Source: Paraburkholderia sabiae (GTDB taxonomy: Bacteria; Pseudomonadota; Gammaproteobacteria; Burkholderiales; Burkholderiaceae). From it: a stretch of 64,000 nucleotides of DNA. This document shows, in pieces, positions 1-64,000 of the stretch. The stretch covers positions 3,782,001 to 3,846,000 of the forward strand of contig NZ_CP125295.1 of assembly GCF_030412785.1 (NCBI RefSeq). The letters are read 5' to 3'. A program made the position numbers and the translations under genes. The notes under the pieces are model-generated. The model ran no database searches and was not told where the DNA came from. It worked only from the letters and a program-made list of their open reading frames with translations. The first letter of the stretch is position 1. The number at the start of each line of letters is the position of its first letter.

Positions 1-810
1 GGAGCAATAGATCACGAGCTTCTGGTCGTGCGGATACTTCGCGACGATTTCTTCGAGCTGGCGCTCGTCCGCGAACACCGAGCCGGGAATCACGAACGGA
101 TCGAGCGCGCGCTTTTCCTGCGAGCGGATGTCGAACAGAACGGGCGAGCGCTTGTCGAGCATCAGGTTGTACAGCTCGTCGACGTCCATGCGCGCCGTTG
201 CGAGCTTCTTGATCAGCTGACGGCGCCGATACCAGCGATACGAGCAGTAAATGGCCAGCAGCACGACGACCACCACGGCCGTCATCTTGCCGAGGCGGCT
301 CGCGCCCGCGAACAGCATGTCGATCTGCTGCGCGAACACGACGCCGAGCACGAGGCCGAGACCCGACCAGAGCGTCGCCCCGATGCTGTCGTACGCGAGG
401 AAAGTGCGGTACGGCGTGCCCATTGCGCCTGCCATCGGAATGGAGACGATGGACAGGCCCGGCACGAATTTCGCCACGGCGAGCACGCGCACGCCCCAGC
501 GGCCGAAGAAGCGCTCGGTCTTCTTCACGCAGGTATCGCGCGACAGCGACAGCTTGCAGAGCGTCTTCAGCGTGTTGCCGCCGTAGATGCGCCCGGCCGC
601 GAACCATGCGCTGTCGCCGATCAGCGTGGCGAACACGGCGAGCACGAGCACGGGCAGCACTTGCGTGCCGACCGAGCCGGGGTGCATGGCTGCCATCGCG
701 CCGAACAGCACGAGACAGGGCATCGCGGGCACGGGCAGCCCGATGGATGCGGCAAGGACATTGACAAATACGATGGCAGGCCCGTACTGCTCGACGAGAT
801 CATGTAGCAT
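1..810 (-). CDS. DedA-family membrane protein fused to a rhodanese domain (partial, C-terminus outside window)
   Basis: Reads leftwards from ATG at 808-810 for 270 codons without a stop and leaves the window at base 1. The first ~200 residues are hydrophobic with DedA hallmarks (GLPVPAMP near the start, then FGRWGVRVLAVAKFVPG), so this is an inner-membrane protein of the undecaprenyl-phosphate / lipid transporter superfamily. After a last membrane segment (about residues 178-192) and a basic stretch (RWYRRRQ), a rhodanese domain starts near residue 205 (DVDELYNLM, then VLFDIRSQEKRALDPFVIPG) and reaches LVIYCS at the window edge; the Cys at about residue 269 is where the sulfurtransferase active-site loop begins. 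The fusion layout is known in proteobacteria. Role of the cytoplasmic sulfurtransferase module is not established from sequence. Confidence 0.88.
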   Translation of the reverse strand, partial: MLHDLVEQYGPAIVFVNVLAASIGLPVPAMPCLVLFGAMAAMHPGSVGTQVLPVLVLAVFATLIGDSAWFAAGRIYGGNTLKTLCKLSLSRDTCVKKTERFFGRWGVRVLAVAKFVPGLSIVSIPMAGAMGTPYRTFLAYDSIGATLWSGLGLVLGVVFAQQIDMLFAGASRLGKMTAVVVVVLLAIYCSYRWYRRRQLIKKLATARMDVDELYNLMLDKRSPVLFDIRSQEKRALDPFVIPGSVFADERQLEEIVAKYPHDQKLVIYCS

Positions 811-1040
811 CGGCTTACTTTCGCGACCTTTGGACCGCGAAAACGACTGGAATGGACTAAAAGATTATGGACGCATTTTCAACGCGTGCAAGAGAGGTGC
901 GTTTTGCGTCCGGGTATTGCCGAAATGCGGGAAAAGCGCATATTGCCTGAGTCTCTGGCAAAAGACTTTCGGCCTGCCCGATGAACATCGCGTGACGTTC
1001 GACGAGACGTCTGAGATGGTGACGACTACCTTCAAAAACA

Positions 1041-1083
1041 AGAGGCGCGGCGCCGGATATCCCCTGCGCCGCGCGCTCTTTTT
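1041..1083. terminator. Intrinsic terminator, usable in both directions
   Basis: A 9-bp GC-rich inverted repeat (1045-1053 with 1066-1074) is extended by AGAG/CTCT. It is followed by a T run on the plus strand and, read leftwards, by a T-rich stretch (plus-strand CAAAAACA at 1033-1040). It lies 25 bp downstream of the small minus-strand gene at 1108-1359 and most likely ends that transcript. Confidence 0.7.
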
Positions 1084-1107
1084 GCTGCGATTGATGACTG
1101 CTGCGAA

Positions 1108-1359
1108 TTATTGACGGTGGTTATGCTGCTCGCCCGGCAGTTCGGCGCCGTGCGCGCGGATAGCTGCGATCAGTTCTGCAGGCGTGATTTCATAACGCAC
1201 TTCACGGTGGATGCCCGGCTTGCGTTCATCGACTTCGATCAGAAGTATGCCTTTGCCGTCTTCTGTCGATTCGAGACGCAGCGTGCGCAGTTCGCGACCC
1301 GTTTCGTCGTCGTGCTCGGTGAGCAGGGCCATTGCCCCGGAAGACCCGGTGGTGCGCAT
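1108..1359 (-). CDS. Small conserved hypothetical protein (83 aa)
   Basis: ATG at 1357-1359 is preceded on the minus strand by GAGGGAATTTTCG, a usable ribosome site. The product is acidic and soluble, with no signal peptide or membrane segment. It looks like one compact alpha/beta domain: a strand-rich middle (RTLRLESTEDGKGILLIEVDE) followed by a helix starting TPAELIAAIRAHG. I do not recognise a named family. A terminator hairpin follows at 1041-1083, so it is probably monocistronic. Codon use matches its neighbours and no frameshift is apparent. Confidence 0.7.
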   Translation of the reverse strand: MRTTGSSGAMALLTEHDDETGRELRTLRLESTEDGKGILLIEVDERKPGIHREVRYEITPAELIAAIRAHGAELPGEQHNHRQ

Positions 1360-1761
1360 CGAAAATTCCCTCTTGCGTGATTGAACAACGTTGCCGAACA
1401 GGCATTGTAAGGGCAGTGCCGCGCGCCGTCTGTCGCGTGGCGCTCACACTCGTCCGATTATGCGGGCGAGCCGTGCGCGATGCATCGAAGGGACGGGGCA
1501 TTCGACGGAAACACAAGGCCGGCGCGGCTTCCGGCAAGGGTGTCGTGCTTTTTTGCGGCGCGTTCCAGGCGTGTCAGGCGCGCGATCCCGACGCCCGGCA
1601 CGCAAATTTCGGGCGCGTTCGCGGCGTGCATGCAGTGGCTGTCACGGTCATGACGCCTGCCTGTGCTTGACGTGATCAGAGCAAGAACCGGGAAGCGGCG
1701 CGGTTGGCCATTACGCTAAAGTGAACGCATTCGGGCCGTCACGACCCTGCGGGAGGATTTC
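1360..1761. other. Intergenic stretch with no gene recognised
   Basis: About 400 bp between divergently transcribed genes. It must hold the promoters of the small minus-strand gene and of ogt, but I could not pick a convincing -35/-10 pair. Short open frames here look like ordinary high-GC shadows: no ribosome site and no family resemblance. Confidence 0.5.
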
Positions 1762-2283
1762 ATGAAGCAATGCATGTCGATGCCCAGTCCGCTCGGCGAC
1801 ATTCTGCTGCGCGCCGAGGACGACGCGCTAACGGGCGTGTACTTCGTCGGGCAGAAGTATTTTCCGGCTACCGATGGCGCGCTCGCCGCGCATGGCGATT
1901 CACGCGCGCTGCATCAGGCGCGCGAGCAGCTCGAAGAATATTTCGCGGGCGAGCGTCTTGAGTTCACGCTGCCGCTGCGCATGCTCGGCAGCACCTTCCA
2001 GCGCGACGTGTGGGAGCAACTCGTGCAGATTCCCTACGGCGAGACGGCCAGCTACGGCGACATTGCGCGTCGGCTTGGCTTACCGCTGTCGGCGTCGCGC
2101 GCGGTCGGCGCGGCCAACGGGCGCAATCCGATTTCGATCGTCGTGCCGTGCCATCGCGTGATTTCGAGCGCGGGCGATCTGACCGGCTACGCGGGCGGGC
2201 TGCATCGGAAGGACGCGTTGCTGAAGCTGGAGCGGCCGATGTCGAAAGCGCCGCAACAACTCGAGTTGCTGGCGTTCGGCTGA
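1762..2283 (+). CDS. ogt: Methylated-DNA--[protein]-cysteine S-methyltransferase
   Basis: Transfers the methyl group from O6-methylguanine in DNA to its own cysteine, a suicide repair reaction. The diagnostic motif PCHRV is present with the acceptor at Cys130, preceded by the helix-turn-helix region (IPYGETASYGDIARRLG) and the SRAVGAANGRNP segment containing the arginine finger. At 173 aa it has the normal length of a stand-alone Ogt and lacks the Ada N-terminal regulatory domains. The start ATG at 1762 has GGGAGGATTTC just upstream. It stands alone and converges with the Aer-like gene, sharing the terminator at 2303-2336. Confidence 0.95.
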   Translation: MKQCMSMPSPLGDILLRAEDDALTGVYFVGQKYFPATDGALAAHGDSRALHQAREQLEEYFAGERLEFTLPLRMLGSTFQRDVWEQLVQIPYGETASYGDIARRLGLPLSASRAVGAANGRNPISIVVPCHRVISSAGDLTGYAGGLHRKDALLKLERPMSKAPQQLELLAFG

Positions 2284-2302
2284 ACGGGCGAGTTCGGCAG
2301 AC

Positions 2303-2336
2303 AAAAAAAATAGCCCGTCCAAAAGTGGGCGGGCTA
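2303..2336 (-). terminator. Intrinsic terminator between ogt and the Aer-like gene
   Basis: Stem 2311-2320 pairs with 2327-2336 (10 bp including one G-U), loop of six. Read leftwards it is followed by eight T residues (the A run 2303-2310), so it works mainly for the minus-strand chemoreceptor gene ending at 2449. The rightward side has only a weak T tail. Confidence 0.8.
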
Positions 2337-2448
2337 CTTAAACGCCGTTGTTACTCGGGTCAGCCGGCCCGCACACAATCCTGGGCGCTGACCGACGTAT
2401 CTTTATTGGCCAATAGCGCGTTGTCGAGATGGGAGTAACGATGATCCA

Positions 2449-4122
2449 TCAGACCAATGCGTCTTCCTCCTCGACGGCAGCGTGAACCGCGCGCGCGGGA
2501 ACGGCGGGATTGCGTAGCGTCGTCGCCGTGCGCACCGCCTGCTTCTTCGCGCTTTGCTCCGGTGCGCCCGCGACTGTGAACAGACGCACCGCTTCGTCGA
2601 GCACGTCGGCCTGTTCCGCGAGACGCTGCGCCGTCGCCGCGGCCTGCTCGACCAGCGCGGCGTTCTGCTGCGTCGCGCTGTCCAGATGCGACACGGCCTG
2701 ATTGACCTGGCTGATGCCGTCGGCCTGTTCGCTGCTCGCGTTCGCCACCTCGACGATCAATGACGACACGCGCTGCACGGCCTGATCGATCACGGCCATC
2801 TGCGCCGTCGTGCGTCCGACGAGTTCGGTGCCTTGTGCCACCTCGTTCACCGTCGTGTCGACCACCTGCTTGATTTCCTTCGCCGACGCCGCGCAGCGCT
2901 GCGCGAGCATCCGCACTTCGCCCGCGACCACGGCAAACGAGCGGCCCGCTTCGCCCGCGCGCGCCGCTTCGACGGCAGCGTTGAGCGCGAGAATATTCGT
3001 CTGGAACGCGATGCCGTCGATCACGCCCGTGATATCGGCGATCCGCTTCGACGCTTCCGTGATGCCCGCCATCGTCTGTTCGACCTGCTGCGCGACCTTG
3101 CCGCCTGTCTCCGCCGCCGATTGCGCATCGCGAACCAGATCGAGCGCACGCACCGATGCGTCGGCGTTGGCCTGCACGGTGGTCGTCAGCTGCTCCATCG
3201 TCGCCGCCGTTTCTTCCAGCGATGCCGCCTGCATCTCCGTGCGGCGTGCGAGATCCATGTTCCCCGACGAAATTTCGTGCGCGGCATCGAGCATTCCGCC
3301 GATCTGCGCGCGTACGTCGAACACGATCGCGGCGAGATTCGCCTTCAGCTGGTTGAGCGCCTGCAGCACGTCGCCGAGATCGTCGTGACGCGCGATGGCG
3401 AGATCGGCGGTCAGATCGCCCGCGGCCATGCGCGTGGCGAACGACGACATCGCATCGACCGGCTGGCCGAGATGGCGCGACAGCAGCTGCGCGGCGGCCA
3501 CGCTGGTTGCGGCCGTCACGCCGAACGCAATCCAGAACGGCAGCGGCGGCGTGCCGCCCCAAGCCGCGAGGCCCGCCGCCAGCAATACGACGGGCGCGAC
3601 CATATAGCCGATCGTCGCACGCATCGCGACGGGCAGGCGCATCAGCACGCCGAGCTTGCCCAGCAGACCCGTGCGCACCACGACGCCCTGGTGCAACCGC
3701 ACGCCGCGCGCGTCGCCTGTTCGCATCTTCGCGTACAGCGCTTCGGCGGCGCGTACCTGCTCGCGATCCGGCTTGACGCGCACGCTCAGATAGCCGACGG
3801 GCGTGCCGTTCTCGACGACGGGCGTGACGCTCGCGCGCACCCAGTAGTGGTCGCCGTTCTTGCGGCGATTCTTGACGAGCGCCGACCACGGACGGCCCGC
3901 GCGAATCGTCGTCCACATGTCGGCGAAGGCTTCGGCGGGCATGTCGGGATGACGGATCAGGTTGTGCGGCTTGCCGATCAGTTCGTCGCGCGTATAGCCG
4001 GACACGGCGATGAATGCGGGATTGCAGTACTGGATCTTGCCTTTGAGATCGGTGGCGGAAACGAGCATCTGCGAGGACGGATAGTCGTACTCGTTCTGGG
4101 TAACAGGCTGGTTGTTGCGCAT
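2449..4122 (-). CDS. aer: PAS-containing methyl-accepting chemotaxis protein, aerotaxis receptor (Aer) type
   Basis: An N-terminal PAS domain (about residues 15-120; [41 protein letters not shown], then [13 protein letters not shown]) resembles the FAD-binding PAS of Aer. It is followed by a hydrophobic hairpin (about 165-212) that anchors the protein without a periplasmic domain, a HAMP-like stretch, and the kinase-control domain with the invariant tip [19 protein letters not shown]. It should report redox state or oxygen to CheA/CheW. The 557-residue product ends in EEEDALV, so no C-terminal WxxxF tether for CheR is visible. I chose ATG at 4122 because AAGGA lies 5 bases upstream; an in-frame GTG sits just before it. 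The upstream region carries an AGGAAAACCCT motif (4200-4210). Confidence 0.88.
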
Positions 4123-4495
4123 CACGTTCCTTGGACTGCCGGACGCCTCAGCATCCGAATGGTTCTGTAAGGCTTAACGGCAGAGACCCTGGACTCTTTA
4201 GGGTTTTCCTGGTATTTGACTCAGGTAACGCTTGCGCGCGCCGATAACACAGAGTTCGGCGCGCGGCGTCGCTGATCAGCGCGCCGGTCGGGCGGAGTGC
4301 TTGCACGCGCAATCGACGTAATCCCGGGCCCAAACCCGGCCTAAACTCGTTGGATAGCGGCCTCGCTTTCGCATCTTTTGCGGTCATGCGCGGGATCGAG
4401 CGAACGTCCGGCTTGCGAGCGGTTCACGATGCAGTCAGTCAACGGCGCGGATGACGCACCTTCGACGCAACGCCCGACCCATGAGGCGCGACAAC
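4123..4495. other. Divergent intergenic region between Aer-like and hybrid-kinase genes
   Basis: About 370 bp holding both promoters. The only distinct motif is a quasi-palindrome, AGG-AAAA-CCCT on the minus strand (4200-4210), about 80 bp upstream of the Aer-like start. It resembles the paired AGGG-A(3/4)-CCCT sites before the DUF3563 gene at 57.5 kb. No gene is recognised here. Confidence 0.4.
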
Positions 4496-7400
4496 ATGCA
4501 AAACCTTCTCGATCGCACGCAGGAATCGCTGGCTGAAGGGTTTGCCACGCTTCTGCGCTATGCGCGGCGGCAGCGGCGGCTCTATCTCGTGACGATCGTC
4601 GCGCTGCTGGCGATCCTCGTCGTATCGGCCTCGCTGCTCTCGGCGCTGGCGATCGGCAAATACGTCGATTACATGCGCAGCATCCGCGCGCAGGACGCGG
4701 CGAACTTTTCGGTCGCGATTCATCGCGGACAGTCGTTCCTGAGACGCGCCGAACTCACGGTCAGCTACTACGAGAGCACGGACCAGATTCAGCGCGTATC
4801 CGCCGAGGCCGAGCAGGCGGCGCGACAAAGCGGCTTGCTGGTCGCGGCGGGTTCGGGGCTGGACACGCGCTATCAGGTGCTGGTTTCCGAAGCGACGCGC
4901 GCGCGCTGGGGCGACAGTCTGAACGAGAACCTGTGGCGGATTTCGTCGGCGGCCAATTCGACGCTCGTGACACGCGCCGCCTTCGATGCGAAGTACCGAG
5001 CGGTGATCGTCGGGCTGACGGACGACTACGCGGTTCTCATGCCGGAGCTGTCGCCTTCCACGGACCCGCATGCGCCGTCCGTTTCGCCCGCGCTGATCGG
5101 CACGTTGCGCGACACGCTCGAGCGCAACCTGCTCGCGCAGACAGGCTCGCGCGCGCCGCCGAAGGGCGGTTACGTGCTGTCGGGTCCGTACTCCGATCCG
5201 CTGCTCGGCGCACCCGCGATGGTCGCGATCACCGCCTACTATTCCGGCGACACGCCCGTCGCGCTGATCGCGATCATTCAGCCGCTGGAGCAGTTCTTCA
5301 ACGTCACCGCGAGGTCGCCGTACGAGGGCACGCTGCTGCTGGTCGGCAAGCGCGGCGTGGTCAAGACGCAGCCGCCGATCGATGCGGACACGGCACAAGA
5401 CCTGATGCGTCAGGCCGCATCGTTGCCGCCCGACACGCCCCGCTATGGGCTCGATGGCGTGCTGTTTTCAGTGCCCGTCGCCGATGTGTTGTCGTCGCTC
5501 GTGTGTCATCTGTCCTGGGGCGACATCATCGGCGCGCTGCGCTGGCAGCTCGGCGCGATCGTCGGCGTGGTGCTGCTGGCGGCGCTCGGCGTGATCCTGA
5601 CGGCGAAGTTCTGGGGTTTGAAGCTGCTGCGCCGTTCGAACGAAGAGGCGATGCGCGCGCTCGAAAGCGAGACCATCAACCACATCCTCGTCGCGGCGAC
5701 GCCCGTCGGGCTGTGCATCGTGCGGCAGCGCGATTTTCATATCCTGACGTCGAACCAGCTCGCCCGCGAACTGCTGCATCTCGGCGACGCGCCCGACAGC
5801 CTGCCCGCGCATATCGCCGCCGCATTCAAGGAGCGCAACGCGCACGAAGCGGGCGCGTCGCGGCTCGGCAAGTTCGCGGAGTTCATCGTGAGCGCGCTGC
5901 CCGTCGAACCCGTCGCCGCCGATCATCCCGACACGCAATATCTGCAGATCAGCTACGGCGCGGCGCGCTATCGCGGCGAGGACGTGCTGTTCTGCGCGCT
6001 GCTGGACGTCACCGTGCGGCATGCGCTCGGCCAGCAGATTCGCGCGGCGCAGCGCGAGACGGAGTCGATGATGAACGCGCAGAACAGCTTCTTCGCCGCG
6101 ATGAGTCACGAGATCCGTACGCCGCTGAACGCGCTGCTCGGCAATCTCGAACTGCTGTCGATGACGCCCGGCCTCGACGTCCACCAGCAGCGTCTGCGCG
6201 CGGTCGGCGCGGCAGCGGACGGGCTGCGCCACATCGTCAACGACATCCTCGATTTCTCGAAGATCGGCGCGGGCAAGATGAAGCTGTTGCCGGAGTCGTT
6301 CAAGCCGATCGACGACCTCGAAAATCTCGCGCTGTCGTATGCGCCGCTCGCGTCGGGCAGGCCGTTGCGCTTCTATGCGCATCTGTCGCCGTCGCTCTAC
6401 CGGCCGATTCGAGGCGACCGCGCGCGGGTCGTGCAAATCGTCAACAACCTGCTGTCGAACGCGTTCAAGTTCACGTCGAGCGGCAAGATCACGCTGACGG
6501 CGCACGTCGAGCCCGACCTGCACGACCGTCCGGTGCTGACCTGCCGCGTGATCGATTCGGGGATCGGCATGGATTCGTCGCTCGTCGCGCGGATTTTCAA
6601 CCCGTTCGTGCAGGCCGAGTCGAGCACATCGAGCCGGATCGGCGGGACGGGCCTTGGCCTCTCCATCTGCGCGCGGCTGTGCGAGCTGATGGGCGGCAAG
6701 ATCGGCGTCGAGAGCGTGCCGGGGCTGGGCAGCGCGTTTACCGTGTCGATTCCGCTCGAACCGACCGCGCAGGCGCTCGCCGACGCTTCCGCCGCGCTGC
6801 CGCCGCGGCAGCGCGGCGGCGCGCTCGTGCTGTGCCAGGAAGCGGCATCGGCGAAAGTGCTCGGCGAGATGCTCGAATACGTGGGCTGGACGGCGAGCAG
6901 CGCGACATCGGTGGCGGCGGCGGAAGCGTGGCTGCGCGTGCACCGGCCCGGCTTCGTGATCGTCACCGGCGAATATGATCTGGACACGGTCTCGGCGTTG
7001 CGTGAGCTTCAGCCCGTACCCGTCGTGTGGCTGACGCGCGTCGGGCAGCATCGGCCGACGCAGCGCGCTGAAGGCGTGTTCGAAGTGACCGAGTTCAGCC
7101 ACGACGCGATCTTCGCGTGCATCGAGCAGTTGACGGGCGGCGCGCCGCCCGTCGAAACGCCGTCCGCCGCGACGGCAGGCGACGAACGCGCCGTCGATCC
7201 CGCGCTGCAAGGGTTGCGCGTGCTCGTCGCGGAAGACAATCCGCTGAACCAGACGCTCATCGTCGAGCAATTGACTGCGCTCGGCTGCGAGCCGGTCCTG
7301 GCCGGCGATGGCCGCGAGGCGCTGCTGTTGCTGAAGCAGACCGAGGCCGATCTCGTGCTGACGGACATCCACATGCCGATCATGGACGGCTACGCGCTGA

Positions 7401-8026
7401 TGGAAGCGCTGCGGCAATCGCATCCGCATCTGCCCGTGCTCGCGTTCAGCGCGGTCGCGGCTGCCGAGCAGATCGACGAATGGCGGCGGCGTGGTTTTGC
7501 CGCTTACGTGCCGAAGCCGGCGTCGCTGAAACAGGTGGAAGCGGCGCTGCTGACGCTCGGCTTGCGCGCGCGGCCCGAACCGGCCGACACGGACATCGAC
7601 ACCGCGCGGCCCGAACCGGCCGACACAGCGGCGCAAGAAGAGGAAACCGAAGAAGCTTCGAACGACGACGTTCCGCCAAAATCACCCGCCGCCCCCATGC
7701 AGCAGCCCGCCGACACCGCGCCCGCGCTCGATCCCGCCGATAAAGCCCGCTTCATGCAGATGCTGCGCGACTACCTGGCGACGGATCTGCCGAGACTCGC
7801 ATCGATCGTCGACAGCAAGGACGTGAAAGGCTTGCGCGAATGGGCGCATAGCGCAGCGGGCGGCTTCCTCGTTGCGCAGGAGACGGGGTTCGCCGCGCAA
7901 TGCTGCGAACTCCAGTACCTGTGCGACGGCCAGTCCGAATGGACCGCCGCTCATGCCGCGCATGCCGCCGCGCTGCACGACCGCCTGCGCAGCGCGTTCG
8001 AGATCGACGTAGCGTCGATTCAATGA
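4496..8026 (+). CDS. Hybrid sensor histidine kinase with receiver and Hpt domains (RcsC/BvgS-like layout)
   Basis: A 1176-residue inner-membrane phosphorelay kinase. Order: short cytoplasmic tail; TM1 near residues 25-50; periplasmic sensor region to about 345; TM2 (IVGVVLLAALGVILTA); a PAS-like region; HisKA with the phosphorylated His538 in MSHEIRTPLN; HATPase (DRARVVQIVNNLLSNAFKF, GGTGLGLSI); a receiver-like segment (about 775-885) lacking the acidic pocket; a true receiver with Asp957 in LTDIHMPIMDG; and a C-terminal Hpt-like helical domain with candidate His1118 in EWAHSAAGG. A short repeated linker (RPEPADT twice) joins receiver and Hpt. Start: ATG at 4496 has GAGG upstream; ATGs at 4451 and 4481 are in frame but lack a ribosome site. 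No response-regulator gene is adjacent, so the output partner lies elsewhere. Ligand unknown. Confidence 0.9.
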   Translation: MQNLLDRTQESLAEGFATLLRYARRQRRLYLVTIVALLAILVVSASLLSALAIGKYVDYMRSIRAQDAANFSVAIHRGQSFLRRAELTVSYYESTDQIQRVSAEAEQAARQSGLLVAAGSGLDTRYQVLVSEATRARWGDSLNENLWRISSAANSTLVTRAAFDAKYRAVIVGLTDDYAVLMPELSPSTDPHAPSVSPALIGTLRDTLERNLLAQTGSRAPPKGGYVLSGPYSDPLLGAPAMVAITAYYSGDTPVALIAIIQPLEQFFNVTARSPYEGTLLLVGKRGVVKTQPPIDADTAQDLMRQAASLPPDTPRYGLDGVLFSVPVADVLSSLVCHLSWGDIIGALRWQLGAIVGVVLLAALGVILTAKFWGLKLLRRSNEEAMRALESETINHILVAATPVGLCIVRQRDFHILTSNQLARELLHLGDAPDSLPAHIAAAFKERNAHEAGASRLGKFAEFIVSALPVEPVAADHPDTQYLQISYGAARYRGEDVLFCALLDVTVRHALGQQIRAAQRETESMMNAQNSFFAAMSHEIRTPLNALLGNLELLSMTPGLDVHQQRLRAVGAAADGLRHIVNDILDFSKIGAGKMKLLPESFKPIDDLENLALSYAPLASGRPLRFYAHLSPSLYRPIRGDRARVVQIVNNLLSNAFKFTSSGKITLTAHVEPDLHDRPVLTCRVIDSGIGMDSSLVARIFNPFVQAESSTSSRIGGTGLGLSICARLCELMGGKIGVESVPGLGSAFTVSIPLEPTAQALADASAALPPRQRGGALVLCQEAASAKVLGEMLEYVGWTASSATSVAAAEAWLRVHRPGFVIVTGEYDLDTVSALRELQPVPVVWLTRVGQHRPTQRAEGVFEVTEFSHDAIFACIEQLTGGAPPVETPSAATAGDERAVDPALQGLRVLVAEDNPLNQTLIVEQLTALGCEPVLAGDGREALLLLKQTEADLVLTDIHMPIMDGYALMEALRQSHPHLPVLAFSAVAAAEQIDEWRRRGFAAYVPKPASLKQVEAALLTLGLRARPEPADTDIDTARPEPADTAAQEEETEEASNDDVPPKSPAAPMQQPADTAPALDPADKARFMQMLRDYLATDLPRLASIVDSKDVKGLREWAHSAAGGFLVAQETGFAAQCCELQYLCDGQSEWTAAHAAHAAALHDRLRSAFEIDVASIQ

Positions 8027-8249
8027 GCGGCGGCGTCGCAGGAAAACAACGCCTGGCGCGGGATATTGAGCGTACGCTTCTTCGAACGGGGCCGTCCCGC
8101 CGGACGCGCGCGCATCGCGCCGTGCGGCAGGCAACGCGGCAAATTGTTTTCGCTTTACTTCCGTTTCCCGCGAGTCCAATAATGGGATTCGTTTGCATTT
8201 AGTAAGCTAGATTACGGAGCGGTTGCGCGTGATATATGACGCGCTCCAC

Positions 8250-8277
8250 TTGTGCGTGTGGCTGTTGTTCCTATAAA
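8250..8277 (+). promoter_or_regulatory. Putative promoter of the porin gene
   Basis: TTGTGC (8250-8255), 16-bp spacer, TATAAA (8272-8277), giving a leader of roughly 40 nt before the porin ATG at 8324. The -10 is good, the -35 is weak. This also argues against the in-frame ATG at 8252, which would lie inside the promoter. Confidence 0.4.
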
Positions 8278-8323
8278 AAGTCGCGTTTCGAACACGAATC
8301 GACTCAACTCAGGGAAGCCAAGC

Positions 8324-9433
8324 ATGTCCGCGAACAAGATCAACAAGACAGCCGCGGCGGTCGCAGCCAGCGCCGCACTTCTCTCGCTCGGCACGGGCGC
8401 ACATGCGCAAAGCAGCGTCACGATGTATGGCGAACTCGACACGGGTCTCGCGTATATCAGCAACGTCGGCGGACATTCGCAATGGAAGGCCACGACGGGT
8501 CTCGTCGACGGCAGCTATTGGGGCTTGCAGGGTATCGAGGATCTGGGCGGCGGCTATCGCGCGATCTTCCGGCTCGAGCGCGGCTTTTCGGTCACGTCGG
8601 GCGAAATGTTCAACGATCACCCGTACTACGTCGGCATCGGCAACGAGCAGGCGGGCACGCTGACGCTCGGCCATCAGTACGATCTCGTCCACGACTATCT
8701 CGCGCCATTCACGCTGACGGGCGGCACGGGCGGCACCGCGTTCGCCCATCCGTTCGACAACGACAACGCGAACAACACCTACCTCGCCGCCAATTCGGTC
8801 AAGTACGCGAGCCCGTCGTTCGGCGGATTGACGTTCGGCGGCATGTACGCGTTCTCGAACACGGCGGGGCAGTTCTCGAACAACCGTGCGTATAGCTTCG
8901 GCATGAACTATCAGTCGGGCGCGCTGAACGCGGGCGCCGCGTATCTGCATGCGAACGGGCGGGGCAATTCGTCGGCGGGCGCGTACGAGGCGGTAGTGCT
9001 ACCGACCAGCACCGATGTCTTCGATGCCGCCGTGCAGACGCAGAACACGTACGGCGTCGGCGTGAGCTACGCGATCGGCGACTTCACGATGGCGGCCGCG
9101 TGGTCGCGCTCGACGTTCACCGGCGTCACCGTGATCGATACGGGCGGCCTCGCGCCGTCCGCCGGCTTTTCCAACTACGAACTCAACGGCATCTACCAGT
9201 TGACGCCGACTGTCGCGCTGGCCGGTTCGTACACGTACACGAAGGGTTCGGGCGCGCACTGGCACAACGGCGGCGTGCAGGCCGACTACCAGTTCTCGAA
9301 GCGCACCGACACGTATCTGGAGGCGATCTACCAGCGCTCGTCGTCGGGCGCACCGGCCGTCATCAATACGGCCGATCCGTCGTCGAGCCACAACCAGGTG
9401 CTGATCGGTGCGGGCTTGCGGCACCGCTTCTGA
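8324..9433 (+). CDS. Outer-membrane porin, Burkholderia general porin family
   Basis: A 369-residue precursor. A signal peptide of 28 residues ends GTGAHA, and the mature chain opens QSSVTMYGELDTGLAYISN, the standard start of the Gram-negative porin family. Alternating beta-strand segments run throughout and the chain ends GLRHRF, with the terminal Phe needed for BAM assembly. It forms a 16-stranded trimeric channel for small hydrophilic solutes; selectivity cannot be read from the sequence. The start at 8324 is preferred over 8252 because AGGGA precedes it and the signal peptide then begins normally with MSANKINK. It converges on the GGDEF-EAL gene, with only 25 bp between the two stops. Confidence 0.93.
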   Translation: MSANKINKTAAAVAASAALLSLGTGAHAQSSVTMYGELDTGLAYISNVGGHSQWKATTGLVDGSYWGLQGIEDLGGGYRAIFRLERGFSVTSGEMFNDHPYYVGIGNEQAGTLTLGHQYDLVHDYLAPFTLTGGTGGTAFAHPFDNDNANNTYLAANSVKYASPSFGGLTFGGMYAFSNTAGQFSNNRAYSFGMNYQSGALNAGAAYLHANGRGNSSAGAYEAVVLPTSTDVFDAAVQTQNTYGVGVSYAIGDFTMAAAWSRSTFTGVTVIDTGGLAPSAGFSNYELNGIYQLTPTVALAGSYTYTKGSGAHWHNGGVQADYQFSKRTDTYLEAIYQRSSSGAPAVINTADPSSSHNQVLIGAGLRHRF

Positions 9434-9458
9434 TCCGCGCCGCCGGGCGCCTCGGGCC

Positions 9459-11801
9459 TTACGCCTGCGTCATCAGGCCTTCGGGCGCCTGCGGCTGGCT
9501 GAGCAGGTAGCCCTGCACGTAGTCGCAGTTCACCTGACGCAGGATGTCGAGTTGCGCTGTCTCCTCGACGCCTTCCGCAATCACCTTGATGCCCAGCTTG
9601 CGCGCGAGCCCGATGATGCCTTCGACGATGGTTTGCGTCGTCGGATCGTGTTCGATCTTCGACGTGAAATGCCGGTCGATCTTCAGCGTGTGCGGCTCGA
9701 AATCGGCGAGATACATGAGGCTCGAATAGCCCGTGCCGAAATCGTCGATTGCGATGCGCACGCCGAGCCGCTTCAGTTCGATGATCGACTTCTGCGCCTG
9801 CCTCGGGTTCTGCATCAGCGCGGTTTCCGTCAGCTCGATTTCGAGCTTGCCGGGCGGAATGCCGTATTGCTTGAGCGCGCGGTCCACCTCGCGCACGATC
9901 CGTTCGCTGCCCAGCTGCCGCGCCGACACGTTCACTGACACGCCCAGATTCATCGCGCCCGTCTGACGCCATGTGGCGAGCTGGCGCAGCGCGTTGTCGA
10001 GCACCCACACGCCGACATCTTCGACGAAGCCGGTTTCTTCCAGCAGCGGAATGAAATCGCCCGGCGAAATCAGGCCGCGCACAGGATGCTGCCAGCGGAT
10101 CAGCGCTTCGGCGCTGTGCACCTCGAGCGAATGCGGCTCGTGAATGGTCTGGAAGTGCAGGAAGAACTGGTTGGTCGCGAGCGCCTCGGGCACGTCGCGT
10201 TCGAGCTTGAAATCGCCGATGGTCCGCGCCGCTTCCGTGCCCGCGAACCGGTAGCCGTTGCGGCCCGTCTTCTTCGCCGCGTACATCGCGACGTCGGCGC
10301 TCGACAGCAGCGCGTCGTGCCCGCTGCCGTGCTCGGGATAAATCGAAATGCCGATCGACGCCGTGATGAACGCGCCCGCGCGGTTTTCCAGCCGGTTCTC
10401 CGCCAGCCCGCCGAGCAGCGCCTTCGCGTGCGCTTCGAGCCCCGGCTGATCGACGACGCTGCCGATCAGCACCGCGAATTCGTCGCCGCCCAGCCGAGCG
10501 ACATAGGCGTCGTCGGGCAGCGAGCGGCGAATGATGCCGCCGACATGACGCAGCAGGTGATCGGCGGCGAGATGGCCGAGCGTATCGTTGAGCACCTTGA
10601 AGCGGTCGAGATCGACGAACATCAGGCCGAACGGCCTGCCCGCCGCGCAGCGATTTTCGATTTCGCGCAGCAGCGCGGCGCGGTTCGCGAGACCTGTGAG
10701 CGAATCGGTATACGCGAGCCGGTCGAGTTCCGCGATGCGCTCCTGCTCGATCGTCACGTCTTCCGTAATGCCGACGATGCGCAGCACGTCGCCGTCGTCG
10801 CCGATCACCGGATAGCCCGTGCTACGCAGCCACCGCACCGAGCCATCGGCTTTGCGGATGCGGTACTGCACGCGGCCTTCCGTCGATTCCGCGAGGATGC
10901 GCGCCATTTCGGCCTGCAGCGTGGCGCGGTCTTCCGGCACCACGAGTTCGCGCCAGCCGTTCGGGTTGCGCATGAACTCTTCCGGCTCGATGCCGAACAC
11001 GTTCGACGAACCCGCCGTGATGTAATGGAAGTACTCGAAATTCGCGCTGTACGAGAAGAACACGAGCTGCACGTGCGCTTCCATTTCCGACATCAGCTCG
11101 CTTTTCGCGCGCAGTTGCTGGAGCAGTTGCGTCTGGTTCGAGATATCGAGCGATGCGCAGATCACGGCGACGACCTTGCCGCCATGATCCTTCACGGGAA
11201 TCAGCTGCGAATCCCACCATTTCGGCTGGCCCGTCGTCGTCGTGCAACTGCCGCGAAATGAAGCGGGCGTGCCGTTCAATGCGCTGTGAAATGCCGTCAT
11301 CGCGGCATCGTGGTCGCCGCCTTTCCAGAAACTGAGCCAGTCCGCGCCCGCAAGCTGCACGGGCGACGACGCTTCCATCAGCGTCGCGCCGTAGTCGTTG
11401 ATACGCAGCATGTGACCTTGCAGGTCCAGCAGCTTGAGGCAATCGCGGCTTGCGTCGAGGAACGAACTGGCGAGCGCCGTCGCTGCAGCATGCCGTGCTT
11501 TCTGCGCGGCAAAACGCTGACGTGTCGCGATCATCGCGACTGCACCCGCTGTCGCACCGATTGCGACCTGCGCGCTGAACGGCGCGCTCAAGGGTCCGCG
11601 CAACGCCATTTGCAGCGCGATGCACGCAGTGCCCGTGCCGATGCCTGTGGCGACGCTGATCGCGAAGCCGATGGGACCGACAGGGCGGCGGCTCGACCAC
11701 GCGTCGAGCAGAAGCGAAAGAAAGTGCTGATCCTGCTGCGATGAATTCGCGGCGCGCCGGCGCAGTGCGCGGCGCCATTTCAATGGAAGGCTCGTCGGCA
11801 T
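9459..11801 (-). CDS. GGDEF-EAL protein with membrane anchor and two PAS domains (diguanylate cyclase / c-di-GMP phosphodiesterase)
   Basis: 780 residues. N-terminal hydrophobic segments (about 40-95) are followed by a PAS region (about 105-225; LKLLDLQGHMLRINDYG), a second PAS with PAC motif (about 245-355; VQYRIRKADGSVRWLRSTG), GGDEF (motif intact at about 438-442) and EAL (SAEALIRW at about 563-570). EAL active-site landmarks are all visible: SVNVSARQL, ELTETAL, IDDFGTGYSS, LKIDRHF, AEGVEE and QGYLLS. The signature cyclase motif and the phosphodiesterase motifs are therefore both intact, so the net activity is probably set by the PAS input. I see no RxxD inhibitory site at the expected position before GGDEF. 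The upstream ribosome site is weak. It probably adjusts c-di-GMP for motility or adhesion. Confidence 0.92.
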   Translation of the reverse strand: MPTSLPLKWRRALRRRAANSSQQDQHFLSLLLDAWSSRRPVGPIGFAISVATGIGTGTACIALQMALRGPLSAPFSAQVAIGATAGAVAMIATRQRFAAQKARHAAATALASSFLDASRDCLKLLDLQGHMLRINDYGATLMEASSPVQLAGADWLSFWKGGDHDAAMTAFHSALNGTPASFRGSCTTTTGQPKWWDSQLIPVKDHGGKVVAVICASLDISNQTQLLQQLRAKSELMSEMEAHVQLVFFSYSANFEYFHYITAGSSNVFGIEPEEFMRNPNGWRELVVPEDRATLQAEMARILAESTEGRVQYRIRKADGSVRWLRSTGYPVIGDDGDVLRIVGITEDVTIEQERIAELDRLAYTDSLTGLANRAALLREIENRCAAGRPFGLMFVDLDRFKVLNDTLGHLAADHLLRHVGGIIRRSLPDDAYVARLGGDEFAVLIGSVVDQPGLEAHAKALLGGLAENRLENRAGAFITASIGISIYPEHGSGHDALLSSADVAMYAAKKTGRNGYRFAGTEAARTIGDFKLERDVPEALATNQFFLHFQTIHEPHSLEVHSAEALIRWQHPVRGLISPGDFIPLLEETGFVEDVGVWVLDNALRQLATWRQTGAMNLGVSVNVSARQLGSERIVREVDRALKQYGIPPGKLEIELTETALMQNPRQAQKSIIELKRLGVRIAIDDFGTGYSSLMYLADFEPHTLKIDRHFTSKIEHDPTTQTIVEGIIGLARKLGIKVIAEGVEETAQLDILRQVNCDYVQGYLLSQPQAPEGLMTQA

Positions 11802-12427
11802 AGGCGGACTTGCCTCATTGCGCGCGCAACGCTGCGCGATGGACGCGCCGATGCGGCGCGACGACGAACGCTGCGTGCGTCGACGGCATGAGCGGGCTCA
11901 GGCGTGTTGCGCATCGTGCGTTGATCGGATGGGGAAAAGTATTGCCTTTCATGGTGGCCAGCCGCTTTGGCGGTAATTATTGCTGCGCATGCGGACGGCG
12001 CTGCTCTCTGAGTTTACGGCGCGCCGCGATTTTTGTTTAGCCTGAGCGATTGTGCCTGTTTTCATGGGGTCGAACCATCCGGTCGTTGTCCGCGCAACAG
12101 CGCGCATGCGGAATGGTTTACACGAATGCGCGACGCATCGTTTTAACAAAAATTCGACGCGCGATGGAAAAGCTCTGCTTACCTAAGCTTTCGCAATCGA
12201 ATGCAAAATGCAGCCTGAAAATAAGGGTGCATTGTTAAACGACCGCGGGTTCGGTGAATCGCATCGCGCTCACGCCGCGCGCCGATAAATGCTGACGTCG
12301 CTTTCCCGGCTTGTTAAATTGCGTGTTCAGGCACCGCAAAAAACACATCCACCGCTGCGGGTTGCACCTCGTGCGTCGCAACCCGCAGTGCAATTGCTCG
12401 GACGGACAGCAGCAACCAGGAGACACC
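11802..12427. other. Long intergenic region without a recognised gene
   Basis: About 625 bp between divergent genes (GGDEF-EAL leftwards, CoA-transferase rightwards). It is more AT-rich in its middle than the flanking genes. It contains the perfect inverted repeat listed separately at 12355-12388. No convincing ORF: open frames lack ribosome sites and family resemblance. Confidence 0.45.
12355..12388. promoter_or_regulatory. Perfect 11-bp inverted repeat in the CoA-transferase leader
   Basis: Arms 12355-12365 (CTGCGGGTTGC) and 12378-12388 are exact reverse complements with a 12-nt loop. No T run follows, so it is not a simple terminator. It ends 39 bp before the CoA-transferase ATG: a candidate operator or an mRNA stem-loop affecting translation. 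Confidence 0.45.
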
Positions 12428-14449
12428 ATGCGCGCCGTATTCCAATACCCGTTCCCCGTCACCGAGCGCAAGGTCGGGCGCAACAAGGTCGTGAGCGCGC
12501 GCGCCGCGGTCGAACTGGTTCGCCGGGGCGATACGATCGCGACGGGCGGTTTCGTCGGCGTCGGTTTCGCCGAAGAAGTGGCGATCGCGCTGGAGGAACG
12601 TTTCTTCGATGCGAACGCGGCGACATCGGGCGGACCGGGCGCGCTGGGAACGCCGGACGCATCGAGCGCGCATCTCGATCTCACGCTCGTCTACGCGGCG
12701 GGTCAGGGCGACGGCAAGTCGAAAGGGCTGAACCATCTCGCGCACGAAGGGCTCGTGCGGCGCGTGATCGGCGGGCATTGGGGACTGGTGCCGAAGCTGC
12801 AGCAACTCGCCATCGAAGGCCGCATCGAGGCCTACAACCTGCCGCAAGGCGTGATCTCGCATCTGTTCCGCGACATCGCTGCGGGCAAGCCGGGACATCT
12901 GTCCACTATCGGCCTCGGCACCTTCGTCGATCCGCGTCACGGCGGCGGCAAGCTGAACAGCCGCACGACGGAAGATCTCGTCAGGCTGATGGAAATCGAC
13001 GGCGGCGAGCATCTGTTCTACAAGACCTTTCCGATCGACGTCGCGATCATTCGCGGCACCACGGCCGATGCGAACGGCAACGTCACGATGGAACGCGAGG
13101 CGCTCACGCTCGAAGCGCTGGCGATCGCGATGGCGGCGCGCAATTCGGGCGGCGTGGTGATCGTGCAGGTCGAGCGGCTCGCCGATACGAACACACTCAA
13201 TCCGCGCGACGTGAAGATACCCGGCATCATGGTCGATTGCGTCGTGGTCGCGCGGCCCGAGCATCACTGGCAGACATTTGCCGAGCCGTATTCGGCCGCG
13301 TTCGCGGGCGAACTGCGCGTGCCGGCGAGTTCGATGGCGCCGATGGAACTGACCGAGCGCAAGGTGATCGCGCGGCGCGCGGCAATGGAGCTGATGGCGA
13401 ACAGCGTCGTGAATCTGGGCATCGGCATGCCCGAAGGCATCGCGAGCGTCGCGAACGAAGAGGGCGTGATCGATCTCTTCACGATGACGACGGAGCCGGG
13501 TGTGATCGGCGGCATTCCGGCGGGTGGCTTGAACTTCGGCGCGGCGACGAACACGCAGGCGATCATCGATCAGCCGTATCAGTTCGACTTCTACGACGGC
13601 GGCGGCCTCGACGTCGCGTTTCTCGGACTCGCGCAGGCCGACCGTCAGGGCAATCTCAACGTCAGCAAGTTTGGGCCGAAGCTCGCGGGCGCGGGCGGTT
13701 TCATCAACATCAGCCAGAGCGCGAAGCGCGTGGTGTTCGTCGGCACGTTCAACGCGGGCAAGCTCGATGTGTCGATCGAAGACGGGCGGCTGAAGATCAA
13801 TCGCGAAGGGACGTGCCAGAAGTTCGTCGATGAAGTCGAGCATCGCACGTTCAGCGGCGAATATGCGGCGAAGCGCGGGCAGCACGTGCTGTACATCACC
13901 GAGCGCTGCGTGTTCGCGCTCACGCCGCGCGGACTCGAACTGACGGAAGTGGCGCCCGGCGTCGACGTGCAGAACGATATCGTCGCGCAGATGGGCTTCA
14001 CGCCGATCATCGATCAGCCGCCGCGTCTGATGGACGAACGCATTTTCCGCGCGGCGCCGATGGGCTTGCGCACGTTGCTGCTGTGTCTGCCGCTGGAAGA
14101 GCGCTTCAATTACGACGCCGAGAAGAACATGTTCTTCGTCAACTTCGAGGGCTTTCAGGTCACGACGCAGGAACAGATCGACAGCATCTGGCAAGAGGTC
14201 GAATCGCGTCTGTCCGGCGTGCGGATCAAGCCGCAGGCGATCGTCAACTACGACAACTTTTCGATCAACCCGGAATTGATCGACGTGTACTCGGCGACCG
14301 TCACGAAGCTCGTCAACCAGTTCTATGCCGGCGTGACGCGCTATACGACGAGCAGTTTCCTGAGGATGAAACTCGGCGACGCGCTCGAACGTCGCGATGT
14401 CGCGACGTACATCAACGAACGGCCGGGAGACTCGCCGACGCATCGGTGA
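12428..14449 (+). CDS. Acyl-CoA:acetate / 3-ketoacid CoA-transferase, YdiF/propionate-CoA-transferase type
   Basis: A family I CoA-transferase with both halves fused in one 673-residue chain, as in YdiF and propionate CoA-transferase. It moves CoA between short acyl-CoAs and free carboxylates through a glutamyl-CoA intermediate. The first half starts with [24 protein letters not shown]; the second with [29 protein letters not shown]. The probable catalytic glutamate is Glu356 in TTEPGVIGG, the counterpart of the SENG-type motif. ATG at 12428 has CCAGGAG seven bases upstream; a longer reading from 12311 would begin inside the leader and is not favoured. It stands alone, so its natural acyl pair (acetate, propionate, butyrate, ketoacid) is not indicated. 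Confidence 0.9.
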
Positions 14450-14574
14450 ATGTGCGACGAATGCGCGATGAATGCGCCGGTGTGCGCCGACATGAACCGC
14501 ACACAATGAGCGTGCGAAAATAGCGTTTTTCGCATGCCATTCGGCACGCCATTTCACGCATTCAAGAAGTCATC

Positions 14575-14829
14575 ATGAGCGGTTTCATCCCCAGTGTGCC
14601 CGGCAAGAGCGAGGGCGATTTCGAAGTGAGCGCGGGCTCGAAGCTCGCCGGCTACCGGCGCTTTTACGGCGTGCTGCGCGTCGTGCGCAAGACGGACGGG
14701 CGTCTGCTTTTTCCGTTCGACGGCGCGCCCGATCTCGGTCCGTATCCGACCAGGCAGGAAGCGCTGGCAGCGGCGCAGGTGTATGGCGAGCATATCGTCG
14801 AACACGATCTCGCACGCCCCGAGCTTTAA
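14575..14829 (+). CDS. Small conserved hypothetical protein (84 aa)
   Basis: ATG at 14575, AAGAAG about 8 bases upstream. A soluble basic/aromatic core (GYRRFYGVLRVVRKTDGRLL, then FPFDGAPDLGPYPTRQEA) is followed by a C-terminal helix (AALAAAQVYGEHIVEHDLA). The pattern suggests one small alpha/beta domain that I have seen repeatedly as a hypothetical protein in Burkholderiaceae; no function is known to me. It is followed after 102 bp by the DUF2442-type gene on the same strand, and the two may be co-transcribed. Confidence 0.75.
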   Translation: MSGFIPSVPGKSEGDFEVSAGSKLAGYRRFYGVLRVVRKTDGRLLFPFDGAPDLGPYPTRQEALAAAQVYGEHIVEHDLARPEL

Positions 14830-14931
14830 GCCGTTTGCGGTCCGCGTTTTTCTGTTCGGGCCCCGTGCATTGCGCTTGAAGCACGCTGCTGGCACGCCTA
14901 TCGTTTGATTGGACCCCCGCGGGAGGCGATC

Positions 14932-15171
14932 ATGCGTGCCGATGCCGTCGATGTGCATTTCGATCATGCACACCTGTTTCTCGATCTGTCAGACGGCCGC
15001 GCCGTCGAATTTCCGCTCAACTGGTTTCCCACGCTCGCCGCTGCGACCGAATCGGAGCGCGAACACTTCGCCATTTCGCTCGACAAGCAGCAGCTGTTCT
15101 GGCCTGAACTCGACGAGGACATGGACGTGATGGCATTGATGATGTCGTTGCCGGAGTCGATGCGCCACTAG
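14932..15171 (+). CDS. DUF2442-family small protein (79 aa)
   Basis: The start ATG at 14932 has GGGAGG six bases upstream; an in-frame earlier start at 14905 lacks such a site. The sequence shows the DUF2442 signatures: DLSDGRAVEFPLNWFPTL and FWPELDEDMDVMAL. Proteins of this family are short and often sit near toxin-antitoxin-like or stress genes, but no partner toxin is seen next to it here. Function is unassigned. Confidence 0.85.
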   Translation: MRADAVDVHFDHAHLFLDLSDGRAVEFPLNWFPTLAAATESEREHFAISLDKQQLFWPELDEDMDVMALMMSLPESMRH

Positions 15172-15360
15172 CGTCGCCGTGTTTCGTCGATGTGTCGATC
15201 GTTGAGAGTACGCGCCGTTTGTAGCGGCGCGTTGTTTTCGTTCGCATGCTGCTCTTGCAAACACGGATGGCCTCGCTGCATGCGTTAAAATAAACGCCTG
15301 GTGCCAATCGGAGTTTATGTGCGATCTGTCGTTATTTATCTCACGCCTTCCCAGGACACC

Positions 15361-15501
15361 ATGACGGAATCTGTATCGGCCTCTTCGGGCGCGCGTGATG
15401 TCTGCGCCGACCCGATTCGCAATGCGATGGCCGAACACGATCGGGGAAACATCGTGGCCGAACCGGCGAAGCACGATGGTCCGTCCGTTCAGGCTCTCTA
15501 A
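15361..15501 (+). CDS. Possible small protein (46 aa)
   Basis: ATG at 15361 with CCCAGGACACC upstream (AGGA at 5 bases). The product is hydrophilic, with no signal peptide or recognised domain (starts MTESVSASSG). It lies just before the strong hairpin at 15516-15548, which could terminate it. It could equally be a chance frame in a transcribed leader or sRNA. Confidence 0.3.
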   Translation: MTESVSASSGARDVCADPIRNAMAEHDRGNIVAEPAKHDGPSVQAL

Positions 15502-15510
15502 CAAGAACAA

Positions 15511-15552
15511 ATAAAAACGGCGCGCTTGCCTTCGGGCAGCGCGCCGTTGTTG
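15511..15552. terminator. Strong bidirectional terminator
   Basis: A long stem, 15516-15530 pairing with 15535-15548, with one bulged base and a TTCG tetraloop (15531-15534). A-rich on its left and T-rich on its right, so it can stop both the rightward small-gene transcript and the leftward GntP-permease transcript (stop codon at 15569). Confidence 0.88.
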
Positions 15553-15568
15553 TTTCAGCGAAGACTGT

Positions 15569-16972
15569 TTAAACCAGACCCGTCGCGTAATACAGCCCGA
15601 TCACGAAGAACACGGCCAGCGTCTTGATGATCGTCACGGCGAAGATGTCGCGATACGACTCGCGGTGCGTGAGACCCGTCACGGCCAGCAGCGTGATCAC
15701 AGCGCCATTGTGCGGCAGCGTATCCATGCCGCCGCTCGCCATCGCGACCACGCGATGCAGCACTTCCATCGGAATGTGCGCGGCTTCCGCGCCCTTGATG
15801 AACAGATCCGACATCGCCGCGAGCGCGATGCTCATGCCGCCCGACGCGGAACCCGTGATACCCGCCAGCGAACTCACCGACACAGCCGCGTTCACGAGCG
15901 GATTCGGAATGCTCTTGAGCGCATCGCTCACCACGATAAAGCCCGGCAACGCAGCGATCACGCCGCCGAAGCCATACTCCGAAGCGGTGTTCAGCGAAGC
16001 GAGCAGCGCGCCGCCGACAGCCGCCTTCGTGCCCGACGCAAAGCGCTCCTTCACGCGACCAAAAGCGGTCAGCACGACGAGCAGAATGCCCAGCAGCAAC
16101 GCGCCTTCCACCGACCAGATCGCGACGACAGCCTTGACCGTCGCCGTCACGGGCGCGCCGTGGTTGCCCGGCAGCACGTCGGGCGAAACGGTGTAGCTCG
16201 CGCCGTACCAGTCGGGAATCATGCGCGTCAGCACGAAGTTCGCGACGCCGACCAGAACCAGCGGCGCAATCGCGAGCAGCGGATGCGGCAGCCTGTCGGT
16301 TTCGACGGTTTCCGGCTCGTTGAGGAGCGACGTGCCGTAGCCTTCGCCCTTCGCCATCGCCGAACGGCGGCGCCATTCGAGAAACGACAGACCCACCACG
16401 ATGATGAACAGCGAACCGGCGATACCCAGACCCGGCGCGGCCCATGCCGTCGTCTTGAAGAACGTCGACGGGATGATGTTCTGGATCTGCGGCGTGCCCG
16501 GCAGCGAATCCATCGTGAACGAGAACGCGCCCAGCGCGATCGCGCCCGGCATCAGGCGCTTCGGAATATTGCTCTGGCGATACAGCTCGGCGGCGAACGG
16601 ATACACCGCGAACACCACCACGAACAGCGACACACCGCCGTACGTCAGCAGCGCGCACACCGCGACGATCACCGCGTTCGCGCGCGAGCGGCCGATATAG
16701 CGAATCGCCGAATGCACGATCGACGCGGCGAAACCCGACAGTTCGATCACCTTGCCGAACACGGCGCCGAGCAGGAACACAGGGAAGTAGAGCTTCACGA
16801 AGACGACCATCTTCTCCATGAAGATGCCCGAAAACACGGGCGCGACGGCAGCGGGATCGACCAGCAGCACTGCGCCGAGCGCGGCGATCGGCGCGACGAG
16901 AATCACGCTGTAGCCGCGATAGGCGGCGAACATCAGGAACGCCAGGGCGGCGAGGACGATGACAAAAGCCAA
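15569..16972 (-). CDS. GntP-family carboxylate/gluconate:H+ symporter
   Basis: A 467-residue polytopic inner-membrane protein of the GntP family, with about 12 hydrophobic segments; family signatures include LTYGGVSLFVVVFAVYPFA and FSFTMDSLPGTPQIQNIIP. It should import a sugar acid or hydroxy/keto acid with protons; the exact substrate cannot be read. Start: in this frame the minus strand reads TTGGAGACTCAATTG. The internal GGAG fits a TTG start at 16972 better than TTG at 16984, so I use 16972. A sigma-54 promoter lies at 17044-17058 and two palindromes lie further upstream beside the divergent sigma-54 activator gene, so substrate-induced expression is likely. The terminator at 15511-15552 follows. 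Confidence 0.9.
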   Translation of the reverse strand: MAFVIVLAALAFLMFAAYRGYSVILVAPIAALGAVLLVDPAAVAPVFSGIFMEKMVVFVKLYFPVFLLGAVFGKVIELSGFAASIVHSAIRYIGRSRANAVIVAVCALLTYGGVSLFVVVFAVYPFAAELYRQSNIPKRLMPGAIALGAFSFTMDSLPGTPQIQNIIPSTFFKTTAWAAPGLGIAGSLFIIVVGLSFLEWRRRSAMAKGEGYGTSLLNEPETVETDRLPHPLLAIAPLVLVGVANFVLTRMIPDWYGASYTVSPDVLPGNHGAPVTATVKAVVAIWSVEGALLLGILLVVLTAFGRVKERFASGTKAAVGGALLASLNTASEYGFGGVIAALPGFIVVSDALKSIPNPLVNAAVSVSSLAGITGSASGGMSIALAAMSDLFIKGAEAAHIPMEVLHRVVAMASGGMDTLPHNGAVITLLAVTGLTHRESYRDIFAVTIIKTLAVFFVIGLYYATGLV

Positions 16973-17043
16973 TTGAGTCTCCAATACTTGGTTGTTCTAC
17001 GTTGACGCGCGCGAGCGGCCCGCGGCGATCGGCGCCCTTGAAT

Positions 17044-17058
17044 GCAGGTTCCGTGCCA
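17044..17058 (-). promoter_or_regulatory. Sigma-54 (-24/-12) promoter of the GntP permease gene
   Basis: On the minus strand the sequence is TGGCACGGAACCTGC. The invariant GG and GC dinucleotides are separated by exactly 10 nt, and it matches the TGGCAC-N5-TTGC consensus except for one base. The predicted transcript start, about 12 nt downstream (near 17032), leaves a leader of about 60 nt before the start at 16972. Confidence 0.85.
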
Positions 17059-17131
17059 TGACCGTCGCGCGGGTTTCTCCGGCCTGGGCAGCCGGGAAGT
17101 CACGCTTCGATTCGAACGACAGTACAGAATA

Positions 17132-17147
17132 GTCTCAAAATTGAGAC
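17132..17147. promoter_or_regulatory. Operator-like palindrome 1 (probable enhancer site)
   Basis: GTCTCAA-AA-TTGAGAC, a perfect 7-bp inverted repeat, centred about 80-90 bp upstream of the sigma-54 promoter. This is the usual placement of an activator site for a bacterial enhancer-binding protein. The likely ligand is the product of the gene at 17342. Confidence 0.75.
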
Positions 17148-17229
17148 AAAATTATGTCCGCCGAACTCGATGCGGCGAAGCATAACCGATTTGACGGGCT
17201 TGTTGCAGGTCTCGTCCATGAGATAAGCT

Positions 17230-17245
17230 GTCTACTAATTGAGAC
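17230..17245. promoter_or_regulatory. Operator-like palindrome 2
   Basis: GTCTACT-AA-TTGAGAC shares its right half exactly with site 1 and has a degenerate left half. Its centre is 98 bp from that of site 1. It could support cooperative binding or autoregulation of the activator gene, whose start is about 100 bp away. Confidence 0.6.
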
Positions 17246-17267
17246 AAAAAGCATAAAACCAACACTC

Positions 17268-17325
17268 GCGAGTGGGACCCGAGTAAGCGCTGAAGCGCCA
17301 ACTCAGGCCGACACCGCATGGGACC
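17268..17325. repeat. Single copy of a hairpin-forming dispersed repeat
   Basis: Runs from GCGAGTGGGACCCGAGTAAG to CCGCATGGGACC and contains the stem GAGTAAGCGCT...AGCGCCAACTC. It is nearly identical to units of the tandem array at 23250-23525. It lies in the leader of the sigma-54 activator and ends 17 bp before the preferred start codon. Confidence 0.85.
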
Positions 17326-17341
17326 GGAGACAGCTTCGAAA

Positions 17342-18802
17342 ATGATGAACGACTGGTCGGGCCTGCCCGCGACCTACAGCGATGTCCTGCGCCGAGCGAT
17401 GGACTCGCTTTTCCGCACATTCGAAAACTTCAGCGAAGGCACGTTTATCGTCGATGCCGACGCGCGTGTCGTGTGGATCAACAAGCGCTACGCGGCCCGC
17501 TTCGGTTTTTCCGATCCGCAGCAGGCAATCGGCCGCGACTGCGAAGCGGTGATCCCGAACAGCCTGATGCGCGAAGTCGTGATGACGGGCAAGCCGATCC
17601 TGCTCGATGTACTCGAAACCGACCGCGAGCCGCTCGTCGTCACGCGTCTGCCGCTGAAGGACGACGCAGGCAAGACGGTCGGCGCTGTCGGCTTCGCGCT
17701 GTTCGACGAGATGAAGGCGCTCACGCCGCTTTTCTCGCACTACTCGCGTGTGCAGCAGGAACTGATCGCGACGCGTCAGTCGCTCGCGCAGGCGCGCCGC
17801 GCGAAGTACACGTTCGCGAGCTTCGTCGGCACGAGCGCCGCGAGCCTCGAAGTGAAGCGCCAGGCGCGGCGCGCGTCGCAAGTCGATTCGCCCGTGCTGC
17901 TGCTCGGCGAAACGGGCACCGGCAAGGAACTGCTCGCGCACGCGATCCACGGCGCGTCGGCGCGCTCGACCAAACCGCTCGTTACCGTCAACGTCGCCGC
18001 GATCCCCGATACGCTGCTCGAAGTCGAATTCTTCGGCGCGGCGGCGGGCGCCTATACGGGCGCGGACCGTAAAGGACGCGTCGGCAAATTCGAACTCGCC
18101 GACGGCGGCACGCTCTTTCTCGACGAAATCGGCGATATGCCGTTGCCGCTGCAAGGCAAGCTGTTGCGCGTGCTGCAGGACCGCGAGTTCGAGCCGCTCG
18201 GCTCGAACCGCATCGTGCGCGCAGACGTGCGGATCATCGCGGCGACTTCGGCAGATTTGCCCGCACTCGTCGCCGAAGGGCGCTTCCGTCCCGACCTGTT
18301 CTATCGTCTGAACGTGCTGACGATTCACGCGCCGCCGCTGCGCGAACGGCAAACGGATATCGAGGCGCTCGCTTATACGATCCTCGAAGATCTGTCGACG
18401 CAGGTGCGCGGCGGTCACTTCGAATTGCAGGACGACGCGCTGCGGCTGTTGTGCTCGTACGGCTGGCCCGGCAACGTGCGTGAACTGCACAACACGCTGG
18501 AGCGCGCGGTGATGCTGTCGGACAGTGAGCGCATCGATGCGCGCGCGCTGGCGCCGTTCATCGGACCCGTGCGCGGCCAGGCCGCATTCGACGCGCCCGC
18601 AGCCGTGCAACATGCAGCGGCCAAAGCATCGACGGATGCGCAGCCGCAACAGTGGGCGGACGCGATGGCCGCGTTCGAAAAGCGCTTCATCGACGATGCT
18701 TTGCGTGCGTGCGATGGACGCGTGACAGAAGCGGCGGCGCGCATCGGCATGGGGCGCGCGACGCTCTACAAGAAGATCGCTGCGTACGGCATCGACGTGT
18801 GA
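17342..18802 (+). CDS. Sigma-54-dependent transcriptional activator (PAS - AAA+ - Fis-type HTH)
   Basis: 486 residues if started at ATG 17342, which has GGAG ten bases upstream; an in-frame ATG at 17318 lies inside a repeat and lacks a site. Order: PAS (about 15-130; [20 protein letters not shown]), linker, AAA+ ATPase with Walker A GETGTGKE, Walker B FLDEIGDM, arginine-finger region [10 protein letters not shown], and the sigma-54 contact loop as GAYTGA instead of GAFTGA. It ends in a Fis-type HTH ([16 protein letters not shown]). No receiver domain is present, so it probably senses a small molecule through PAS. Divergent from the GntP permease; the sigma-54 promoter and palindromes between them point to direct control of the permease. 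Confidence 0.93.
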
Positions 18803-18883
18803 CCGTCGCACGAACTGCGAAGCGCTCGCCGCGCGCGACGCGGCGCAGTACGATCAGCGAGGCAACCCGAAGGAGACGCGGAC

Positions 18884-19420
18884 ATGAGAAGCTGGATCAA
18901 TGCGATCGTGCTGTTCATCGCAAGCGCGGCCTGCGTGTCGCTGCATGCGCAGGAAGCGTCGTCGGCGGCGGGGCCGAACGAGCGCCGCAACTGGTACAGC
19001 GATCCGTTCTTCACGCTCTCGCACACGCTCGCCGATTGCCCCGTGCCGCTCGGTCCGATGATGACCCGCGCGCAGATGGAAGACGACGCGCACTATCGCG
19101 CCGAGCGCGGCACGACCTGCTGGCTCGCGCACAAATGCACGAAGCCGAACTCGTATATGTACGACGCGGACATCGCCAAAGCGATTCGCGCGCGCTTCAC
19201 GGACCCGCATGCATTCGACGGCTCGAGCGTGTGGATCACGGTGCAGCGCCGCTTCGTCTACGCGGAAGGCTGCGCGAATGCGTCGTTCGACAGACACGCG
19301 TTGCAGCAGCAACTCGAAGCGATTCCCGACGTCGAGCAGGTGTTCGTGCGCATCGGTGCGAGCACGCATGGAGCGATGCCCTACAAGACGCTTGCGGAAC
19401 CCGACCGCCAGCCGCAATAG
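18884..19420 (+). CDS. Exported hypothetical protein with a BON-like region (178 aa)
   Basis: ATG at 18884 has AAGGAGACGCGGAC directly upstream, an excellent ribosome site. An N-terminal signal peptide (MRSWINAIVLFIASAACVSLHA) predicts export to the periplasm. The mature part has several Cys (about residues 47, 76, 81 and 126) that could form disulfides. A C-terminal stretch (about 95-165: DIAKAIRARF..., ALQQQLEAIPDVEQVFVRIG) has the alpha/beta pattern of a BON domain, which would suggest envelope association. That family call is tentative. It begins 81 bp after the sigma-54 activator on the same strand, but a functional link is not evident. Confidence 0.75.
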   Translation: MRSWINAIVLFIASAACVSLHAQEASSAAGPNERRNWYSDPFFTLSHTLADCPVPLGPMMTRAQMEDDAHYRAERGTTCWLAHKCTKPNSYMYDADIAKAIRARFTDPHAFDGSSVWITVQRRFVYAEGCANASFDRHALQQQLEAIPDVEQVFVRIGASTHGAMPYKTLAEPDRQPQ

Positions 19421-19526
19421 CCCGATAACAGGCAAGCGACACGCATTCAATACCTGATAAACGCAATGCAAGGCGGCCATGGCACAATCCCGTTCGTCGA
19501 AAAAACAAAGGCCAACGGGGATTTCC

Positions 19527-19805
19527 ATGAAACGCAGTCAAACATCCGCCGCGCGTCAGACGCACTGGGTTCGCGGGGCATCGCTTGCCGCCGTCGTCGC
19601 GATGACGGGTGCGCTCGCCGCGTGCAGCAGCGCGCCGCCGCTTTTCTCGCCGGACGGGCGGCCCACCACGCTCGTGCAATGCCCGGCGGGCTCGGATAAC
19701 TGCGAACAGCAGGCGCAGGCCATGTGCGGCGGCGCGTTCGACGCCATGCGCACGACGACCGAAAACGGTGTGCGCAGTCTCCTGTACGCCTGCCGCGGAA
19801 AGTAA
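19527..19805 (+). CDS. Small putative lipoprotein (92 aa)
   Basis: The ATG at 19527 (MKRSQTSAARQ) has GGGGA upstream; an in-frame start at 19479 would add residues before the signal sequence and is less likely. The signal peptide ends in the lipobox LAAC, giving a lipidated cysteine followed by SSAPPLF, with no Asp at +2, so outer-membrane sorting is expected. The mature domain of about 60 residues has four further Cys (QCPAGSDNCEQ, MCGGAF, YACRGK), probably two disulfides. Function unknown. Confidence 0.75.
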   Translation: MKRSQTSAARQTHWVRGASLAAVVAMTGALAACSSAPPLFSPDGRPTTLVQCPAGSDNCEQQAQAMCGGAFDAMRTTTENGVRSLLYACRGK

Positions 19806-20266
19806 GCGGCGCTGCATCCACGGCATTCGCCATGCCGGACCGCGTTCGCGGCCGGCAACGCTTCGAAGGCCCGTCGAAGCCCAACATATCGCTTCGATAT
19901 ATCCCACGCTGCACGTCGAGGTCGATGCCGACGCATCGACCTGAACGTTGCAGCTTTCTCGCAGATCGGTTGATCCATCTGCCGATTTCTCCGCGTCATT
20001 GAACAACCGCCGATGCATGCGCTTCGCGCGACGTCGAAGCGTTGCGTCGAAGCGTTGCGCTGACGCATCGCGCGAGGCGCTTCCGTGCGGCGGCCAACGG
20101 AACGCGTCGATATCCTCGTATAGATTGTCCAGACAGGCGAATGCGAGACTTCATTCGCTTTCGGGAAGCGTGCATGCACACAACGACATTGAGAGAGCGG
20201 CAGTCGATTCCGGCGGCACACTTCGTGCTAACCGATGACGCCTTGCGAGGGACGACGGGGAAGGCA
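19806..20266. other. Intergenic region with a 13-bp tandem duplication
   Basis: About 460 bp without a recognisable gene. It contains GTCGAAGCGTTGC twice in immediate tandem (20033-20045, 20046-20058). An open frame runs through the right half into the next gene but has no ribosome site before 20267. Confidence 0.45.
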
Positions 20267-20470
20267 ATGAACCACGAGCAGATCGAGAAAGACATCGAGC
20301 ATCTGGAACACGTCATCTCGCGCATCTCTGCTGCCGACGGCATTCCGCTGTCATACTGGCGCAGCCGCATCGAATCGGTGTCGCTTGCTGCGCTCGTGCC
20401 GTCGCAGATCAGGCGCGTCCAGAGGCTGAGCGACGCACTGCACGCACTCGAAGTCCGTTACAAGCGTTGA
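20267..20470 (+). CDS. Small hypothetical helical protein (67 aa)
   Basis: ATG at 20267 with GGGGAAGG a few bases upstream. Almost entirely helical: NHEQIEKDIEHLEHVISRIS, then IPLSYWRSRIESVS and SQIRRVQRLSDALHALEVRY. No signal or membrane segment and no family recognised. Its stop lies 42 bp before the serine-hydrolase start on the same strand, so the two may be co-transcribed. A longer reading from 20042 is possible but lacks initiation signals. Confidence 0.6.
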   Translation: MNHEQIEKDIEHLEHVISRISAADGIPLSYWRSRIESVSLAALVPSQIRRVQRLSDALHALEVRYKR

Positions 20471-20511
20471 GCGCGGCCGCGTGGCGCGCGCATCGCTCAC
20501 CTGGATCGTCT

Positions 20512-21711
20512 ATGCATAGAGCAGGGTTCTCGGCCGCGCGCCTCACACGACTGACGGATGCGATGCAAGGCTACATCGATCGCGGCGAAGTGGCCGGCGT
20601 CGTCACGCTTGCATGGCGCAACGGCGAGATCGGGTTGTTCGACGCGCGCGGCTGGCGCGATGAAGGCGAGCGTCTGCCGATGCAGCGCGACACGCTGTTC
20701 CGGATTGCGTCGATGACCAAGCCGGTGACGAGCGCCGCGATCATGATGCTCGCCGAAGAAGACCGCCTCGCACTCGATGCGCCCGTCGCGCAATGGCTGC
20801 CGGAGCTTTCCGCGCCGCGCGTGCTGCGCGATCCGACCGGTTCGCTCGACAACACCGAGCCGGCGCGCGCGCCCATCACCGTGCTCGATCTGCTCACGCA
20901 TCGTGCGGGTTTCGCGTATCACTTCACATCGACGGGGCCGCTTGCGGGCGCGTATGCATCGGTGTTCAACGGCTTCGAATCGGGCGACAAGCCTGACGCA
21001 TGGCTTGCACGCATCGCGACGCTGCCGCTGATGTTCCATCCCGGCTCGCGCTGGCACTACGGCATCGCGACGGATGTGCTCGGCATGCTGATCCATCGGA
21101 TCAGCGGCCTCTCGCTCGGCGACTTTTTCCGCACGCGCATTTTCGAGCCGCTCGGCATGCGCGACACGGCGTTCGTCGTGCCCGACGCGCAGCTTGCGCG
21201 CCTCGCGACCGCCTATTCGATCGATCCTCACACGCGCCGGCGCGTGGTCGAAGACCGTCCGCCCGCGAGCCGCTGGGCGAATCCGAAGCGCTTTCATAGC
21301 GGTGGCGGCGGGCTCGTATCGACGGCGGAAGACTATCTGCAGTTCGCGCGGCTGCTGCTCGGGCGCGGCCGCGTCGACGACGTGCGTCTACTGTCGCACC
21401 GTTCCGTCGATCTGATGCGCAGCAACTTTCTCGCGCGCGACCAGCGGCGCATGCCATCCATCGGACACGTGCAGTGGTCGGGGCAGGGCTTCGGCCTCGG
21501 GCTTTCCATCGTCGACGATCCCGCGCAGCAATTGCCGCTCGGTTACCGGTCGGCGGGATCGTTCGGATGGCCAGGCGCCTACGGCACCAGCTGGTTCGCC
21601 GATCCCGTCGAAAACCTGATCGGACAGATGCTGATCCAGCGGCGATCCGTCGAACCGTTCGACATGGTCGTCGATTTCGAGCGCCGTCTTTACGACGCGA
21701 TCGACGATTGA
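20512..21711 (+). CDS. Serine hydrolase of the beta-lactamase / EstB esterase family
   Basis: About 399 residues from ATG 20512 (MHRAGFSAARLTRL); the frame is open upstream to 20467. The class C beta-lactamase-like fold is clear: the nucleophile motif SMTK (in RIASMTKPVTSAAIM), the second motif region WHYGIATDVLGMLI where Tyr is conserved, and a C-terminal GYRSAGSFGWPGAYGTSWF with the glycine-rich strand. No signal peptide, so a cytoplasmic esterase or amidase, like EstB of Burkholderia gladioli, is more likely than a secreted lactamase. Substrate unknown. Transcribed after the small helical protein and followed by the H-NS gene on the same strand. Confidence 0.87.
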   Translation: MHRAGFSAARLTRLTDAMQGYIDRGEVAGVVTLAWRNGEIGLFDARGWRDEGERLPMQRDTLFRIASMTKPVTSAAIMMLAEEDRLALDAPVAQWLPELSAPRVLRDPTGSLDNTEPARAPITVLDLLTHRAGFAYHFTSTGPLAGAYASVFNGFESGDKPDAWLARIATLPLMFHPGSRWHYGIATDVLGMLIHRISGLSLGDFFRTRIFEPLGMRDTAFVVPDAQLARLATAYSIDPHTRRRVVEDRPPASRWANPKRFHSGGGGLVSTAEDYLQFARLLLGRGRVDDVRLLSHRSVDLMRSNFLARDQRRMPSIGHVQWSGQGFGLGLSIVDDPAQQLPLGYRSAGSFGWPGAYGTSWFADPVENLIGQMLIQRRSVEPFDMVVDFERRLYDAIDD

Positions 21712-21788
21712 CGGCCGCTTGATTGACCAGGCGCAGTGCTCGTGAATCTCTGACAGCACAGCACTGCTACCCGGCACTTTTTAGGTCT

Positions 21789-21811
21789 GGTACGGTCTCA
21801 GTTGCCGTACC
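21789..21811. promoter_or_regulatory. Inverted repeat upstream of the H-NS gene
   Basis: GGTACGG (21789-21795) and CCGTACC (21805-21811) are perfect 7-bp arms around a 9-nt loop. They end 23 bp before the H-NS start codon and just before the AAGGAG ribosome site. A candidate operator or 5' stem-loop controlling H-NS level. Confidence 0.5.
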
Positions 21812-21834
21812 GCCTTCCAAGGAGACCTCGCCAG

Positions 21835-22125
21835 ATGGCCACATACAGACAGCTGACCGCCCAGCTCGAAAAGCTTCAGAAAGAGATGGAACAGGCACGA
21901 GAACAGGAAGTGACCCAGGCGATCGCTGACATCAAACAGAAGATCGCTGACTACGGCATCACTGCCGAAGAACTCGGGTTCTCGACCAAAACGCGCGCGC
22001 CGCGCAAGCCCGCGTTGCCGCCGAAATACCGCAACCCGAAGACGGGCGAAACCTGGAGCGGACGTGGCCGCGCGCCGGGCTGGCTTGCGGGTAAGAATCG
22101 CGAGAAGTTTCTGATCGAAGAGTGA
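21835..22125 (+). CDS. H-NS family nucleoid-associated protein (96 aa)
   Basis: ATG at 21835 preceded by AAGGAGACCTCGCCAG. The N-terminal 45 residues are a coiled-coil oligomerisation region (LTAQLEKLQKEMEQAREQEV). The C-terminus has the complete H-NS DNA-binding signature, PPKYRNPKTGETWSGRGRAP followed by GWLAG. Length and layout match the short H-NS/Bv3F-type proteins of Burkholderiaceae, which bind curved AT-rich DNA and silence genes. Stand-alone gene, no partner beside it. Possibly autoregulated through the inverted repeat at 21789-21811 (inference). Confidence 0.93.
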   Translation: MATYRQLTAQLEKLQKEMEQAREQEVTQAIADIKQKIADYGITAEELGFSTKTRAPRKPALPPKYRNPKTGETWSGRGRAPGWLAGKNREKFLIEE

Positions 22126-22693
22126 AGCGAGACTGCCGCGTCCTTCGATGAACGATGGGCGCGATGGCGCTTCTTCCTGTTTTCTCTTTGTCTGCGATGG
22201 CGGCCGGCTTCAGGCGGTGAGCCAGGTCGCGTCTCTTAAGCGCACCGTCGCGCGAATCCCGAAAACTCTCACCTTTTCCTCGCGCTGATCCTTCGCGGGA
22301 TCGCGGCGCGTTCGCTGGCGCGTGCACGCGGATCTTCGCTCGACGTAGTGCCGGACGCTTTATCCTGCTTTTCAATGACGGCGCGAGATCCTTATACGGC
22401 AAGGGTTTGCGGGCTTCGATGCGAAGCAGTCTCCCACCTTCGCACTTACGGCTGGCGGCGTTGCTCGCTCATATCTTGCAGATACCGCACCCGCGAAAAG
22501 CGGCGCGTTAAGTGTCGTCTTTCTCCCTTCCCGAAAACGCTCACCTAAACCATTCGCACGCACGTCGGCGATCACTCAGTGGAAACCCGGAGTTGAGTGC
22601 GCCTCATACCCCGGATCACAAAACATCGCTTCATCGTCCTGCTTTTCGGCCAGCACAATCAGCGCATCCAACTCGAACCTGATGGAACCTGAC
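22126..22693. other. Intergenic region before the fae-like gene
   Basis: About 570 bp between two rightward genes. I find no convincing gene, hairpin terminator or repeat. Short frames on both strands lack ribosome sites. It presumably contains the promoter of the aldehyde cluster. Confidence 0.4.
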
Positions 22694-23212
22694 ATGAGCG
22701 CAACTGAAAAGAACCTGTTTATCGGCGAAGGCTTCGAAGGCCCCGGCGTCAACCTCGCGCACATCAACGTGCTGGTCGGCCCGCGCAACGGCCCCGCTGG
22801 CCAGGCATTCGCAACCGCATTGGCGACGCCGTCCGCCGGCCACGCGCCGTTCGTCGTGATCGCGCGTCCGGGCGTGCCGACCAAGCCGCTGACGCTGTAC
22901 GTGAACAAGGCGCAGATCGACGGCGACTTCCACGGCAACGCGACGTGGGGCGCATCGCAGGCAGGCATCGCGAAGGCGGTCGCCGAGTCGCTCGAAAACG
23001 GCACGCTGCCGCCCGAAGCGGAAAACGACTGGGTCGTCGTGTCGGCGAACTGGGTCAACCCGAAGACCGACGATCTCGACGCCGTCTTCGAGAACAACTA
23101 CCGCGCGTGCAAGAACGCGATTCTCGCAGCGATGAAGGGCTTGCCGCACAAGGAAGAAGTGTTCGCCGCCGCGCGTGAAGTGTCGAACCCGTTCTATACG
23201 CCGAAGCGCTAA
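22694..23212 (+). CDS. Formaldehyde-activating enzyme homologue (Fae family)
   Basis: 172 residues from ATG 22694; an in-frame ATG at 22682 adds four residues. Fae condenses formaldehyde with tetrahydromethanopterin to methylene-H4MPT. The family signature GEGFEGPGVNLAHINVLVG is present, with the catalytic histidine at His23, then a conserved GPAGQAFATAL helix and the strand ending KPLTLYVNKAQI. The length equals that of true Fae proteins. No other H4MPT-pathway gene (mtdB, mch, fhc) lies in this window; the neighbours are an aldo/keto reductase, an aldehyde dehydrogenase and an MFS carrier. It may be an orphan Fae paralogue acting on another small aldehyde. Family assignment is secure, reaction is not. 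Confidence 0.9.
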   Translation: MSATEKNLFIGEGFEGPGVNLAHINVLVGPRNGPAGQAFATALATPSAGHAPFVVIARPGVPTKPLTLYVNKAQIDGDFHGNATWGASQAGIAKAVAESLENGTLPPEAENDWVVVSANWVNPKTDDLDAVFENNYRACKNAILAAMKGLPHKEEVFAAAREVSNPFYTPKR

Positions 23213-23249
23213 GCCAACACGAAAACCGATTAATGAGCGTGCCCTTACG

Positions 23250-23525
23250 GGCATGGGACCAGAGTAAGGCGCTAAAGCGCCAACTCTGGCCGACACCGCA
23301 TGGGACGGGAGTAAGCGCTGAAGCGCTAACTTCCGTCGACCGCGAGTGGGGCCCGAGTAGGCGCTGAAGCGCCAACTCAGGCCGACACCGCATGGGACGG
23401 GAGTAAGCGCTGAAGCGCTAACTTGCGTCGACCGCGAGTGGGGCCCGAGTAGGCGCTGAAGCGCCAACTCAGGCCGATACCGCATGGGACGGGAGTAAGC
23501 GCTAAAGCGCTAACTCCCGTCGACA
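23250..23525. repeat. Tandem array of six hairpin units (three ~92-bp dimers)
   Basis: Two alternating ~45-bp unit types: GAGTAGGCGCTGAAGCGCC followed by AACTC, and GAGTAAGCGCTGAAGCGCT followed by AACTT/C. They are separated by GGCCGACACCGCATGGGACG and GTCGACCGCGAGTGGGGCCC. The best-conserved dimers begin at 23341 and 23433, 92 bp apart. Each unit folds into a short stem-loop. The array fills almost the whole gap between the fae-like gene and the aldo/keto reductase and ends just before its ribosome site. A single unit recurs at 17268-17325. Confidence 0.92.
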
Positions 23526-23537
23526 CAGGAGACAAAC

Positions 23538-24581
23538 ATGGAATACGTTCGCCTCGGCCAGTCGGGCCTGAAGGTTTCGCGTCTGTGCCTCGGCACGATG
23601 AACATGGGCACGCCGCAATGGAAGCCGTGGATTTTCGATGAAGCGCAAAGCGAGCCGATCGTGCGTCACGCGCTCGAAGCCGGCGTCAACTTCATCGACC
23701 TCGCCGACTTCTACTCGACGGGCGTCGGCGAAGAAGTGGTCGGCCGCATTTTGAAGCGCCTCGCGCGCCGCGAAGAAATCGTCGTGACGACCAAGGTCGG
23801 CTACGACATGGGCACGTACCAGAACGCGGGCGGCCATTCGCGCAAGCACATCATGGACGGCATCGACGGCTCGCTGAAGCGTCTGGATATGGACTACGTC
23901 GATATCTTCATGCTGCATTTCTTCGACGTGAACACGCCCGTCGAGGAAACGATGGGCGCGATGAACGACATCGTGCGCGCGGGCAAGGCGCGCTACATCG
24001 GCGTATCGACGATGTACACGTGGCAGTTCGCGAAGATCATGCAGGTCTGCGAGCGCAATGGCTGGCACAAGCCGATCAACATGCAGCTGCAGCTGAACCT
24101 CGCGTATCGCGAGGAAGAACGCGAAATGATTCCGTATTGCCAGGATCAGGGCGTCGGCGTGTCGGTGTTCAGCCCGCTCGCACGCGGCCTGCTGACGAGC
24201 GACGCGCAATCCACTCGCAACCAGACCGACTTCTTCACCGCACAGATGTATGGCGATGTGGCTTCGCGCGAAATCGCGGCATCGGTGGCGCGTGTGGCGG
24301 CGAAGCGCGGCGTGTCGGCGGCGCAGATCGCGCAGGCGTGGGTGCTGCAGCGCGAAGGCATCGCAAGCATGCTGGTCGGCGCGGATTCGCCGGCGCAATT
24401 CGACAGCGCGCTGGCCGCACTGAACACGAAGTTCGACGCAGACGAACTGCACGAGCTGGAGCGCAACTACACGCCGTGCGATCTGATCAACGACTACACG
24501 GCAGGCAAGCGCATCGCGCGCGAAGCACGCCTGGCGCAAGGCGTGTTCGCCGATGCCGCCAACATGGATAAAGCAGCATGA
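23538..24581 (+). CDS. Aldo/keto reductase
   Basis: 347 residues, NADPH-dependent (beta/alpha)8 barrel. The catalytic tetrad is intact: Asp54, Tyr59 (in FIDLADFYS), Lys86 (TTKVGYD) and His127 (DIFMLHFFD). The C-terminal cofactor region GADSPAQFDSALAAL is typical of the YajO/YghZ-like branch acting on aldehydes or sugars. ATG at 23538 has CAGGAGACAAAC upstream, immediately after the hairpin array. Its stop overlaps the start of the aldehyde dehydrogenase gene (ATGA at 24578-24581), so the two are translationally coupled and likely interconvert related aldehydes. Substrate not identified. Confidence 0.92.
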   Translation: MEYVRLGQSGLKVSRLCLGTMNMGTPQWKPWIFDEAQSEPIVRHALEAGVNFIDLADFYSTGVGEEVVGRILKRLARREEIVVTTKVGYDMGTYQNAGGHSRKHIMDGIDGSLKRLDMDYVDIFMLHFFDVNTPVEETMGAMNDIVRAGKARYIGVSTMYTWQFAKIMQVCERNGWHKPINMQLQLNLAYREEEREMIPYCQDQGVGVSVFSPLARGLLTSDAQSTRNQTDFFTAQMYGDVASREIAASVARVAAKRGVSAAQIAQAWVLQREGIASMLVGADSPAQFDSALAALNTKFDADELHELERNYTPCDLINDYTAGKRIAREARLAQGVFADAANMDKAA

Positions 24582-26017
24582 GCGAATTTCTCCGCACAGG
24601 CCACTACATCAACGGCGAGTGGTACGAAAGCGCGAACACGTATGCGGTTCGCAATCCGGCGACGGGCGACGTGATCGCGAACGTCGCGAAGGGCGGCGCG
24701 CAGGAAACGCAGCAGGCCATCGACGCCGCCGAGCGCGCATTCCCCGCCTGGCGCGCGCTGACCGCGAAAGAGCGCGGCGCACGCGTGAAGCGCTGGGGCG
24801 AGCTGATGCTCGAACATCGCGATGCACTCGCCGAACTGCTGACGCGCGAGCAGGGCAAGCCGCTCGCCGAAGCAAAAGGCGAAGTCGGCTACGCGGCCAG
24901 CTTCTTCGAGTGGTTCGCCGAAGAAGCGAAGCGCAGCTACGGCGACGTGATTCCGAGCCCGAAGCCCGATTCGAAGATCATCGTCACGCGTGAACCCGTC
25001 GGCGTGGTCGCGGCGATCACGCCGTGGAATTTTCCGCTCGCGATGATCACGCGCAAGGCCGGTCCCGCGCTCGCGGCCGGTTGCACGATGGTGCTGAAGC
25101 CTTCGGAAGAAACGCCGCTGTCCGCGTTCGCGCTGGCCGTGCTCGCCGAACGCGCGGGCATTCCGGCGGGCGTGTTCAACATCGTGTCGGGCGATGCCGT
25201 GGCGATTGGCGGTGTGCTGACGGAATCGCCCGTCGTGCGCAAGCTGTCGTTCACGGGCTCGACGCGCGTCGGCAAGCTGCTCGCGAAGCAGTCGGCGGAT
25301 ACGCTGAAGAAGCTGTCGCTGGAACTGGGCGGCAATGCGCCGTTCATCGTGTTCGACGACGCCGATGTCGACGCCGCCGTGCAGGGCGCGATGGCGTCGA
25401 AGTTCCGCAACACGGGGCAGACCTGCGTGTGCGTGAACCGCTTCTACGTACAGGACGGCATCTACGATGCGTTCACGAAGGCGCTGACGGAAGCCGTCAG
25501 GAAGATGCGCGTCGGCGATGCGCTGAAGGGCGAAGTCGAGCAAGGTCCGCTGATCAACGAAGCAGCGTTGATGAAAGTCGAAGCGCACGTCGCGGATGCA
25601 TTGCAACATGGCGCCCGCGCGCTGACGGGCGGCAAGCGTCATTCGCTCGGCGGCACGTTCTACGAACCGACCGTGCTCGTCGATGCATCGCAACCGATGC
25701 TGATCGCCGAAGAAGAAACCTTCGGCCCCGTCGCAGCCTGCTTCCGCTTCAAGACGGAAGACGAAGCGATCAAGGCCGCGAACGATACGCCGTTCGGTCT
25801 GTCCGCGTACTTCTACACGCGCGACCTCGGCCGCGCGTGGCGTGTCGCGGAAGCGCTCGAAAGCGGCATGGTCGGCATCAACGAAGGCATCATCTCGACG
25901 GAAGTGGCGCCGTTCGGCGGCGTCAAGCAGTCGGGCCTCGGCCGCGAAGGCTCGAAGTACGGCATGGATGAGTACGTCGAGCTGAAGTACATGATGATGG
26001 GCGGCCTCGGCCGCTGA
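24578..26017 (+). CDS. gabD: NAD(P)+-dependent aldehyde dehydrogenase, succinate-semialdehyde dehydrogenase type
   Basis: 479 residues. All ALDH landmarks are present: VVAAITPWNFPLAM for cofactor binding, the FTGSTRVGK turn, the general base Glu249 in LSLELGGNAP and the nucleophile Cys283 in NTGQTCVC. The second Cys next to it and the C-terminal GLGREGSKYGMDEYVELKYM are typical of GabD-type enzymes, so semialdehyde substrates are probable. Translationally coupled to the upstream aldo/keto reductase by a 4-bp overlap. Together with the fae-like gene and the carrier it looks like a route to take up a compound and oxidise the aldehyde it yields. The gabD symbol reflects sequence type only; no GABA transaminase is adjacent. 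Confidence 0.9.
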   Translation: MSEFLRTGHYINGEWYESANTYAVRNPATGDVIANVAKGGAQETQQAIDAAERAFPAWRALTAKERGARVKRWGELMLEHRDALAELLTREQGKPLAEAKGEVGYAASFFEWFAEEAKRSYGDVIPSPKPDSKIIVTREPVGVVAAITPWNFPLAMITRKAGPALAAGCTMVLKPSEETPLSAFALAVLAERAGIPAGVFNIVSGDAVAIGGVLTESPVVRKLSFTGSTRVGKLLAKQSADTLKKLSLELGGNAPFIVFDDADVDAAVQGAMASKFRNTGQTCVCVNRFYVQDGIYDAFTKALTEAVRKMRVGDALKGEVEQGPLINEAALMKVEAHVADALQHGARALTGGKRHSLGGTFYEPTVLVDASQPMLIAEEETFGPVAACFRFKTEDEAIKAANDTPFGLSAYFYTRDLGRAWRVAEALESGMVGINEGIISTEVAPFGGVKQSGLGREGSKYGMDEYVELKYMMMGGLGR

Positions 26018-26111
26018 TCGCCGGTACTTCGTCCGCCACGCGCGGCGGATGGCAAGGGAGTACGCGTCCCGGCGCGCACCACGGGACGCGCGACATAACG
26101 AAGGAGACATC

Positions 26112-27515
26112 TTGAGCGATCAAGACCTGCTCGCGCGGCCGTCCGGTCTCGCGTCCCCATCCCCGCGCGTCGCCGCGCCGGCTCACGCGCCACGCGCCGA
26201 CGCCAACACCATCTCGCTCGACGACGTTCCGCTCAACGGCTTTCACATCAAGATCGCCGGGCTGACGTTCGGCGCGCATTTCACGGAAGGCTACGCGCTC
26301 GGCACGATCGGCTATGCGCTTGCGACTTTGAACAGGCAGATGCCGCTCGATGCGTTCTGGCAAGGCATGATCGGCAGCTCGGCGCTGATGGGCATTTTCG
26401 TCGGCAGCCTGATCTTCGGCTGGCTGTCGGACCGCATGGGCCGCCAGCGCATTTTCCTGTTGAGCTTTCTGATCATCACGCTCGCGGCGTTCGCGCAGTT
26501 CTATGTGTCGTCGCCGGCGATGCTGTGCGCGCTGCGTGTGCTGATCGGCTTCGGCATGGGCGGCGATTTCGCCGTCGGTCACGCGATTCTCGCGGAGTTC
26601 TCGCCGCGCAAGCATCGCGGCACGCTGCTCGGCTCGTTCAGCGTGATCTGGACGATCGGCTACGTGGTCGCGAACGTGCTCGGTCTGTACTACGCCGATG
26701 CATCGCCCGATGCGTGGCGCTGGCTGCTCGCGTCGGCGGGCGTGCCGGCTCTGGCCGTGCTGTTCCTGCGCATCGGCACGCCGGAATCGCCGCGCTGGCT
26801 GCACGGCAAGGGACGCATCGAAGAAGCGAAAGCCGTCGTGCTGAAATACTTCGGCCCGAACGTGACGCTCGACGGCGCGCACGACGATCATGCGCACAGC
26901 GGCCACGGCGGTTTTGCGCGGCTGTTCCAGCGCGATCTGATCCGCCGCACGGTTTTCAACTGCGCGTTCTTCGTGTGCCTCGTGATTCCGTACTTCGCGA
27001 TCTACACGTTCCTGCCGTCGATCCTCAAAGCGATTCATCTCGACAACGGCTCGGGCGCGGACTTCCTGTTGAACGGCTTTCTCGTGGTCGGCGCGCTGCT
27101 CGGCATCTGGCTAACGATCGCGCTGTCGCGTCGCGCGTTCCTGATCGGCTCGTTCGCGGTGACGTGCGTGTCGCTGTTCGCGCTCGCCGTGCTGCCGGAA
27201 TCGGCGGCGTTGTGGATGATCGTCGCGTTCGCGGTCTTCACGCTGACGATGTCGGCGTTCTCGAACCTGGTTGGCGTGTTCCCGCCCGAATGCTTCCCGA
27301 CGGAAGTGCGCGCGTGCGGCGTCGGCCTCGCGATCGCGTGCAGCCGTTTAGGTTCGGCTGTCGGTACGTTTTTGCTGCCGCTCGGCATCGCGCAACTCGG
27401 CTTTCATTCGACGATGCTCGCGCTCTCTGCCGTGCTGCTGGTCGGCATGATCGTGTCGATTGCGTGGGCGCCTGAAACGAAGCATCTGACGTTGAATCAG
27501 GCGAGCGGGGCGTAG
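26112..27515 (+). CDS. MFS metabolite:H+ symporter
   Basis: I place the start at TTG 26112 because AAGGAGACATC sits directly before it; this gives 467 residues. The frame is open up to 26049 but has no site there. Twelve hydrophobic segments are arranged 6+6 with MFS signatures GWLSDRMGRQRIF after TM2 and the charged motif before TM6 (LAEFSPRKHRGTLLGSF); the second half has FPTEVRACGVGLA. This pattern is that of the AAHS/sugar-porter group importing organic acids or related metabolites. It is the last gene of the fae-AKR-ALDH-MFS cluster, 94 bp after the dehydrogenase, and is followed by a strong terminator. Confidence 0.9.
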   Translation: MSDQDLLARPSGLASPSPRVAAPAHAPRADANTISLDDVPLNGFHIKIAGLTFGAHFTEGYALGTIGYALATLNRQMPLDAFWQGMIGSSALMGIFVGSLIFGWLSDRMGRQRIFLLSFLIITLAAFAQFYVSSPAMLCALRVLIGFGMGGDFAVGHAILAEFSPRKHRGTLLGSFSVIWTIGYVVANVLGLYYADASPDAWRWLLASAGVPALAVLFLRIGTPESPRWLHGKGRIEEAKAVVLKYFGPNVTLDGAHDDHAHSGHGGFARLFQRDLIRRTVFNCAFFVCLVIPYFAIYTFLPSILKAIHLDNGSGADFLLNGFLVVGALLGIWLTIALSRRAFLIGSFAVTCVSLFALAVLPESAALWMIVAFAVFTLTMSAFSNLVGVFPPECFPTEVRACGVGLAIACSRLGSAVGTFLLPLGIAQLGFHSTMLALSAVLLVGMIVSIAWAPETKHLTLNQASGA

Positions 27516-27542
27516 CGCCCGTCGCGTTTCTTCTCTTCGGCT

Positions 27543-27580
27543 GAAGCCCGAAGCGCCCTATGGGTGCTTCGGGCTTTTTT
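27543..27580 (+). terminator. Intrinsic terminator of the aldehyde cluster
   Basis: A 15-bp stem with one G-U pair (27544-27558 with 27562-27576), a 3-nt loop and a six-T tail. It begins 29 bp after the MFS stop. Confidence 0.92.
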
Positions 27581-27946
27581 CGTTTGCACATGCCCGCGCG
27601 CCAATTCTGAGAAATGACGACGGTGCTCGGATGATGCCGCGCCGATCTCGTATTTACGTCACGTCTCTCAGAAAGACGGATGGCCTCCTTCGATCCGTTA
27701 TTCCGCCTGCTTTCGCGCGAAATCGTCCGCTGATCGCCTATCTCATAACTTTGGGAGTCGTCTTAAAGATTCTCAAGGGCGAAGTTTTTAAGATTCTCTA
27801 CATGCTGAACGCCAACGCGGACGACACGAAAAAACGGACCGGGCAGTAGCGATCGGCGCAAGCGGTGCGAGTTCTGAACACGAACGCGCCGCGACATTCC
27901 ACGAAACAGCTTTTTTTTCATCATTCAGATTCTTAGGAGCATCGCC
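27581..27946 (+). promoter_or_regulatory. Regulatory region upstream of the pilus operon
   Basis: AT-richer than its surroundings. AGATTCT occurs three times: 27767-27773, 27791-27797 (exactly 24 bp apart, each within a longer TTWAAGATTCTC match) and 27927-27933, the last overlapping the ribosome site of the pilin gene. These look like direct-repeat regulator sites. A 72-codon open frame (27631-27849) crosses the region but lacks initiation signals. No inverted repeats suggesting an invertible fim-type switch were seen. Confidence 0.45.
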
Positions 27947-28516
27947 ATGCAAAAGCGCATCATTTCCGCAGCCGTCCTCGTCGCCATGGGCCTCGTCAGC
28001 CTCGTCTCGCTGAAGGCGCATGCCGCCGACGGCACGATCACGATCAACGGCGCGGTGTCGGACACGACCTGCTCGATCAACGGCGTCGCAGCAGGTTCGC
28101 CCGCCAACATCACGGCGACCTTGCCGACCGTTCCGACGGGCTCGCTGTCGACGGCTGGCGCAACGGCCGGCACGTCGAACCTCGGCGACATCCAGTTGAC
28201 GCTGAGCGGCTGCTCGGGCGCGGCGACGAAAGCGGTCGCACGCTTCGAAAACGGCCCGACCGTCGACCAGAGCAGCGGCAATCTGCTCAACCAGTCGGCT
28301 GGCTCGCCCGCGCAGAACGTCGAAGTGCGTCTGCTGAACGCGCAGATGCAACCGATCAACATTCTGAGCAACGCGAACAACGACGTCGCCACCAACGGCG
28401 CGGCGATTTCGGGCGGCGCAGCGGTGCTGAACTACTTCGCGCAGTACTACGCGACGGGCAAGGCGCAGCCGGGCAGTGTGAACTCGACGGTTCAATACAC
28501 AATGCAGTATCAGTAA
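27947..28516 (+). CDS. Major fimbrial subunit (chaperone-usher pilin)
   Basis: 189-residue precursor. A signal peptide of about 26 residues ends LKAHA, followed by ADGTITINGAVSDTTCSINGV. The fimbrial fold is shown by the cysteine pair (TTCSING and LSGCSG), by the spacing of beta strands, and by the C-terminal alternating motif STVQYTMQYQ with penultimate Tyr recognised by the chaperone. It polymerises outside the cell by donor-strand exchange. ATG at 27947 has TTAGGAGC upstream. First gene of a five-gene operon; a 14-bp hairpin right after its stop probably raises its level relative to the chaperone and usher. Confidence 0.92.
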   Translation: MQKRIISAAVLVAMGLVSLVSLKAHAADGTITINGAVSDTTCSINGVAAGSPANITATLPTVPTGSLSTAGATAGTSNLGDIQLTLSGCSGAATKAVARFENGPTVDQSSGNLLNQSAGSPAQNVEVRLLNAQMQPINILSNANNDVATNGAAISGGAAVLNYFAQYYATGKAQPGSVNSTVQYTMQYQ

Positions 28517-28525
28517 GCGATGCCT

Positions 28526-28557
28526 GGCAAGACGTTTGTTTCGACAAACGTCTTGCC
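28526..28557 (+). promoter_or_regulatory. Perfect 14-bp stem-loop after the pilin gene
   Basis: Arms 28526-28539 and 28544-28557 are exact complements closed by a TTCG tetraloop. There is no T tail, so it is not a full terminator. The position nine bases after the pilin stop suggests a 3' stabiliser or partial attenuator that makes pilin mRNA more abundant than the downstream genes. Confidence 0.75.
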
Positions 28558-28620
28558 GTACGGAATTGTTTCGAAGAACAGCTGTAACGCGTGCCGAGAG
28601 CACGTTCAAAGGTGATGACG

Positions 28621-29361
28621 ATGAAAACGATGGGTCGGTTGCTGGCGGGGTTCGGTATGGCTTGCGCGCTGTTTGCTGGCGCGGCGCACGCGAGCGTGAC
28701 GATCGGCGGCACGCGGGTCGTGTATCCGCTCGATCAGCGCGAGGTGACGGTCAAGCTGGACAACGACAGCCGCACGCCGTCGCTGGTGCAGGTGTGGATG
28801 GACGACGGCAACGCCGATACGAAACCCGCCGACAGCAAGACGCCCTTCGTCATCACGCCGCCGATCTTCCGCATGGACGCGGGCAAGTCGCAGACGCTGC
28901 GCGTCATGTTCACGGGCGAGGCATTGCCGCAGGATCGCGAGTCGGTGTACTGGCTCAACGTGCTGGACGTGCCGCCGAAGGCCGACGTCGCGCCCGACAC
29001 GAATACGCTGCAATTCGCCTACCGCACGCGAGTCAAGGTGTTCGTGCGTCCGCCGAAGCTGCAAGGCAAGCCGGACGACGCGCCTCGACAGCTCGACTGG
29101 AAGGTCGTCCCGGCGCCGCAAGGCAAGGGGCAGGCGCTCGCGGTGTCGAATCCGACCGCGTATTACGTGTCGTTCAGCGAGATCGCCGTGTCGGCCAACG
29201 GCAGGACGTACAAGAACGACCAGGGCGGCATGGTTCCGCCGCACGGCAAGCAGATCATCGACGTGCCGCAAATGAGCGGCGTGCAGTCCGGCAAGGTCCA
29301 CTACATGGCGATCAACGATTTCGGCGGCGCCATCGAGGGCGACGCGTCGATCGCGCCTTGA
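28621..29361 (+). CDS. Periplasmic fimbrial chaperone (PapD/FimC family)
   Basis: 246 residues from ATG 28621, chosen because AAAGG lies about 9 bases upstream (alternatives 28615 and 28630 are in frame). The signal peptide ends AGAAHA. Two Ig-like domains: the first contains GTRVVYPLDQREVTVKLDN, with the conserved subunit-binding Arg near the start, and YWLNVLDVPPK, the alternating hydrophobic G1-region signature; the second contains LAVSNPTAYYVSFSEI. It stabilises pilus subunits by donor-strand complementation and delivers them to the usher. Preceded by the pilin gene, with the usher 230 bp downstream. Confidence 0.93.
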   Translation: MKTMGRLLAGFGMACALFAGAAHASVTIGGTRVVYPLDQREVTVKLDNDSRTPSLVQVWMDDGNADTKPADSKTPFVITPPIFRMDAGKSQTLRVMFTGEALPQDRESVYWLNVLDVPPKADVAPDTNTLQFAYRTRVKVFVRPPKLQGKPDDAPRQLDWKVVPAPQGKGQALAVSNPTAYYVSFSEIAVSANGRTYKNDQGGMVPPHGKQIIDVPQMSGVQSGKVHYMAINDFGGAIEGDASIAP

Positions 29362-29591
29362 TCCTCTTCGCGTCATTCTGAACGTTCGGTCCGAGCTTTT
29401 CCGCATACCCCTTCCGATCTCAAAAACGCGGACGCGCCACTTCGCGTGCTCCGCGCTGAGCCTTGTCGCGCAAGGCTTTCCGGCATCTCATAAATAGGAG
29501 TTGTCTGAGGTACTTCTATCTCACAAATCCATAACATCGATTTGTACCTGATCAACAGGCCGACGTTTCACGCAATCGAAGTTATCGGATC

Positions 29592-32180
29592 ATGAAGCCC
29601 TCACGTTCACATCAAGCGCAAGATCGCGCCGGCGCGACACCCCGGCCGTTCGTGTTGAATCCCGTCACGGCTGTCGTGCTGTCGGTGTTTGCGATCGCAA
29701 GCAGCCTGGGCGTGAGCAGCGCGCATGCGGACGAACAGAGTGGCGCAGTCCAGTTCGATACGACGTTCCTGCAGATCGACACACAACGCGTCGATATCGC
29801 GCGTCTCGCGCGCGGCAATGTCGTGACGCCCGGCGACTACACGGTCGACATCGTCGTGAACGGCAATCGCGTCGCACGCGACAGCGTCCGCTTCGTCGCG
29901 ACGCGCGAAGGCGAAAACGCGCGCGCATGCTTCACGCGCAAGATGCTCGAAGGCTTCGGCGTCGATTTTTCGAAGCTCGCGAGCGACCACGAACAACCGG
30001 CCGGCGAATGCATCGATCTCGCCGCGCTCGTGCCTGACGCGACCGCTGACTTCGACTTCGCCGAACAGAAGCTGTCCATTTCAGTTCCGCAGAAATACAT
30101 GCGCAGCATGGCGCGCGGCTACGTTGCTCCCGAGTTGTGGGACAGCGGCGTCAACGCGGGCTTTCTCAGCTACAACGCGAACGTGTACCAGACCAACGCG
30201 AACGGCTTCCGCTCGACGCAGGAGTATCTCGGTCTGAATGCGGGCGTGAATGTCGGCGGCTGGCACTTCCGGCATCAGTCGTCGACGACGGCGGCGACGG
30301 GCCAGGCCACGCAGTTCGACAACATCGCCACGTATGTTCAGCACGACATCACGAAGCTGCGTTCGCAAGTCACGCTCGGCGACGCGCAAACGACGGGCGA
30401 CGTGTTCGACAGCGTGTCGTTCCGCGGCGCGCAGATCGCAACCGACGACCGCATGCTGCCCGAATCGCTGCGCGGCTATGCGCCTGTCGTGCGCGGCACG
30501 GCGGAATCGAACGCACGCGTGACGGTGCGGCAGAACGGCCAGGTGATCTACGAAACGAATGTGTCGCCGGGACCGTTCGAAATCCGCGATCTGTACGCGA
30601 CCGGCTACGGCGGCAATCTCGACGTGACCGTGACGGAAGCCGATGGCCGCGCGAAAAGCTTTTCGGTGCCTTATGCAGCCGTCGCACAATCGCTGCGTCC
30701 CGGCTCGACGCGCTTCGCATTCACGGCGGGCCAGCTGCGCGACGACTCGCTGCAGACCAAGCCCGGCTTCACACAGTTCACGATGCAGCGCGGGCTGACG
30801 AACCTGATCACGTTGTATGGCGGCGGGATCGTTTCGAACGGCTACCTTGCGGCGAATCTCGGCGCAGCCTTCAATACGAAGTACGGCGCAGTCGCAGCCG
30901 ATGTGACGACGGCGCGCACGGAGATTCCCGGCGACGCGACGCATCAGGGACAAAGCCTGCACATCGGCTACAGCAAGTTCATCGATTCGACGGATACCAA
31001 CATCGCGCTCGGCGCTTATCGTTATTCGGATGCCGGTTATCTCGGTCTCGCCGATGCGGCTCGCGTGCGCGACGCCGCGCTGCACGGTGGCGATATCGCT
31101 GCGGCCGACCGCGAACGCGGCCGTCTGCAGCTGACGGTGAACCAGAACCTGAGCAACCGCGGATCGGTGTTCGCGACGGTTTCGTCGCAGCACTACTGGA
31201 ACAGGCCGGGTCGCGACGTGTTTTATCAACTGGGCTATTCGAACGGCTTCAAATACGGCACGTATAGCGTGACGGCGGGACGCACGCGCAGCGCGGATGG
31301 CACGCTGTCGAACGAAATCATGCTGAGCACGACGATTCCGCTCGGCCATACGCCGCACGCGCCGATGCTGTCGACGAACCTCAGTAGCGGCACGGGCGCG
31401 ACGAGCATGCAGACGAGCATCGGCGGCGCGGCGGGCGAGCACAACCAGTTCTCGTACAACGCATACGGCTCGGCGAGCCAGTCGGCCTCCGCCGATGTCA
31501 ACGGGAATGCCGGCGCGAGCGGCAGCTGGCGCGCGCCGGTTGCGCAGGTGACGGCCTCGGCGAGCGGCGGCGCGCATTCGTCACAGGTGTCGGCGGGCGT
31601 GAGCGGCTCGATCGTCGCGCATCCGGGCGGCGTCACGTTCTCGCAGACGGTCGGCGACACGTTCGGCGTGGTCGAGGCGAAAGGCGCGGAAGGCGCGACG
31701 ATTCTGGGCGCGACGGGCGTGAAGGTCGATTCGCACGGCTATGCCGTGGTGCCGTATCTGACGCCGTACGCGATGAACGCGGTCGATCTCGATCCGAAGG
31801 GCACGTCGACGGATGTGGAGTTCGAGTCGACGGCCGAGCATGTCGCGCCGCGGCTGGGATCGGTTGCGATGCTGAAGTACAAGACGGTGACAGGACGCGC
31901 GGCGTTGATCCGTGCGCCGCGTCTGGGCGGAGAAGCGTTGCCGTTCGGCGCGGAGGTGGTGGATGGTAGCGGGCGACATGTCGGCGTTGTCGCGCAGGAC
32001 AGCCGGATTTTTGCGCGCGGGCTGGAAGACAGCGGGACGCTTGTTGTGACGCTCGGAGACGAGCAAGGGGAAATTTGTCGGATCCGATATGCGTTGCCCG
32101 CGAAAGGCCGTGAGGCGAGTGCTTATGTCTCGCTGGAAGAGCATTGCATCGGCGCGAGCAGCGCGATGGCCCGTGACTAA
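29592..32180 (+). CDS. Outer-membrane fimbrial usher (FimD/PapC family)
   Basis: 862 residues. The signal segment ends SSAHA. The N-terminal chaperone-binding domain opens VQFDTTFLQIDTQRVDIARL and has a Cys pair (ARACFTRK, GECIDLA). Then comes the 24-strand barrel (SYNANVYQTNANGFRSTQEY, SLRGYAPVVRGTAESNARVT), with the plug between strands (QVIYETNVSPGPFEIRDL), and C-terminal domains with a second Cys pair (GEICRIRYAL, LEEHCIG). Length is normal for the family. It secretes and assembles the pilus. The last ~80 bases before the ATG hold no strong ribosome site, and a separate internal promoter in the 230-bp gap is possible. Confidence 0.94.
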   Translation: MKPSRSHQAQDRAGATPRPFVLNPVTAVVLSVFAIASSLGVSSAHADEQSGAVQFDTTFLQIDTQRVDIARLARGNVVTPGDYTVDIVVNGNRVARDSVRFVATREGENARACFTRKMLEGFGVDFSKLASDHEQPAGECIDLAALVPDATADFDFAEQKLSISVPQKYMRSMARGYVAPELWDSGVNAGFLSYNANVYQTNANGFRSTQEYLGLNAGVNVGGWHFRHQSSTTAATGQATQFDNIATYVQHDITKLRSQVTLGDAQTTGDVFDSVSFRGAQIATDDRMLPESLRGYAPVVRGTAESNARVTVRQNGQVIYETNVSPGPFEIRDLYATGYGGNLDVTVTEADGRAKSFSVPYAAVAQSLRPGSTRFAFTAGQLRDDSLQTKPGFTQFTMQRGLTNLITLYGGGIVSNGYLAANLGAAFNTKYGAVAADVTTARTEIPGDATHQGQSLHIGYSKFIDSTDTNIALGAYRYSDAGYLGLADAARVRDAALHGGDIAAADRERGRLQLTVNQNLSNRGSVFATVSSQHYWNRPGRDVFYQLGYSNGFKYGTYSVTAGRTRSADGTLSNEIMLSTTIPLGHTPHAPMLSTNLSSGTGATSMQTSIGGAAGEHNQFSYNAYGSASQSASADVNGNAGASGSWRAPVAQVTASASGGAHSSQVSAGVSGSIVAHPGGVTFSQTVGDTFGVVEAKGAEGATILGATGVKVDSHGYAVVPYLTPYAMNAVDLDPKGTSTDVEFESTAEHVAPRLGSVAMLKYKTVTGRAALIRAPRLGGEALPFGAEVVDGSGRHVGVVAQDSRIFARGLEDSGTLVVTLGDEQGEICRIRYALPAKGREASAYVSLEEHCIGASSAMARD

Positions 32181-32250
32181 TGTCGGCGTCACGCTGCGTC
32201 GAGTGGTGCAGGGAACATCGGGTGAAGTCAGGATTGGAGGGATTACGCAA

Positions 32251-33258
32251 ATGCAGACATTTATCGAGCGACTCAAAGCGCGATTCAGGGTGGTCGCGAA
32301 AAAATCGTTACTCGGGGCTGTAGCCGTGTTGCTGATGGTCGCAGGAGCGAACGCAATCGCGGCTACGGTCACTTTTCCGGCTTACGTGGGATCCGTGGCG
32401 AATCTGTCGTTTCCCGCGTCAACTACAGGCGCACAGAACGCCCCCGTTGGCACGGTGCTTCAGGCGGTCAATCAGAACGTCGGCGTTTCGATAAGTGGCG
32501 TGACTTGCGACATCCAGAAGAGCGCAGTGGTCAACGGAACCCCGGTTCCCGGAAGCACCACATTGTTTCAGACGAACGTACCGGGCGTCGGCGTGAAGTT
32601 TGCCCTGACCAACGGCTGGACCGGCTCAGGTGCAAACGCGCCGTACTCCGAGACGCTTACGGGTACCACAGGCACCTACCCGATGTACATGCAGGCAGTG
32701 CTGGTCGTTACCGGTCCGATCGGGACGGGCACGCTCACAACGCTTCCGAGCCTCACCGTCACATATTCTGGAAGCTGCTTCCCAACAGTCTCCGCCACTC
32801 AGTACGTCAACACGGGCTCGCAAATCGTCGCTGCGACTTGCCAGGTGACCACGGGCGCGATCCAGGTCACATTGCCCAAGGCGCTTTCGACCAATCTGAA
32901 AACCGCTGGTGCAACGACAGGCGCGTTGCCGCTGGCGATAGGTCTCAACTGCGCGAGCGGTGTGAAGGTCAACGTTACGCTTTCGGACGCTACGACCCCG
33001 TCCAATCGTACGAACGTGCTGAGTTTGGCGTCGGGTTCGTCTGCATCGGGTCTCGGCATTCAAATATTGTATGGATCGACGCCGATTTCCTATGGCGCGG
33101 ATTCGGCGACTGCCGGGAATACCAATCAGTGGTCGGCGGGAACGGCGGCCGGTGGGGCAATGCAGATTCCACTTACGGCTCAATACATCAGAACCACGGG
33201 GACACTGGTTCCGGGCTCAGTAAAGGGCGCTGCGACGTTCACGATGTCGTATCAGTAA
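32251..33258 (+). CDS. Two-domain fimbrial subunit / putative tip adhesin 1
   Basis: 335 residues from ATG 32251, GGAGG upstream. A long basic N-terminus then a hydrophobic signal core ends ANAIAA. The N-terminal half (about 39-190) has one Cys pair (VTCDIQKS, YSGSCFPT) and no recognised family; the second half is a standard pilin domain with its own Cys pair (AATCQVTT, LNCASG) and the chaperone-recognition tail ATFTMSYQ. The layout of receptor domain plus pilin domain is that of FimH-type tip adhesins. Paralogue of the next gene: the tail, NQWSAGTA and GAMQIPLTA are shared. Ligand unknown. Confidence 0.85.
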   Translation: MQTFIERLKARFRVVAKKSLLGAVAVLLMVAGANAIAATVTFPAYVGSVANLSFPASTTGAQNAPVGTVLQAVNQNVGVSISGVTCDIQKSAVVNGTPVPGSTTLFQTNVPGVGVKFALTNGWTGSGANAPYSETLTGTTGTYPMYMQAVLVVTGPIGTGTLTTLPSLTVTYSGSCFPTVSATQYVNTGSQIVAATCQVTTGAIQVTLPKALSTNLKTAGATTGALPLAIGLNCASGVKVNVTLSDATTPSNRTNVLSLASGSSASGLGIQILYGSTPISYGADSATAGNTNQWSAGTAAGGAMQIPLTAQYIRTTGTLVPGSVKGAATFTMSYQ

Positions 33259-33334
33259 GCGTAAAGCGGGATGTTCTGAATCCGTCGCGGGCAACGCGTC
33301 GATGGCCCAGATGCGCGCGGCGCAGGAGTGTCGA

Positions 33335-34351
33335 ATGAAGCATTTGATGAACGTGTTTTTCAGCGCATCCCGCGGGGTGCGAACGAGGTCCGCGATGGCT
33401 GCCGCTTGCGTTACCAGAATGACGGCCGTGCTACTGCTGATGCTCGTCGGCTCCCAGGCGATGGCTGCAGGGACGATCACCTTCCCGGCTAGTGCGAACC
33501 TGACGTTTCCAGCGTCGATAGCCGTATCGCGCGACATGCCCGTAGGCACCGTGCTGTCCAGCCAGGCGGTGAACGTCGGTTTGTCTGCTAGCGGCGTGAC
33601 GTGCAACGTGCAAAAGGACGTTACGGTAAATGGCATGCCGGTTCCCGGCAATCCGCTGATATACCAGACTGGGGCTCACGGCATCGGCGTGCATTTCTAC
33701 ATCACGAGCGGGTGGAACGGAAGCTGGGTCGACGCTCCGGTTTCCCAGACGTTGACGACTCCGACCGGCTCGACGGCGCATTATCTGCGGGCCGACCTGG
33801 TGGTCAGCGGCGCCGTCTCTCCCGGAACAGTCGTTTCCCTACCGAGCATGACGGTGACCTTCTCGGGTAGTTGCATCACGACCGTGTCGGGAACGTTGAC
33901 GCTGACGACCGGCACCGCCATCACCGTCAGTAGCTGCAGCGTGACAACGCCGCAGCTCACGTTTAATTTGCCCAAGGTGTACCCGAAGGATCTTGCAAAT
34001 ACCGGCGCAACCGCCGACGATACGACGCTGCCGTTGACGCTCAACTGCCCGGCAGGCGTCAAGGTCGCCGTGACGATCACCGATGCCACGACACCCACCA
34101 ACCGGTCGACCACTCTGACTCTGCCCAGAGGCTCCGCCTCGGGCGTCGGCCTCCAGTTGCTCAATGGCAGCACGGTAATCGCATATGGCCCGGATTCGGC
34201 GGTGGCGGGAACGACGAATCAATGGTCCGCGGGCACCGCGACGGGCGGCGCGATGCAGATTCCGTTGACGGCGCGCTACGTCCGCACGAGTGGGCAGCTC
34301 ACGCCGGGCAGCGTGTCGGGCGTCGCGACGTTCACGATGTCCTACCAATAG
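33335..34351 (+). CDS. Two-domain fimbrial subunit / putative tip adhesin 2
   Basis: 338 residues from ATG 33335, GCAGGAG upstream (a frame open from 33302 lacks a site). The signal segment ends GSQAMA. Same plan as the preceding gene: an N-terminal domain with Cys pair VTCNVQK and SGSCITT, a pilin domain with SSCSVTT and LNCPAG, and the identical tail ATFTMSYQ. The two proteins align over their whole length with clear divergence in the N-terminal half, which indicates tandem duplication followed by change in the putative binding domain. Last gene of the pilus operon; no obvious terminator hairpin follows. Confidence 0.85.
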   Translation: MKHLMNVFFSASRGVRTRSAMAAACVTRMTAVLLLMLVGSQAMAAGTITFPASANLTFPASIAVSRDMPVGTVLSSQAVNVGLSASGVTCNVQKDVTVNGMPVPGNPLIYQTGAHGIGVHFYITSGWNGSWVDAPVSQTLTTPTGSTAHYLRADLVVSGAVSPGTVVSLPSMTVTFSGSCITTVSGTLTLTTGTAITVSSCSVTTPQLTFNLPKVYPKDLANTGATADDTTLPLTLNCPAGVKVAVTITDATTPTNRSTTLTLPRGSASGVGLQLLNGSTVIAYGPDSAVAGTTNQWSAGTATGGAMQIPLTARYVRTSGQLTPGSVSGVATFTMSYQ

Positions 34352-34557
34352 GACGTCCGCCGGACGCCCGCCCGAGGCGGAATTCCATTCACCGTCGCGA
34401 TGACGTGTATCATTCGTCCCACACTTGTCCTGGCCGACGATTCAGCCGTTCAGCGCCTGCGAACCATCGCCGCCATGAAGCAAAGGCGCATTGCACCGCC
34501 CGACCAGGACGCACCGGGCCGCGCCGCTCGCCCGAACCCTAATTTCCGCCTCACACG

Positions 34558-36159
34558 ATGTCAGTCTCCGAACTCAAACGTCGCCGCACGTTCGCGGTCA
34601 TTTCCCACCCTGACGCGGGTAAAACCACGCTGACCGAAAAGCTGCTGCTGTTTTCGGGCGCGATCCAGATCGCGGGCACCGTGAAGGGCCGCAAGAGCAA
34701 TCGCTACGCGACGTCCGACTGGATGGAAATCGAAAAGCAGCGCGGCATTTCGGTCGCGAGTTCGGTGATGCAGTTCGAATACGGCGACTGCGTGATCAAT
34801 CTGCTCGACACCCCGGGCCACGAAGACTTCTCGGAAGACACGTACCGCGTGCTGACGGCCGTCGATGCCGCCGTGATGGTGATCGACGGCGCGAACGGCG
34901 TCGAAGCGCAGACGCTCAAGCTGCTCGAAGTGTGCCGCAGCCGCAAGACGCCGATCGTCACGTTCATCAACAAGCTCGACCGCGAAGTGCGCGAGCCGCT
35001 CGATCTGCTCGACGAAATCGAGCAGCATCTGGGCGTGTCGGCCGTGCCGTTCACCTGGCCGATCGGTATGGGCAAGGACTTCCAGGGCGTCTACGACATC
35101 CAGAACGATCAGGTGCGCGTGTTCCGCGCGGGTCAGGACACGCTCGGCGGCGCGGTCGAGACGATCCAGGCGCTCAGCGACGAGGAAGGCGAGCGCCGCT
35201 TCGGCCACGCATGGGTGCGCGCAAAGGAAGAAATCGACCTGATCACGGGCGCGACGCCCACCTTCGATCGCGACGAGTTCCTCGCGGGCCAGCAATCGCC
35301 CGTGCTGTTCGGTTCGGCGATCAACAACTTCGGCGTGAAGGAAATTCTCGATGCGCTCGTCGACCTCGCGCCGCCGCCGTCCGCGCGACTGACGGTGCAG
35401 CGTCCCGTGCAGCCGGACGAGCCGAAGTTCACGGGCGTCGTGTTCAAGGTGCAGGCGAACATGGATCTCGCGCACCGCGACCGCGTCGCGTTCATCCGCG
35501 TGTGCTCGGGGCGTTTCGAGCGCGGCATGGCGCTGAAGGTCACGCGCAACAACAAGACGTTCCGCGCGAACAACGTGGTGACGTTCCTGTCGCAGCGCCG
35601 CGAGACGGTCAGCGAGGCGTATGCGGGCGATATCATCGGCATCCCGAATCACGGCACGCTGAGTCTCGGCGACACGCTGACGGAAGGCGAACTGCTGCAG
35701 TTCGTCGGTCTGCCGTTTTTTGCGCCGGAAATCTTCCAGACGGTCGAAGTGGTCGATCCGATGCGTTCCAAGCAGCTCGGCGAAGCGCTGAAGCAGCTTG
35801 GCGAAGAGGGCGCGATTCAGGTGTTCAAGCCGGTCGTCGGCGGGCTGACGATTCTGGGCGCTGTTGGACAGCTGCAGTTCGAAGTGGTGTCGCATCGGTT
35901 GTCGACCGAATATAAGGTCGACGTGCGGATGGGGCCTGCGCGGTATCGGATGTCACGGTGGGTTACCTGCGATGACGCAGGTGAATTGCGGCGGTTCTGT
36001 GATTCTTACGCTCCGCGTATTGCTTATGATGCGGCTGATGCGCCTACCTACCTTGCTTCGCATGTCTCTGAGATTGAGGTTGCGCAGAAGGCCTGGCCGA
36101 AGATCGTGTTTAATGAGCTGCGCGAGCATTCGGGGGCGCCGTTCAGGAAGGCTATGTAG
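34558..36159 (+). CDS. prfC: Peptide chain release factor 3 (RF3)
   Basis: 533 residues, the normal length. A translational GTPase that removes RF1/RF2 from the ribosome after peptide release. G motifs are intact: HPDAGKTTL (P loop), DTPGHEDFSEDTYR (switch II) and NKLDRE. Domain II and the C-terminal RF3 domain (RMGPARYRMSRWVTCDDA) follow. ATG at 34558 with little ribosome-site match upstream. The first base of the dispersed inverted-repeat element lies nine bases after its stop codon. Stand-alone housekeeping gene. Confidence 0.97.
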   Translation: MSVSELKRRRTFAVISHPDAGKTTLTEKLLLFSGAIQIAGTVKGRKSNRYATSDWMEIEKQRGISVASSVMQFEYGDCVINLLDTPGHEDFSEDTYRVLTAVDAAVMVIDGANGVEAQTLKLLEVCRSRKTPIVTFINKLDREVREPLDLLDEIEQHLGVSAVPFTWPIGMGKDFQGVYDIQNDQVRVFRAGQDTLGGAVETIQALSDEEGERRFGHAWVRAKEEIDLITGATPTFDRDEFLAGQQSPVLFGSAINNFGVKEILDALVDLAPPPSARLTVQRPVQPDEPKFTGVVFKVQANMDLAHRDRVAFIRVCSGRFERGMALKVTRNNKTFRANNVVTFLSQRRETVSEAYAGDIIGIPNHGTLSLGDTLTEGELLQFVGLPFFAPEIFQTVEVVDPMRSKQLGEALKQLGEEGAIQVFKPVVGGLTILGAVGQLQFEVVSHRLSTEYKVDVRMGPARYRMSRWVTCDDAGELRRFCDSYAPRIAYDAADAPTYLASHVSEIEVAQKAWPKIVFNELREHSGAPFRKAM

Positions 36160-36168
36160 GTTTTTTTT

Positions 36169-36791
36169 GTCTGCGACGCTAGTCGCGATTTTTGGTTTTG
36201 TTGCGGTGGCATCCGCGTTGACGTATCGGTTTGCTAGCGTTGCCCCTGTGCGGGGCGGCACCTACTTTTCTTTGCAGCGGCAAAGAAAAGTAGGCAAAAG
36301 AAAGCCGCTTCAAACCTCCGGTGCCGGCCAGGATAACGCCACGGCACACGTTCCTTGAGCTTTCGCACAGCGACGTCCGGACTCCGTAGAAAGCCCGCAG
36401 TCAGGCGCGCTCGGCGCCAAAGATGACATCCCTTTGGGGCACATTCGGTCGGCTTGTTTTTGTGCGTTTGCCGTCGGATTGCGGCGGTATGTGTTCCGGA
36501 CTGTGTGCGGGATTTTCGCGCCGTGCGCGGTTGACTGCGGGCTTTCTACGGAGTGCGGACGTCGCTGCGCAATAGCTCAAAAAACACATGCCGTAGCGGT
36601 ATCCTGGCAGGCACCGGAGGTACAAAAGCGGCTTTCTTTTGCCTACTTTTCTTTGCCGCTGCAAAGAAAAGTAGGTGCCGCCCCGCACAGGGGCAACGCT
36701 AGCAAACCGATACGAATTCGCGGATGCCAGCAAAAACCAAAAAAGCAGAAACCCAAAATCAAAAACCAAAATGGCGACTAGCGTCGCAGAC
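36169..36791. repeat. 623-bp inverted-repeat intergenic element, copy 1 (complete)
   Basis: Ends are GTCTGCGACGCTAGTCGC (36169-36186) and its exact complement (36774-36791); each end contains the mini-hairpin GCGAC-GCTA-GTCGC. Inside, long sub-terminal segments are also inverted copies: the GCCCCTGTGCGGGGC hairpin, a 14-bp hairpin CCTACTTTTCTTTG...CAAAGAAAAGTAGG at 36261-36294 and 36642-36675, and ACTCCGTAGAAAGCCCGCAG near 36380 with its complement near 36540. The centre (36400-36530) is unique. It fills the whole gap between convergent prfC and lysR. No transposase is encoded. Confidence 0.9.
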
Positions 36792-36797
36792 AAAAAA

Positions 36798-37667
36798 TCA
36801 AGACATACTCAAAACCTGCTCCCGCATCCAACTAGCAAAAGCCTGCACATGCTCGAGCCCAGCATGCCGCGCAGCGATATCAAGCCAATACCCGTAGGGA
36901 CCACTAACCTCGATATCAGACATAGGCGCAAGGCTGCCTTCAGCCAATTCCTCAACAATCATATTCCGATCAACGATCGCCAGCCCAACACCCTTGCGCG
37001 CAGCATGAATAGCCTGCTCGAGTGTCGAAAACTCGATCCCGTTCTCGCTATACCGCGCAGGCAAGCCAGCCTTATCGAGCCAATCCGGCCAAAGATTCAA
37101 CCGCGCATCGTTGTGCAGCACATGCAGCGCGGGCAGCGTCTCCAGCAACTTGTCGAGCGCCTCGCCGCCGAACCGCGGCGAACCAACCAGCGTATGACGC
37201 TCGATCATCAGCAGCTCGGAATGCGCATCGGGCAACGCGTCGCGGCCGAAACGGATGTTGCAGTGACAATCGTCGGTGGGTCCAGTGCGCACGGACAGCT
37301 CGACGTCCGGCAACTCGACGGCCAGCGAGCCGAGCCGCGGCGAAAACCATTGCGTCGCAAAAGTAGGCGGCACGGATAGCACAAGGCGTCGGCGGCCCTT
37401 CGCCGTCGTGACCTGGCGCGTGCCGCGTTCGAGCGTATCGAAGGCTTCCGACACGCACGGCAAAAGCTGCTGACCAGCCTTCGTCAGCCGGATGCCCTTG
37501 TGATCGCGCTCGAAAAGCTTCGCGCCAAGCGACTCTTCGAGAATCTTGATCTGCCGGCTGACGGCGCCCTGCGTCACGCACAGCGCTACGGCCGCGCGGT
37601 TGAAACTCATGTGCCGTGCCGTCTCTTCGAAAAAGCGCAACGCGATCAGCGAGGGCAAACGCCGCAT
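36798..37667 (-). CDS. LysR-family transcriptional regulator, GcvA-like
   Basis: 289 residues from ATG 37667, with AAGGAAGA a few bases upstream on its strand; the frame is open further upstream without a site. The N-terminal winged HTH (LIALRFFEETARHMSFNRAA, LCVTQGAVSRQIKILEE) is followed by the effector-binding domain (about 90-289) of the GcvA type (FATQWFSPRLGSLAVELPDV). Divergent from the Pat-like acetyltransferase gene, which is therefore a candidate target. The repeat element ends six bases after its stop. Effector unknown. Confidence 0.92.
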   Translation of the reverse strand: MRRLPSLIALRFFEETARHMSFNRAAVALCVTQGAVSRQIKILEESLGAKLFERDHKGIRLTKAGQQLLPCVSEAFDTLERGTRQVTTAKGRRRLVLSVPPTFATQWFSPRLGSLAVELPDVELSVRTGPTDDCHCNIRFGRDALPDAHSELLMIERHTLVGSPRFGGEALDKLLETLPALHVLHNDARLNLWPDWLDKAGLPARYSENGIEFSTLEQAIHAARKGVGLAIVDRNMIVEELAEGSLAPMSDIEVSGPYGYWLDIAARHAGLEHVQAFASWMREQVLSMS

Positions 37668-38025
37668 AAATCTTCCTTCAGTCTCATCTTCTTCTCTGAC
37701 TCGCCGGCAGTAGATGGCCGGCGGGCATGCTCCCCGTGCATTCGACATGCGGCACGCCATCGCGTCGCCCGTCGCGCCGCGGCGGGAAGCGGCGCCGCGA
37801 GCTGTGCGGCGATTCTACATGCTGCGCCAGACGCGGCGTGCGCTGGCCGCGGAAACCATGCGCTAACATCGGATGGAAAGCGGCAGCGGGGACTGGCCTA
37901 TCGCATGCATGAGACCGACATCGCGGCGTCTTCGCGCATCGCCTATCCTGATGACTGATGAAACCGCGCGCGCCCGATGCGCCCAGATGCCCGGCGCGCG
38001 CACTCACCTCATTCGCGGAGCGCCC

Positions 38026-40449
38026 GTGACCGTACGCAATCTCGACGCGTTGTTTCGCCCGAAATCCGTCGCCGTGATCGGCGCCTCGGACCGCCCCGGC
38101 AGCACGGGCGCGATGGTCTGGAAGCGGCTGATCGAAGGCGGCTTCGACGGCCCCGTGTGGGCCGTCAATCCGAAGTACGACATGCTCGACGGCCACTCGT
38201 GCGTCGGCAATGCGGGCGATCTGCCCGACGCGCCCACGGTCGCGATCGTCTGCACGCCATCGTCGACGTGGCCCGGTATCGTCCACACGCTCGGCGGACG
38301 CGGCACGCGGGCGGCGATCATCGTCGGCGAAGTGCGCGGCGAGGAAGGCCGCGCCGACGTGCGTCATATGCTCGCCGCCGCGCGTCCGCATCTGTTGCGG
38401 ATCGTCGGGCCGGGCAGCCTCGGCATCGTGACGCCCGCGCTCAAGGCGCATCTCGGCGCGCCGTCCGTGACGGTGCGGCCGGGCGGCGTCGCGTGGGTGT
38501 CGCAGTCGAACGCGCTGACGAACGCGGTGCTCGGCTGGGCGCACGCGCGCGGCCTCGGTTTTTCGCACGCGCTCGCGCTCGGCGACGAAGCCGACGTCGA
38601 TGCCGGCGACGTGCTCGACTATCTGGCAAGCGATCCCGCCACGCGCGCGATCCTGCTCGAAGTGGATTCGGTGAAGGCGGCGCGCAAGTTCATGTCGGCG
38701 GCGCGGGCGGCGGCGCGCAACAAGCCGGTGCTGGCGCTCCGCTCGGGCCGCAGCGATCCCGACGACGCGCTCTACACGGCCGCTTTCCGCCGCGCGGGCA
38801 TGGTGCGCGTCGATGCGCTCGACGATCTGCTCGACGAAATCGAAACGCTCGGCGTGGGCCGCGTTGCAGCGGGCGCGACGGCGACGCTGATCACGAGCGA
38901 CCGCGGCGTCGCGACGCTCGCCACCGACGCCTTCAAGGCGGCCGGCGACACGCTCGCGCCATGCCCATCGGGCGCCGTCGATGCGCTCGCGCAGGCGCTG
39001 CCGCGTGCCAGACCGGGCAATCCGCTGCTGCTCGGCAGCGACGCGCGCGCCGAGCATTTCGGCACGGCGCTCAAGGTGCTCGCCGACCAGCGTTCGACGG
39101 GCACGGCTTTCGTCGTGCACGCGTCGACGCACAGCGCGCCCGTCGAAGAAGTCGCGCAGGCGCTGATCGCGAATCAGCGCTACGCGTATCGCGGACTGCT
39201 CGCGTGCTTTTTCGGCGGCGTGAAGCGTGAAACGCGGGACGCCTTGCACGAACACGGCATTCCCGTCCACACGACGCCGCAGCGGCTCGCGCGCGCGTTC
39301 GAGCGTCTGGTCGAATATCGCCTCGTGCGCGAACTGCTGATGCAGACGCCCGAAGGCCAGCCCGCGCGCGTGCCCGAAGCGATCGATGCCGCGCAGGCGC
39401 AGGCGTGCGCGGCGCTGTCGTCGGGCGTGACGGAACTCGAAGGCGACGACGCGGCGCGGCTGCTCGCGCACTTCGGCCTTCGCACCATTCCCGACGTTGC
39501 GCGCGAACAAGCCGTCGTCGATATCTCAGTCGAACTGCGCGACGACGACAACTTCGGCCCGGTGTTCCGCTTCACCGCGCCGCCCGAGCACGACGAAGCG
39601 CGGCCGATGTGCGTGTTCGGCCTGCCTCCGCTGAATCCCGTGTTGTCGCGCGACATCCTGTCGAACTCCGCGTATTTCCGCGCGGTCGCGCCCGAGCCTG
39701 TGCTGGGCGCGTTCACGGCGATCTCGCAGGCGGTGTCGGAGATACGCGAGATCGTGTCGCTGAAACTCGCGTTGCGCGTGATGAAGAACGGCGCGGCGAT
39801 CGTCGCGCCGCGTTTGCGGCTGTCGGCGAGCCGCACGCGCTTCGCGATCATGCCGTATCCGCGGCGCTACGAAGAAACGCTCGACTGGCGCGGTCAGCGC
39901 ATCACGGTGCGGCCGATTCGTCCCGAAGACGAGGCAGCGCATCGCGAGTTCGTCGAATCGATGACGCCCGACGATTTACGTCTGCGCTTTTTCGGTGCGG
40001 TCGGCAGCTTCGACCATTCGCAACTCGCGCGCATGACGCAGATCGACTACGACCGCGAGATGGCGCTGATCGCGACGACGCGGAACGACGACGGCTCGAT
40101 ACGCACGCTCGGCGTGGTGCGCGCCGTCGCGGACCCGGACAACGAAACGGCCGAATTCGCGATGGCCGTGCGTTCGGATCAGAAGGGAAGAGGCTTGGGG
40201 CGGCTGTTGATGGAGCGCATCATCGCGTACGCGCGGGCGCGCGGCACGCACTGGATCGTCGGCGAGGCGTTGCGCGAAAACTCCGCGATGATCGGCCTCG
40301 CGACGGCCGTTGGTTTCACGACGGCGCGCACCGAGGATCCGGGCGTCGTCGGCTTCAGAATGGCGCTCGAACAGCCGGACGACGCCAAACAAAAAGGCGG
40401 CGCACCGGGGTTCGGCGCGTCGCCTGCATGTTCTCCGAACACGCGCTAG
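38026..40449 (+). CDS. Pat-like protein: ADP-forming acyl-CoA synthetase-type domains fused to a GNAT acetyltransferase
   Basis: 807 residues from GTG 38026 (GGAG five bases upstream); in-frame ATGs at 37951 and earlier are possible. Order: CoA-binding Rossmann domain (LFRPKSVAVIGASDRPGSTG), succinyl-CoA-synthetase-like domains (to about 440), a shortened ATP-grasp region (about 465-610), then GNAT (about 640-790) with the acetyl-CoA loop RSDQKGRGLGRLL. This is the layout of protein lysine acetyltransferase Pat, which acetylates enzymes such as acetyl-CoA synthetase and is allosterically tuned by acetyl-CoA; the ligase half is normally inactive. It is shorter than Salmonella Pat. The divergent LysR gene may regulate it. 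Its last codons overlap a terminator for the opposing gene. Confidence 0.88.
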   Translation: MTVRNLDALFRPKSVAVIGASDRPGSTGAMVWKRLIEGGFDGPVWAVNPKYDMLDGHSCVGNAGDLPDAPTVAIVCTPSSTWPGIVHTLGGRGTRAAIIVGEVRGEEGRADVRHMLAAARPHLLRIVGPGSLGIVTPALKAHLGAPSVTVRPGGVAWVSQSNALTNAVLGWAHARGLGFSHALALGDEADVDAGDVLDYLASDPATRAILLEVDSVKAARKFMSAARAAARNKPVLALRSGRSDPDDALYTAAFRRAGMVRVDALDDLLDEIETLGVGRVAAGATATLITSDRGVATLATDAFKAAGDTLAPCPSGAVDALAQALPRARPGNPLLLGSDARAEHFGTALKVLADQRSTGTAFVVHASTHSAPVEEVAQALIANQRYAYRGLLACFFGGVKRETRDALHEHGIPVHTTPQRLARAFERLVEYRLVRELLMQTPEGQPARVPEAIDAAQAQACAALSSGVTELEGDDAARLLAHFGLRTIPDVAREQAVVDISVELRDDDNFGPVFRFTAPPEHDEARPMCVFGLPPLNPVLSRDILSNSAYFRAVAPEPVLGAFTAISQAVSEIREIVSLKLALRVMKNGAAIVAPRLRLSASRTRFAIMPYPRRYEETLDWRGQRITVRPIRPEDEAAHREFVESMTPDDLRLRFFGAVGSFDHSQLARMTQIDYDREMALIATTRNDDGSIRTLGVVRAVADPDNETAEFAMAVRSDQKGRGLGRLLMERIIAYARARGTHWIVGEALRENSAMIGLATAVGFTTARTEDPGVVGFRMALEQPDDAKQKGGAPGFGASPACSPNTR
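40391..40424 (-). terminator. Terminator for the 40480 gene embedded in the end of the Pat-like gene
   Basis: On the minus strand a stem of about 11 bp (GGCGACGCGCC with GGTGCGCCGCC; one mismatch and one G-U) is followed by TTTTTG. It lies inside the final codons of the opposing pat-like gene, so both functions share the same bases. Confidence 0.6.
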
Positions 40450-40479
40450 ATCGCGCGCTCGATGTTCGGGTGAATGCGC

Positions 40480-41022
40480 TCAGGCCGCGAGTTTTGTCGA
40501 GGCCGCGTCCACCTGCTCGCGCGAGACAGCCAGTTCGTCGAGCCATTCGGGCGCATACGTTGCGCCCGTTTCGCGTTCGAGACGCGCGATCGTCGCGGCG
40601 CAGCGCATGGCGTCCTTGGGCGTCGCGATGAACGACTTCACCGATTGACCTGCCGTGAACGCTTCGAAGAGCGGCACGCGCACTTCGTCGGGCAGCGCAC
40701 GGGTCCATTGATACGGCTTGCCGTTGAACGTCACGGTCGGCGGAAGCACGCGTTCTTTTTTCGCGGCGGGAATCAGGCCGAAGTTACGCGCGGCGTCACC
40801 GATCTGATCGGCGGAAAAGAGTTCGTCGGGCGTGATGTCGAACTGGGCGATGAAGGTTTCGATCTGCTTCATCGCGGCGGCGCGGTCATCGCGTTTTTGC
40901 TGCGCGCGCGAGACGATTTCGCGGAGTTCGTCGGCTTCTTCGCTGGTGATGGTGAAGTTCGCCTGCTTTTGCTGGAGGTCGGAGAAACGGTGGAATTCGG
41001 AGTCGGAGAGGAGTTTTGCCAT
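40480..41022 (-). CDS. Hypothetical cytoplasmic protein (180 aa)
   Basis: Start ATG at 41022 (MAKLLSDSEFHRFSDLQQKQ). The frame remains open to 41163 but that part lies in the dispersed repeat and should not be included. The first 60 residues are a charged helix, probably coiled coil; the middle ITPDELFSADQIG recalls the linker of H-NS-like proteins; the second half (PPTVTFNGKPYQWTRALPDE, then RVPLFEAFTAGQSVKSFIAT) does not match the H-NS DNA-binding motif. No signal or membrane segment. Convergent with the Pat-like gene (30-bp gap). Family not recognised; a nucleoid-protein relative is only a suggestion. Confidence 0.75.
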   Translation of the reverse strand: MAKLLSDSEFHRFSDLQQKQANFTITSEEADELREIVSRAQQKRDDRAAAMKQIETFIAQFDITPDELFSADQIGDAARNFGLIPAAKKERVLPPTVTFNGKPYQWTRALPDEVRVPLFEAFTAGQSVKSFIATPKDAMRCAATIARLERETGATYAPEWLDELAVSREQVDAASTKLAA

Positions 41023-41085
41023 ATCGATTGCGCGTGGGCGCAAAGTGCTTTTTTGCGAGGGGCCGTATTTTAGCCTATGGTTTTT

Positions 41086-41554
41086 GTCTGCGACGCAGTC
41101 GCCATGCTTTGGGTTTTGGTTTTCGCTGGCATCCTTTGAGCTGTCGCGCAGCGACGCCAACACTCCGTAGAAAGCCCGCAGTCAGGCGCGCGCGGCGCGA
41201 AAGATGACATCCACTTGCGGCACATTCGGTCGGCCTGTTTTTTGTGCGTTTGCCGCCGGTCTGATTGCGGCGGCATGTGCTCCAGACTGTGTGTGGGTTT
41301 TTCGCGCCGTGCGCGGTTGACTGCGGGCTTTCTACAGAGTGCGGACGTCGCTGCGCAATAGCTCAAAGAACACATGCCGTAGCGGTATCCTGGCAGGCAC
41401 CGGAGGTTTGAAGCGGCTTTCTTTTGCCTACTTTTCTTTGCCGCTGCAAAGAAAAGTAGGTGCCGCCCCGCGCAGGGGCAACGCTAGCAAACCAAAACGA
41501 ACACGCGGATGCCAGCGCAGCAAAAAACCCAAACAGGCGACTAGCGTCGCAGAC
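41086..41554. repeat. Inverted-repeat intergenic element, copy 2 (469 bp, left arm shortened)
   Basis: Left end GTCTGCGACGCAGTCGC (41086-41102, one base shorter than in copy 1), right end as in copy 1 (41537-41554). The centre with GCCCGCAGTCAGGCGCGC and GGCACATTCGGTCGGC and the whole right arm, including the 14-bp hairpin at 41427-41460, are conserved. The left arm lacks the matching hairpin block. It lies between the start of the 40480 gene and the stop of the FAH-family gene (seven bases away). Confidence 0.9.
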
Positions 41555-41561
41555 AAAAAAC

Positions 41562-42410
41562 TCAATCCGCCGAATAAGTCTTCTGCGTCTGCTCCCCAAG
41601 CCCCTCAATTCCTAAACGCACTGTCTGCCCAGACTTCAAATACACAGCCTCGGGCTTCACGCCCATCCCAACCCCTGGCGGCGTGCCGGTAGAAATCACA
41701 TCCCCCGGCTGCAAGCTCATACACTGCGACAGATAAGAAACCAGCTTGGCAACGCCAAACACCATGGTCTTGGTGCTGCCGTTCTGATACCGATGCCCAT
41801 CCACCTCGAGCCACATCTTCAGGTTCTGGACATCGGCCACTTCGTCGCGAGTAACGACCCACGGCCCGATCGGCCCGAACGTATCGAAGCCCTTGCCCTT
41901 GTCCCACTGACCCGCTCGCTCGATCTGCCATTCGCGTTCGGACACGTCGTTGATCACGCAATAGCCCGCGACGTAATCGAGCGCATTAGCCTCGTCGACG
42001 TACTTCGCTTCCTTGCCGATCACCACGCCCAGTTCCACTTCCCAGTCGGTCTTCTTCGAACCGCGCGGAATTTCAATGCCGTCGTTCGGACCGACGATCG
42101 CGCTCGTCCACTTGTTGAACACGACTGGCTCGGTCGGCACGGGCAGATTCGATTCAGCGGCATGGTCCGCGTAATTCAGACCGATACACACGAACTTGCC
42201 GATCTTGCCGACGCACGGCCCGATACGCGGATTGCCTTCGACCACCGGCAGCGACGCCGGATCGAGCGCACGCAGCTTCGCGAGCGACGCGTCCGACAAC
42301 GCGCTGCCGTCGATATCGGCGACCACGTTCGACAGATCGCGAATCTTGCCTTGCGCATCCAGCAAGCCCGGCTTTTCCTGGCCCTTCGGTCCATAACGAA
42401 GCAGTTTCAT
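41562..42410 (-). CDS. Fumarylacetoacetate hydrolase family protein, probable 2,4-diketo-3-deoxy-L-fuconate hydrolase
   Basis: 282 residues. FAH fold: an N-terminal cap (KLLRYGPKGQEKPGLLDAQG) then the catalytic domain with metal ligands in DWEVELGVVIGKEAKYVDE and the TGTPPGVGMG loop. It should hydrolyse a C-C bond in a beta-diketo acid, here giving pyruvate plus L-lactate as the last step of oxidative L-fucose breakdown (function from context). ATG 42410 has AGGAAAC upstream. Last gene of the nine-gene operon, 57 bp after the SDR gene; the stop is followed by a T tract and the repeat element. Annotated elsewhere often as ureidoglycolate lyase, a family-level name. Confidence 0.88.
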   Translation of the reverse strand: MKLLRYGPKGQEKPGLLDAQGKIRDLSNVVADIDGSALSDASLAKLRALDPASLPVVEGNPRIGPCVGKIGKFVCIGLNYADHAAESNLPVPTEPVVFNKWTSAIVGPNDGIEIPRGSKKTDWEVELGVVIGKEAKYVDEANALDYVAGYCVINDVSEREWQIERAGQWDKGKGFDTFGPIGPWVVTRDEVADVQNLKMWLEVDGHRYQNGSTKTMVFGVAKLVSYLSQCMSLQPGDVISTGTPPGVGMGVKPEAVYLKSGQTVRLGIEGLGEQTQKTYSAD

Positions 42411-42467
42411 CGCTGCAGTTTCCTCTGTTCAGTGATTCCGTGGTTCATAAATGTCGATGCCGCGCGC

Positions 42468-43211
42468 TCAGTTCGACCAGCCGCCGTCGATCACATGCGC
42501 CTGGCCCGTCGTGAACGCCGACTCGTCGGACGCCAGATACAACGCCAGCGCCGCGATCTCCTCCGGCTTGCCGACGCGACCCATCGGCTGACGCGCGACG
42601 AACGCGGCATGCACCGCGTCGACCGTTGCGCCTTGCGCCTTCGCCTGTTCTGCAATGCGCTGTTCGAGCGAAGGCGAGTGTACCGTGCCAGGACAGATCG
42701 CGTTGCAGCGCACGCCGCGCGTCACGAAGTCCGCGGCGATGGCCTTGGTCAGACCGATGACAGCGGCTTTCGATGCACCATACACGAAGCGGTTCGGCAC
42801 GCCCTTCACGCTCGACGCCGCCGACGACATATTGATGATCGACCCGCCGCCCTTCTCCAGCATCGCGGGCAAGAACGCGCGGATCATCCGGTACATCGCC
42901 TTCGCGTTCAGATCGAAGGCGAAGTCCCAGTCCTCTTCGCTCGCTTCGAGAATCGAGCCCGCGTGCACATAGCCCGCGCAATTGAACAGCACGTCGATCG
43001 GGCCGAGTTCCTGCGCGAGCGCCTTGATCGCCGCGCCGTCGAGCACATCGAGCTTGCGCGCTTCGACGGGCTTGTCCTTGAGCGCGTCGATGCGAATGTC
43101 GGTCGCGATGACGCGCGCGCCTTCACGCGCGAAAAGCTCGGCTGTCGCAAGGCCGATGCCCTGTCCCGCTGCCGTGATCAGGGCCGTCTTCCCGGCCAGT
43201 CTTTGTACCAT
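42468..43211 (-). CDS. SDR oxidoreductase, probable 2-keto-3-deoxy-L-fuconate dehydrogenase
   Basis: 247 residues, classical short-chain dehydrogenase. Cofactor loop TAAGQGIG; the following acidic region ATDIRID indicates NAD preference; NCAG, the catalytic Ser in INMSSAAS, and YGASK with Tyr and Lys. It should oxidise the C4 hydroxyl of 2-keto-3-deoxy-L-fuconate to the diketo acid used by the adjacent FAH-family hydrolase. The function is inferred from operon content. ATG 43211 has GGGAG upstream. About 97 bp separate it from the lactonase gene. Confidence 0.88.
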   Translation of the reverse strand: MVQRLAGKTALITAAGQGIGLATAELFAREGARVIATDIRIDALKDKPVEARKLDVLDGAAIKALAQELGPIDVLFNCAGYVHAGSILEASEEDWDFAFDLNAKAMYRMIRAFLPAMLEKGGGSIINMSSAASSVKGVPNRFVYGASKAAVIGLTKAIAADFVTRGVRCNAICPGTVHSPSLEQRIAEQAKAQGATVDAVHAAFVARQPMGRVGKPEEIAALALYLASDESAFTTGQAHVIDGGWSN

Positions 43212-43308
43212 TTAAGGCTCCCATTGGATTGGCGTTTTGGTCATACCGGGTATTGCAACGGCTGCTCACCGGCGCGAACGTGGAAATCTCGATGCAATCA
43301 CAAACCGG

Positions 43309-44139
43309 TCACAGGCGATAGAACGCTGCCGCGTTGTCGCCGAATATCGCATCGCGCTCGCCATCGGCAAGCGACGACAGCAGCAGCGTCGCGATCGAAT
43401 GCCACAGCAGATAGTCGCCGTTCAGATTCAGCACAGGCCAGTCGCTGCCCCACATCAGGCGCTTCGGTCCGAACGCGGCGAGCAGATGATCGACATAAGG
43501 ACGCAGCGTCGCTTCCGTCCAGCCTTGCGCGGCCTCTGTCGCGAGCCCGGAGATCTTGCAGTGCACGTGCGGATGCTTCGCGAGCCGCGTGATGCCCTCG
43601 GCCCACGCATGCCAGCCCGCGCTGCCGTCGCGGATCGGCGGCTTCGCGCCGTGATCGATCACGATACGCAACTGCCGAAAGCGTTCGATGAACGTGTCGA
43701 GCGCATCGACGTGACGCGTGAAGATCAGCGCATCGAACGCGAGGTCGTGAGCGATCAATGCATCGACAGCGGGTTTGAGTACGGGATTTGCGATCCAGTC
43801 GTCGTCGGGCAGGTCTTGCAGCATCGGCCGAATACCCTTGAATTTCGGCTTCTGCGCGAGTTCTGCAATCAGTGTGGGGGCGTCGGGATCGAGCATCGGC
43901 ACCCAGCCGACGATGCCCGCAATCGAATCCTCATTGCTCGCGAGATCGAGCAGATAGCGCGTCTCGTCGACGGTCGGCGCGGCCTGCACGACGACTGTGC
44001 GCGACACGCCCGCGCGTTCGCGCAGCGGCGCCAGATCGTCGGGGCCAAACGTGCGATAGAGCGGCGCGAGTTCGGGCGTGAGCCAGCCGTAGTCGCCGCG
44101 CTCGGGGTTCCAGTAATGCTGGTGTGCGTCGATTTGCAT
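43309..44139 (-). CDS. Amidohydrolase (COG3618), probable L-fucono-1,5-lactonase
   Basis: 276 residues, amidohydrolase-fold TIM barrel. Starts MQIDAHQHYWNPERGDYGWL, with the HxH metal-type motif (His6, His8). Further landmarks are IRPMLQDLP, VIDHGAKPPIRDG and MWGSDWPVLN with the conserved Asp at the end of the last strand. COG3618 members hydrolyse sugar lactones, and Burkholderia members acting on L-fuconolactone are known. It would convert the lactone made by the adjacent aldo/keto reductase to L-fuconate. Only 15 bp separate the AKR stop from its start codon. Confidence 0.9.
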   Translation of the reverse strand: MQIDAHQHYWNPERGDYGWLTPELAPLYRTFGPDDLAPLRERAGVSRTVVVQAAPTVDETRYLLDLASNEDSIAGIVGWVPMLDPDAPTLIAELAQKPKFKGIRPMLQDLPDDDWIANPVLKPAVDALIAHDLAFDALIFTRHVDALDTFIERFRQLRIVIDHGAKPPIRDGSAGWHAWAEGITRLAKHPHVHCKISGLATEAAQGWTEATLRPYVDHLLAAFGPKRLMWGSDWPVLNLNGDYLLWHSIATLLLSSLADGERDAIFGDNAAAFYRL

Positions 44140-44154
44140 GATGTGTTCGAACCG

Positions 44155-45195
44155 CTAGTCCTTCGGCACAGGTGCGCGCGTATCGAGCAACCCTTTATCG
44201 CGCAGCGCGTGCCAGAGTTCGGCGGGAATGGGCTTGTCGAACGAAGCCACATTCTCGCGCAGTTCGGCCGCATTGCGCGCGCCCGTCAACACCGTGGCGA
44301 CAGCGGGATGCGCATAAGGAAACTGCAGCGCGGCCGCAGCAAGCGGCACGCCATGCACCTTGCACACGGCTTCGAGACGCGCGACGCGTTCAATGACTTC
44401 CTTCGGCGCCTCGCCATAGTTGAACTTCAGATCGCCTTCGACGCCGCGCGCGAGAATCCCCGAATTGAACGCACCGCCCAGCAGAATGCTGACGTTGCGC
44501 TTTTCGCATTCGGGCAGCAGGTCTTCGAGTGTGGCCTGTTCCAGCAGCGTGTAGCGGCCCGCGAGCAACGCACAGTCGATATCGAAGTCACGCATCGCAT
44601 CGAGAATCGCCGCGCCTTCGTTGACGCCGAGACCCACCGCTTTCACGACGCCTTGCGAACGCAGATCGTCGAGCGCGCGAAAGCCGCCGCCTTGCGTCAG
44701 TTGCTGCCAGTAGTGCGCGTTGCGCTCGCCATGCGTCGTCACACCGATGTCGTGCACGAGCAGGATGTCGATATCGATGATGCCCAGACGCTGCTGGCTG
44801 TCTTCGAACGAACGCAGGATACCGTCGTGCGTGTAGTCGTAAATTGCTTCGAAGGGCAGCGGGTTTTGCCAGCCTTCGCTGCCGTCATATGGGTTCTTGC
44901 GCGGCACGTAATGACGGCCCACTTTGGTCGACAGCACGAACTCGCTGCGCGGATAACGCCGCAGCGCATCGCCGAGACGATGCTCGGCCTTCGTGTGTCC
45001 ATAGTGCGGCGCCGTATCGAAGTAACGCACGCCCGTGTCCCACGCGGCCTGAACGGCGCCGAACGCTTCTTCGTCGGTCAGATCGCGATAGAGCCCGCCA
45101 AGCGGCGCGGTGCCGAGACCCAAACCCGTGACTTCGAGCGAGCGTCGTCCGATGCTGCGCCGCTTGCGCACGTTTGATCCTGCCGCATCCGTCAT
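44155..45195 (-). CDS. Aldo/keto reductase, probable L-fucose (D-threo-aldose) 1-dehydrogenase
   Basis: 346 residues from ATG 45195 (GGGGAGCGAGACG upstream). AKR tetrad: Asp60, Tyr65 (TAPHYGHTKAEHRLG), Lys91 and His138 (DILLVHDIG). The sequence type is that of D-threo-aldose / L-fucose 1-dehydrogenases, which oxidise the sugar to the lactone with NAD(P)+. First enzymatic step of the pathway encoded by this operon, following the importer and dehydratase genes. The frame is open beyond 45195 into the dehydratase end but without signals. Confidence 0.9.
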   Translation of the reverse strand: MTDAAGSNVRKRRSIGRRSLEVTGLGLGTAPLGGLYRDLTDEEAFGAVQAAWDTGVRYFDTAPHYGHTKAEHRLGDALRRYPRSEFVLSTKVGRHYVPRKNPYDGSEGWQNPLPFEAIYDYTHDGILRSFEDSQQRLGIIDIDILLVHDIGVTTHGERNAHYWQQLTQGGGFRALDDLRSQGVVKAVGLGVNEGAAILDAMRDFDIDCALLAGRYTLLEQATLEDLLPECEKRNVSILLGGAFNSGILARGVEGDLKFNYGEAPKEVIERVARLEAVCKVHGVPLAAAALQFPYAHPAVATVLTGARNAAELRENVASFDKPIPAELWHALRDKGLLDTRAPVPKD

Positions 45196-45223
45196 CGTCT
45201 CGCTCCCCTGTTCTTTGATCTGC

Positions 45224-46531
45224 TCACCGCGCGGCCACGTTGACCACCCGATGCGGCAGCGCCGCATTCGCAGGCAGGCACGCCGGCCCGACGGGCTCGA
45301 AGGTCTTGTACGTAAGGATAAACTCCTGGTGCCCGAGCGACTCGGATTTCGACGCCGCGCCCTGCGCGACGGCGAGCGTCAGATCGAACACTTCGCGGCC
45401 CACTTCGTCGAGCGTCGCGCGGCCCTCAAGGATACGCCCTGCATCGACATCCATGTCGCCCGACAGATTGCGATACGTATTCGGATTCGCGCAGACCTTG
45501 ATGACGGGCGAAATCGCCGAGCCGACCACGGAGCCGCGTCCCGTCGTGAACAGGATCACATGCGCGCCGCACGCGATCAGTTCGGCAATCTCTGCGTTGT
45601 CGCTGATGTTCGGAAAGCCGAAACGCGGCTCACCGTCGGGCACGACGTCGAGCAGATAGAGCCCGCCCGTCGGTGGCACGTCACCCGGCTTCACGATGCC
45701 GACGATCGGCGATGCGCCGCTCTTCGCATATGCGCCCAGCGACTTCTCTTCCTGCGTCGTCAGTCCGCCGTCCGCGTTGCCGACGGCGAAGCTGCCGTGA
45801 CCGAGTATCGAGTAATAGCGCGCAGCCTTCGCGACACACGCGACGATCTCATCGCCGAGATCGTCACGCGCGGCGCGGCTTTTCATATGGAACTCGCAGC
45901 CGACCAGCTCGCCCGTTTCTTCGAAAATGCAGGTCGCGTCGTGCTCGATGAAATGATCGAACGCGCGGCCCACGGCCGGGTTCGCCGTGATGCCGCTCGT
46001 GCCGTCCGAGCCGCCGCAGATCGTGCCGATCACGAGTTCCGAGAGCGCCATCGGCACCTTCTTCTGCTTCGCGATTTCGCTGCGCGCTTCGCGCACCCAG
46101 TCGACACCGTATTGAATCGTGCTGCGCGTGCCGCCTTTTTCCTGAATCGTCAGCACATGAACGGGACGGCCGCTCGCTCGCACGACGTCGACGAGATAGT
46201 GCTTGTTCATGCTCTCGCAACCGAGCGACACGAACAGCACCGCGCCGACGTTCGGATGCGTCGTCAGCTGCTCCATCATCTTTTCGGCGTAGCTGTTCGG
46301 ATAGCAGCCGGGAAAGCCGATCAGATGAACGGGCGATTCGAGTTCCGCGGAAGCATCGCCGAATGCATCGAGCGACGGACGAAACTGCGCAACAATTTCG
46401 CGTGCCACGTGATGCGCACATTCGACGAGATACGCCACCGCGACCACGTTGCGGATGCCCTTGCGTCCATCGCTGCGCAGATAGCCTTCGAGCACAGGCG
46501 AGGTCCCATTTGCTACGGTCAGGTCGGTCAT
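45224..46531 (-). CDS. UxaA-family sugar-acid dehydratase, large subunit (probable L-fuconate dehydratase)
   Basis: 435 residues matching the C-terminal catalytic part of altronate/galactarate dehydratases: EGYLRSDGRKGIRNVVAVAY, GCYPNSYAEKMMEQL, FVSLGCESMNK, GGSDGTSGITANPAVG and the long C-terminal section CANPNTYRNLSGDMDVDAG. Such enzymes use iron to dehydrate aldonic acids to 2-keto-3-deoxy acids. In this operon the expected substrate is L-fuconate; most described L-fuconate dehydratases belong to the enolase superfamily, so this would be a different solution. The N-terminal domain is a separate gene (46547). The ribosome site is weak and the two genes are 15 bp apart. Confidence 0.88.
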   Translation of the reverse strand: MTDLTVANGTSPVLEGYLRSDGRKGIRNVVAVAYLVECAHHVAREIVAQFRPSLDAFGDASAELESPVHLIGFPGCYPNSYAEKMMEQLTTHPNVGAVLFVSLGCESMNKHYLVDVVRASGRPVHVLTIQEKGGTRSTIQYGVDWVREARSEIAKQKKVPMALSELVIGTICGGSDGTSGITANPAVGRAFDHFIEHDATCIFEETGELVGCEFHMKSRAARDDLGDEIVACVAKAARYYSILGHGSFAVGNADGGLTTQEEKSLGAYAKSGASPIVGIVKPGDVPPTGGLYLLDVVPDGEPRFGFPNISDNAEIAELIACGAHVILFTTGRGSVVGSAISPVIKVCANPNTYRNLSGDMDVDAGRILEGRATLDEVGREVFDLTLAVAQGAASKSESLGHQEFILTYKTFEPVGPACLPANAALPHRVVNVAAR

Positions 46532-46546
46532 GTTCGTTTGGCCCGC

Positions 46547-46855
46547 TCAGTGATGAACGAATGCGTGGCCTGCGTCGTGCGTGTACGTCGGCAGGTAATC
46601 GCTTTCGAGGTTGTGCGTGTGCAGATGTTCGCCGCGCGCGACATCGACATTCACGTGGCCGATCACCGCGCCGTAGCGCAGCACTTTTTCATCGGCGTGC
46701 AACGCGCGGCGCGCGAGTTTGTGGCCGAGTTCGATCGTCTTCGCGAGCGTCACGTGCTCGCCTTCGATCTCGATCTGCGTGCCAGCTTCGAGCCGCGCGG
46801 CGGCGATCAGGCAGTTGTCGTCGGGGCTCAGAAGAATGAGGCGGCGATCCGTCAT
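46547..46855 (-). CDS. UxaA-family dehydratase, small (SAF-domain) subunit
   Basis: 102 residues forming the SAF-type N-terminal domain of altronate dehydratases (LLSPDDNCLIAAARLEAGTQ, IELGHKLARRALHADEKVLR, then YGAVIGHVNVDVARGEHLHTHNLES with its metal/phosphate-proximal His cluster). In UxaA of E. coli this is fused to the large domain; here it is encoded separately, directly upstream of it in the operon. Its start codon abuts the permease stop, so it is translationally linked to the importer genes. Confidence 0.9.
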   Translation of the reverse strand: MTDRRLILLSPDDNCLIAAARLEAGTQIEIEGEHVTLAKTIELGHKLARRALHADEKVLRYGAVIGHVNVDVARGEHLHTHNLESDYLPTYTHDAGHAFVHH

Positions 46856-46856
46856 G

Positions 46857-47882
46857 TCAGTTTTGTCCTTCGCCGCTGGCGAGTCGCGCGACCATCAGCG
46901 AGCCGAGAATGATGGCGCCATAAATGGCCTGAATCCAGAACGACGGCACCTGTGCAAGCGTCAGCAGGTTCTGCACGACGCCGAGCAGCAGCACGCCGGA
47001 GAGCGCGCCGAGCATCGTGCCCTTGCCGCCGTCGAGCGAAATGCCACCGATCACGGCCGCCGCGAACACGGTGAAGATCATGCCGTTGCCCTGATTCGCG
47101 TTGATCGCGCCGACGTAGCCCGTCACGACGAGTCCACCGATCGACGCGAGCACGCTGCCGAGCACGAACACGCCCCACGTGATGCGCTCGACGCGAATGC
47201 CTGCAGCGCGCGCCGCTTCCGGATTGCCGCCAATCGCATACAGCGCGCGGCCCAAGCGGTGATAACGCAGCATGAACGCAGCAATGCCGAACGCAATCGC
47301 AGCGAGCCACACGGACAGCGGCAAGCCGAGCACGATGGTCGTCGCGAGCGCGAAGAACGACGGCGGCATATCGAACAGCGTGCCGCCCTTCGTCGCGCCA
47401 ACCAGCATACCGCGCAACACGATCAGCATCGCGAGCGTGACGATGAACGCGTTCAGTCGCAGCCGCACGACGAGAAAGCCGTTGATGAAACCGATCAGCG
47501 CGCCAACCACGACGATCGCCAGCAAGCCGGCAGCAGCGGGCCATTCGAACCCGAAGCCCGCCGACGCCACGGGCATCACGAGCATCGCGCCGATTGCGGG
47601 CGCAATGCCGACCGTCGATTCGAGCGAGAGATCGAACTTGCCCGTCAGCACGATCAGCGATTCGGCCAGCACGACGAGCGCCAATGCTGCCGATGCGCCC
47701 AGCACGCTGATCAGATTCGCCTTCGTCAGAAAGCTCGGGCTGACGAACGCGCCGATCACGATCAGCAGCGCGAGCGCGGGCACCAGCGCGAGATCGCGCA
47801 GGCGCGCGAACTCGATGCGCGGACGCGCGGCGCCGGCGCCCACTCCTTGAGCCGCGGCAAACGCGGGCACACTATTCTTCAT
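46857..47882 (-). CDS. Sugar ABC transporter permease (RbsC type)
   Basis: 341 residues, about 9-10 hydrophobic segments. It has the binding-protein-dependent permease signature of the ribose/xylose family (NPEAARAAGIRVERITWGVF, FVLGSVLASIGGLVVTGYVG). Start ATG 47882, ten bases inside the end of the ATPase gene and preceded by AAGGAG, so coupled translation. Middle component of the importer that probably brings L-fucose into the cell. The C-terminus is followed within two bases by the dehydratase small-subunit start. Confidence 0.92.
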   Translation of the reverse strand: MKNSVPAFAAAQGVGAGAARPRIEFARLRDLALVPALALLIVIGAFVSPSFLTKANLISVLGASAALALVVLAESLIVLTGKFDLSLESTVGIAPAIGAMLVMPVASAGFGFEWPAAAGLLAIVVVGALIGFINGFLVVRLRLNAFIVTLAMLIVLRGMLVGATKGGTLFDMPPSFFALATTIVLGLPLSVWLAAIAFGIAAFMLRYHRLGRALYAIGGNPEAARAAGIRVERITWGVFVLGSVLASIGGLVVTGYVGAINANQGNGMIFTVFAAAVIGGISLDGGKGTMLGALSGVLLLGVVQNLLTLAQVPSFWIQAIYGAIILGSLMVARLASGEGQN

Positions 47883-49410
47883 GGAGACTGACTCCTTCAA
47901 CGGATGCGATCAGGTCGTTGTCTTCCCAACCCGCCGGAAACTCGGCCGCGATGCGGCCACGGAACATCACGAGCACGCGGTCGCATGTGCGCAGATCGTC
48001 GAGCTCGCCCGATGCGACGATCACCGCCTTGCCTTCGTCGCGCACGCGATCGACGACTGACAGCAACGCTTCTTTCGATTTCACGTCGACGCCTGCTGTC
48101 GGATCGATCAGCACGAGCACATCGGGATCGGTTGCGAGCGCGCGTGCCATCACCACCTTCTGCTGATTGCCGCCCGACAGACCCGACACCACATGCTCCG
48201 GCCCTTGCGCGACGATGCCGAGCGCGTCGATCATCTTCTTGCCGAACGCGTTCTTCTTCGCGGGCGGCGCAATGCCGAACTTGCCGAGCACGCGCGCAAT
48301 CGTCATCGATGCGTTTTCCGCGACCGATTGCGTCAGCACAAGTCCTTCGTGATGGCGATCCTTCGGCACGCAGCCGATACCGCGCTTCAATGCAGCGGGC
48401 ACGTCGCCGGGCGGCAGCGCTTTGCCGTCGACATGGATGCTGCCGCGCTGCGGCTTGCGCAATCCCGCGATCGCTTCCGCGACGCTCGTGCGTCCGCTGC
48501 TCGTCGCGCCCGTAATGCCGACGACTTCGCCGCGCTTCACTTCGAACGACACGTCGTCGTAGTCCGCGCCCGCGAGTCCTTCGACCTGCAACGCGACGGC
48601 CGTATCCGAAGGCAGCGGCGCGCGCGTCGCGGCATCGGTGACGTTCAGTCCGCCGCGCTCGCCCGTCATCGCTTCGATCAGCTTGTCGCGCGGCAACGCA
48701 GAAACAGGCGCGCTGACGATATGCCGCGCATCGCGCAACACGGTGACGGCCTGGCAAATCTCGTACACCTCCTGCAGATGATGCGAGATGAACAGGAACG
48801 TCACGCCTTCGCGCTGCAACTCTTCGATGCGTGTGAAGAGCCGCTTGATTTCGTCGCCGTCGAGTTGCGCGGTCGGTTCGTCGAGAATGATGAAGCGCGC
48901 GCCATACGACAGCGCCCGCGCGATCTCGACGAGCTGCCGCGCTTCGACGGAGAGATCGCCCGCTCGCGCGTCTTCACGCACGTCGATCTTCCAGTGATCG
49001 AGCAGCGCGCGCGCATCACGGCGCATCGCGCGCCAGTCGATCACGCCATTGCGCGTCTGCTGCCGGTTGATGAACAGATTCTCCGCGACGGACAGCTCGC
49101 GGATGATCGTCGAATGCTGATAGACGCACGCGACGCGTTCGCGCCACGCATCGCGGTCGGCAATCGGCGGCGCAGCTTCGCCACCGAAGCGCACTTCGCC
49201 CGTGTCGGACTTGCGCAAGCCGGTGAGGATCGATACGAGCGTCGATTTGCCCGCGCCGTTGCGCCCGACGAGCGCATGCGACTCGCCGGGCATCACGCGC
49301 ATGCTCACGTCTCTCAGCGCCGCGTGGCTGCCGAAGCGCTTGCCGACGCCAAGCGCTTCGACGACCGCGCGCGTGGATGCGTTCGCGTCGTGGGTCATTT
49401 CAGCGCTCAT
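47872..49410 (-). CDS. Sugar ABC transporter ATP-binding protein (RbsA type, two ATPase domains)
   Basis: 512 residues with duplicated ATPase domains. The first has Walker A GRNGAGKST, signature LSVEARQLVEIARAL and Walker B FIILDEPT. The second has the usual altered P loop GATSSGRTS and an intact signature LSGGNQQKVVMARAL, as in RbsA/XylG/MglA proteins. It energises sugar import with the permease and binding protein on either side. The start ATG overlaps the stop of the binding-protein gene (ATGA at 49407-49410). Confidence 0.94.
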   Translation of the reverse strand: MSAEMTHDANASTRAVVEALGVGKRFGSHAALRDVSMRVMPGESHALVGRNGAGKSTLVSILTGLRKSDTGEVRFGGEAAPPIADRDAWRERVACVYQHSTIIRELSVAENLFINRQQTRNGVIDWRAMRRDARALLDHWKIDVREDARAGDLSVEARQLVEIARALSYGARFIILDEPTAQLDGDEIKRLFTRIEELQREGVTFLFISHHLQEVYEICQAVTVLRDARHIVSAPVSALPRDKLIEAMTGERGGLNVTDAATRAPLPSDTAVALQVEGLAGADYDDVSFEVKRGEVVGITGATSSGRTSVAEAIAGLRKPQRGSIHVDGKALPPGDVPAALKRGIGCVPKDRHHEGLVLTQSVAENASMTIARVLGKFGIAPPAKKNAFGKKMIDALGIVAQGPEHVVSGLSGGNQQKVVMARALATDPDVLVLIDPTAGVDVKSKEALLSVVDRVRDEGKAVIVASGELDDLRTCDRVLVMFRGRIAAEFPAGWEDNDLIASVEGVSLHEE

Positions 49411-50456
49411 TTCAACGTATTGCCCCAGAGGTTCTTGTCGTCGACATTCGCCTTCGTCACGAGCGGCGCAGGCAGCTGATCTTCGAGCACGCCCGGCTGC
49501 AACTGGACGATGTTGCTGCCGTGATCGGTCGGACCCGGCTTGAACGTCTGGCCCGCGAGCGCGGCCTTCATGTAATAGAGGCCGTATTTCGCGTAGAGAT
49601 CGGCGGGCTGCGAAATGGTTGCGTCGATTTCGCCCTTGCGGATCGCGTCGAACTCTTGCGGAATGCCGTCGTTGCTGACGATCACAACATGCTTCGCATC
49701 GCCTGCAGGGAACAGCATCTGCTTGCGGCGCAGCGTCTGTAGCGTCGGCGACAGATAGACGCCGCCCGCCTGCATGTAGATCGCCTTCACGTCGGGATTC
49801 GCGGTCAGCAGGCTGTCGAGCGAGCTAGCCGCGACATCGCCCTTCCAGCCTGCGGGAATCTCCAGCAGCGACAGCGCCGGGTAGTTCTTCAGACACGCGC
49901 GGAAGGCTTCCGAGCGGTCGCGTCCGTTGACGGACGCCAGATCGCCCATGATCTGCACGACCTTGCCCGACTTCACATGCTCGCCGATGTACTTGCACGC
50001 GTTCGTGCCGTACGCGCGGTTGTCGGCGCGCACGACCATCGCGACCTTGCCTTGCGTCGGCGCAACGTCGACGGCGACGACCTTCACGTCTTTCGCCGAA
50101 GCCGAATCGAGCGCGCGGCTGATCGCGGCCGAATCGATCGGCCCGACGACGATGCCCTTCGCGCCGAGATTCACCATGTTGTTCATGTCGGTGATCTGCT
50201 GCGCGGGGTCGTTGTTCGAATTGACGGGCGCGAGGATGTCGATGCCCATTTCCTTCGCGTACTTCGGCAGATAGTTGTTGTACGACTGCCAGAACGGCGA
50301 CGTGAGAAGCGGCAGGCCGAGACCGACCTTGGACGAATCGGCGGCCTGCGCGGCCGTGCTGAAGCCGATACCGGCGACGCACGCGGCGGCCACTGCCGCC
50401 GTCAATGCACCCTGAACGAAACGGCGAGCCGCGCGCGGCTCCTTGGCGAAACCCAT
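49407..50456 (-). CDS. Periplasmic sugar-binding protein of the ABC importer
   Basis: 349 residues from ATG 50456 (GGAG eight bases upstream; the frame is open to 50543 but would cross the promoter side). A signal peptide of about 38 residues ends GFSTAAQA. The mature protein is a type I periplasmic-binding fold of the ribose-binding class (GLGLPLLTSPFWQSYNNYLP, NNMVNLGAKGIVVGPIDSAA, ADNRAYGTNACKYIGEH). First gene of the operon, immediately downstream of the promoter with IclR-type sites. Ligand inferred as L-fucose or a related 6-deoxy/D-threo sugar from the pathway enzymes. Confidence 0.92.
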   Translation of the reverse strand: MGFAKEPRAARRFVQGALTAAVAAACVAGIGFSTAAQAADSSKVGLGLPLLTSPFWQSYNNYLPKYAKEMGIDILAPVNSNNDPAQQITDMNNMVNLGAKGIVVGPIDSAAISRALDSASAKDVKVVAVDVAPTQGKVAMVVRADNRAYGTNACKYIGEHVKSGKVVQIMGDLASVNGRDRSEAFRACLKNYPALSLLEIPAGWKGDVAASSLDSLLTANPDVKAIYMQAGGVYLSPTLQTLRRKQMLFPAGDAKHVVIVSNDGIPQEFDAIRKGEIDATISQPADLYAKYGLYYMKAALAGQTFKPGPTDHGSNIVQLQPGVLEDQLPAPLVTKANVDDKNLWGNTLK

Positions 50457-50582
50457 GCTTGTCTCCAATGGCGACCGGCCTTTGCGCTCTGGCGCGGGCT
50501 GCGGTCTGCGTTGTGGGAAGAGGAACCGGCGAACCGGGTACATCGACCTTCGCTTTCTTTCTTATGGGTATTGGTGCACTCA

Positions 50583-50613
50583 TTCACCAATGAACGTATT
50601 ATTCATATACGAA
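50583..50613. promoter_or_regulatory. Two operator-like palindromes overlapping the fucose promoter
   Basis: TTCACCAATGAA (50583-50594) and TTCATATACGAA (50602-50613) both fit TTC-N6-GAA and begin 19 bp apart. One lies in the spacer of the predicted promoter and one at the start site, so a bound regulator would block transcription. The divergent IclR protein is the natural candidate. Confidence 0.65.
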
Positions 50614-50627
50614 CTTTGACAAGTCAA
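50598..50627 (-). promoter_or_regulatory. Sigma-70 promoter of the fucose operon
   Basis: Read on the minus strand: TTGACT (50622-50627), 18-bp spacer, AATAAT (50598-50603). Each hexamer matches consensus at 5 of 6 positions. Transcript start expected near 50590, giving a leader of about 135 nt before the binding-protein gene. Confidence 0.65.
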
Positions 50628-50697
50628 CGTGATGGGCGTGGGTGTTTTCCCTGGAGCGTGGTGCCCTGTGTGACAGTCCTTTGACGGCCGATAATCG

Positions 50698-51507
50698 ATG
50701 CGAAAGCCAATCACCAACCGACTGCTGACGATGGACGTAGAAGAGAAGGACGACGCCGACCGATATCGCGCGCCTGCGCTCGACAAGGGTCTCGACATAC
50801 TCGAACTGCTTGCCGAGCAGAAGAGCGGGCTGACGCGCGCGGAGATCACGAAGCTATTGGGGCGCAACGCGAGCGAGATGTACCGGATGCTGGAGCGGCT
50901 GGTGGCGCGTCAGTACGTGGTGCGATCGGATGGGGGCGACCGTTATTCGTTGAGTTTGAAGCTGTATGCGCTGGCGCATCGGCATCCGCCGATGAACCGG
51001 CTGATTTCCGAAGCCTTACCGTTGATGCAGCGCTTCGCCGCTGATGCCGAGCAGTCGTGTCATCTTGCTGTCTATGACCGTGGCAATCTGCTGGTGATTG
51101 CTCAGGTGGATGGACCGGGGACGTGGGGCATTTCGGTGCGGCTCGGCTCGCGGGTCGGTTTGATCGATACGAGTTCGGGGCGCACGATGCTGGCCTTCCA
51201 GACGTATGAGCAGCGCGAGCATATGCTCGCTGAGCATACGAAGGTTAAGGGCGAGGTGACGATCGATCATGATGCGCTTGAGGCCGCTTGCGCGGCGATT
51301 CGGTCTGCCGGGTTCTCGCAGAAGGATAGTCAGCAGATTTTTGGTGTTACCGATTTGACGTTTCCTCTGTTGACCGCTTCGGGTCAGGCTATTGCGGCTC
51401 TGACTTGTCCGTTTCTTAAGCGGATCGATGAGTATGTGGCGCCTTCGCTCGATGAGGTGACTGGGATGTTGCGGGAGGTCGTCGCTGCGCTCTCTATGGG
51501 AGATTGA
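50698..51507 (+). CDS. IclR-family transcriptional regulator of the fucose-type operon
   Basis: 269 residues from ATG 50698, or 258 from ATG 50731 (MDVEEKDD). N-terminal winged HTH (ALDKGLDILELLAEQKSGLT, LGRNASEMYRMLERLVARQY) and C-terminal effector domain (LPLMQRFAADAEQSCHLAVY, then GLIDTSSGRTMLAF, QKDSQQIFGVTDLTFPLL). Divergent from the nine-gene sugar operon with the palindromes at 50583-50613 between them. Probably a repressor relieved by the sugar or a pathway intermediate. A remnant of the dispersed repeat follows its stop. Confidence 0.92.
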   Translation: MRKPITNRLLTMDVEEKDDADRYRAPALDKGLDILELLAEQKSGLTRAEITKLLGRNASEMYRMLERLVARQYVVRSDGGDRYSLSLKLYALAHRHPPMNRLISEALPLMQRFAADAEQSCHLAVYDRGNLLVIAQVDGPGTWGISVRLGSRVGLIDTSSGRTMLAFQTYEQREHMLAEHTKVKGEVTIDHDALEAACAAIRSAGFSQKDSQQIFGVTDLTFPLLTASGQAIAALTCPFLKRIDEYVAPSLDEVTGMLREVVAALSMGD

Positions 51508-51530
51508 GTTTTTGCTGGTGTTTTCTTTTG

Positions 51531-51670
51531 CTGCCCCGCACAGGGGCAACGCTAGCAAACCGATACGAATTCGCGGATGCCAGCAAAAAAAACAAAAAGC
51601 GAATCAACCAGAACAGCGACTAGCGTCGCAGACACAACAAAACCAAGTAATGGCGACTAGCGTCGCAGAC
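51531..51670. repeat. Inverted-repeat intergenic element, copy 3 (140-bp right-end remnant)
   Basis: Matches the right arm of copies 1 and 2 from GCCCCGCACAGGGGC onward. It ends with GCGACTAGCGTCGCAGAC twice (51616-51633 and 51653-51670), 37 bp apart, which indicates a partial duplication of the end. It lies between convergent iclR and the thioesterase gene; the outer end is nine bases from the latter's stop. Confidence 0.88.
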
Positions 51671-51679
51671 AAAAAAAAC

Positions 51680-52099
51680 CTACTCCACCCCATCCCCAAT
51701 CCGATTAATAGTCCCCTGCGCGACGGCAACAAGCCTCTCCTTATCTCCGTCTGTGACAAACACATTGCACTGACAAGTAGCCTGCTGCCGCCCAACATAA
51801 ACCACTTCAGCACGAGCCATCAAAACCCCATTCACAGCGGGCCGCAAATAATTAATCTTATATTCGCCCGTGACAACCCTAGGCCCAAGCGCCAGAGCAC
51901 CCGCAAAAGTCAGCGCATTATCGGCGAGATAACTGATCACCCCGCCATGCACGAAACCATGCTGTTGCCGCAACTCGTCGCGGATCGGCAGACACAGCGT
52001 CAGCTCGTTCGCGCCCACATACATCAGCTCCGTGCCGAGCAACACGCTGAACGGCTGGGCGTGCAACGCGCCGCGCGCCCGGTCGAGTAGATCTGTCAT
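51680..52099 (-). CDS. PaaI-family hotdog-fold thioesterase
   Basis: 139 residues from ATG 52099 (GAAGGAACGACG upstream). Single hotdog domain with the family motif [20 protein letters not shown], whose Asp is the likely catalytic residue, followed by strands [14 protein letters not shown] and [20 protein letters not shown]. Hydrolyses acyl- or aryl-CoA thioesters in the cytoplasm; substrate unknown. Stand-alone gene converging with iclR. No signal peptide. Confidence 0.9.
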
Positions 52100-52350
52100 C
52101 GTCGTTCCTTCGGGCACAGCCCGCGTGGCGATGTCCCCACTCTAGGAAGCGCAAATGCAGCGCGTCAAGGGAAATTCGAAGGTTCCCGCACCGATTATTG
52201 TGCAAAACGATGCAAACGCCCCGCGTAAGCCTCCGAAATGCTTACATGCCAGGAATTTTCTCGTTCGACGCTCAAGCCTCTGCCAGGCACTGCCGTAAAC
52301 CCGGATGCATCCCCGTCCTCCATCAGCAATTCAGCAATTCAGGTGTCTCG

Positions 52351-53961
52351 ATGTTCAGCAAGATCAAAGTCGCTTCCGGCTTGTTATGCGTTCTGGCCGC
52401 GTTCTGTATTTTCCAGCTGGTGACGGAGGGGCTCGGTTTCTGGTCGATGACCCGTACGCACGATGACGTCAAGGATCTCGCGAACGTCGCGCTGCATCAG
52501 GTGAATGCCGTCAATGAGACGACGCAGAACCTGATGGACGCGCGTATCAACCTGTCGCGCGCCGGCACGCGTATGGTGCGCGGCGGCGCCGAGCCGACCG
52601 AAATGGTCCAGCACGCGCGTGAGCAGCTCGCAGCCGCAGACCGCTCGTTCACGGCGTTCATGAACGCCCCCAAACTCAACGACGAAAACAGCGCGCGCGC
52701 TTCCGCGCTCAACGAGAAGTACCAGAAAATTCACACGGCACTCGGCGAACTGGCGCAGTACCTCGACGCCGGCAACATCCAGGCGTTCCTCGACCAGCCG
52801 ACGCAAGGCATGCAGGACGCATATCTGGCCGAACTGCACACCTTCACGCAATTCGGCGATGCGACGGGCCGTGAATCGCTCGATTCCATCGACGCGCATC
52901 AGACGCTGTTCCGCACGGTCGGCATCGTGATCATCGTGATGCTGCTCGCGGGTACCGCCGGCGTGTATGTGGCGCTGCGGCGCGGCGTCGTCGGTCCGCT
53001 GGAAGAAGCGGGGCGCCATTTCGAACGCATCGCGCAAGGCCGCCTGAACCAGCCGATCGAAGAGCGCGGCACGAACGAAATCGGTCGTCTGTTCTCGGGT
53101 CTGTCCGTGATGCAGGCGAGCGTCGCGCGCACCGTGAAAACCGTGCGCGAAGCAGCGGATTCGATCTACATCGGCGCCGACGAAATTGCCACGGGCAACG
53201 CCGATCTGTCGGCTCGCACCGAAAACCAGGCGGCGTCGCTGGAAGAAACGGCGTCGAGCATGGAAGAATTGACCGCGACTGTTCGCCAGAATGCCGACCA
53301 CGCGCGCGAAGCGAACGCGCTGGCCGAAACGGCGCTCGACGCGACGTCGCACGGCAGCAATGTCGTCAATCAGGTTGTCGCGAAGATGCAGGGCATCGCG
53401 CAGAGTTCGGACCGCATCGCCGAGATCATCACGGTGATCGACGGTATCGCTTTCCAGACCAACATCCTCGCGTTGAACGCGGCCGTCGAAGCGGCGCGCG
53501 CAGGCGAGCAGGGTCGCGGCTTCGCGGTCGTCGCGGGCGAAGTGCGCGGGCTCGCGCAGCGCAGCGCGCAGTCGGCGAAGGAAATCAAGGAACTGATCAG
53601 CGAGTCGGTCGCGGAAATCCAGGGCGGTTCGGTGCTCGTCGAGCGCGCCGGCGAAGCGATGCGCAACGTATCGGATTCGATCTCGCGCGTCACGCAGATG
53701 ATGGCCGAGATCAGCGCGTCGTCGCTCGAACAGAGCACGGGCATCGAGCAGGTCAATCAGGCCGTCGTGCAGATGGACGAGATGACGCAGCAGAACGCGG
53801 CGCTCGTCGAGGAAGCGGCGGCGGCGGCGTCTTCGCTGCATCAGCAGACGCGTCAGTTGAAGGACGCCGTGTCGTCGTTCGAAATCTCGGACGTCGTGCT
53901 GAATTCGCACCGCGCGCGCGCCGCGATGCAGCCTGCAATGGGTGCGCCGCTGACGGTCTGA
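52351..53961 (+). CDS. Methyl-accepting chemotaxis protein (Tar/Tsr type)
   Basis: 536 residues from ATG 52351 ([10 protein letters not shown]), AGGTG upstream; a frame open from 52198 would add an implausible tail. TM1 (about 6-30), a periplasmic four-helix-bundle domain (about 31-190), TM2 ([18 protein letters not shown]), HAMP, then the signalling domain with [20 protein letters not shown] and the invariant tip [19 protein letters not shown]. It ends APLTV without a CheR/CheB tether. A ligand such as an amino acid or organic acid would bind the periplasmic bundle; it cannot be named from sequence. Terminator follows at 53992. Confidence 0.93.
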
Positions 53962-53991
53962 CCGGCAGCGTCACGCATCAAACGTACATGA

Positions 53992-54031
53992 AAAAGCCCG
54001 CGAAGCGTCATGCTTCGCGGGCTTTTGTCTT
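53992..54031. terminator. Strong bidirectional terminator
   Basis: A 15-bp perfect stem (53992-54006 with 54012-54026), loop of five, T-rich on the right and A-rich on the left. Separates the MCP gene from the convergent isomerase gene. Confidence 0.93.
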
Positions 54032-54052
54032 TTTGTGCTCCGTGGCGTTCGA

Positions 54053-55147
54053 TCAGGGCAACGCGGCGTACGCGGTCGCGAGGTGATACGGCGTCGTCGA
54101 CGGCATGTCTTCGCGCGCGACATCGCCTGTTTGCGTTTTGCATTCGATCCAGCCTTGCGCATTCAGAAAGCGCGGCCGGAAACGTTCGATCTGCTGCGGC
54201 AGTACGGCGCGTATAGCCGCGTCGTCGTGAACGGCGAGCGCGCGCAGATACTCCGTCTGCGCCCAGATGCGCTGCGTCGAATCCTTGATGTTGCCTGCTT
54301 CGTCGAGCGCCGCGTGCACGCCGCCCGTCGCCGCGTCGATGCCGCGTTCGTGCGCGAACATGAATGCGCGCGCAAGCGCATCGCGCAGTCCCGAACCGGC
54401 GAGCACGTCGCCCGCCTGCTGCACGAGCCAGAACCATTCGAACTGATGACCCGGTTCGAGCCGGTTGTCCGCGCTGCCCATGGGCAATTCGGCAATACAG
54501 CCTGTCGATTCGTGCACGAAAGTGCGTTCGATCGCGCCACCGAGTTTTGCGAGCGCTGCATCGAAGGCGGCGTCACCCGTGGCTGCGCGTGCCGCGAGCC
54601 ATGCCTCCGTCAGATGCATCAGCGGGTTTTGCAAGGGCATGCCGCCTGTCGTCGAGAAGTCGGCGGCGAGGGCGGCGTGCAGCAGGCCGTTGTCGGCGGC
54701 AAAGCGGTCTTCGATCAGCGACGACGCTTCATGCACGATGCTCAACGCATCGCGATCGCCCGAACGCGCACCGTACTCGGCGCACGCAAACACGACGAAT
54801 GCATGCGTGTAGAGGTCTTTGGTGGTGTCGAGCGGCACGCCGTGTGCGTCTACGCTGTAGAACCAGCCGCCGTGCTTGCTGTCCCGAAACAGACGGTTCA
54901 GCGATTCGAACAGGCGCTGCGCATGCTGTATCTCGCCTGCGAGCGCGAACACGAACATCTGTCGCGCGCACGCCATCGCGCGATAGCGGGTGACAGGCAT
55001 GGGCGTGCGGCCATCGGCGGCGACGGCTTCGTACGGCAGTCCGAGCGCTGCGTTGAACCCCGGTCCGCGCCAGATCGGCAGGATGACGCGCCCGAAGTGG
55101 TCGCGCAGCGCGGCTGCAAGTTCAGGCGTGGTTGCGGTTGCGTTCAT
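54053..55147 (-). CDS. AGE-family epimerase/isomerase, probable D-mannose isomerase
   Basis: 364 residues, (alpha/alpha)6 barrel of the N-acylglucosamine 2-epimerase family. Typical motifs in order: MACARQMFVFALAGEIQHAQ, TKDLYTHAFVVFACAEY, NPLMHLTEAWLAA, EPGHQFEWFWLVQQAG, KDSTQRIWAQTEYLRA and STTPYHLATAY. The conserved His residues (in YTHAF, MHLTEA, PGHQFEW, PYHLA) are the acid/base catalysts. This sub-type interconverts mannose and fructose (YihS/mannose isomerase-like); other aldose-ketose pairs remain possible. Stand-alone; ATG 55147. Confidence 0.87.
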   Translation of the reverse strand: MNATATTPELAAALRDHFGRVILPIWRGPGFNAALGLPYEAVAADGRTPMPVTRYRAMACARQMFVFALAGEIQHAQRLFESLNRLFRDSKHGGWFYSVDAHGVPLDTTKDLYTHAFVVFACAEYGARSGDRDALSIVHEASSLIEDRFAADNGLLHAALAADFSTTGGMPLQNPLMHLTEAWLAARAATGDAAFDAALAKLGGAIERTFVHESTGCIAELPMGSADNRLEPGHQFEWFWLVQQAGDVLAGSGLRDALARAFMFAHERGIDAATGGVHAALDEAGNIKDSTQRIWAQTEYLRALAVHDDAAIRAVLPQQIERFRPRFLNAQGWIECKTQTGDVAREDMPSTTPYHLATAYAALP

Positions 55148-55279
55148 GGTGCGGAGGTTGAAATAGGGATGAAGGGCGCTCGCGCCGGGCTTTCAGCATA
55201 AGGCAAACCGCGCACGCCGGGCAGCGCGGACGCAGCGCCGTAAGGCAAGGTCAACCGGCGACATCACAGGGAGAACGAT

Positions 55280-55966
55280 TTGATCACCAATATGGAACTC
55301 ATTTCCCGGCTCGTGCTCGCGGCGATACTCGGCAGCGTGATCGGCTTCGAGCGCGAGCGGCTTTCATGGGCCGCGGGCCTGCGCACGCATATGCTCGTGT
55401 GCGTCGGCTCGACGCTGATCATGCTCGTGTCGGCATTCGGTTTCGCCGATGTGCTCGGCAACGATCACGTCGTGCTCGATCCGTCGCGGGTCGCCGCGCA
55501 GGTCGTGTCCGGCATCGGCTTTCTCGGCGCCGGTTCGATCCTGTTGCGCGGCGAGATCATCCGCGGGTTGACGACAGCCGCGAGTCTCTGGTCCGTCGCA
55601 GCCGTCGGGCTGGCCGTTGGCGGCGGATTGTACACGGCGTCGATAGCCGCGACGATCATCGTGCTGATCATCCTGGCCGGGATCAAACCGATCGAGAAAC
55701 GCTTCATCACGGTCAAGCAGCGGCGCCAGCTGACGCTGCTCGTCGAGCGCGGCACGATGACGTTCCATTCGCTGCACGAAGCGCTCGGTCCGGCGAGCCC
55801 GCGCGTCAAGCAGTTCGTGATGCAGCAGAGCGACGACGATCCGCAGATGGACGAGGTGATGATCACGCTGCATCGCGTGTCGTCGCTGGAGTTCAAGGCG
55901 ATTTGCGAGCAGTTGCGCGCGCTGCCGGGCGTGAAGGAGTTTCGGGACGCCGGAGAACCGGCGTGA
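55280..55966 (+). CDS. MgtC/SapB family membrane protein
   Basis: 228 residues. TTG at 55280 has CAGGGAG eight bases upstream; ATG 55292 is the alternative. An N-terminal membrane domain of four to five segments has the family signatures GSVIGFERERLSWAAGLRTH, VSGIGFLGAGSILLRGE and IRGLTTAASLW. A C-terminal cytoplasmic ACT-like domain (about 145-225; VERGTMTFHSLHEALG, ITLHRVSSLEFKAICEQLRA) follows. Family members matter for growth at low magnesium and for controlling the F-type ATP synthase; the role here is inferred only. The region before it holds no further gene. Confidence 0.92.
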   Translation: MITNMELISRLVLAAILGSVIGFERERLSWAAGLRTHMLVCVGSTLIMLVSAFGFADVLGNDHVVLDPSRVAAQVVSGIGFLGAGSILLRGEIIRGLTTAASLWSVAAVGLAVGGGLYTASIAATIIVLIILAGIKPIEKRFITVKQRRQLTLLVERGTMTFHSLHEALGPASPRVKQFVMQQSDDDPQMDEVMITLHRVSSLEFKAICEQLRALPGVKEFRDAGEPA

Positions 55967-56107
55967 CATGGTCCGCGCGGGCTGCGGGGCCGGCTTCGTT
56001 TCTGTGTCCCTGTTTGCGTGAGACAATGCGGGCTCTAGAAAAACACCGACGGCAGTGATGACGGGCGCCCCGAAAGGCGACGAACGCTGCGTTCCCGCTT
56101 TTCCTAC

Positions 56108-57217
56108 ATGGCCGATTCCGCAGAATCCACGATTGCCCGTCCGGCGCGCGCCCGTTCGCAAAAGCCGCGCGCATCGACTGTTTCACCCGAAACCGAAAGC
56201 AAGCTGGCGCGCGCCGCGCGCTCGGCGCAGCGCCTCGCGCAACTGAGCGACGCCGCGCGCGACCACAGCACGCTCGACCTCTTTCCCGACGACATCGCGC
56301 GCGCCGAGCAGCAGGCGCTGAACATCGACGTGCGGCAAGGCACGCTGCAAGGCTTCGAATTGCCCCATGTCGTGCTGGCGGCGGCTGGGGCGCCGGAAGG
56401 GAAGGCGGGCACGCGGGCGGCGCGCGGAGCGGCGGTGGCGAAAGATCAAGCCGATCCGCATCACGGGCAGATGGTGATCGATACGGACGTTGCTGAAGGA
56501 GAAGCGCAGGCGGGTTCCGTCGATAGCGATGGCGAAGCCGCCGCGAAGAAGCCGGATGCGCCGGCGCAAGCTGCATCGCTGGCTGCCGCGAGCGTCGTGC
56601 GCAGTGTCACGGCGTTGCGTCAGATGCCCCCGCCGAGCGATGCCGCTGATGTCGCAGATGCGGTCGCGCAGCAGCGTCCTGCGGCAAGTGACGCCGATGA
56701 TGTGCCGGTTGCGTTGGCCGATGCGCCCGCGCCTGCCGCCTCGCACTTCGCGCCGCCGCCTCCGACGCATACGCCGCGCGCCACGCCCGAACTGGATCAC
56801 GCGCGCGCGACCGCGTTCGCCGACACCGTCGATGCACTCTACGGCGTGATCGCCGACCAGCGCCGCGCCGCCGTAGACCATACGCGGCGCATGAAATGGA
56901 TGTTGACGATCGTCGTGTGCGCGTTGCTGATGACCATCGCGATCGGCATCACGCAGACAATGCTGCTGTTCCGCCTCGCGCGTCAGTCGACCGCGCACGA
57001 ACAGCGCATCGAACAGATGTTGCTGAACCAGCAGGCCACGCTGGCGACGCTGCTCGACACCGATTCATCGACGACCAGCCTTCCCGTTAGCGCCGTTCAA
57101 ACTCCCGCACCCGTGGCGGCGGCTCCGACGCCAGCGCCGCCGGCTGCGAAGCCCGCCGAAGCGCACGCCAGCCACGCGCATCACGCTCAACGGCGCAAGT
57201 CAGCACACACTCACTAA
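56108..57217 (+). CDS. Hypothetical single-pass membrane protein, Ala/Pro-rich (369 aa)
   Basis: A long disordered Ala/Asp/Pro-rich N-terminal part (about 1-225), a helical stretch (TAFADTVDALYGVIADQRRA), one membrane segment (about 264-287, MLTIVVCALLMTIAIGITQT), a short coiled coil (HEQRIEQMLLNQQATLATLL), and a low-complexity tail rich in Pro, Ala and His (HASHAHHAQRRKSAHTH). No enzyme motif. The plus-strand start ATG 56108 lacks a strong ribosome site. A type II membrane topology with most of the chain in the cytoplasm is likely. I do not recognise a family; similar proteins are common as hypotheticals in Burkholderiaceae. Confidence 0.8.
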   Translation: MADSAESTIARPARARSQKPRASTVSPETESKLARAARSAQRLAQLSDAARDHSTLDLFPDDIARAEQQALNIDVRQGTLQGFELPHVVLAAAGAPEGKAGTRAARGAAVAKDQADPHHGQMVIDTDVAEGEAQAGSVDSDGEAAAKKPDAPAQAASLAAASVVRSVTALRQMPPPSDAADVADAVAQQRPAASDADDVPVALADAPAPAASHFAPPPPTHTPRATPELDHARATAFADTVDALYGVIADQRRAAVDHTRRMKWMLTIVVCALLMTIAIGITQTMLLFRLARQSTAHEQRIEQMLLNQQATLATLLDTDSSTTSLPVSAVQTPAPVAAAPTPAPPAAKPAEAHASHAHHAQRRKSAHTH

Positions 57218-57475
57218 GTCTCTCGATGCCAGCCGCTGTTCCATGCGGCTGGTCTTATCGAACAAATGTCGCGTCAAATAAGCAACTAACTGTCTGATTC
57301 CTCGCCTCCCCGAAGGCGCAAGCGGCGTTGTTGTATTCACGCATCGATGTTCTGCAAAACAGGGGCAGGTCTGGATGCCGCATTCTACGGACATGTTGCG
57401 ATGCAATATGAATGAATCGAACCTGCGGCGAACCACCACACCAAAAATTTGCTGCAATGCACTAGCGCGAATCTA

Positions 57476-57511
57476 GGGAAAACCCTATACTTCTTCTTAA
57501 GGGAAAACCCT
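57476..57511 (+). promoter_or_regulatory. Paired AGGG-A(3/4)-CCCT sites upstream of the DUF3563 gene
   Basis: AGGGAAACCCT (57476-57486) and AGGGAAAACCCT (57500-57511): two palindromic motifs with centres about 24.5 bp apart, in an AT-rich leader 28 bp before the start codon. A likely regulator target. A related motif occurs at 4200-4210. Confidence 0.55.
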
Positions 57512-57538
57512 GAATCACCAACCAAACCGGGAGTCGCC

Positions 57539-57697
57539 ATGAACTATCTTTTCGCGCTGTTCCAAAAGGTTAGCGACCTCTTCGCGTCGCCTCACTTGCC
57601 TCTGGATTCGGATTATTCGTTCGAAGCACGTCATCGCGAAGCGGAGCGTGTTCGCAAGTCGCAAGCAACCTTGTTCGGCATCCGTCTGACCGACTAA
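57539..57697 (+). CDS. DUF3563-family small protein (52 aa)
   Basis: ATG 57539 with GGGAG directly upstream. Sequence type MNYLFALFQKVSDLFASP then a charged helix FEARHREAERVRKSQATLF. This is the typical size and pattern of DUF3563 proteins, found mainly in Burkholderiales. An amphipathic N-terminal helix may associate with membranes. Function unknown. Own terminator at 57767-57797 and own regulatory motifs, so a single-gene transcript. Confidence 0.85.
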   Translation: MNYLFALFQKVSDLFASPHLPLDSDYSFEARHREAERVRKSQATLFGIRLTD

Positions 57698-57766
57698 ATC
57701 GGCAAGACGTCCAACAAAAAGACGTTGCACTGCGCATCTCGCCGCCATCCAGAAGCGGCGAAACTG

Positions 57767-57797
57767 AAAAGCCCGGCTTGCCGGGCTTTTGTTTTTT
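57767..57797 (+). terminator. Terminator of the DUF3563 gene
   Basis: AAAAGCCCGGC (57767-57777) pairs with 57780-57790, followed by GTTTTTT. Seventy bases after the stop codon. Confidence 0.88.
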
Positions 57798-58144
57798 CGG
57801 CTGCTGCACGCCGCGCGGCGGCGTGGAAATCAGGATTTCGCCGTTGCGCGCGTCGTCATAATCGGCCGCGCATTATTTCTCGGCCGAAATGAATGTAACA
57901 GCCGCTTTAACGGAAACCCGCCGCCGCGATTAGCCGGCACGCATAAGGCCTTCTGAAATCACAGGGATTCCCCGGACGAGCCGCCATTCGACGCCGACGA
58001 TCTATGAAATGTGCGCTTACAAGTCCTCACGTCTGTGAAAGTTCTGCGCCGCTAAAGTGGGTCTCAAGCGAACGGCGTAAATCTCAAGACCGTCCTGGTC
58101 GATCCAGCCGTCGCTCGCAACGAAACTCGAAAGGGAGAATAGCC

Positions 58145-58423
58145 ATGAATGCCTTCAAGAAGACTTCGCGTTCGATCGTCGCCGCCCTGATCGCCGGTGG
58201 CGCTCTGCTCGGCGCCGGCAGCGCCTTCGCGCAACACGCCCCCGTTTATGCGCAGCCGCACATGATGCCCGTCGGCGTGCAGGTCAATATCGGCTGGCAC
58301 GGCGACCGTTACTGGGATGGCCACCGTTACTGGGCGCATGACGACTGGATGCGTCATCACCCGCACGACCATGATCCGTACCACGATCACGGCCACCGTC
58401 CGCCGCCGCCGCGTTACTACTAA
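58145..58423 (+). CDS. Small exported His/Tyr-rich protein (92 aa)
   Basis: ATG 58145 with AGGGAG upstream. The signal peptide (about 29 residues, LIAGGALLGAGSAFA) is followed by QHAPVYAQ. The mature part is dominated by aromatic and His residues: WHGDRYWDGHRYWAHDDWMR then HHPHDHDPYHDHGHRPPPPR. The WxGxRYW pattern recalls the WXXGXW-repeat exported proteins, and the His/Asp cluster could bind divalent metals such as Ni, Cu or Zn (inference). Stand-alone, with its own terminator at 58475-58512. Confidence 0.82.
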   Translation: MNAFKKTSRSIVAALIAGGALLGAGSAFAQHAPVYAQPHMMPVGVQVNIGWHGDRYWDGHRYWAHDDWMRHHPHDHDPYHDHGHRPPPPRYY

Positions 58424-58474
58424 TGCGCTGACGGCAAACCTGGCGGCGTCTGGGAAAGACGCTGCCAGGACGAA

Positions 58475-58512
58475 CAAGGGCCGGCCCGCTCGCAAGAGCG
58501 CGCCGGCCCTTG
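58475..58512. terminator. Terminator after the His-rich protein gene
   Basis: An 11-bp outer stem (58475-58485 with 58502-58512) plus an inner 5-bp stem (CGCTC/GAGCG) closed by CAA-type loop bases. The T tail is short (TTGTTG). Confidence 0.75.
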
Positions 58513-58599
58513 TTGTATCTGGCGTCGGAAAAACCAGATTGATCGGTGATAAGAGACCGTTCGGTCCACAACATCAGGACGCAACGCACGAGCGCATGA

Positions 58600-58785
58600 A
58601 CCGTTAGCCATTGCTGAACACGTTCACTCGCGCTTTGCTTTCGGACAACATACGAGTTCTTTATTCTTGGCCTTGTCCTGATCGAAGGGACTGGGCATCA
58701 GCAATCTCCCGACGAAGTGAGCGTCAGCGTCTCGCGTCGTCTTTTGTGCACGCAGATTCCCCTGATCTGCGTGCATTTTTTTTTA
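58600..58785 (+). ncRNA. Candidate small RNA ending in a strong orphan terminator
   Basis: Between the preceding gene's terminator and the next gene at 58814 lies an unexplained Rho-independent terminator: an 11-bp perfect stem (58747-58757 with 58765-58775), 7-nt loop, nine T residues (58776-58784). No coding frame with a ribosome site leads into it, so a noncoding transcript is plausible. The 5' end is a guess; I found no convincing promoter. It might instead be a leader terminator (attenuator) of the gene at 58814. Confidence 0.4.
58747..58784 (+). terminator. Very strong intrinsic terminator with nine-T tail
   Basis: TGCACGCAGAT / ATCTGCGTGCA stem with TCCCCTG loop and an uninterrupted T run. 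It ends 30 bases before the start codon of the small gene at 58814 and 324 bases after the last upstream gene. Confidence 0.93.
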
Positions 58786-58813
58786 CCTGCACATGAGAAG
58801 AAAGGAGCCACGT

Positions 58814-59035
58814 ATGCGTTTATCGACTGCCTGCAAACTGAACGTGATGTATGTCGCGTTCACCATCGGCGCATTGCTCGCCGACATCCCGTTGCTGCTT
58901 GCACACGAAAAGCCGGCGAGCGCGCCGGACGCAATCGGCACAGCCGTCATCACGGAAGGCGCGAGAGATTGCAATCGTGACGGCGGATCGCGATGTATTT
59001 ACAGCAACGCGCGAACGCTTTCTGATTCCCGATGA
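58814..59035 (+). CDS. Small exported hypothetical protein (73 aa)
   Basis: ATG 58814 has AAAGGAGCCACGT directly upstream, one of the best ribosome sites here. The N-terminal hydrophobic segment (KLNVMYVAFTIGALLADIPL) predicts a signal peptide or anchor, followed by about 40 polar residues with two Cys (RDCNRDGGSRCIYS) that could form a disulfide. No family recognised. A terminator sits immediately upstream, so expression needs either read-through or a promoter overlapping the hairpin. Confidence 0.6.
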   Translation: MRLSTACKLNVMYVAFTIGALLADIPLLLAHEKPASAPDAIGTAVITEGARDCNRDGGSRCIYSNARTLSDSR

Positions 59036-59352
59036 GGTTCACTAGCTCGACGGCAATTCGGTCTCAACGGATGCGAAGCCGACTTCGCTGTCGGCGGCGG
59101 ATACAAATACCCGAATGGTGGCTCTGGCGCTTCCATGTTGTCTTCCCGTCACAGAATGTTGACAGTTCTGGACGATACCTTGCGAGTCACACAGCCGGTA
59201 GGCGCAGCACCGATGAACGCGTCAAGCAATGCCTAACGCAACGATAGCCGTGCACAGTGCTTGCTCGCCGTGGCGAGCAGGCACGCATGTTATCGTGGGC
59301 AAGGAAGGCGGCGCTGCCGCCCATCGTCATCCACTCCATAGCGGCACACACC
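59036..59352. other. Intergenic region, no gene recognised
   Basis: About 315 bp before the flavin-reductase gene. It contains short open frames without ribosome sites and no clear repeat or hairpin. Confidence 0.4.
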
Positions 59353-59967
59353 ATGTCGGATGTCTATTTCTACGATCCCGCCGCAGGCCACGGCCTGCCC
59401 CACGACCCGTTCAAGGCGATCGTCGCGCCGCGCCTGATCGGCTGGGTCTCGACGCGCTCGGCAAGCGGCCGGCTGAACCTCGCGCCATACAGTTTCTTCG
59501 GCGCGTTTGCCACGTTTCCGTCGATCATCGGTTTCTCCAGCGAGGGCCGCAAGGACAGCATCCGCAACATCGAAGAGACGCGCGAGTTCGTCTGGAATCT
59601 CGCGACGCGGCCGCTCGCCGAACAGATGAACCGCTCGTCCGCGCCCGTCGCGCCCGAAGTCGACGAATTCGCGTTGTCGGGCCTCACGCCCGTCGAAGGG
59701 CGCAACGTGGCGGTGCCGCATGTCGGCGAATCGCCGGCTGCGCTCGAATGCAAGCTGCTGCAGGTCGTGCAGCTTCACGACCTGAACGGCACGCCGATGG
59801 ACAACTGGCTCGCGCTTGGCCAGGTGGTCGGCGTGCATATCCAGAACGCGTATCTGAAGGATGGTTTGTTCGACACCCACGCCGCGCAGCCAATCATGCG
59901 CGCGGGTTATCGCGCCGACTACGCGCAGATCGGCGAGATGTTCCAGATGATTCGTCCGACATCCTGA
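59353..59967 (+). CDS. Flavin reductase-like, FMN-binding protein
   Basis: 204 residues from ATG 59353 (MSDVYFYDPAAGHGLPHDPF). Split-barrel flavin reductase fold with the conserved RLIGWVSTRSASGRLNLAPY and SFFGAFATFPSIIGFSSEGR, then KDSIRNIEETREFVWNLAT for FMN contacts. The C-terminal half has LQVVQLHDLNG and GQVVGVHI strands. Such proteins reduce or bind FMN and often serve as partners of flavin monooxygenases; none is adjacent here. Convergent with the PHA depolymerase gene, 20 bp between stops. Confidence 0.9.
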   Translation: MSDVYFYDPAAGHGLPHDPFKAIVAPRLIGWVSTRSASGRLNLAPYSFFGAFATFPSIIGFSSEGRKDSIRNIEETREFVWNLATRPLAEQMNRSSAPVAPEVDEFALSGLTPVEGRNVAVPHVGESPAALECKLLQVVQLHDLNGTPMDNWLALGQVVGVHIQNAYLKDGLFDTHAAQPIMRAGYRADYAQIGEMFQMIRPTS

Positions 59968-59987
59968 CTATCGCCCGACTCCGTTGT

Positions 59988-61370
59988 TCATTCGGTCGCG
60001 GCTTCGTCGGAGGACAGATCGATGTCGGCGGCTTCCGCGGCGGCGGGCGTCGTGCCCGCCGGCGACGCGGCGCTCGATGCCGCAGCAGGCGCGAGCGTCA
60101 ACGAGCTTCGCTTGCCGCGCGTGGCAACGGGCACGGCGCGCGGCTCGTTGTCGTGAATCACGGCGCGAATGCGCGGATAGATCTGCCGCTCCCAACGCTG
60201 TCCGTTGAACACGCCGTAGTGCCCGACGCCCGTCTGCACATGATGCGTCTTCAGATACGGCCGAAGCCTGTCGCACAGATCCTGGGCAGCGAGCGTCTGT
60301 CCGACGGCGCAGATATCGTCGCGCTCGCCCTCCACTGTGAATAGCGCAGTGCGCCTGATCTTCGATGGCTCGACGCGCCGTCCTTTCACTTCCAGTTCAT
60401 GCAGCGGCAGCGCATGCCGCTGAAAGACGGTATCGACGGTCTCGAGGTAAAAGTCCGCTGTCAGGTCCATCGTCGCGAAGTATTCTTCATAGAACACGCG
60501 AATGGCCTCGGCCTTTTCCGGGTCGCCTTTCGAGCGCTCGTGATACATCGTTTCGAACGACTCCAGATGCCGTTCGAGATTCATCGACATGAATGCGTTC
60601 AGTTGCACGAAGCCCGGATAGACGCGCCGGAACGCGCCGCGAAAGCCGAACGGCACAGCGCTGATCAGATTCTGTTCGAACCATTCGATCGGTTTGCTCT
60701 TCGCAAGCTCGTTGACGCGCGTCGGGTTCACGCGTGTGTCGATCGGGCCCGCCATCAGCGTCATGCTCGCGGGCTGCGCGGGATGATCGTCGGCGGCCAT
60801 CAACGCGACGGCAGCGAGCGCGGCAACGGTCGGCTGACAGACGGCGAGCAGATGCGTGCCCTGGCCGATCGTGTCGGTGAAATCGATCACGTGCTGCACG
60901 AACTCGTCGAAACCGAAGCGTCCCGCCGCTAACGGCACGTCGCGCGGATTGTGCCAGTCGGTGATATAGACGTCGTGCTCGGCGAGCATCGTGCGAACGG
61001 TGCCGCGCAGAAGCGTCGCGAAGTGGCCCGACATCGGCACGATCACGAGCACGCGCGGCTGCGGCACGTCGAACGACGCGTGCTTGCGGAAATGCAGCAG
61101 CGAACAGAAGGGCGTGGACTGCACGACTTCTTCATGCACGTCGACCGGCTGTCCTTCGACATCGACGCTGCCAATGCCGAACGGTGGACGCACATGCGTG
61201 AGGCCCGCGAGCGTCAGCAAATCGGCCGATGCGCGCAACGTCCGGCCGGACGGCGTGGCTGCGTATTCGGGCCACGCGTCGAGCGCGCCGCGCACTAGCG
61301 ACGCGCCGTGACGCAGCGGCATCATGAAGTTGGCGAACGCCTGGTACGCCGGATAAGCGAGCGGATTCAT
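59988..61370 (-). CDS. phaZ: Intracellular polyhydroxyalkanoate depolymerase
   Basis: 460 residues from ATG 61370 (MNPLAYPAYQAFANFMMPLR). Alpha/beta hydrolase with Cys instead of Ser as nucleophile: Cys178 in LLAVCQPTVAAL. The acid and base are in TVEGERDDIC and GVGHYGVFNG. These match the PhaZ of Cupriavidus and Burkholderia, which mobilises stored PHB granules by hydrolysis or thiolysis. The last ~50 residues (after RAVIHDNEPRAVPVATRGKR) are an Ala-rich, acidic-tipped tail (DIDLSSDEAATE) beyond the conserved domain. An in-frame start further upstream (61475) is less likely. Confidence 0.94.
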   Translation of the reverse strand: MNPLAYPAYQAFANFMMPLRHGASLVRGALDAWPEYAATPSGRTLRASADLLTLAGLTHVRPPFGIGSVDVEGQPVDVHEEVVQSTPFCSLLHFRKHASFDVPQPRVLVIVPMSGHFATLLRGTVRTMLAEHDVYITDWHNPRDVPLAAGRFGFDEFVQHVIDFTDTIGQGTHLLAVCQPTVAALAAVALMAADDHPAQPASMTLMAGPIDTRVNPTRVNELAKSKPIEWFEQNLISAVPFGFRGAFRRVYPGFVQLNAFMSMNLERHLESFETMYHERSKGDPEKAEAIRVFYEEYFATMDLTADFYLETVDTVFQRHALPLHELEVKGRRVEPSKIRRTALFTVEGERDDICAVGQTLAAQDLCDRLRPYLKTHHVQTGVGHYGVFNGQRWERQIYPRIRAVIHDNEPRAVPVATRGKRSSLTLAPAAASSAASPAGTTPAAAEAADIDLSSDEAATE

Positions 61371-61593
61371 GGCTTCGCACAAGATGAGAACCTGGCGCGA
61401 TATGAGGCAAGTCATATGCCAGTGAAGCGGCAAGCGGCCTCGACGGAATGGTGCGCCACGAACCCGCATTGGCATAGCCCTTGCGCTTCAATGCGCGAGG
61501 TGCCTGTCGTGCCGCGTATTGGTGCGTCCATGCACGGCATCGTGCATCGCGGGCTGCGAACGGCGGCGCGATGATCCTTCAAGGAGCGAAGCA

Positions 61594-62244
61594 ATGGCGA
61601 ACACGCTGACCATCAGTAGCCGCAACTATTCTTCGTGGTCGCTGCGCGGCTGGCTGCTCGCGAAGTTCAGCGGCCTGCCGTTCGAAGAGATCGTGATGCC
61701 CGTCGACGATCCCGCCGCGCGCGCCGAACTGTTGCTGCTGTCGCCGTCGATACTTGTGCCGTGTCTCGTGCACGACGGTATCAAGGTGTGGGACACGCTG
61801 GCGATCGCCGAGTATCTGAATGAAGTGCGCCCTGAAGCGGGGCTGTTGCCGAAAGACCGCAAGGCGCGTGCACATTGCCGCGCGATCTGCGGCGAAATGC
61901 ATTCGGGTTTCAGTTCGTTGCGCTCGGCGCTGCCGATGAACCTGAAAGCGCACTTTCCGGGCTTCAAGGTATGGGCGCGCGCGCAGTCCGATATCGACCG
62001 TATCGTGACGATCTGGCGCGAGTGTCTGGAGGAATACGGCGGGCCGTATCTGTTCGGCGAGCGAAGCGCCGCGGACGCGATGTATGCGCCCGTCGTCACG
62101 CGCTTCGTTACCTATGACGTGCAGCTCGATCCCGATATCGTCGCCTACGGGGAGCGCATTCTCGCGCTGCCCGAGATGCAACAGTGGATCGCCGAAGCAC
62201 AGAAGGAAGTCGACGAAATCGACGAACTCGACGTCGAGTTCTAG
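61594..62244 (+). CDS. Glutathione S-transferase family protein
   Basis: 216 residues from ATG 61594 (AAGGAGCGAAGC upstream). N-terminal thioredoxin-like domain with ISSRNYSSWSLRGWLLAKFS, the Ser-rich loop expected to contact glutathione, and the cis-Pro region PSILVPCLVHDG; then all-helical C-terminal domain (IAEYLNEVRPEAGLLPKDRK onward, CGEMHSGFSSLRSALPMNL). It ends acidic (VDEIDELDVEF). Substrate unknown. Head-to-head with phaZ across about 220 bp, tail-to-tail with the MCP gene. Confidence 0.92.
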   Translation: MANTLTISSRNYSSWSLRGWLLAKFSGLPFEEIVMPVDDPAARAELLLLSPSILVPCLVHDGIKVWDTLAIAEYLNEVRPEAGLLPKDRKARAHCRAICGEMHSGFSSLRSALPMNLKAHFPGFKVWARAQSDIDRIVTIWRECLEEYGGPYLFGERSAADAMYAPVVTRFVTYDVQLDPDIVAYGERILALPEMQQWIAEAQKEVDEIDELDVEF

Positions 62245-62282
62245 CGCGCGGCGCACGGAGCGCCGCGCTGTTTCTACAGCTT

Positions 62283-64000
62283 TTAGCTGTGACCGCCGAG
62301 CTTGAACACGGAGACGACTTCCGCGAGCTTGTCGGCCTGCGCGCTCAGATCGGCGGCGGCCTGTTCGGCATCGCTGACGAGCGCCGCGTTCTGCTGCGTT
62401 ACTTCGCCGATCTGCGTGACGGCCGTGTTCACCTGCTCGATGCCGCTCGACTGCTCCTTCGACGCGACGCTGATTTCGCCGATGATCGTCTGCACCTGGC
62501 CGACGCGGTCGACGATCGCGCGCATCGTCGTGCTCGCTTCTTCGGCGATGCGGAAACCGCTCGACACCGTCGCCGTCGATTCCGCGATCACCGCTTCGAT
62601 TTCCTTCGCCGCCGCCGCGCTGCGCTGCGCGAGCGCGCGCACTTCCGACGCGACCACCGCGAAGCCCTTGCCGTGCTCGCCCGCGCGCGCCGCTTCGACG
62701 GCCGCGTTCAACGCGAGAATGTTGGTCTGGAACGCGATGCCTTCGATCACCGTCGTGATGTCCGCGATCTTCTTCGACGACTGGCTGATCTCGCCCATCG
62801 TCGAGACGACGCGTTCGACCGCGCGGCCGCCGTCGAGCGCCGCTTCCGATGCGCTCGTCACCAGCGTGTTCGCCTGCGCCGCGTGACCGGCGTTCTGCTG
62901 CACCGTCGACGTGATTTCCTGCATGCTCGCCGCCGTCTCTTCGAGGCTCGCGGCCTGCGTGCCGATGCGCGACGCGATCTCTTCGCTGCTGGCCGCGATC
63001 TTCACGGTGCCCTCGGTCATGTCGGTCGACGCGCTGCGCACCTGCGTGACGATGCGCGCGAGACCTTCACCGATGCCGTCGATCGCCTGCATCAGACGGC
63101 CGATTTCATCGGCGCGCCGGTCGTGGCTCGCCGACACGCGCACGCTCAGGTCGCCCGAAGCGAAACGCTCCGACGCCTTCGCTGCTTCGTCGAGCGGGCG
63201 CGACACGAGGCGGCGCACGGCGATCAGGAACACGGCAGCGAACACGCCGACCAGCACGAAGCCCATCAGCATGAAGCGGTTGCGCGTGCTGACGACGTCG
63301 GCCATCACTTCGTCGCGCCTCGCGACGCCGCCGACCAGCCAGTTCCACTCCGGCACCGTGACGAACGACACGAACTTGTCCTGTGCGCCCGTTTCGCCGA
63401 GCGCCGTATCCGCGCCCGAATATTCGATCTGGCCTTCCTTCTCGTCGAGCATGCGCTTGTACGGCGCGGCGTGTTCGTCGCCCATCTGGCCCGCTGCGCC
63501 CGGATGCACGATCAGCTTGCCGCGATCCGCGCCGTTCGCCGCGTTCATCACGAAGTAGTAGCCGGTGTCGCCGATCTTCAGCTGGCGGATGCCGTCTTCG
63601 ACCGACTTGATCTGCGCGTCCACGTCGACGCCGACGAACAGCGCGCCGATCACCTTGCCGTTCACGTCGGTGATCGGCTTGTACTGCGTGATGTAGCGCT
63701 TGCCGAACAGCGTCGCGAGACCCGTGAAGGTCTTGTTCGCCGCGACGGGACCGTAAGCGGGCCCCTTGCGATCGAGCAGCGTGCCGATTGCGCGGGTGCC
63801 GTCCTGCTTCTTCAGCGAGGTCGTCACGCGCACGAAGTCGTCGCCCGTGCGGGCGAAGATCGATGCGATCGCGCCGCTTTGCGCGAGAAACTGGTCGGGA
63901 ATCGAGAAGTCGTTGTTCAGCACCTTGTCGCCGGCCTTGAAGGTGGGCGTCGGCGTGCCGCTGACGTCGATCTTCTGCGTCTCGTCGAGCGCGTAGTTCG
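62283..64000 (-). CDS. Methyl-accepting chemotaxis protein with Cache sensor (N-terminus outside window)
   Basis: The open frame continues past base 64000, so the signal anchor and start are missing; the first visible residues are [18 protein letters not shown]. The periplasmic part looks like a Cache_3/Cache_2 fusion domain: a first unit ([40 protein letters not shown]) and a second with [20 protein letters not shown] and the [13 protein letters not shown] end. TM2 ([19 protein letters not shown]), HAMP, and the signalling domain with [19 protein letters not shown] follow. It ends FKLGGHS, no pentapeptide tether. Cache receptors of this class commonly sense organic acids; the ligand is not determined. 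Confidence 0.93.

Follow-up and report, generated by a model that had tools for sequence, protein, structure and literature searches.

A MITE-Like Foldback Repeat of Paraburkholderia sabiae With Strand-Specific C>T Gradients in Its Flanks: A Possible Chronic Chromosome Break Site

Genes and Repeats at the Locus

The window, i.e., the whole stretch of 64,000 nucleotides that was analyzed (P. sabiae assembly GCF_030412785.1, contig NZ_CP125295.1, positions 3,782,001 to 3,846,000), contains three copies of an inverted-repeat element next to genes whose products were confirmed as RF3 (prfC), a LysR-family protein, an FAA hydrolase (FAH) and a thioesterase (Table 1). A further gene at 37987-40449 resembles acyl-CoA ligase families, with matches below the cut-off. 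The original prediction, made from the letters of the window, described an 18-bp end with its own hairpin that is reached through a T run next to a stop codon. Exact matching recovered all five of its 18-mer positions (0.24 matches expected; five reached in none of 100 shuffles), and the order of stop codon, zero or one G, six to eight T and 18-mer is present at prfC and, on the minus strand, at lysR, the FAH gene and the thioesterase gene. The left end of copy 2, already named as the exception, carries a variant that is one base shorter and lies 63 nt from a gene 5' end. Rfam gave no match within the window.

Table 1. Coordinates of the three repeat copies, their parts and the adjoining gene ends within the window.
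Feature	Position	Strand	Remarks
Copy 1, full element	36161-36797	.	T8 after prfC stop to A6 before lysR stop; folds as single hairpin from 36163
prfC stop codon	36157-36159		TAG, followed by G at 36160
lysR stop codon	36798-36800		complement of these positions
18-bp end, copy 1 left	36169-36186	+	exact match
18-bp end, copy 1 right	36774-36791	-	exact match
Inner palindrome 1, copy 1	36261-36294	.	15-bp perfect arms, 4-nt loop; skew changes sign nearby
Inner palindrome 2, copy 1	36642-36675	.	
Terminator-like hairpin, inward from prfC	36239-36259	+	weak hint only
Mirror terminator-like hairpin, inward from lysR	36677-36697	-	weak hint only
Copy 2, shorter	41081-41560	.	left end is variant GTCTGCGACGCAGTCGC at 41086
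18-mer, copy 2 right	41537-41554	-	
Intact inner palindrome, copy 2	41427-41460		one only
Copy 3, right-arm fragment	51531-51678	.	finishes in two tandem end units and A8
Tandem end units, copy 3	51616-51633 and 51653-51670	- (both)	
prfC, final 600 nt	35560-36159	+	zone of C>T toward the element; 20 C>T, 1 G>A vs relatives
lysR-family gene, final 600 nt	36798-37397	-	zone of C>T toward the element; 29 C>T, 3 G>A vs relatives
Thioesterase gene, final 300 nt	51680-51979	-	C>T 9, G>A 1

Anatomy and Fold of the Element

In the genome searched (9.9 Mb, four contigs), the exact 18-mer occurs 69 times (66 on contig 1, three on contig 2), compared with no occurrence of the reversed control, and T5+GTCTGCGACGC with at most one mismatch is found at 118 places, compared with one for its control. 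About 3 kb per side were fetched around nearly all listed end-motif places, and 122 ends lie therein. The predicted repeated and fixed end therefore stands, but the 18-bp hairpin is not its conserved unit, because many copies in G000 are without one base of the 18-mer and the stretches from G047 and G053 keep only T5-8 GTCTGCGACGC, the hairpin half being absent. Since the exact 18-mer was found in 3 of 144 genomes, the hairpin half is a local variant. The T run is present at both element ends, as T...A, and is therefore part of the terminal inverted repeat, which is made up of the T run and GTCTGCGACGC in opposite orientation at the two ends. The end motif does not occur mostly apart from the rest of the element either: an inner palindrome lies within 250 nt in 94 of the 122 ends. 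The 35 paired copies measure just 194-769 bp, which apparently leaves them without an internal transposase gene and agrees with the view of a repeated, apparently non-autonomous element. Two longer copies (L049, L072) were considered as autonomous elements and rejected, as their extra length is an IS481-type element inserted inside the palindrome; the insert in L049 was matched to IS481, and the one in L072 was called the same by eye.

A consensus alignment of 30 copies of 550-720 bp, taken from the 35 pairs, runs inward from the T run through GTCTGCGACGC(T)AGTCGC, a GT-rich spacer, a GCCCC/GGGGC hairpin block, the 15-bp palindrome and the inner arms to the loop, beyond which the mirror image follows. 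The element is one long quasi-palindrome that holds two short perfect palindromes. Folded as a single DNA strand, copy 1 forms one hairpin (36163-36797) of -309.5 kcal/mol (z = -43; mean of 20 shuffles, -117.7 kcal/mol), and it is thus, by computation, a long interrupted palindrome able to fold, as expected of an SbcCD-type substrate. Along the aligned element, base skew reverses around each of the two palindromes and once more at the center, and the change around the palindromes hints at these as foci.

Known families of repeats share some of these traits. Prokaryotic MITEs, as characterized in the accessible part of one account (PMC10969869), are likewise short, repeated, intergenic and bounded by terminal inverted repeats, with no transposase of their own seen; unlike them, the present repeat shows no target duplication, forms one giant foldback and is accompanied by a mutation gradient in its flanks. 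No parent insertion sequence with matching ends was seen among the places fetched. The REP/BIME sequences associated with RAYT are also palindromic, present in many copies, and found between genes that converge and on the 3' side of coding regions; however, going by the available text, REPs are palindromes of 20-40 bp with GTAG or CGTC tags (PMC3733652), whereas the end described here consists of GTCT and a non-conserved hairpin, within an element of ~620 bp that has no RAYT alongside. The element is best described as a MITE-like foldback repeat of ~620 bp that is specific to one clade and, as far as seen, codes for nothing itself.

Distribution Among Genomes

In 14 of 144 genomes of the genus, the motif T6GTCTGCG is expanded to between 9 and 81 places, compared with 0 to 3 in the other 130. 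A prfC match was obtained in 143 genomes, and the 15 best of these matches belong to the 14 genomes and G014; judged from prfC similarity, the carriers thus appear to form one clade. Among the matches listed for named genomes, the end recurs in at least Paraburkholderia piptadeniae, P. diazotrophica and P. franconis, and in strains such as Tr-20389, Ac-20365, LEh10 and C35. The inner palindrome is present in other carriers and in none of 299 other genomes of the order, a sample without further carriers. A short end-to-end palindrome was considered as the ancestral family and rejected, as it occurs in 3 of 144 genomes at one place each. Among viral contigs, the end motif was seen in four stretches.

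Position Relative to Stop Codons

Genes were called by means of a simple model of codon use that had been trained on the window; this model reproduces the neighboring genes and is not a published gene finder. On this basis, 114 of the 122 ends are outer ends, and 78 of the 114 lie within 16 nt after a called stop, compared with 4.5% of random intergenic positions (p about 2e-76) and 9.3% of positions in element-free convergent gaps (p about 8e-53); the enrichment beside stop codons that had been proposed from five ends is evident when tabulated in this way. The remaining outer ends face a more distant gene 3' end (12) or a gene 5' end (24), and three outer ends were flagged as lying inside a called gene. 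At least four T are found at 95 outer ends, 72 of which abut a stop, with a spacing between stop and T run of 0-3 nt in 59 of the 72. Gaps between convergent genes make up 44 of the 79 element-bearing gaps vs. 33 of the 253 element-free ones, and the 33 element-free convergent gaps in the same loci have a median length of 38 nt.

Stop adjacency could stem from targeting by a lost transposase, i.e., from site-specific insertion, by a lost or distant enzyme, behind stops or into terminators, with the mutations in the flanks (see below) as a separate effect. The tight spacing fits such targeting, and REPs likewise lie mostly downstream of coding regions, to judge from the accessible portion of the source (PMC3733652). 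By local-alignment estimate, the two genes touch in several relatives that are empty at L036; contact with both stops is therefore forced there, and the site itself lies at stops. However, where relatives are without the element at prfC and lysR, the stop is not followed by a T run, so the run comes with the element and is not a pre-existing target, contrary to the T-tract insertion considered in the original prediction. Target-site duplication was likewise not found in 25 pairs (longest direct repeat, mean 1.48 vs. 1.38 in shuffled pairs; p = 0.23). Furthermore, a single Y1_Tnp was found in the genome, and no end motif flanks it as far as its 3.3 kb locus was read, for which reason a RAYT mobilizer was rejected. 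The native spacing also speaks against such insertion: G106, G047 and G053 have a gap of ~90 nt between prfC and lysR (length taken from the printed sequence) that holds an ordinary bidirectional terminator, whereas in G000 the element stands in place of the entire gap, and the native terminator has been lost; in G011, the element is present at both the prfC and the lysR stop. The thioesterase is ~11 codons shorter than in G047 and G134, and its stop touches the T run in all three, i.e., the border has shifted between species while contact was kept. Taken together, the shortened thioesterase and the lost prfC-lysR gap fit an erosion of the flanks that proceeds as far as the gene end and, in one case, into it, and site-specific insertion appears the less likely explanation.

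A Strand-Specific Mutation Gradient in the Flanking Genes

In bacterial genes, local mutation pressure is usually ascribed to replication strand and transcription. Around the element, a gradient of mutation that goes beyond what the original prediction had in view is a stronger signal than stop adjacency. Among the fourfold sites of the 78 abutting genes, the fraction of T is 0.38-0.40 in the 120 nt nearest the stop and drops to 0.08 at distances above 960 nt, compared with a fall from 0.14 to 0.07 in 329 other genes at the same loci and with 0.11 at 181 control gene 3' ends without an element. TAG stops are used by 31 of the 78 abutting genes vs. 32 of the 329 others, which is the same direction as the T shift. 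An exponential decay describes the gradient with a length of 343 nt, and a sigmoid fits somewhat better. Across the 82 flanks tested, T is at least 0.11 in all and above 0.15 in 77, and wherever both sides of an element could be measured, T reaches at least 0.11 on both flanks (18 of 18). Left and right flanks are alike in every quarter of contig 1, so that no replichore effect is seen. Dinucleotide context matters little: all contexts with enough data are affected, those after G least, and a deaminase-type context preference was therefore rejected. Ends without an inner palindrome within 900 nt have a T of 0.255 (n = 11) vs. 0.309 (n = 65), a difference that is not significant (p = 0.098).

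Polarized against relatives, the final 600 nt of prfC and lysR together show 49 C>T and 4 G>A, along with 10 C>G and 2 G>C, and 6 A>G and 2 T>C. They also show 12 G>T and no C>A, but this class does not discriminate, because the control, namely gene 37987-40449 without the 600 nt nearest its stop, has 6 G>T and no C>A as well, next to 13 C>T and 12 G>A. The FAH gene yields 4 C>T and 1 G>A only; its relatives are largely occupied too.

At three junctions, T is 0.311 in occupied orthologues (n = 22, range 0.08-0.53), compared with 0.050 in empty clade members (n = 16) and 0.056 in outgroups (n = 27); the difference between occupied and empty clade orthologues (p about 4e-7) rests on a sorting by hand according to downstream sequence, carried out after the T values were known, with five ambiguous orthologues kept apart (T 0.144). 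The changes common to G000 and G011 number 40 C>T and 1 G>A. After the split of these two genomes, C>T and G>A stand at 14 to 4 and 8 to 2, compared with 14 to 15 and 22 to 10 in the control gene. As the later changes still lean the same way, it is plausible that the process is active at present. The gradient recurs in G047 (20 of 28 ends abutting), G053 (11 of 19) and G011 (4 of 8), in stretches that cover part of the known element sites.

Gene 5' Ends and the Role of Transcription

Transcription might by itself produce such a gradient: where convergent genes enter the element, RNA polymerase could stall, and R-loops would expose the non-template strand to deamination. Indeed, 90 of the 114 outer ends face a gene 3' end, where the mutated strand is the coding strand. 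At a gene 5' end facing the element, in contrast, the strand that points at the element is the template strand. In 22 of the 24 flanks of this kind, the element-pointing strand has C 0.289, T 0.119 and A 0.069, compared with 0.438, 0.062 and 0.081 on the same strand of 168 control starts; the template strand has thus been mutated, and the rise in A that coding-strand C>T would give is missing. At L044, which was picked for polarized counting after its high T value had been noticed, the coding strand shows 12 G>A and 1 C>T in the first 400 nt, followed by 6 and 5. The contrast in fourfold T between occupied and empty orthologues is small at L044 (0.136 vs. 0.095) and at L042 (0.104 vs. 0.064), where polarization against three empty references yielded no counts, and the 5' flank of copy 2 (gene 40480-41022) has no element-directed excess.

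The sign of the strand bias follows the element. The mutated strand switches where the neighboring gene runs away from the element, and transcription alone is therefore insufficient; the 5'-flank sign already speaks against it as the sole cause, as does the low T at gene 3' ends that lack an element. The effect is weaker at 5' than at 3' ends, so transcription may add to the gradient, but as its full explanation transcription seems decidedly improbable.

A Possible Mechanism: Chronic Two-Ended Breakage

The reading favored here, by a modest degree of confidence, is that the foldback repeat behaves as a chronic chromosome break site. Starting from the long quasi-palindrome with its two inner palindromes, the element, when single-stranded or extruded, would fold and be cut, most likely by an SbcCD-type hairpin nuclease, which would create a two-ended double-strand break. 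Resection in the 5'-to-3' direction would then leave the strand with its 3' end toward the element single-stranded over some hundreds of bases. The strand so exposed would be the one seen to gain C>T, plus C>G and A>G, on both sides, with a gradient that reaches background by ~1 kb on either side. Repeated rounds might also remove the spacer between element and gene, including the native terminator at prfC-lysR, until the element touches the stop codons, which would be the limit allowed by selection. On both sides, the mutated strand is the one that would keep its 3' end at a break. Two-ended breakage with 5'-to-3' resection would give the observed sign on both flanks, which is not expected of outward transcription, of break-induced synthesis or of one stalled fork. 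More tentatively, about a hundred natural foldback elements per genome might constitute chronic sites of two-ended breakage and resection that drive strand-specific hypermutation of their neighbors in one Paraburkholderia clade.

Long hairpins hinder replication. Stalling of forks at the hairpin could thus leave single-stranded gaps on the lagging-strand template, which would place the mutations on the right strand of the flank facing the fork. However, each of the 18 elements that could be measured on two sides has both flanks mutated, on opposite strands, and no quarter of contig 1 shows a difference between left and right flanks, which makes fork stalling a very unlikely source of the gradient. 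The original prediction had also considered a selected 3'-end module, in which the end and its T run act in RNA as a terminator or stabilizer and are kept beside stops by selection; terminator-like hairpins that point inward from matching positions in the two arms of copy 1, and the absence of the native terminator where the element sits, would suit it, but the module as stated is unsupported, because the hairpin half is lost in the other carriers G047 and G053, and it is just as improbable given that the T run comes before and not after the first hairpin, that the number of terminator-like sites in the region does not clearly exceed that in shuffles (12 vs. 6.9, sd 3.0), and that fourfold-site changes hundreds of bases away are left unexplained.

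Chronic breakage at the foldback repeat would have counterparts in other organisms. SbcCD-cleaved interrupted palindromes of E. coli resemble the element as long interrupted palindromes and, in the proposed mechanism, by a hairpin nuclease, a two-ended break and its repair; in the accessible parts of these reports, the E. coli loci are engineered and single, with breaks shown (PMC3315005; PMC8386832), whereas the elements described here are natural and present in many copies, and their breaks would be read from evolutionary scars. Yeast provides a precedent for inverted repeats that cause breaks and mutated flanks, with single-stranded flanks and mutations on two sides; as far as the available text of that study goes, the mutations extend up to 8 kb and depend on polymerase zeta (PMC3681665), whereas the present gradient stays under ~1 kb, is strand-specific for C>T and has formed in bacterial genomes over evolutionary time.

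Implications for Genome Evolution

A literature search, with most subscription papers beyond reach, returned no account of either the element or gradients of this kind. What looks like a selfish repeat appears to impose a local and strand-specific field of mutation on its surroundings, by which the ends of ordinary genes, prfC among them, are rewritten; this occurs at scores of places within a single genome and also in related species. This also offers an explanation without targeting for repeats that hug stop codons. If the break model is true, the length and strand of resection are registered in the flanks over evolutionary time and would give, together with the damage spectrum, a view of these events in a natural lineage; break sites could then be readable from the genome sequence alone, and a scan for the same skew might reveal fragile sites in other genomes.

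Distribution of the element and its relation to transposase genes

The exact 18-mer of the element end is found 66 times on C1 (6.6 Mb), three times on C2 (2.3 Mb) and not at all on C3 or C4, these four being the contigs of the genome. The sole Y1 transposase-like gene detected in the genome has no end motif beside it. In two long copies, the same IS481-type element lies within the inner palindrome in opposite orientations, which suggests that this palindrome is its target.

Features at or near element ends and end motifs
Feature	Locus	Position
Long copy with IS481-type element	L049	C1:5008282-5010219
Long copy with IS481-type element	L072	C1:5248380-5249892
Y1 transposase-like gene, 237-aa frame	L121	C1:6231808-6232098
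T6GTCTGCGACGC, single Prevotellaceae MAG	L226, L233, L239, L255, L258, L286	
T6GTCTGCGACGC, others	L227, L250, L251, L291	
Short palindrome, Chlamydiae MAG	L234	2740-2779
Short palindrome, Chlamydiae MAG	L240	3420-3459
GT-only tract	L146 (G053)	near 3051
GT-only tract	G107	downstream of lysR
IclR-family gene, left of copy 3		window 50698-51507

Related forms in other genomes

Three genomes of the genus (G014, G034 and G109) carry one minimal form each (L217, L218 and L219, respectively), made up of a pair of facing ends separated by 16-24 nt, with the inner element absent; in G014, this form occupies the whole 50-nt gap at the L068 junction. Such forms may be either a collapse product or a seed. 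A short palindrome with element-type ends (T5GTCTGCGACGC - 18 nt - GCGTCGCAGACA5-6) occurs at two places in a Chlamydiae MAG, at both flanked by another hairpin on either side. In rumen Prevotellaceae, T6GTCTGCGACGC is repeatedly followed by an ACGAATG-type repeat; this recurrence may be due to chance, since, by our estimate, about 30 random matches to a 17-mer are to be expected in that collection.

Sequence change beside the ends

Telomere-like GT-only tracts (GGGGTT, GGTCT repeats) adjoin element ends in G053 and G107 and are what strong loss of C and A, together with slippage, would make. The last 600 nt of the IclR-family gene, too, show nine C>T changes and one G>A. In relatives, the reading frame continues beyond the point where this gene stops, and the C-terminus of its product is therefore altered.
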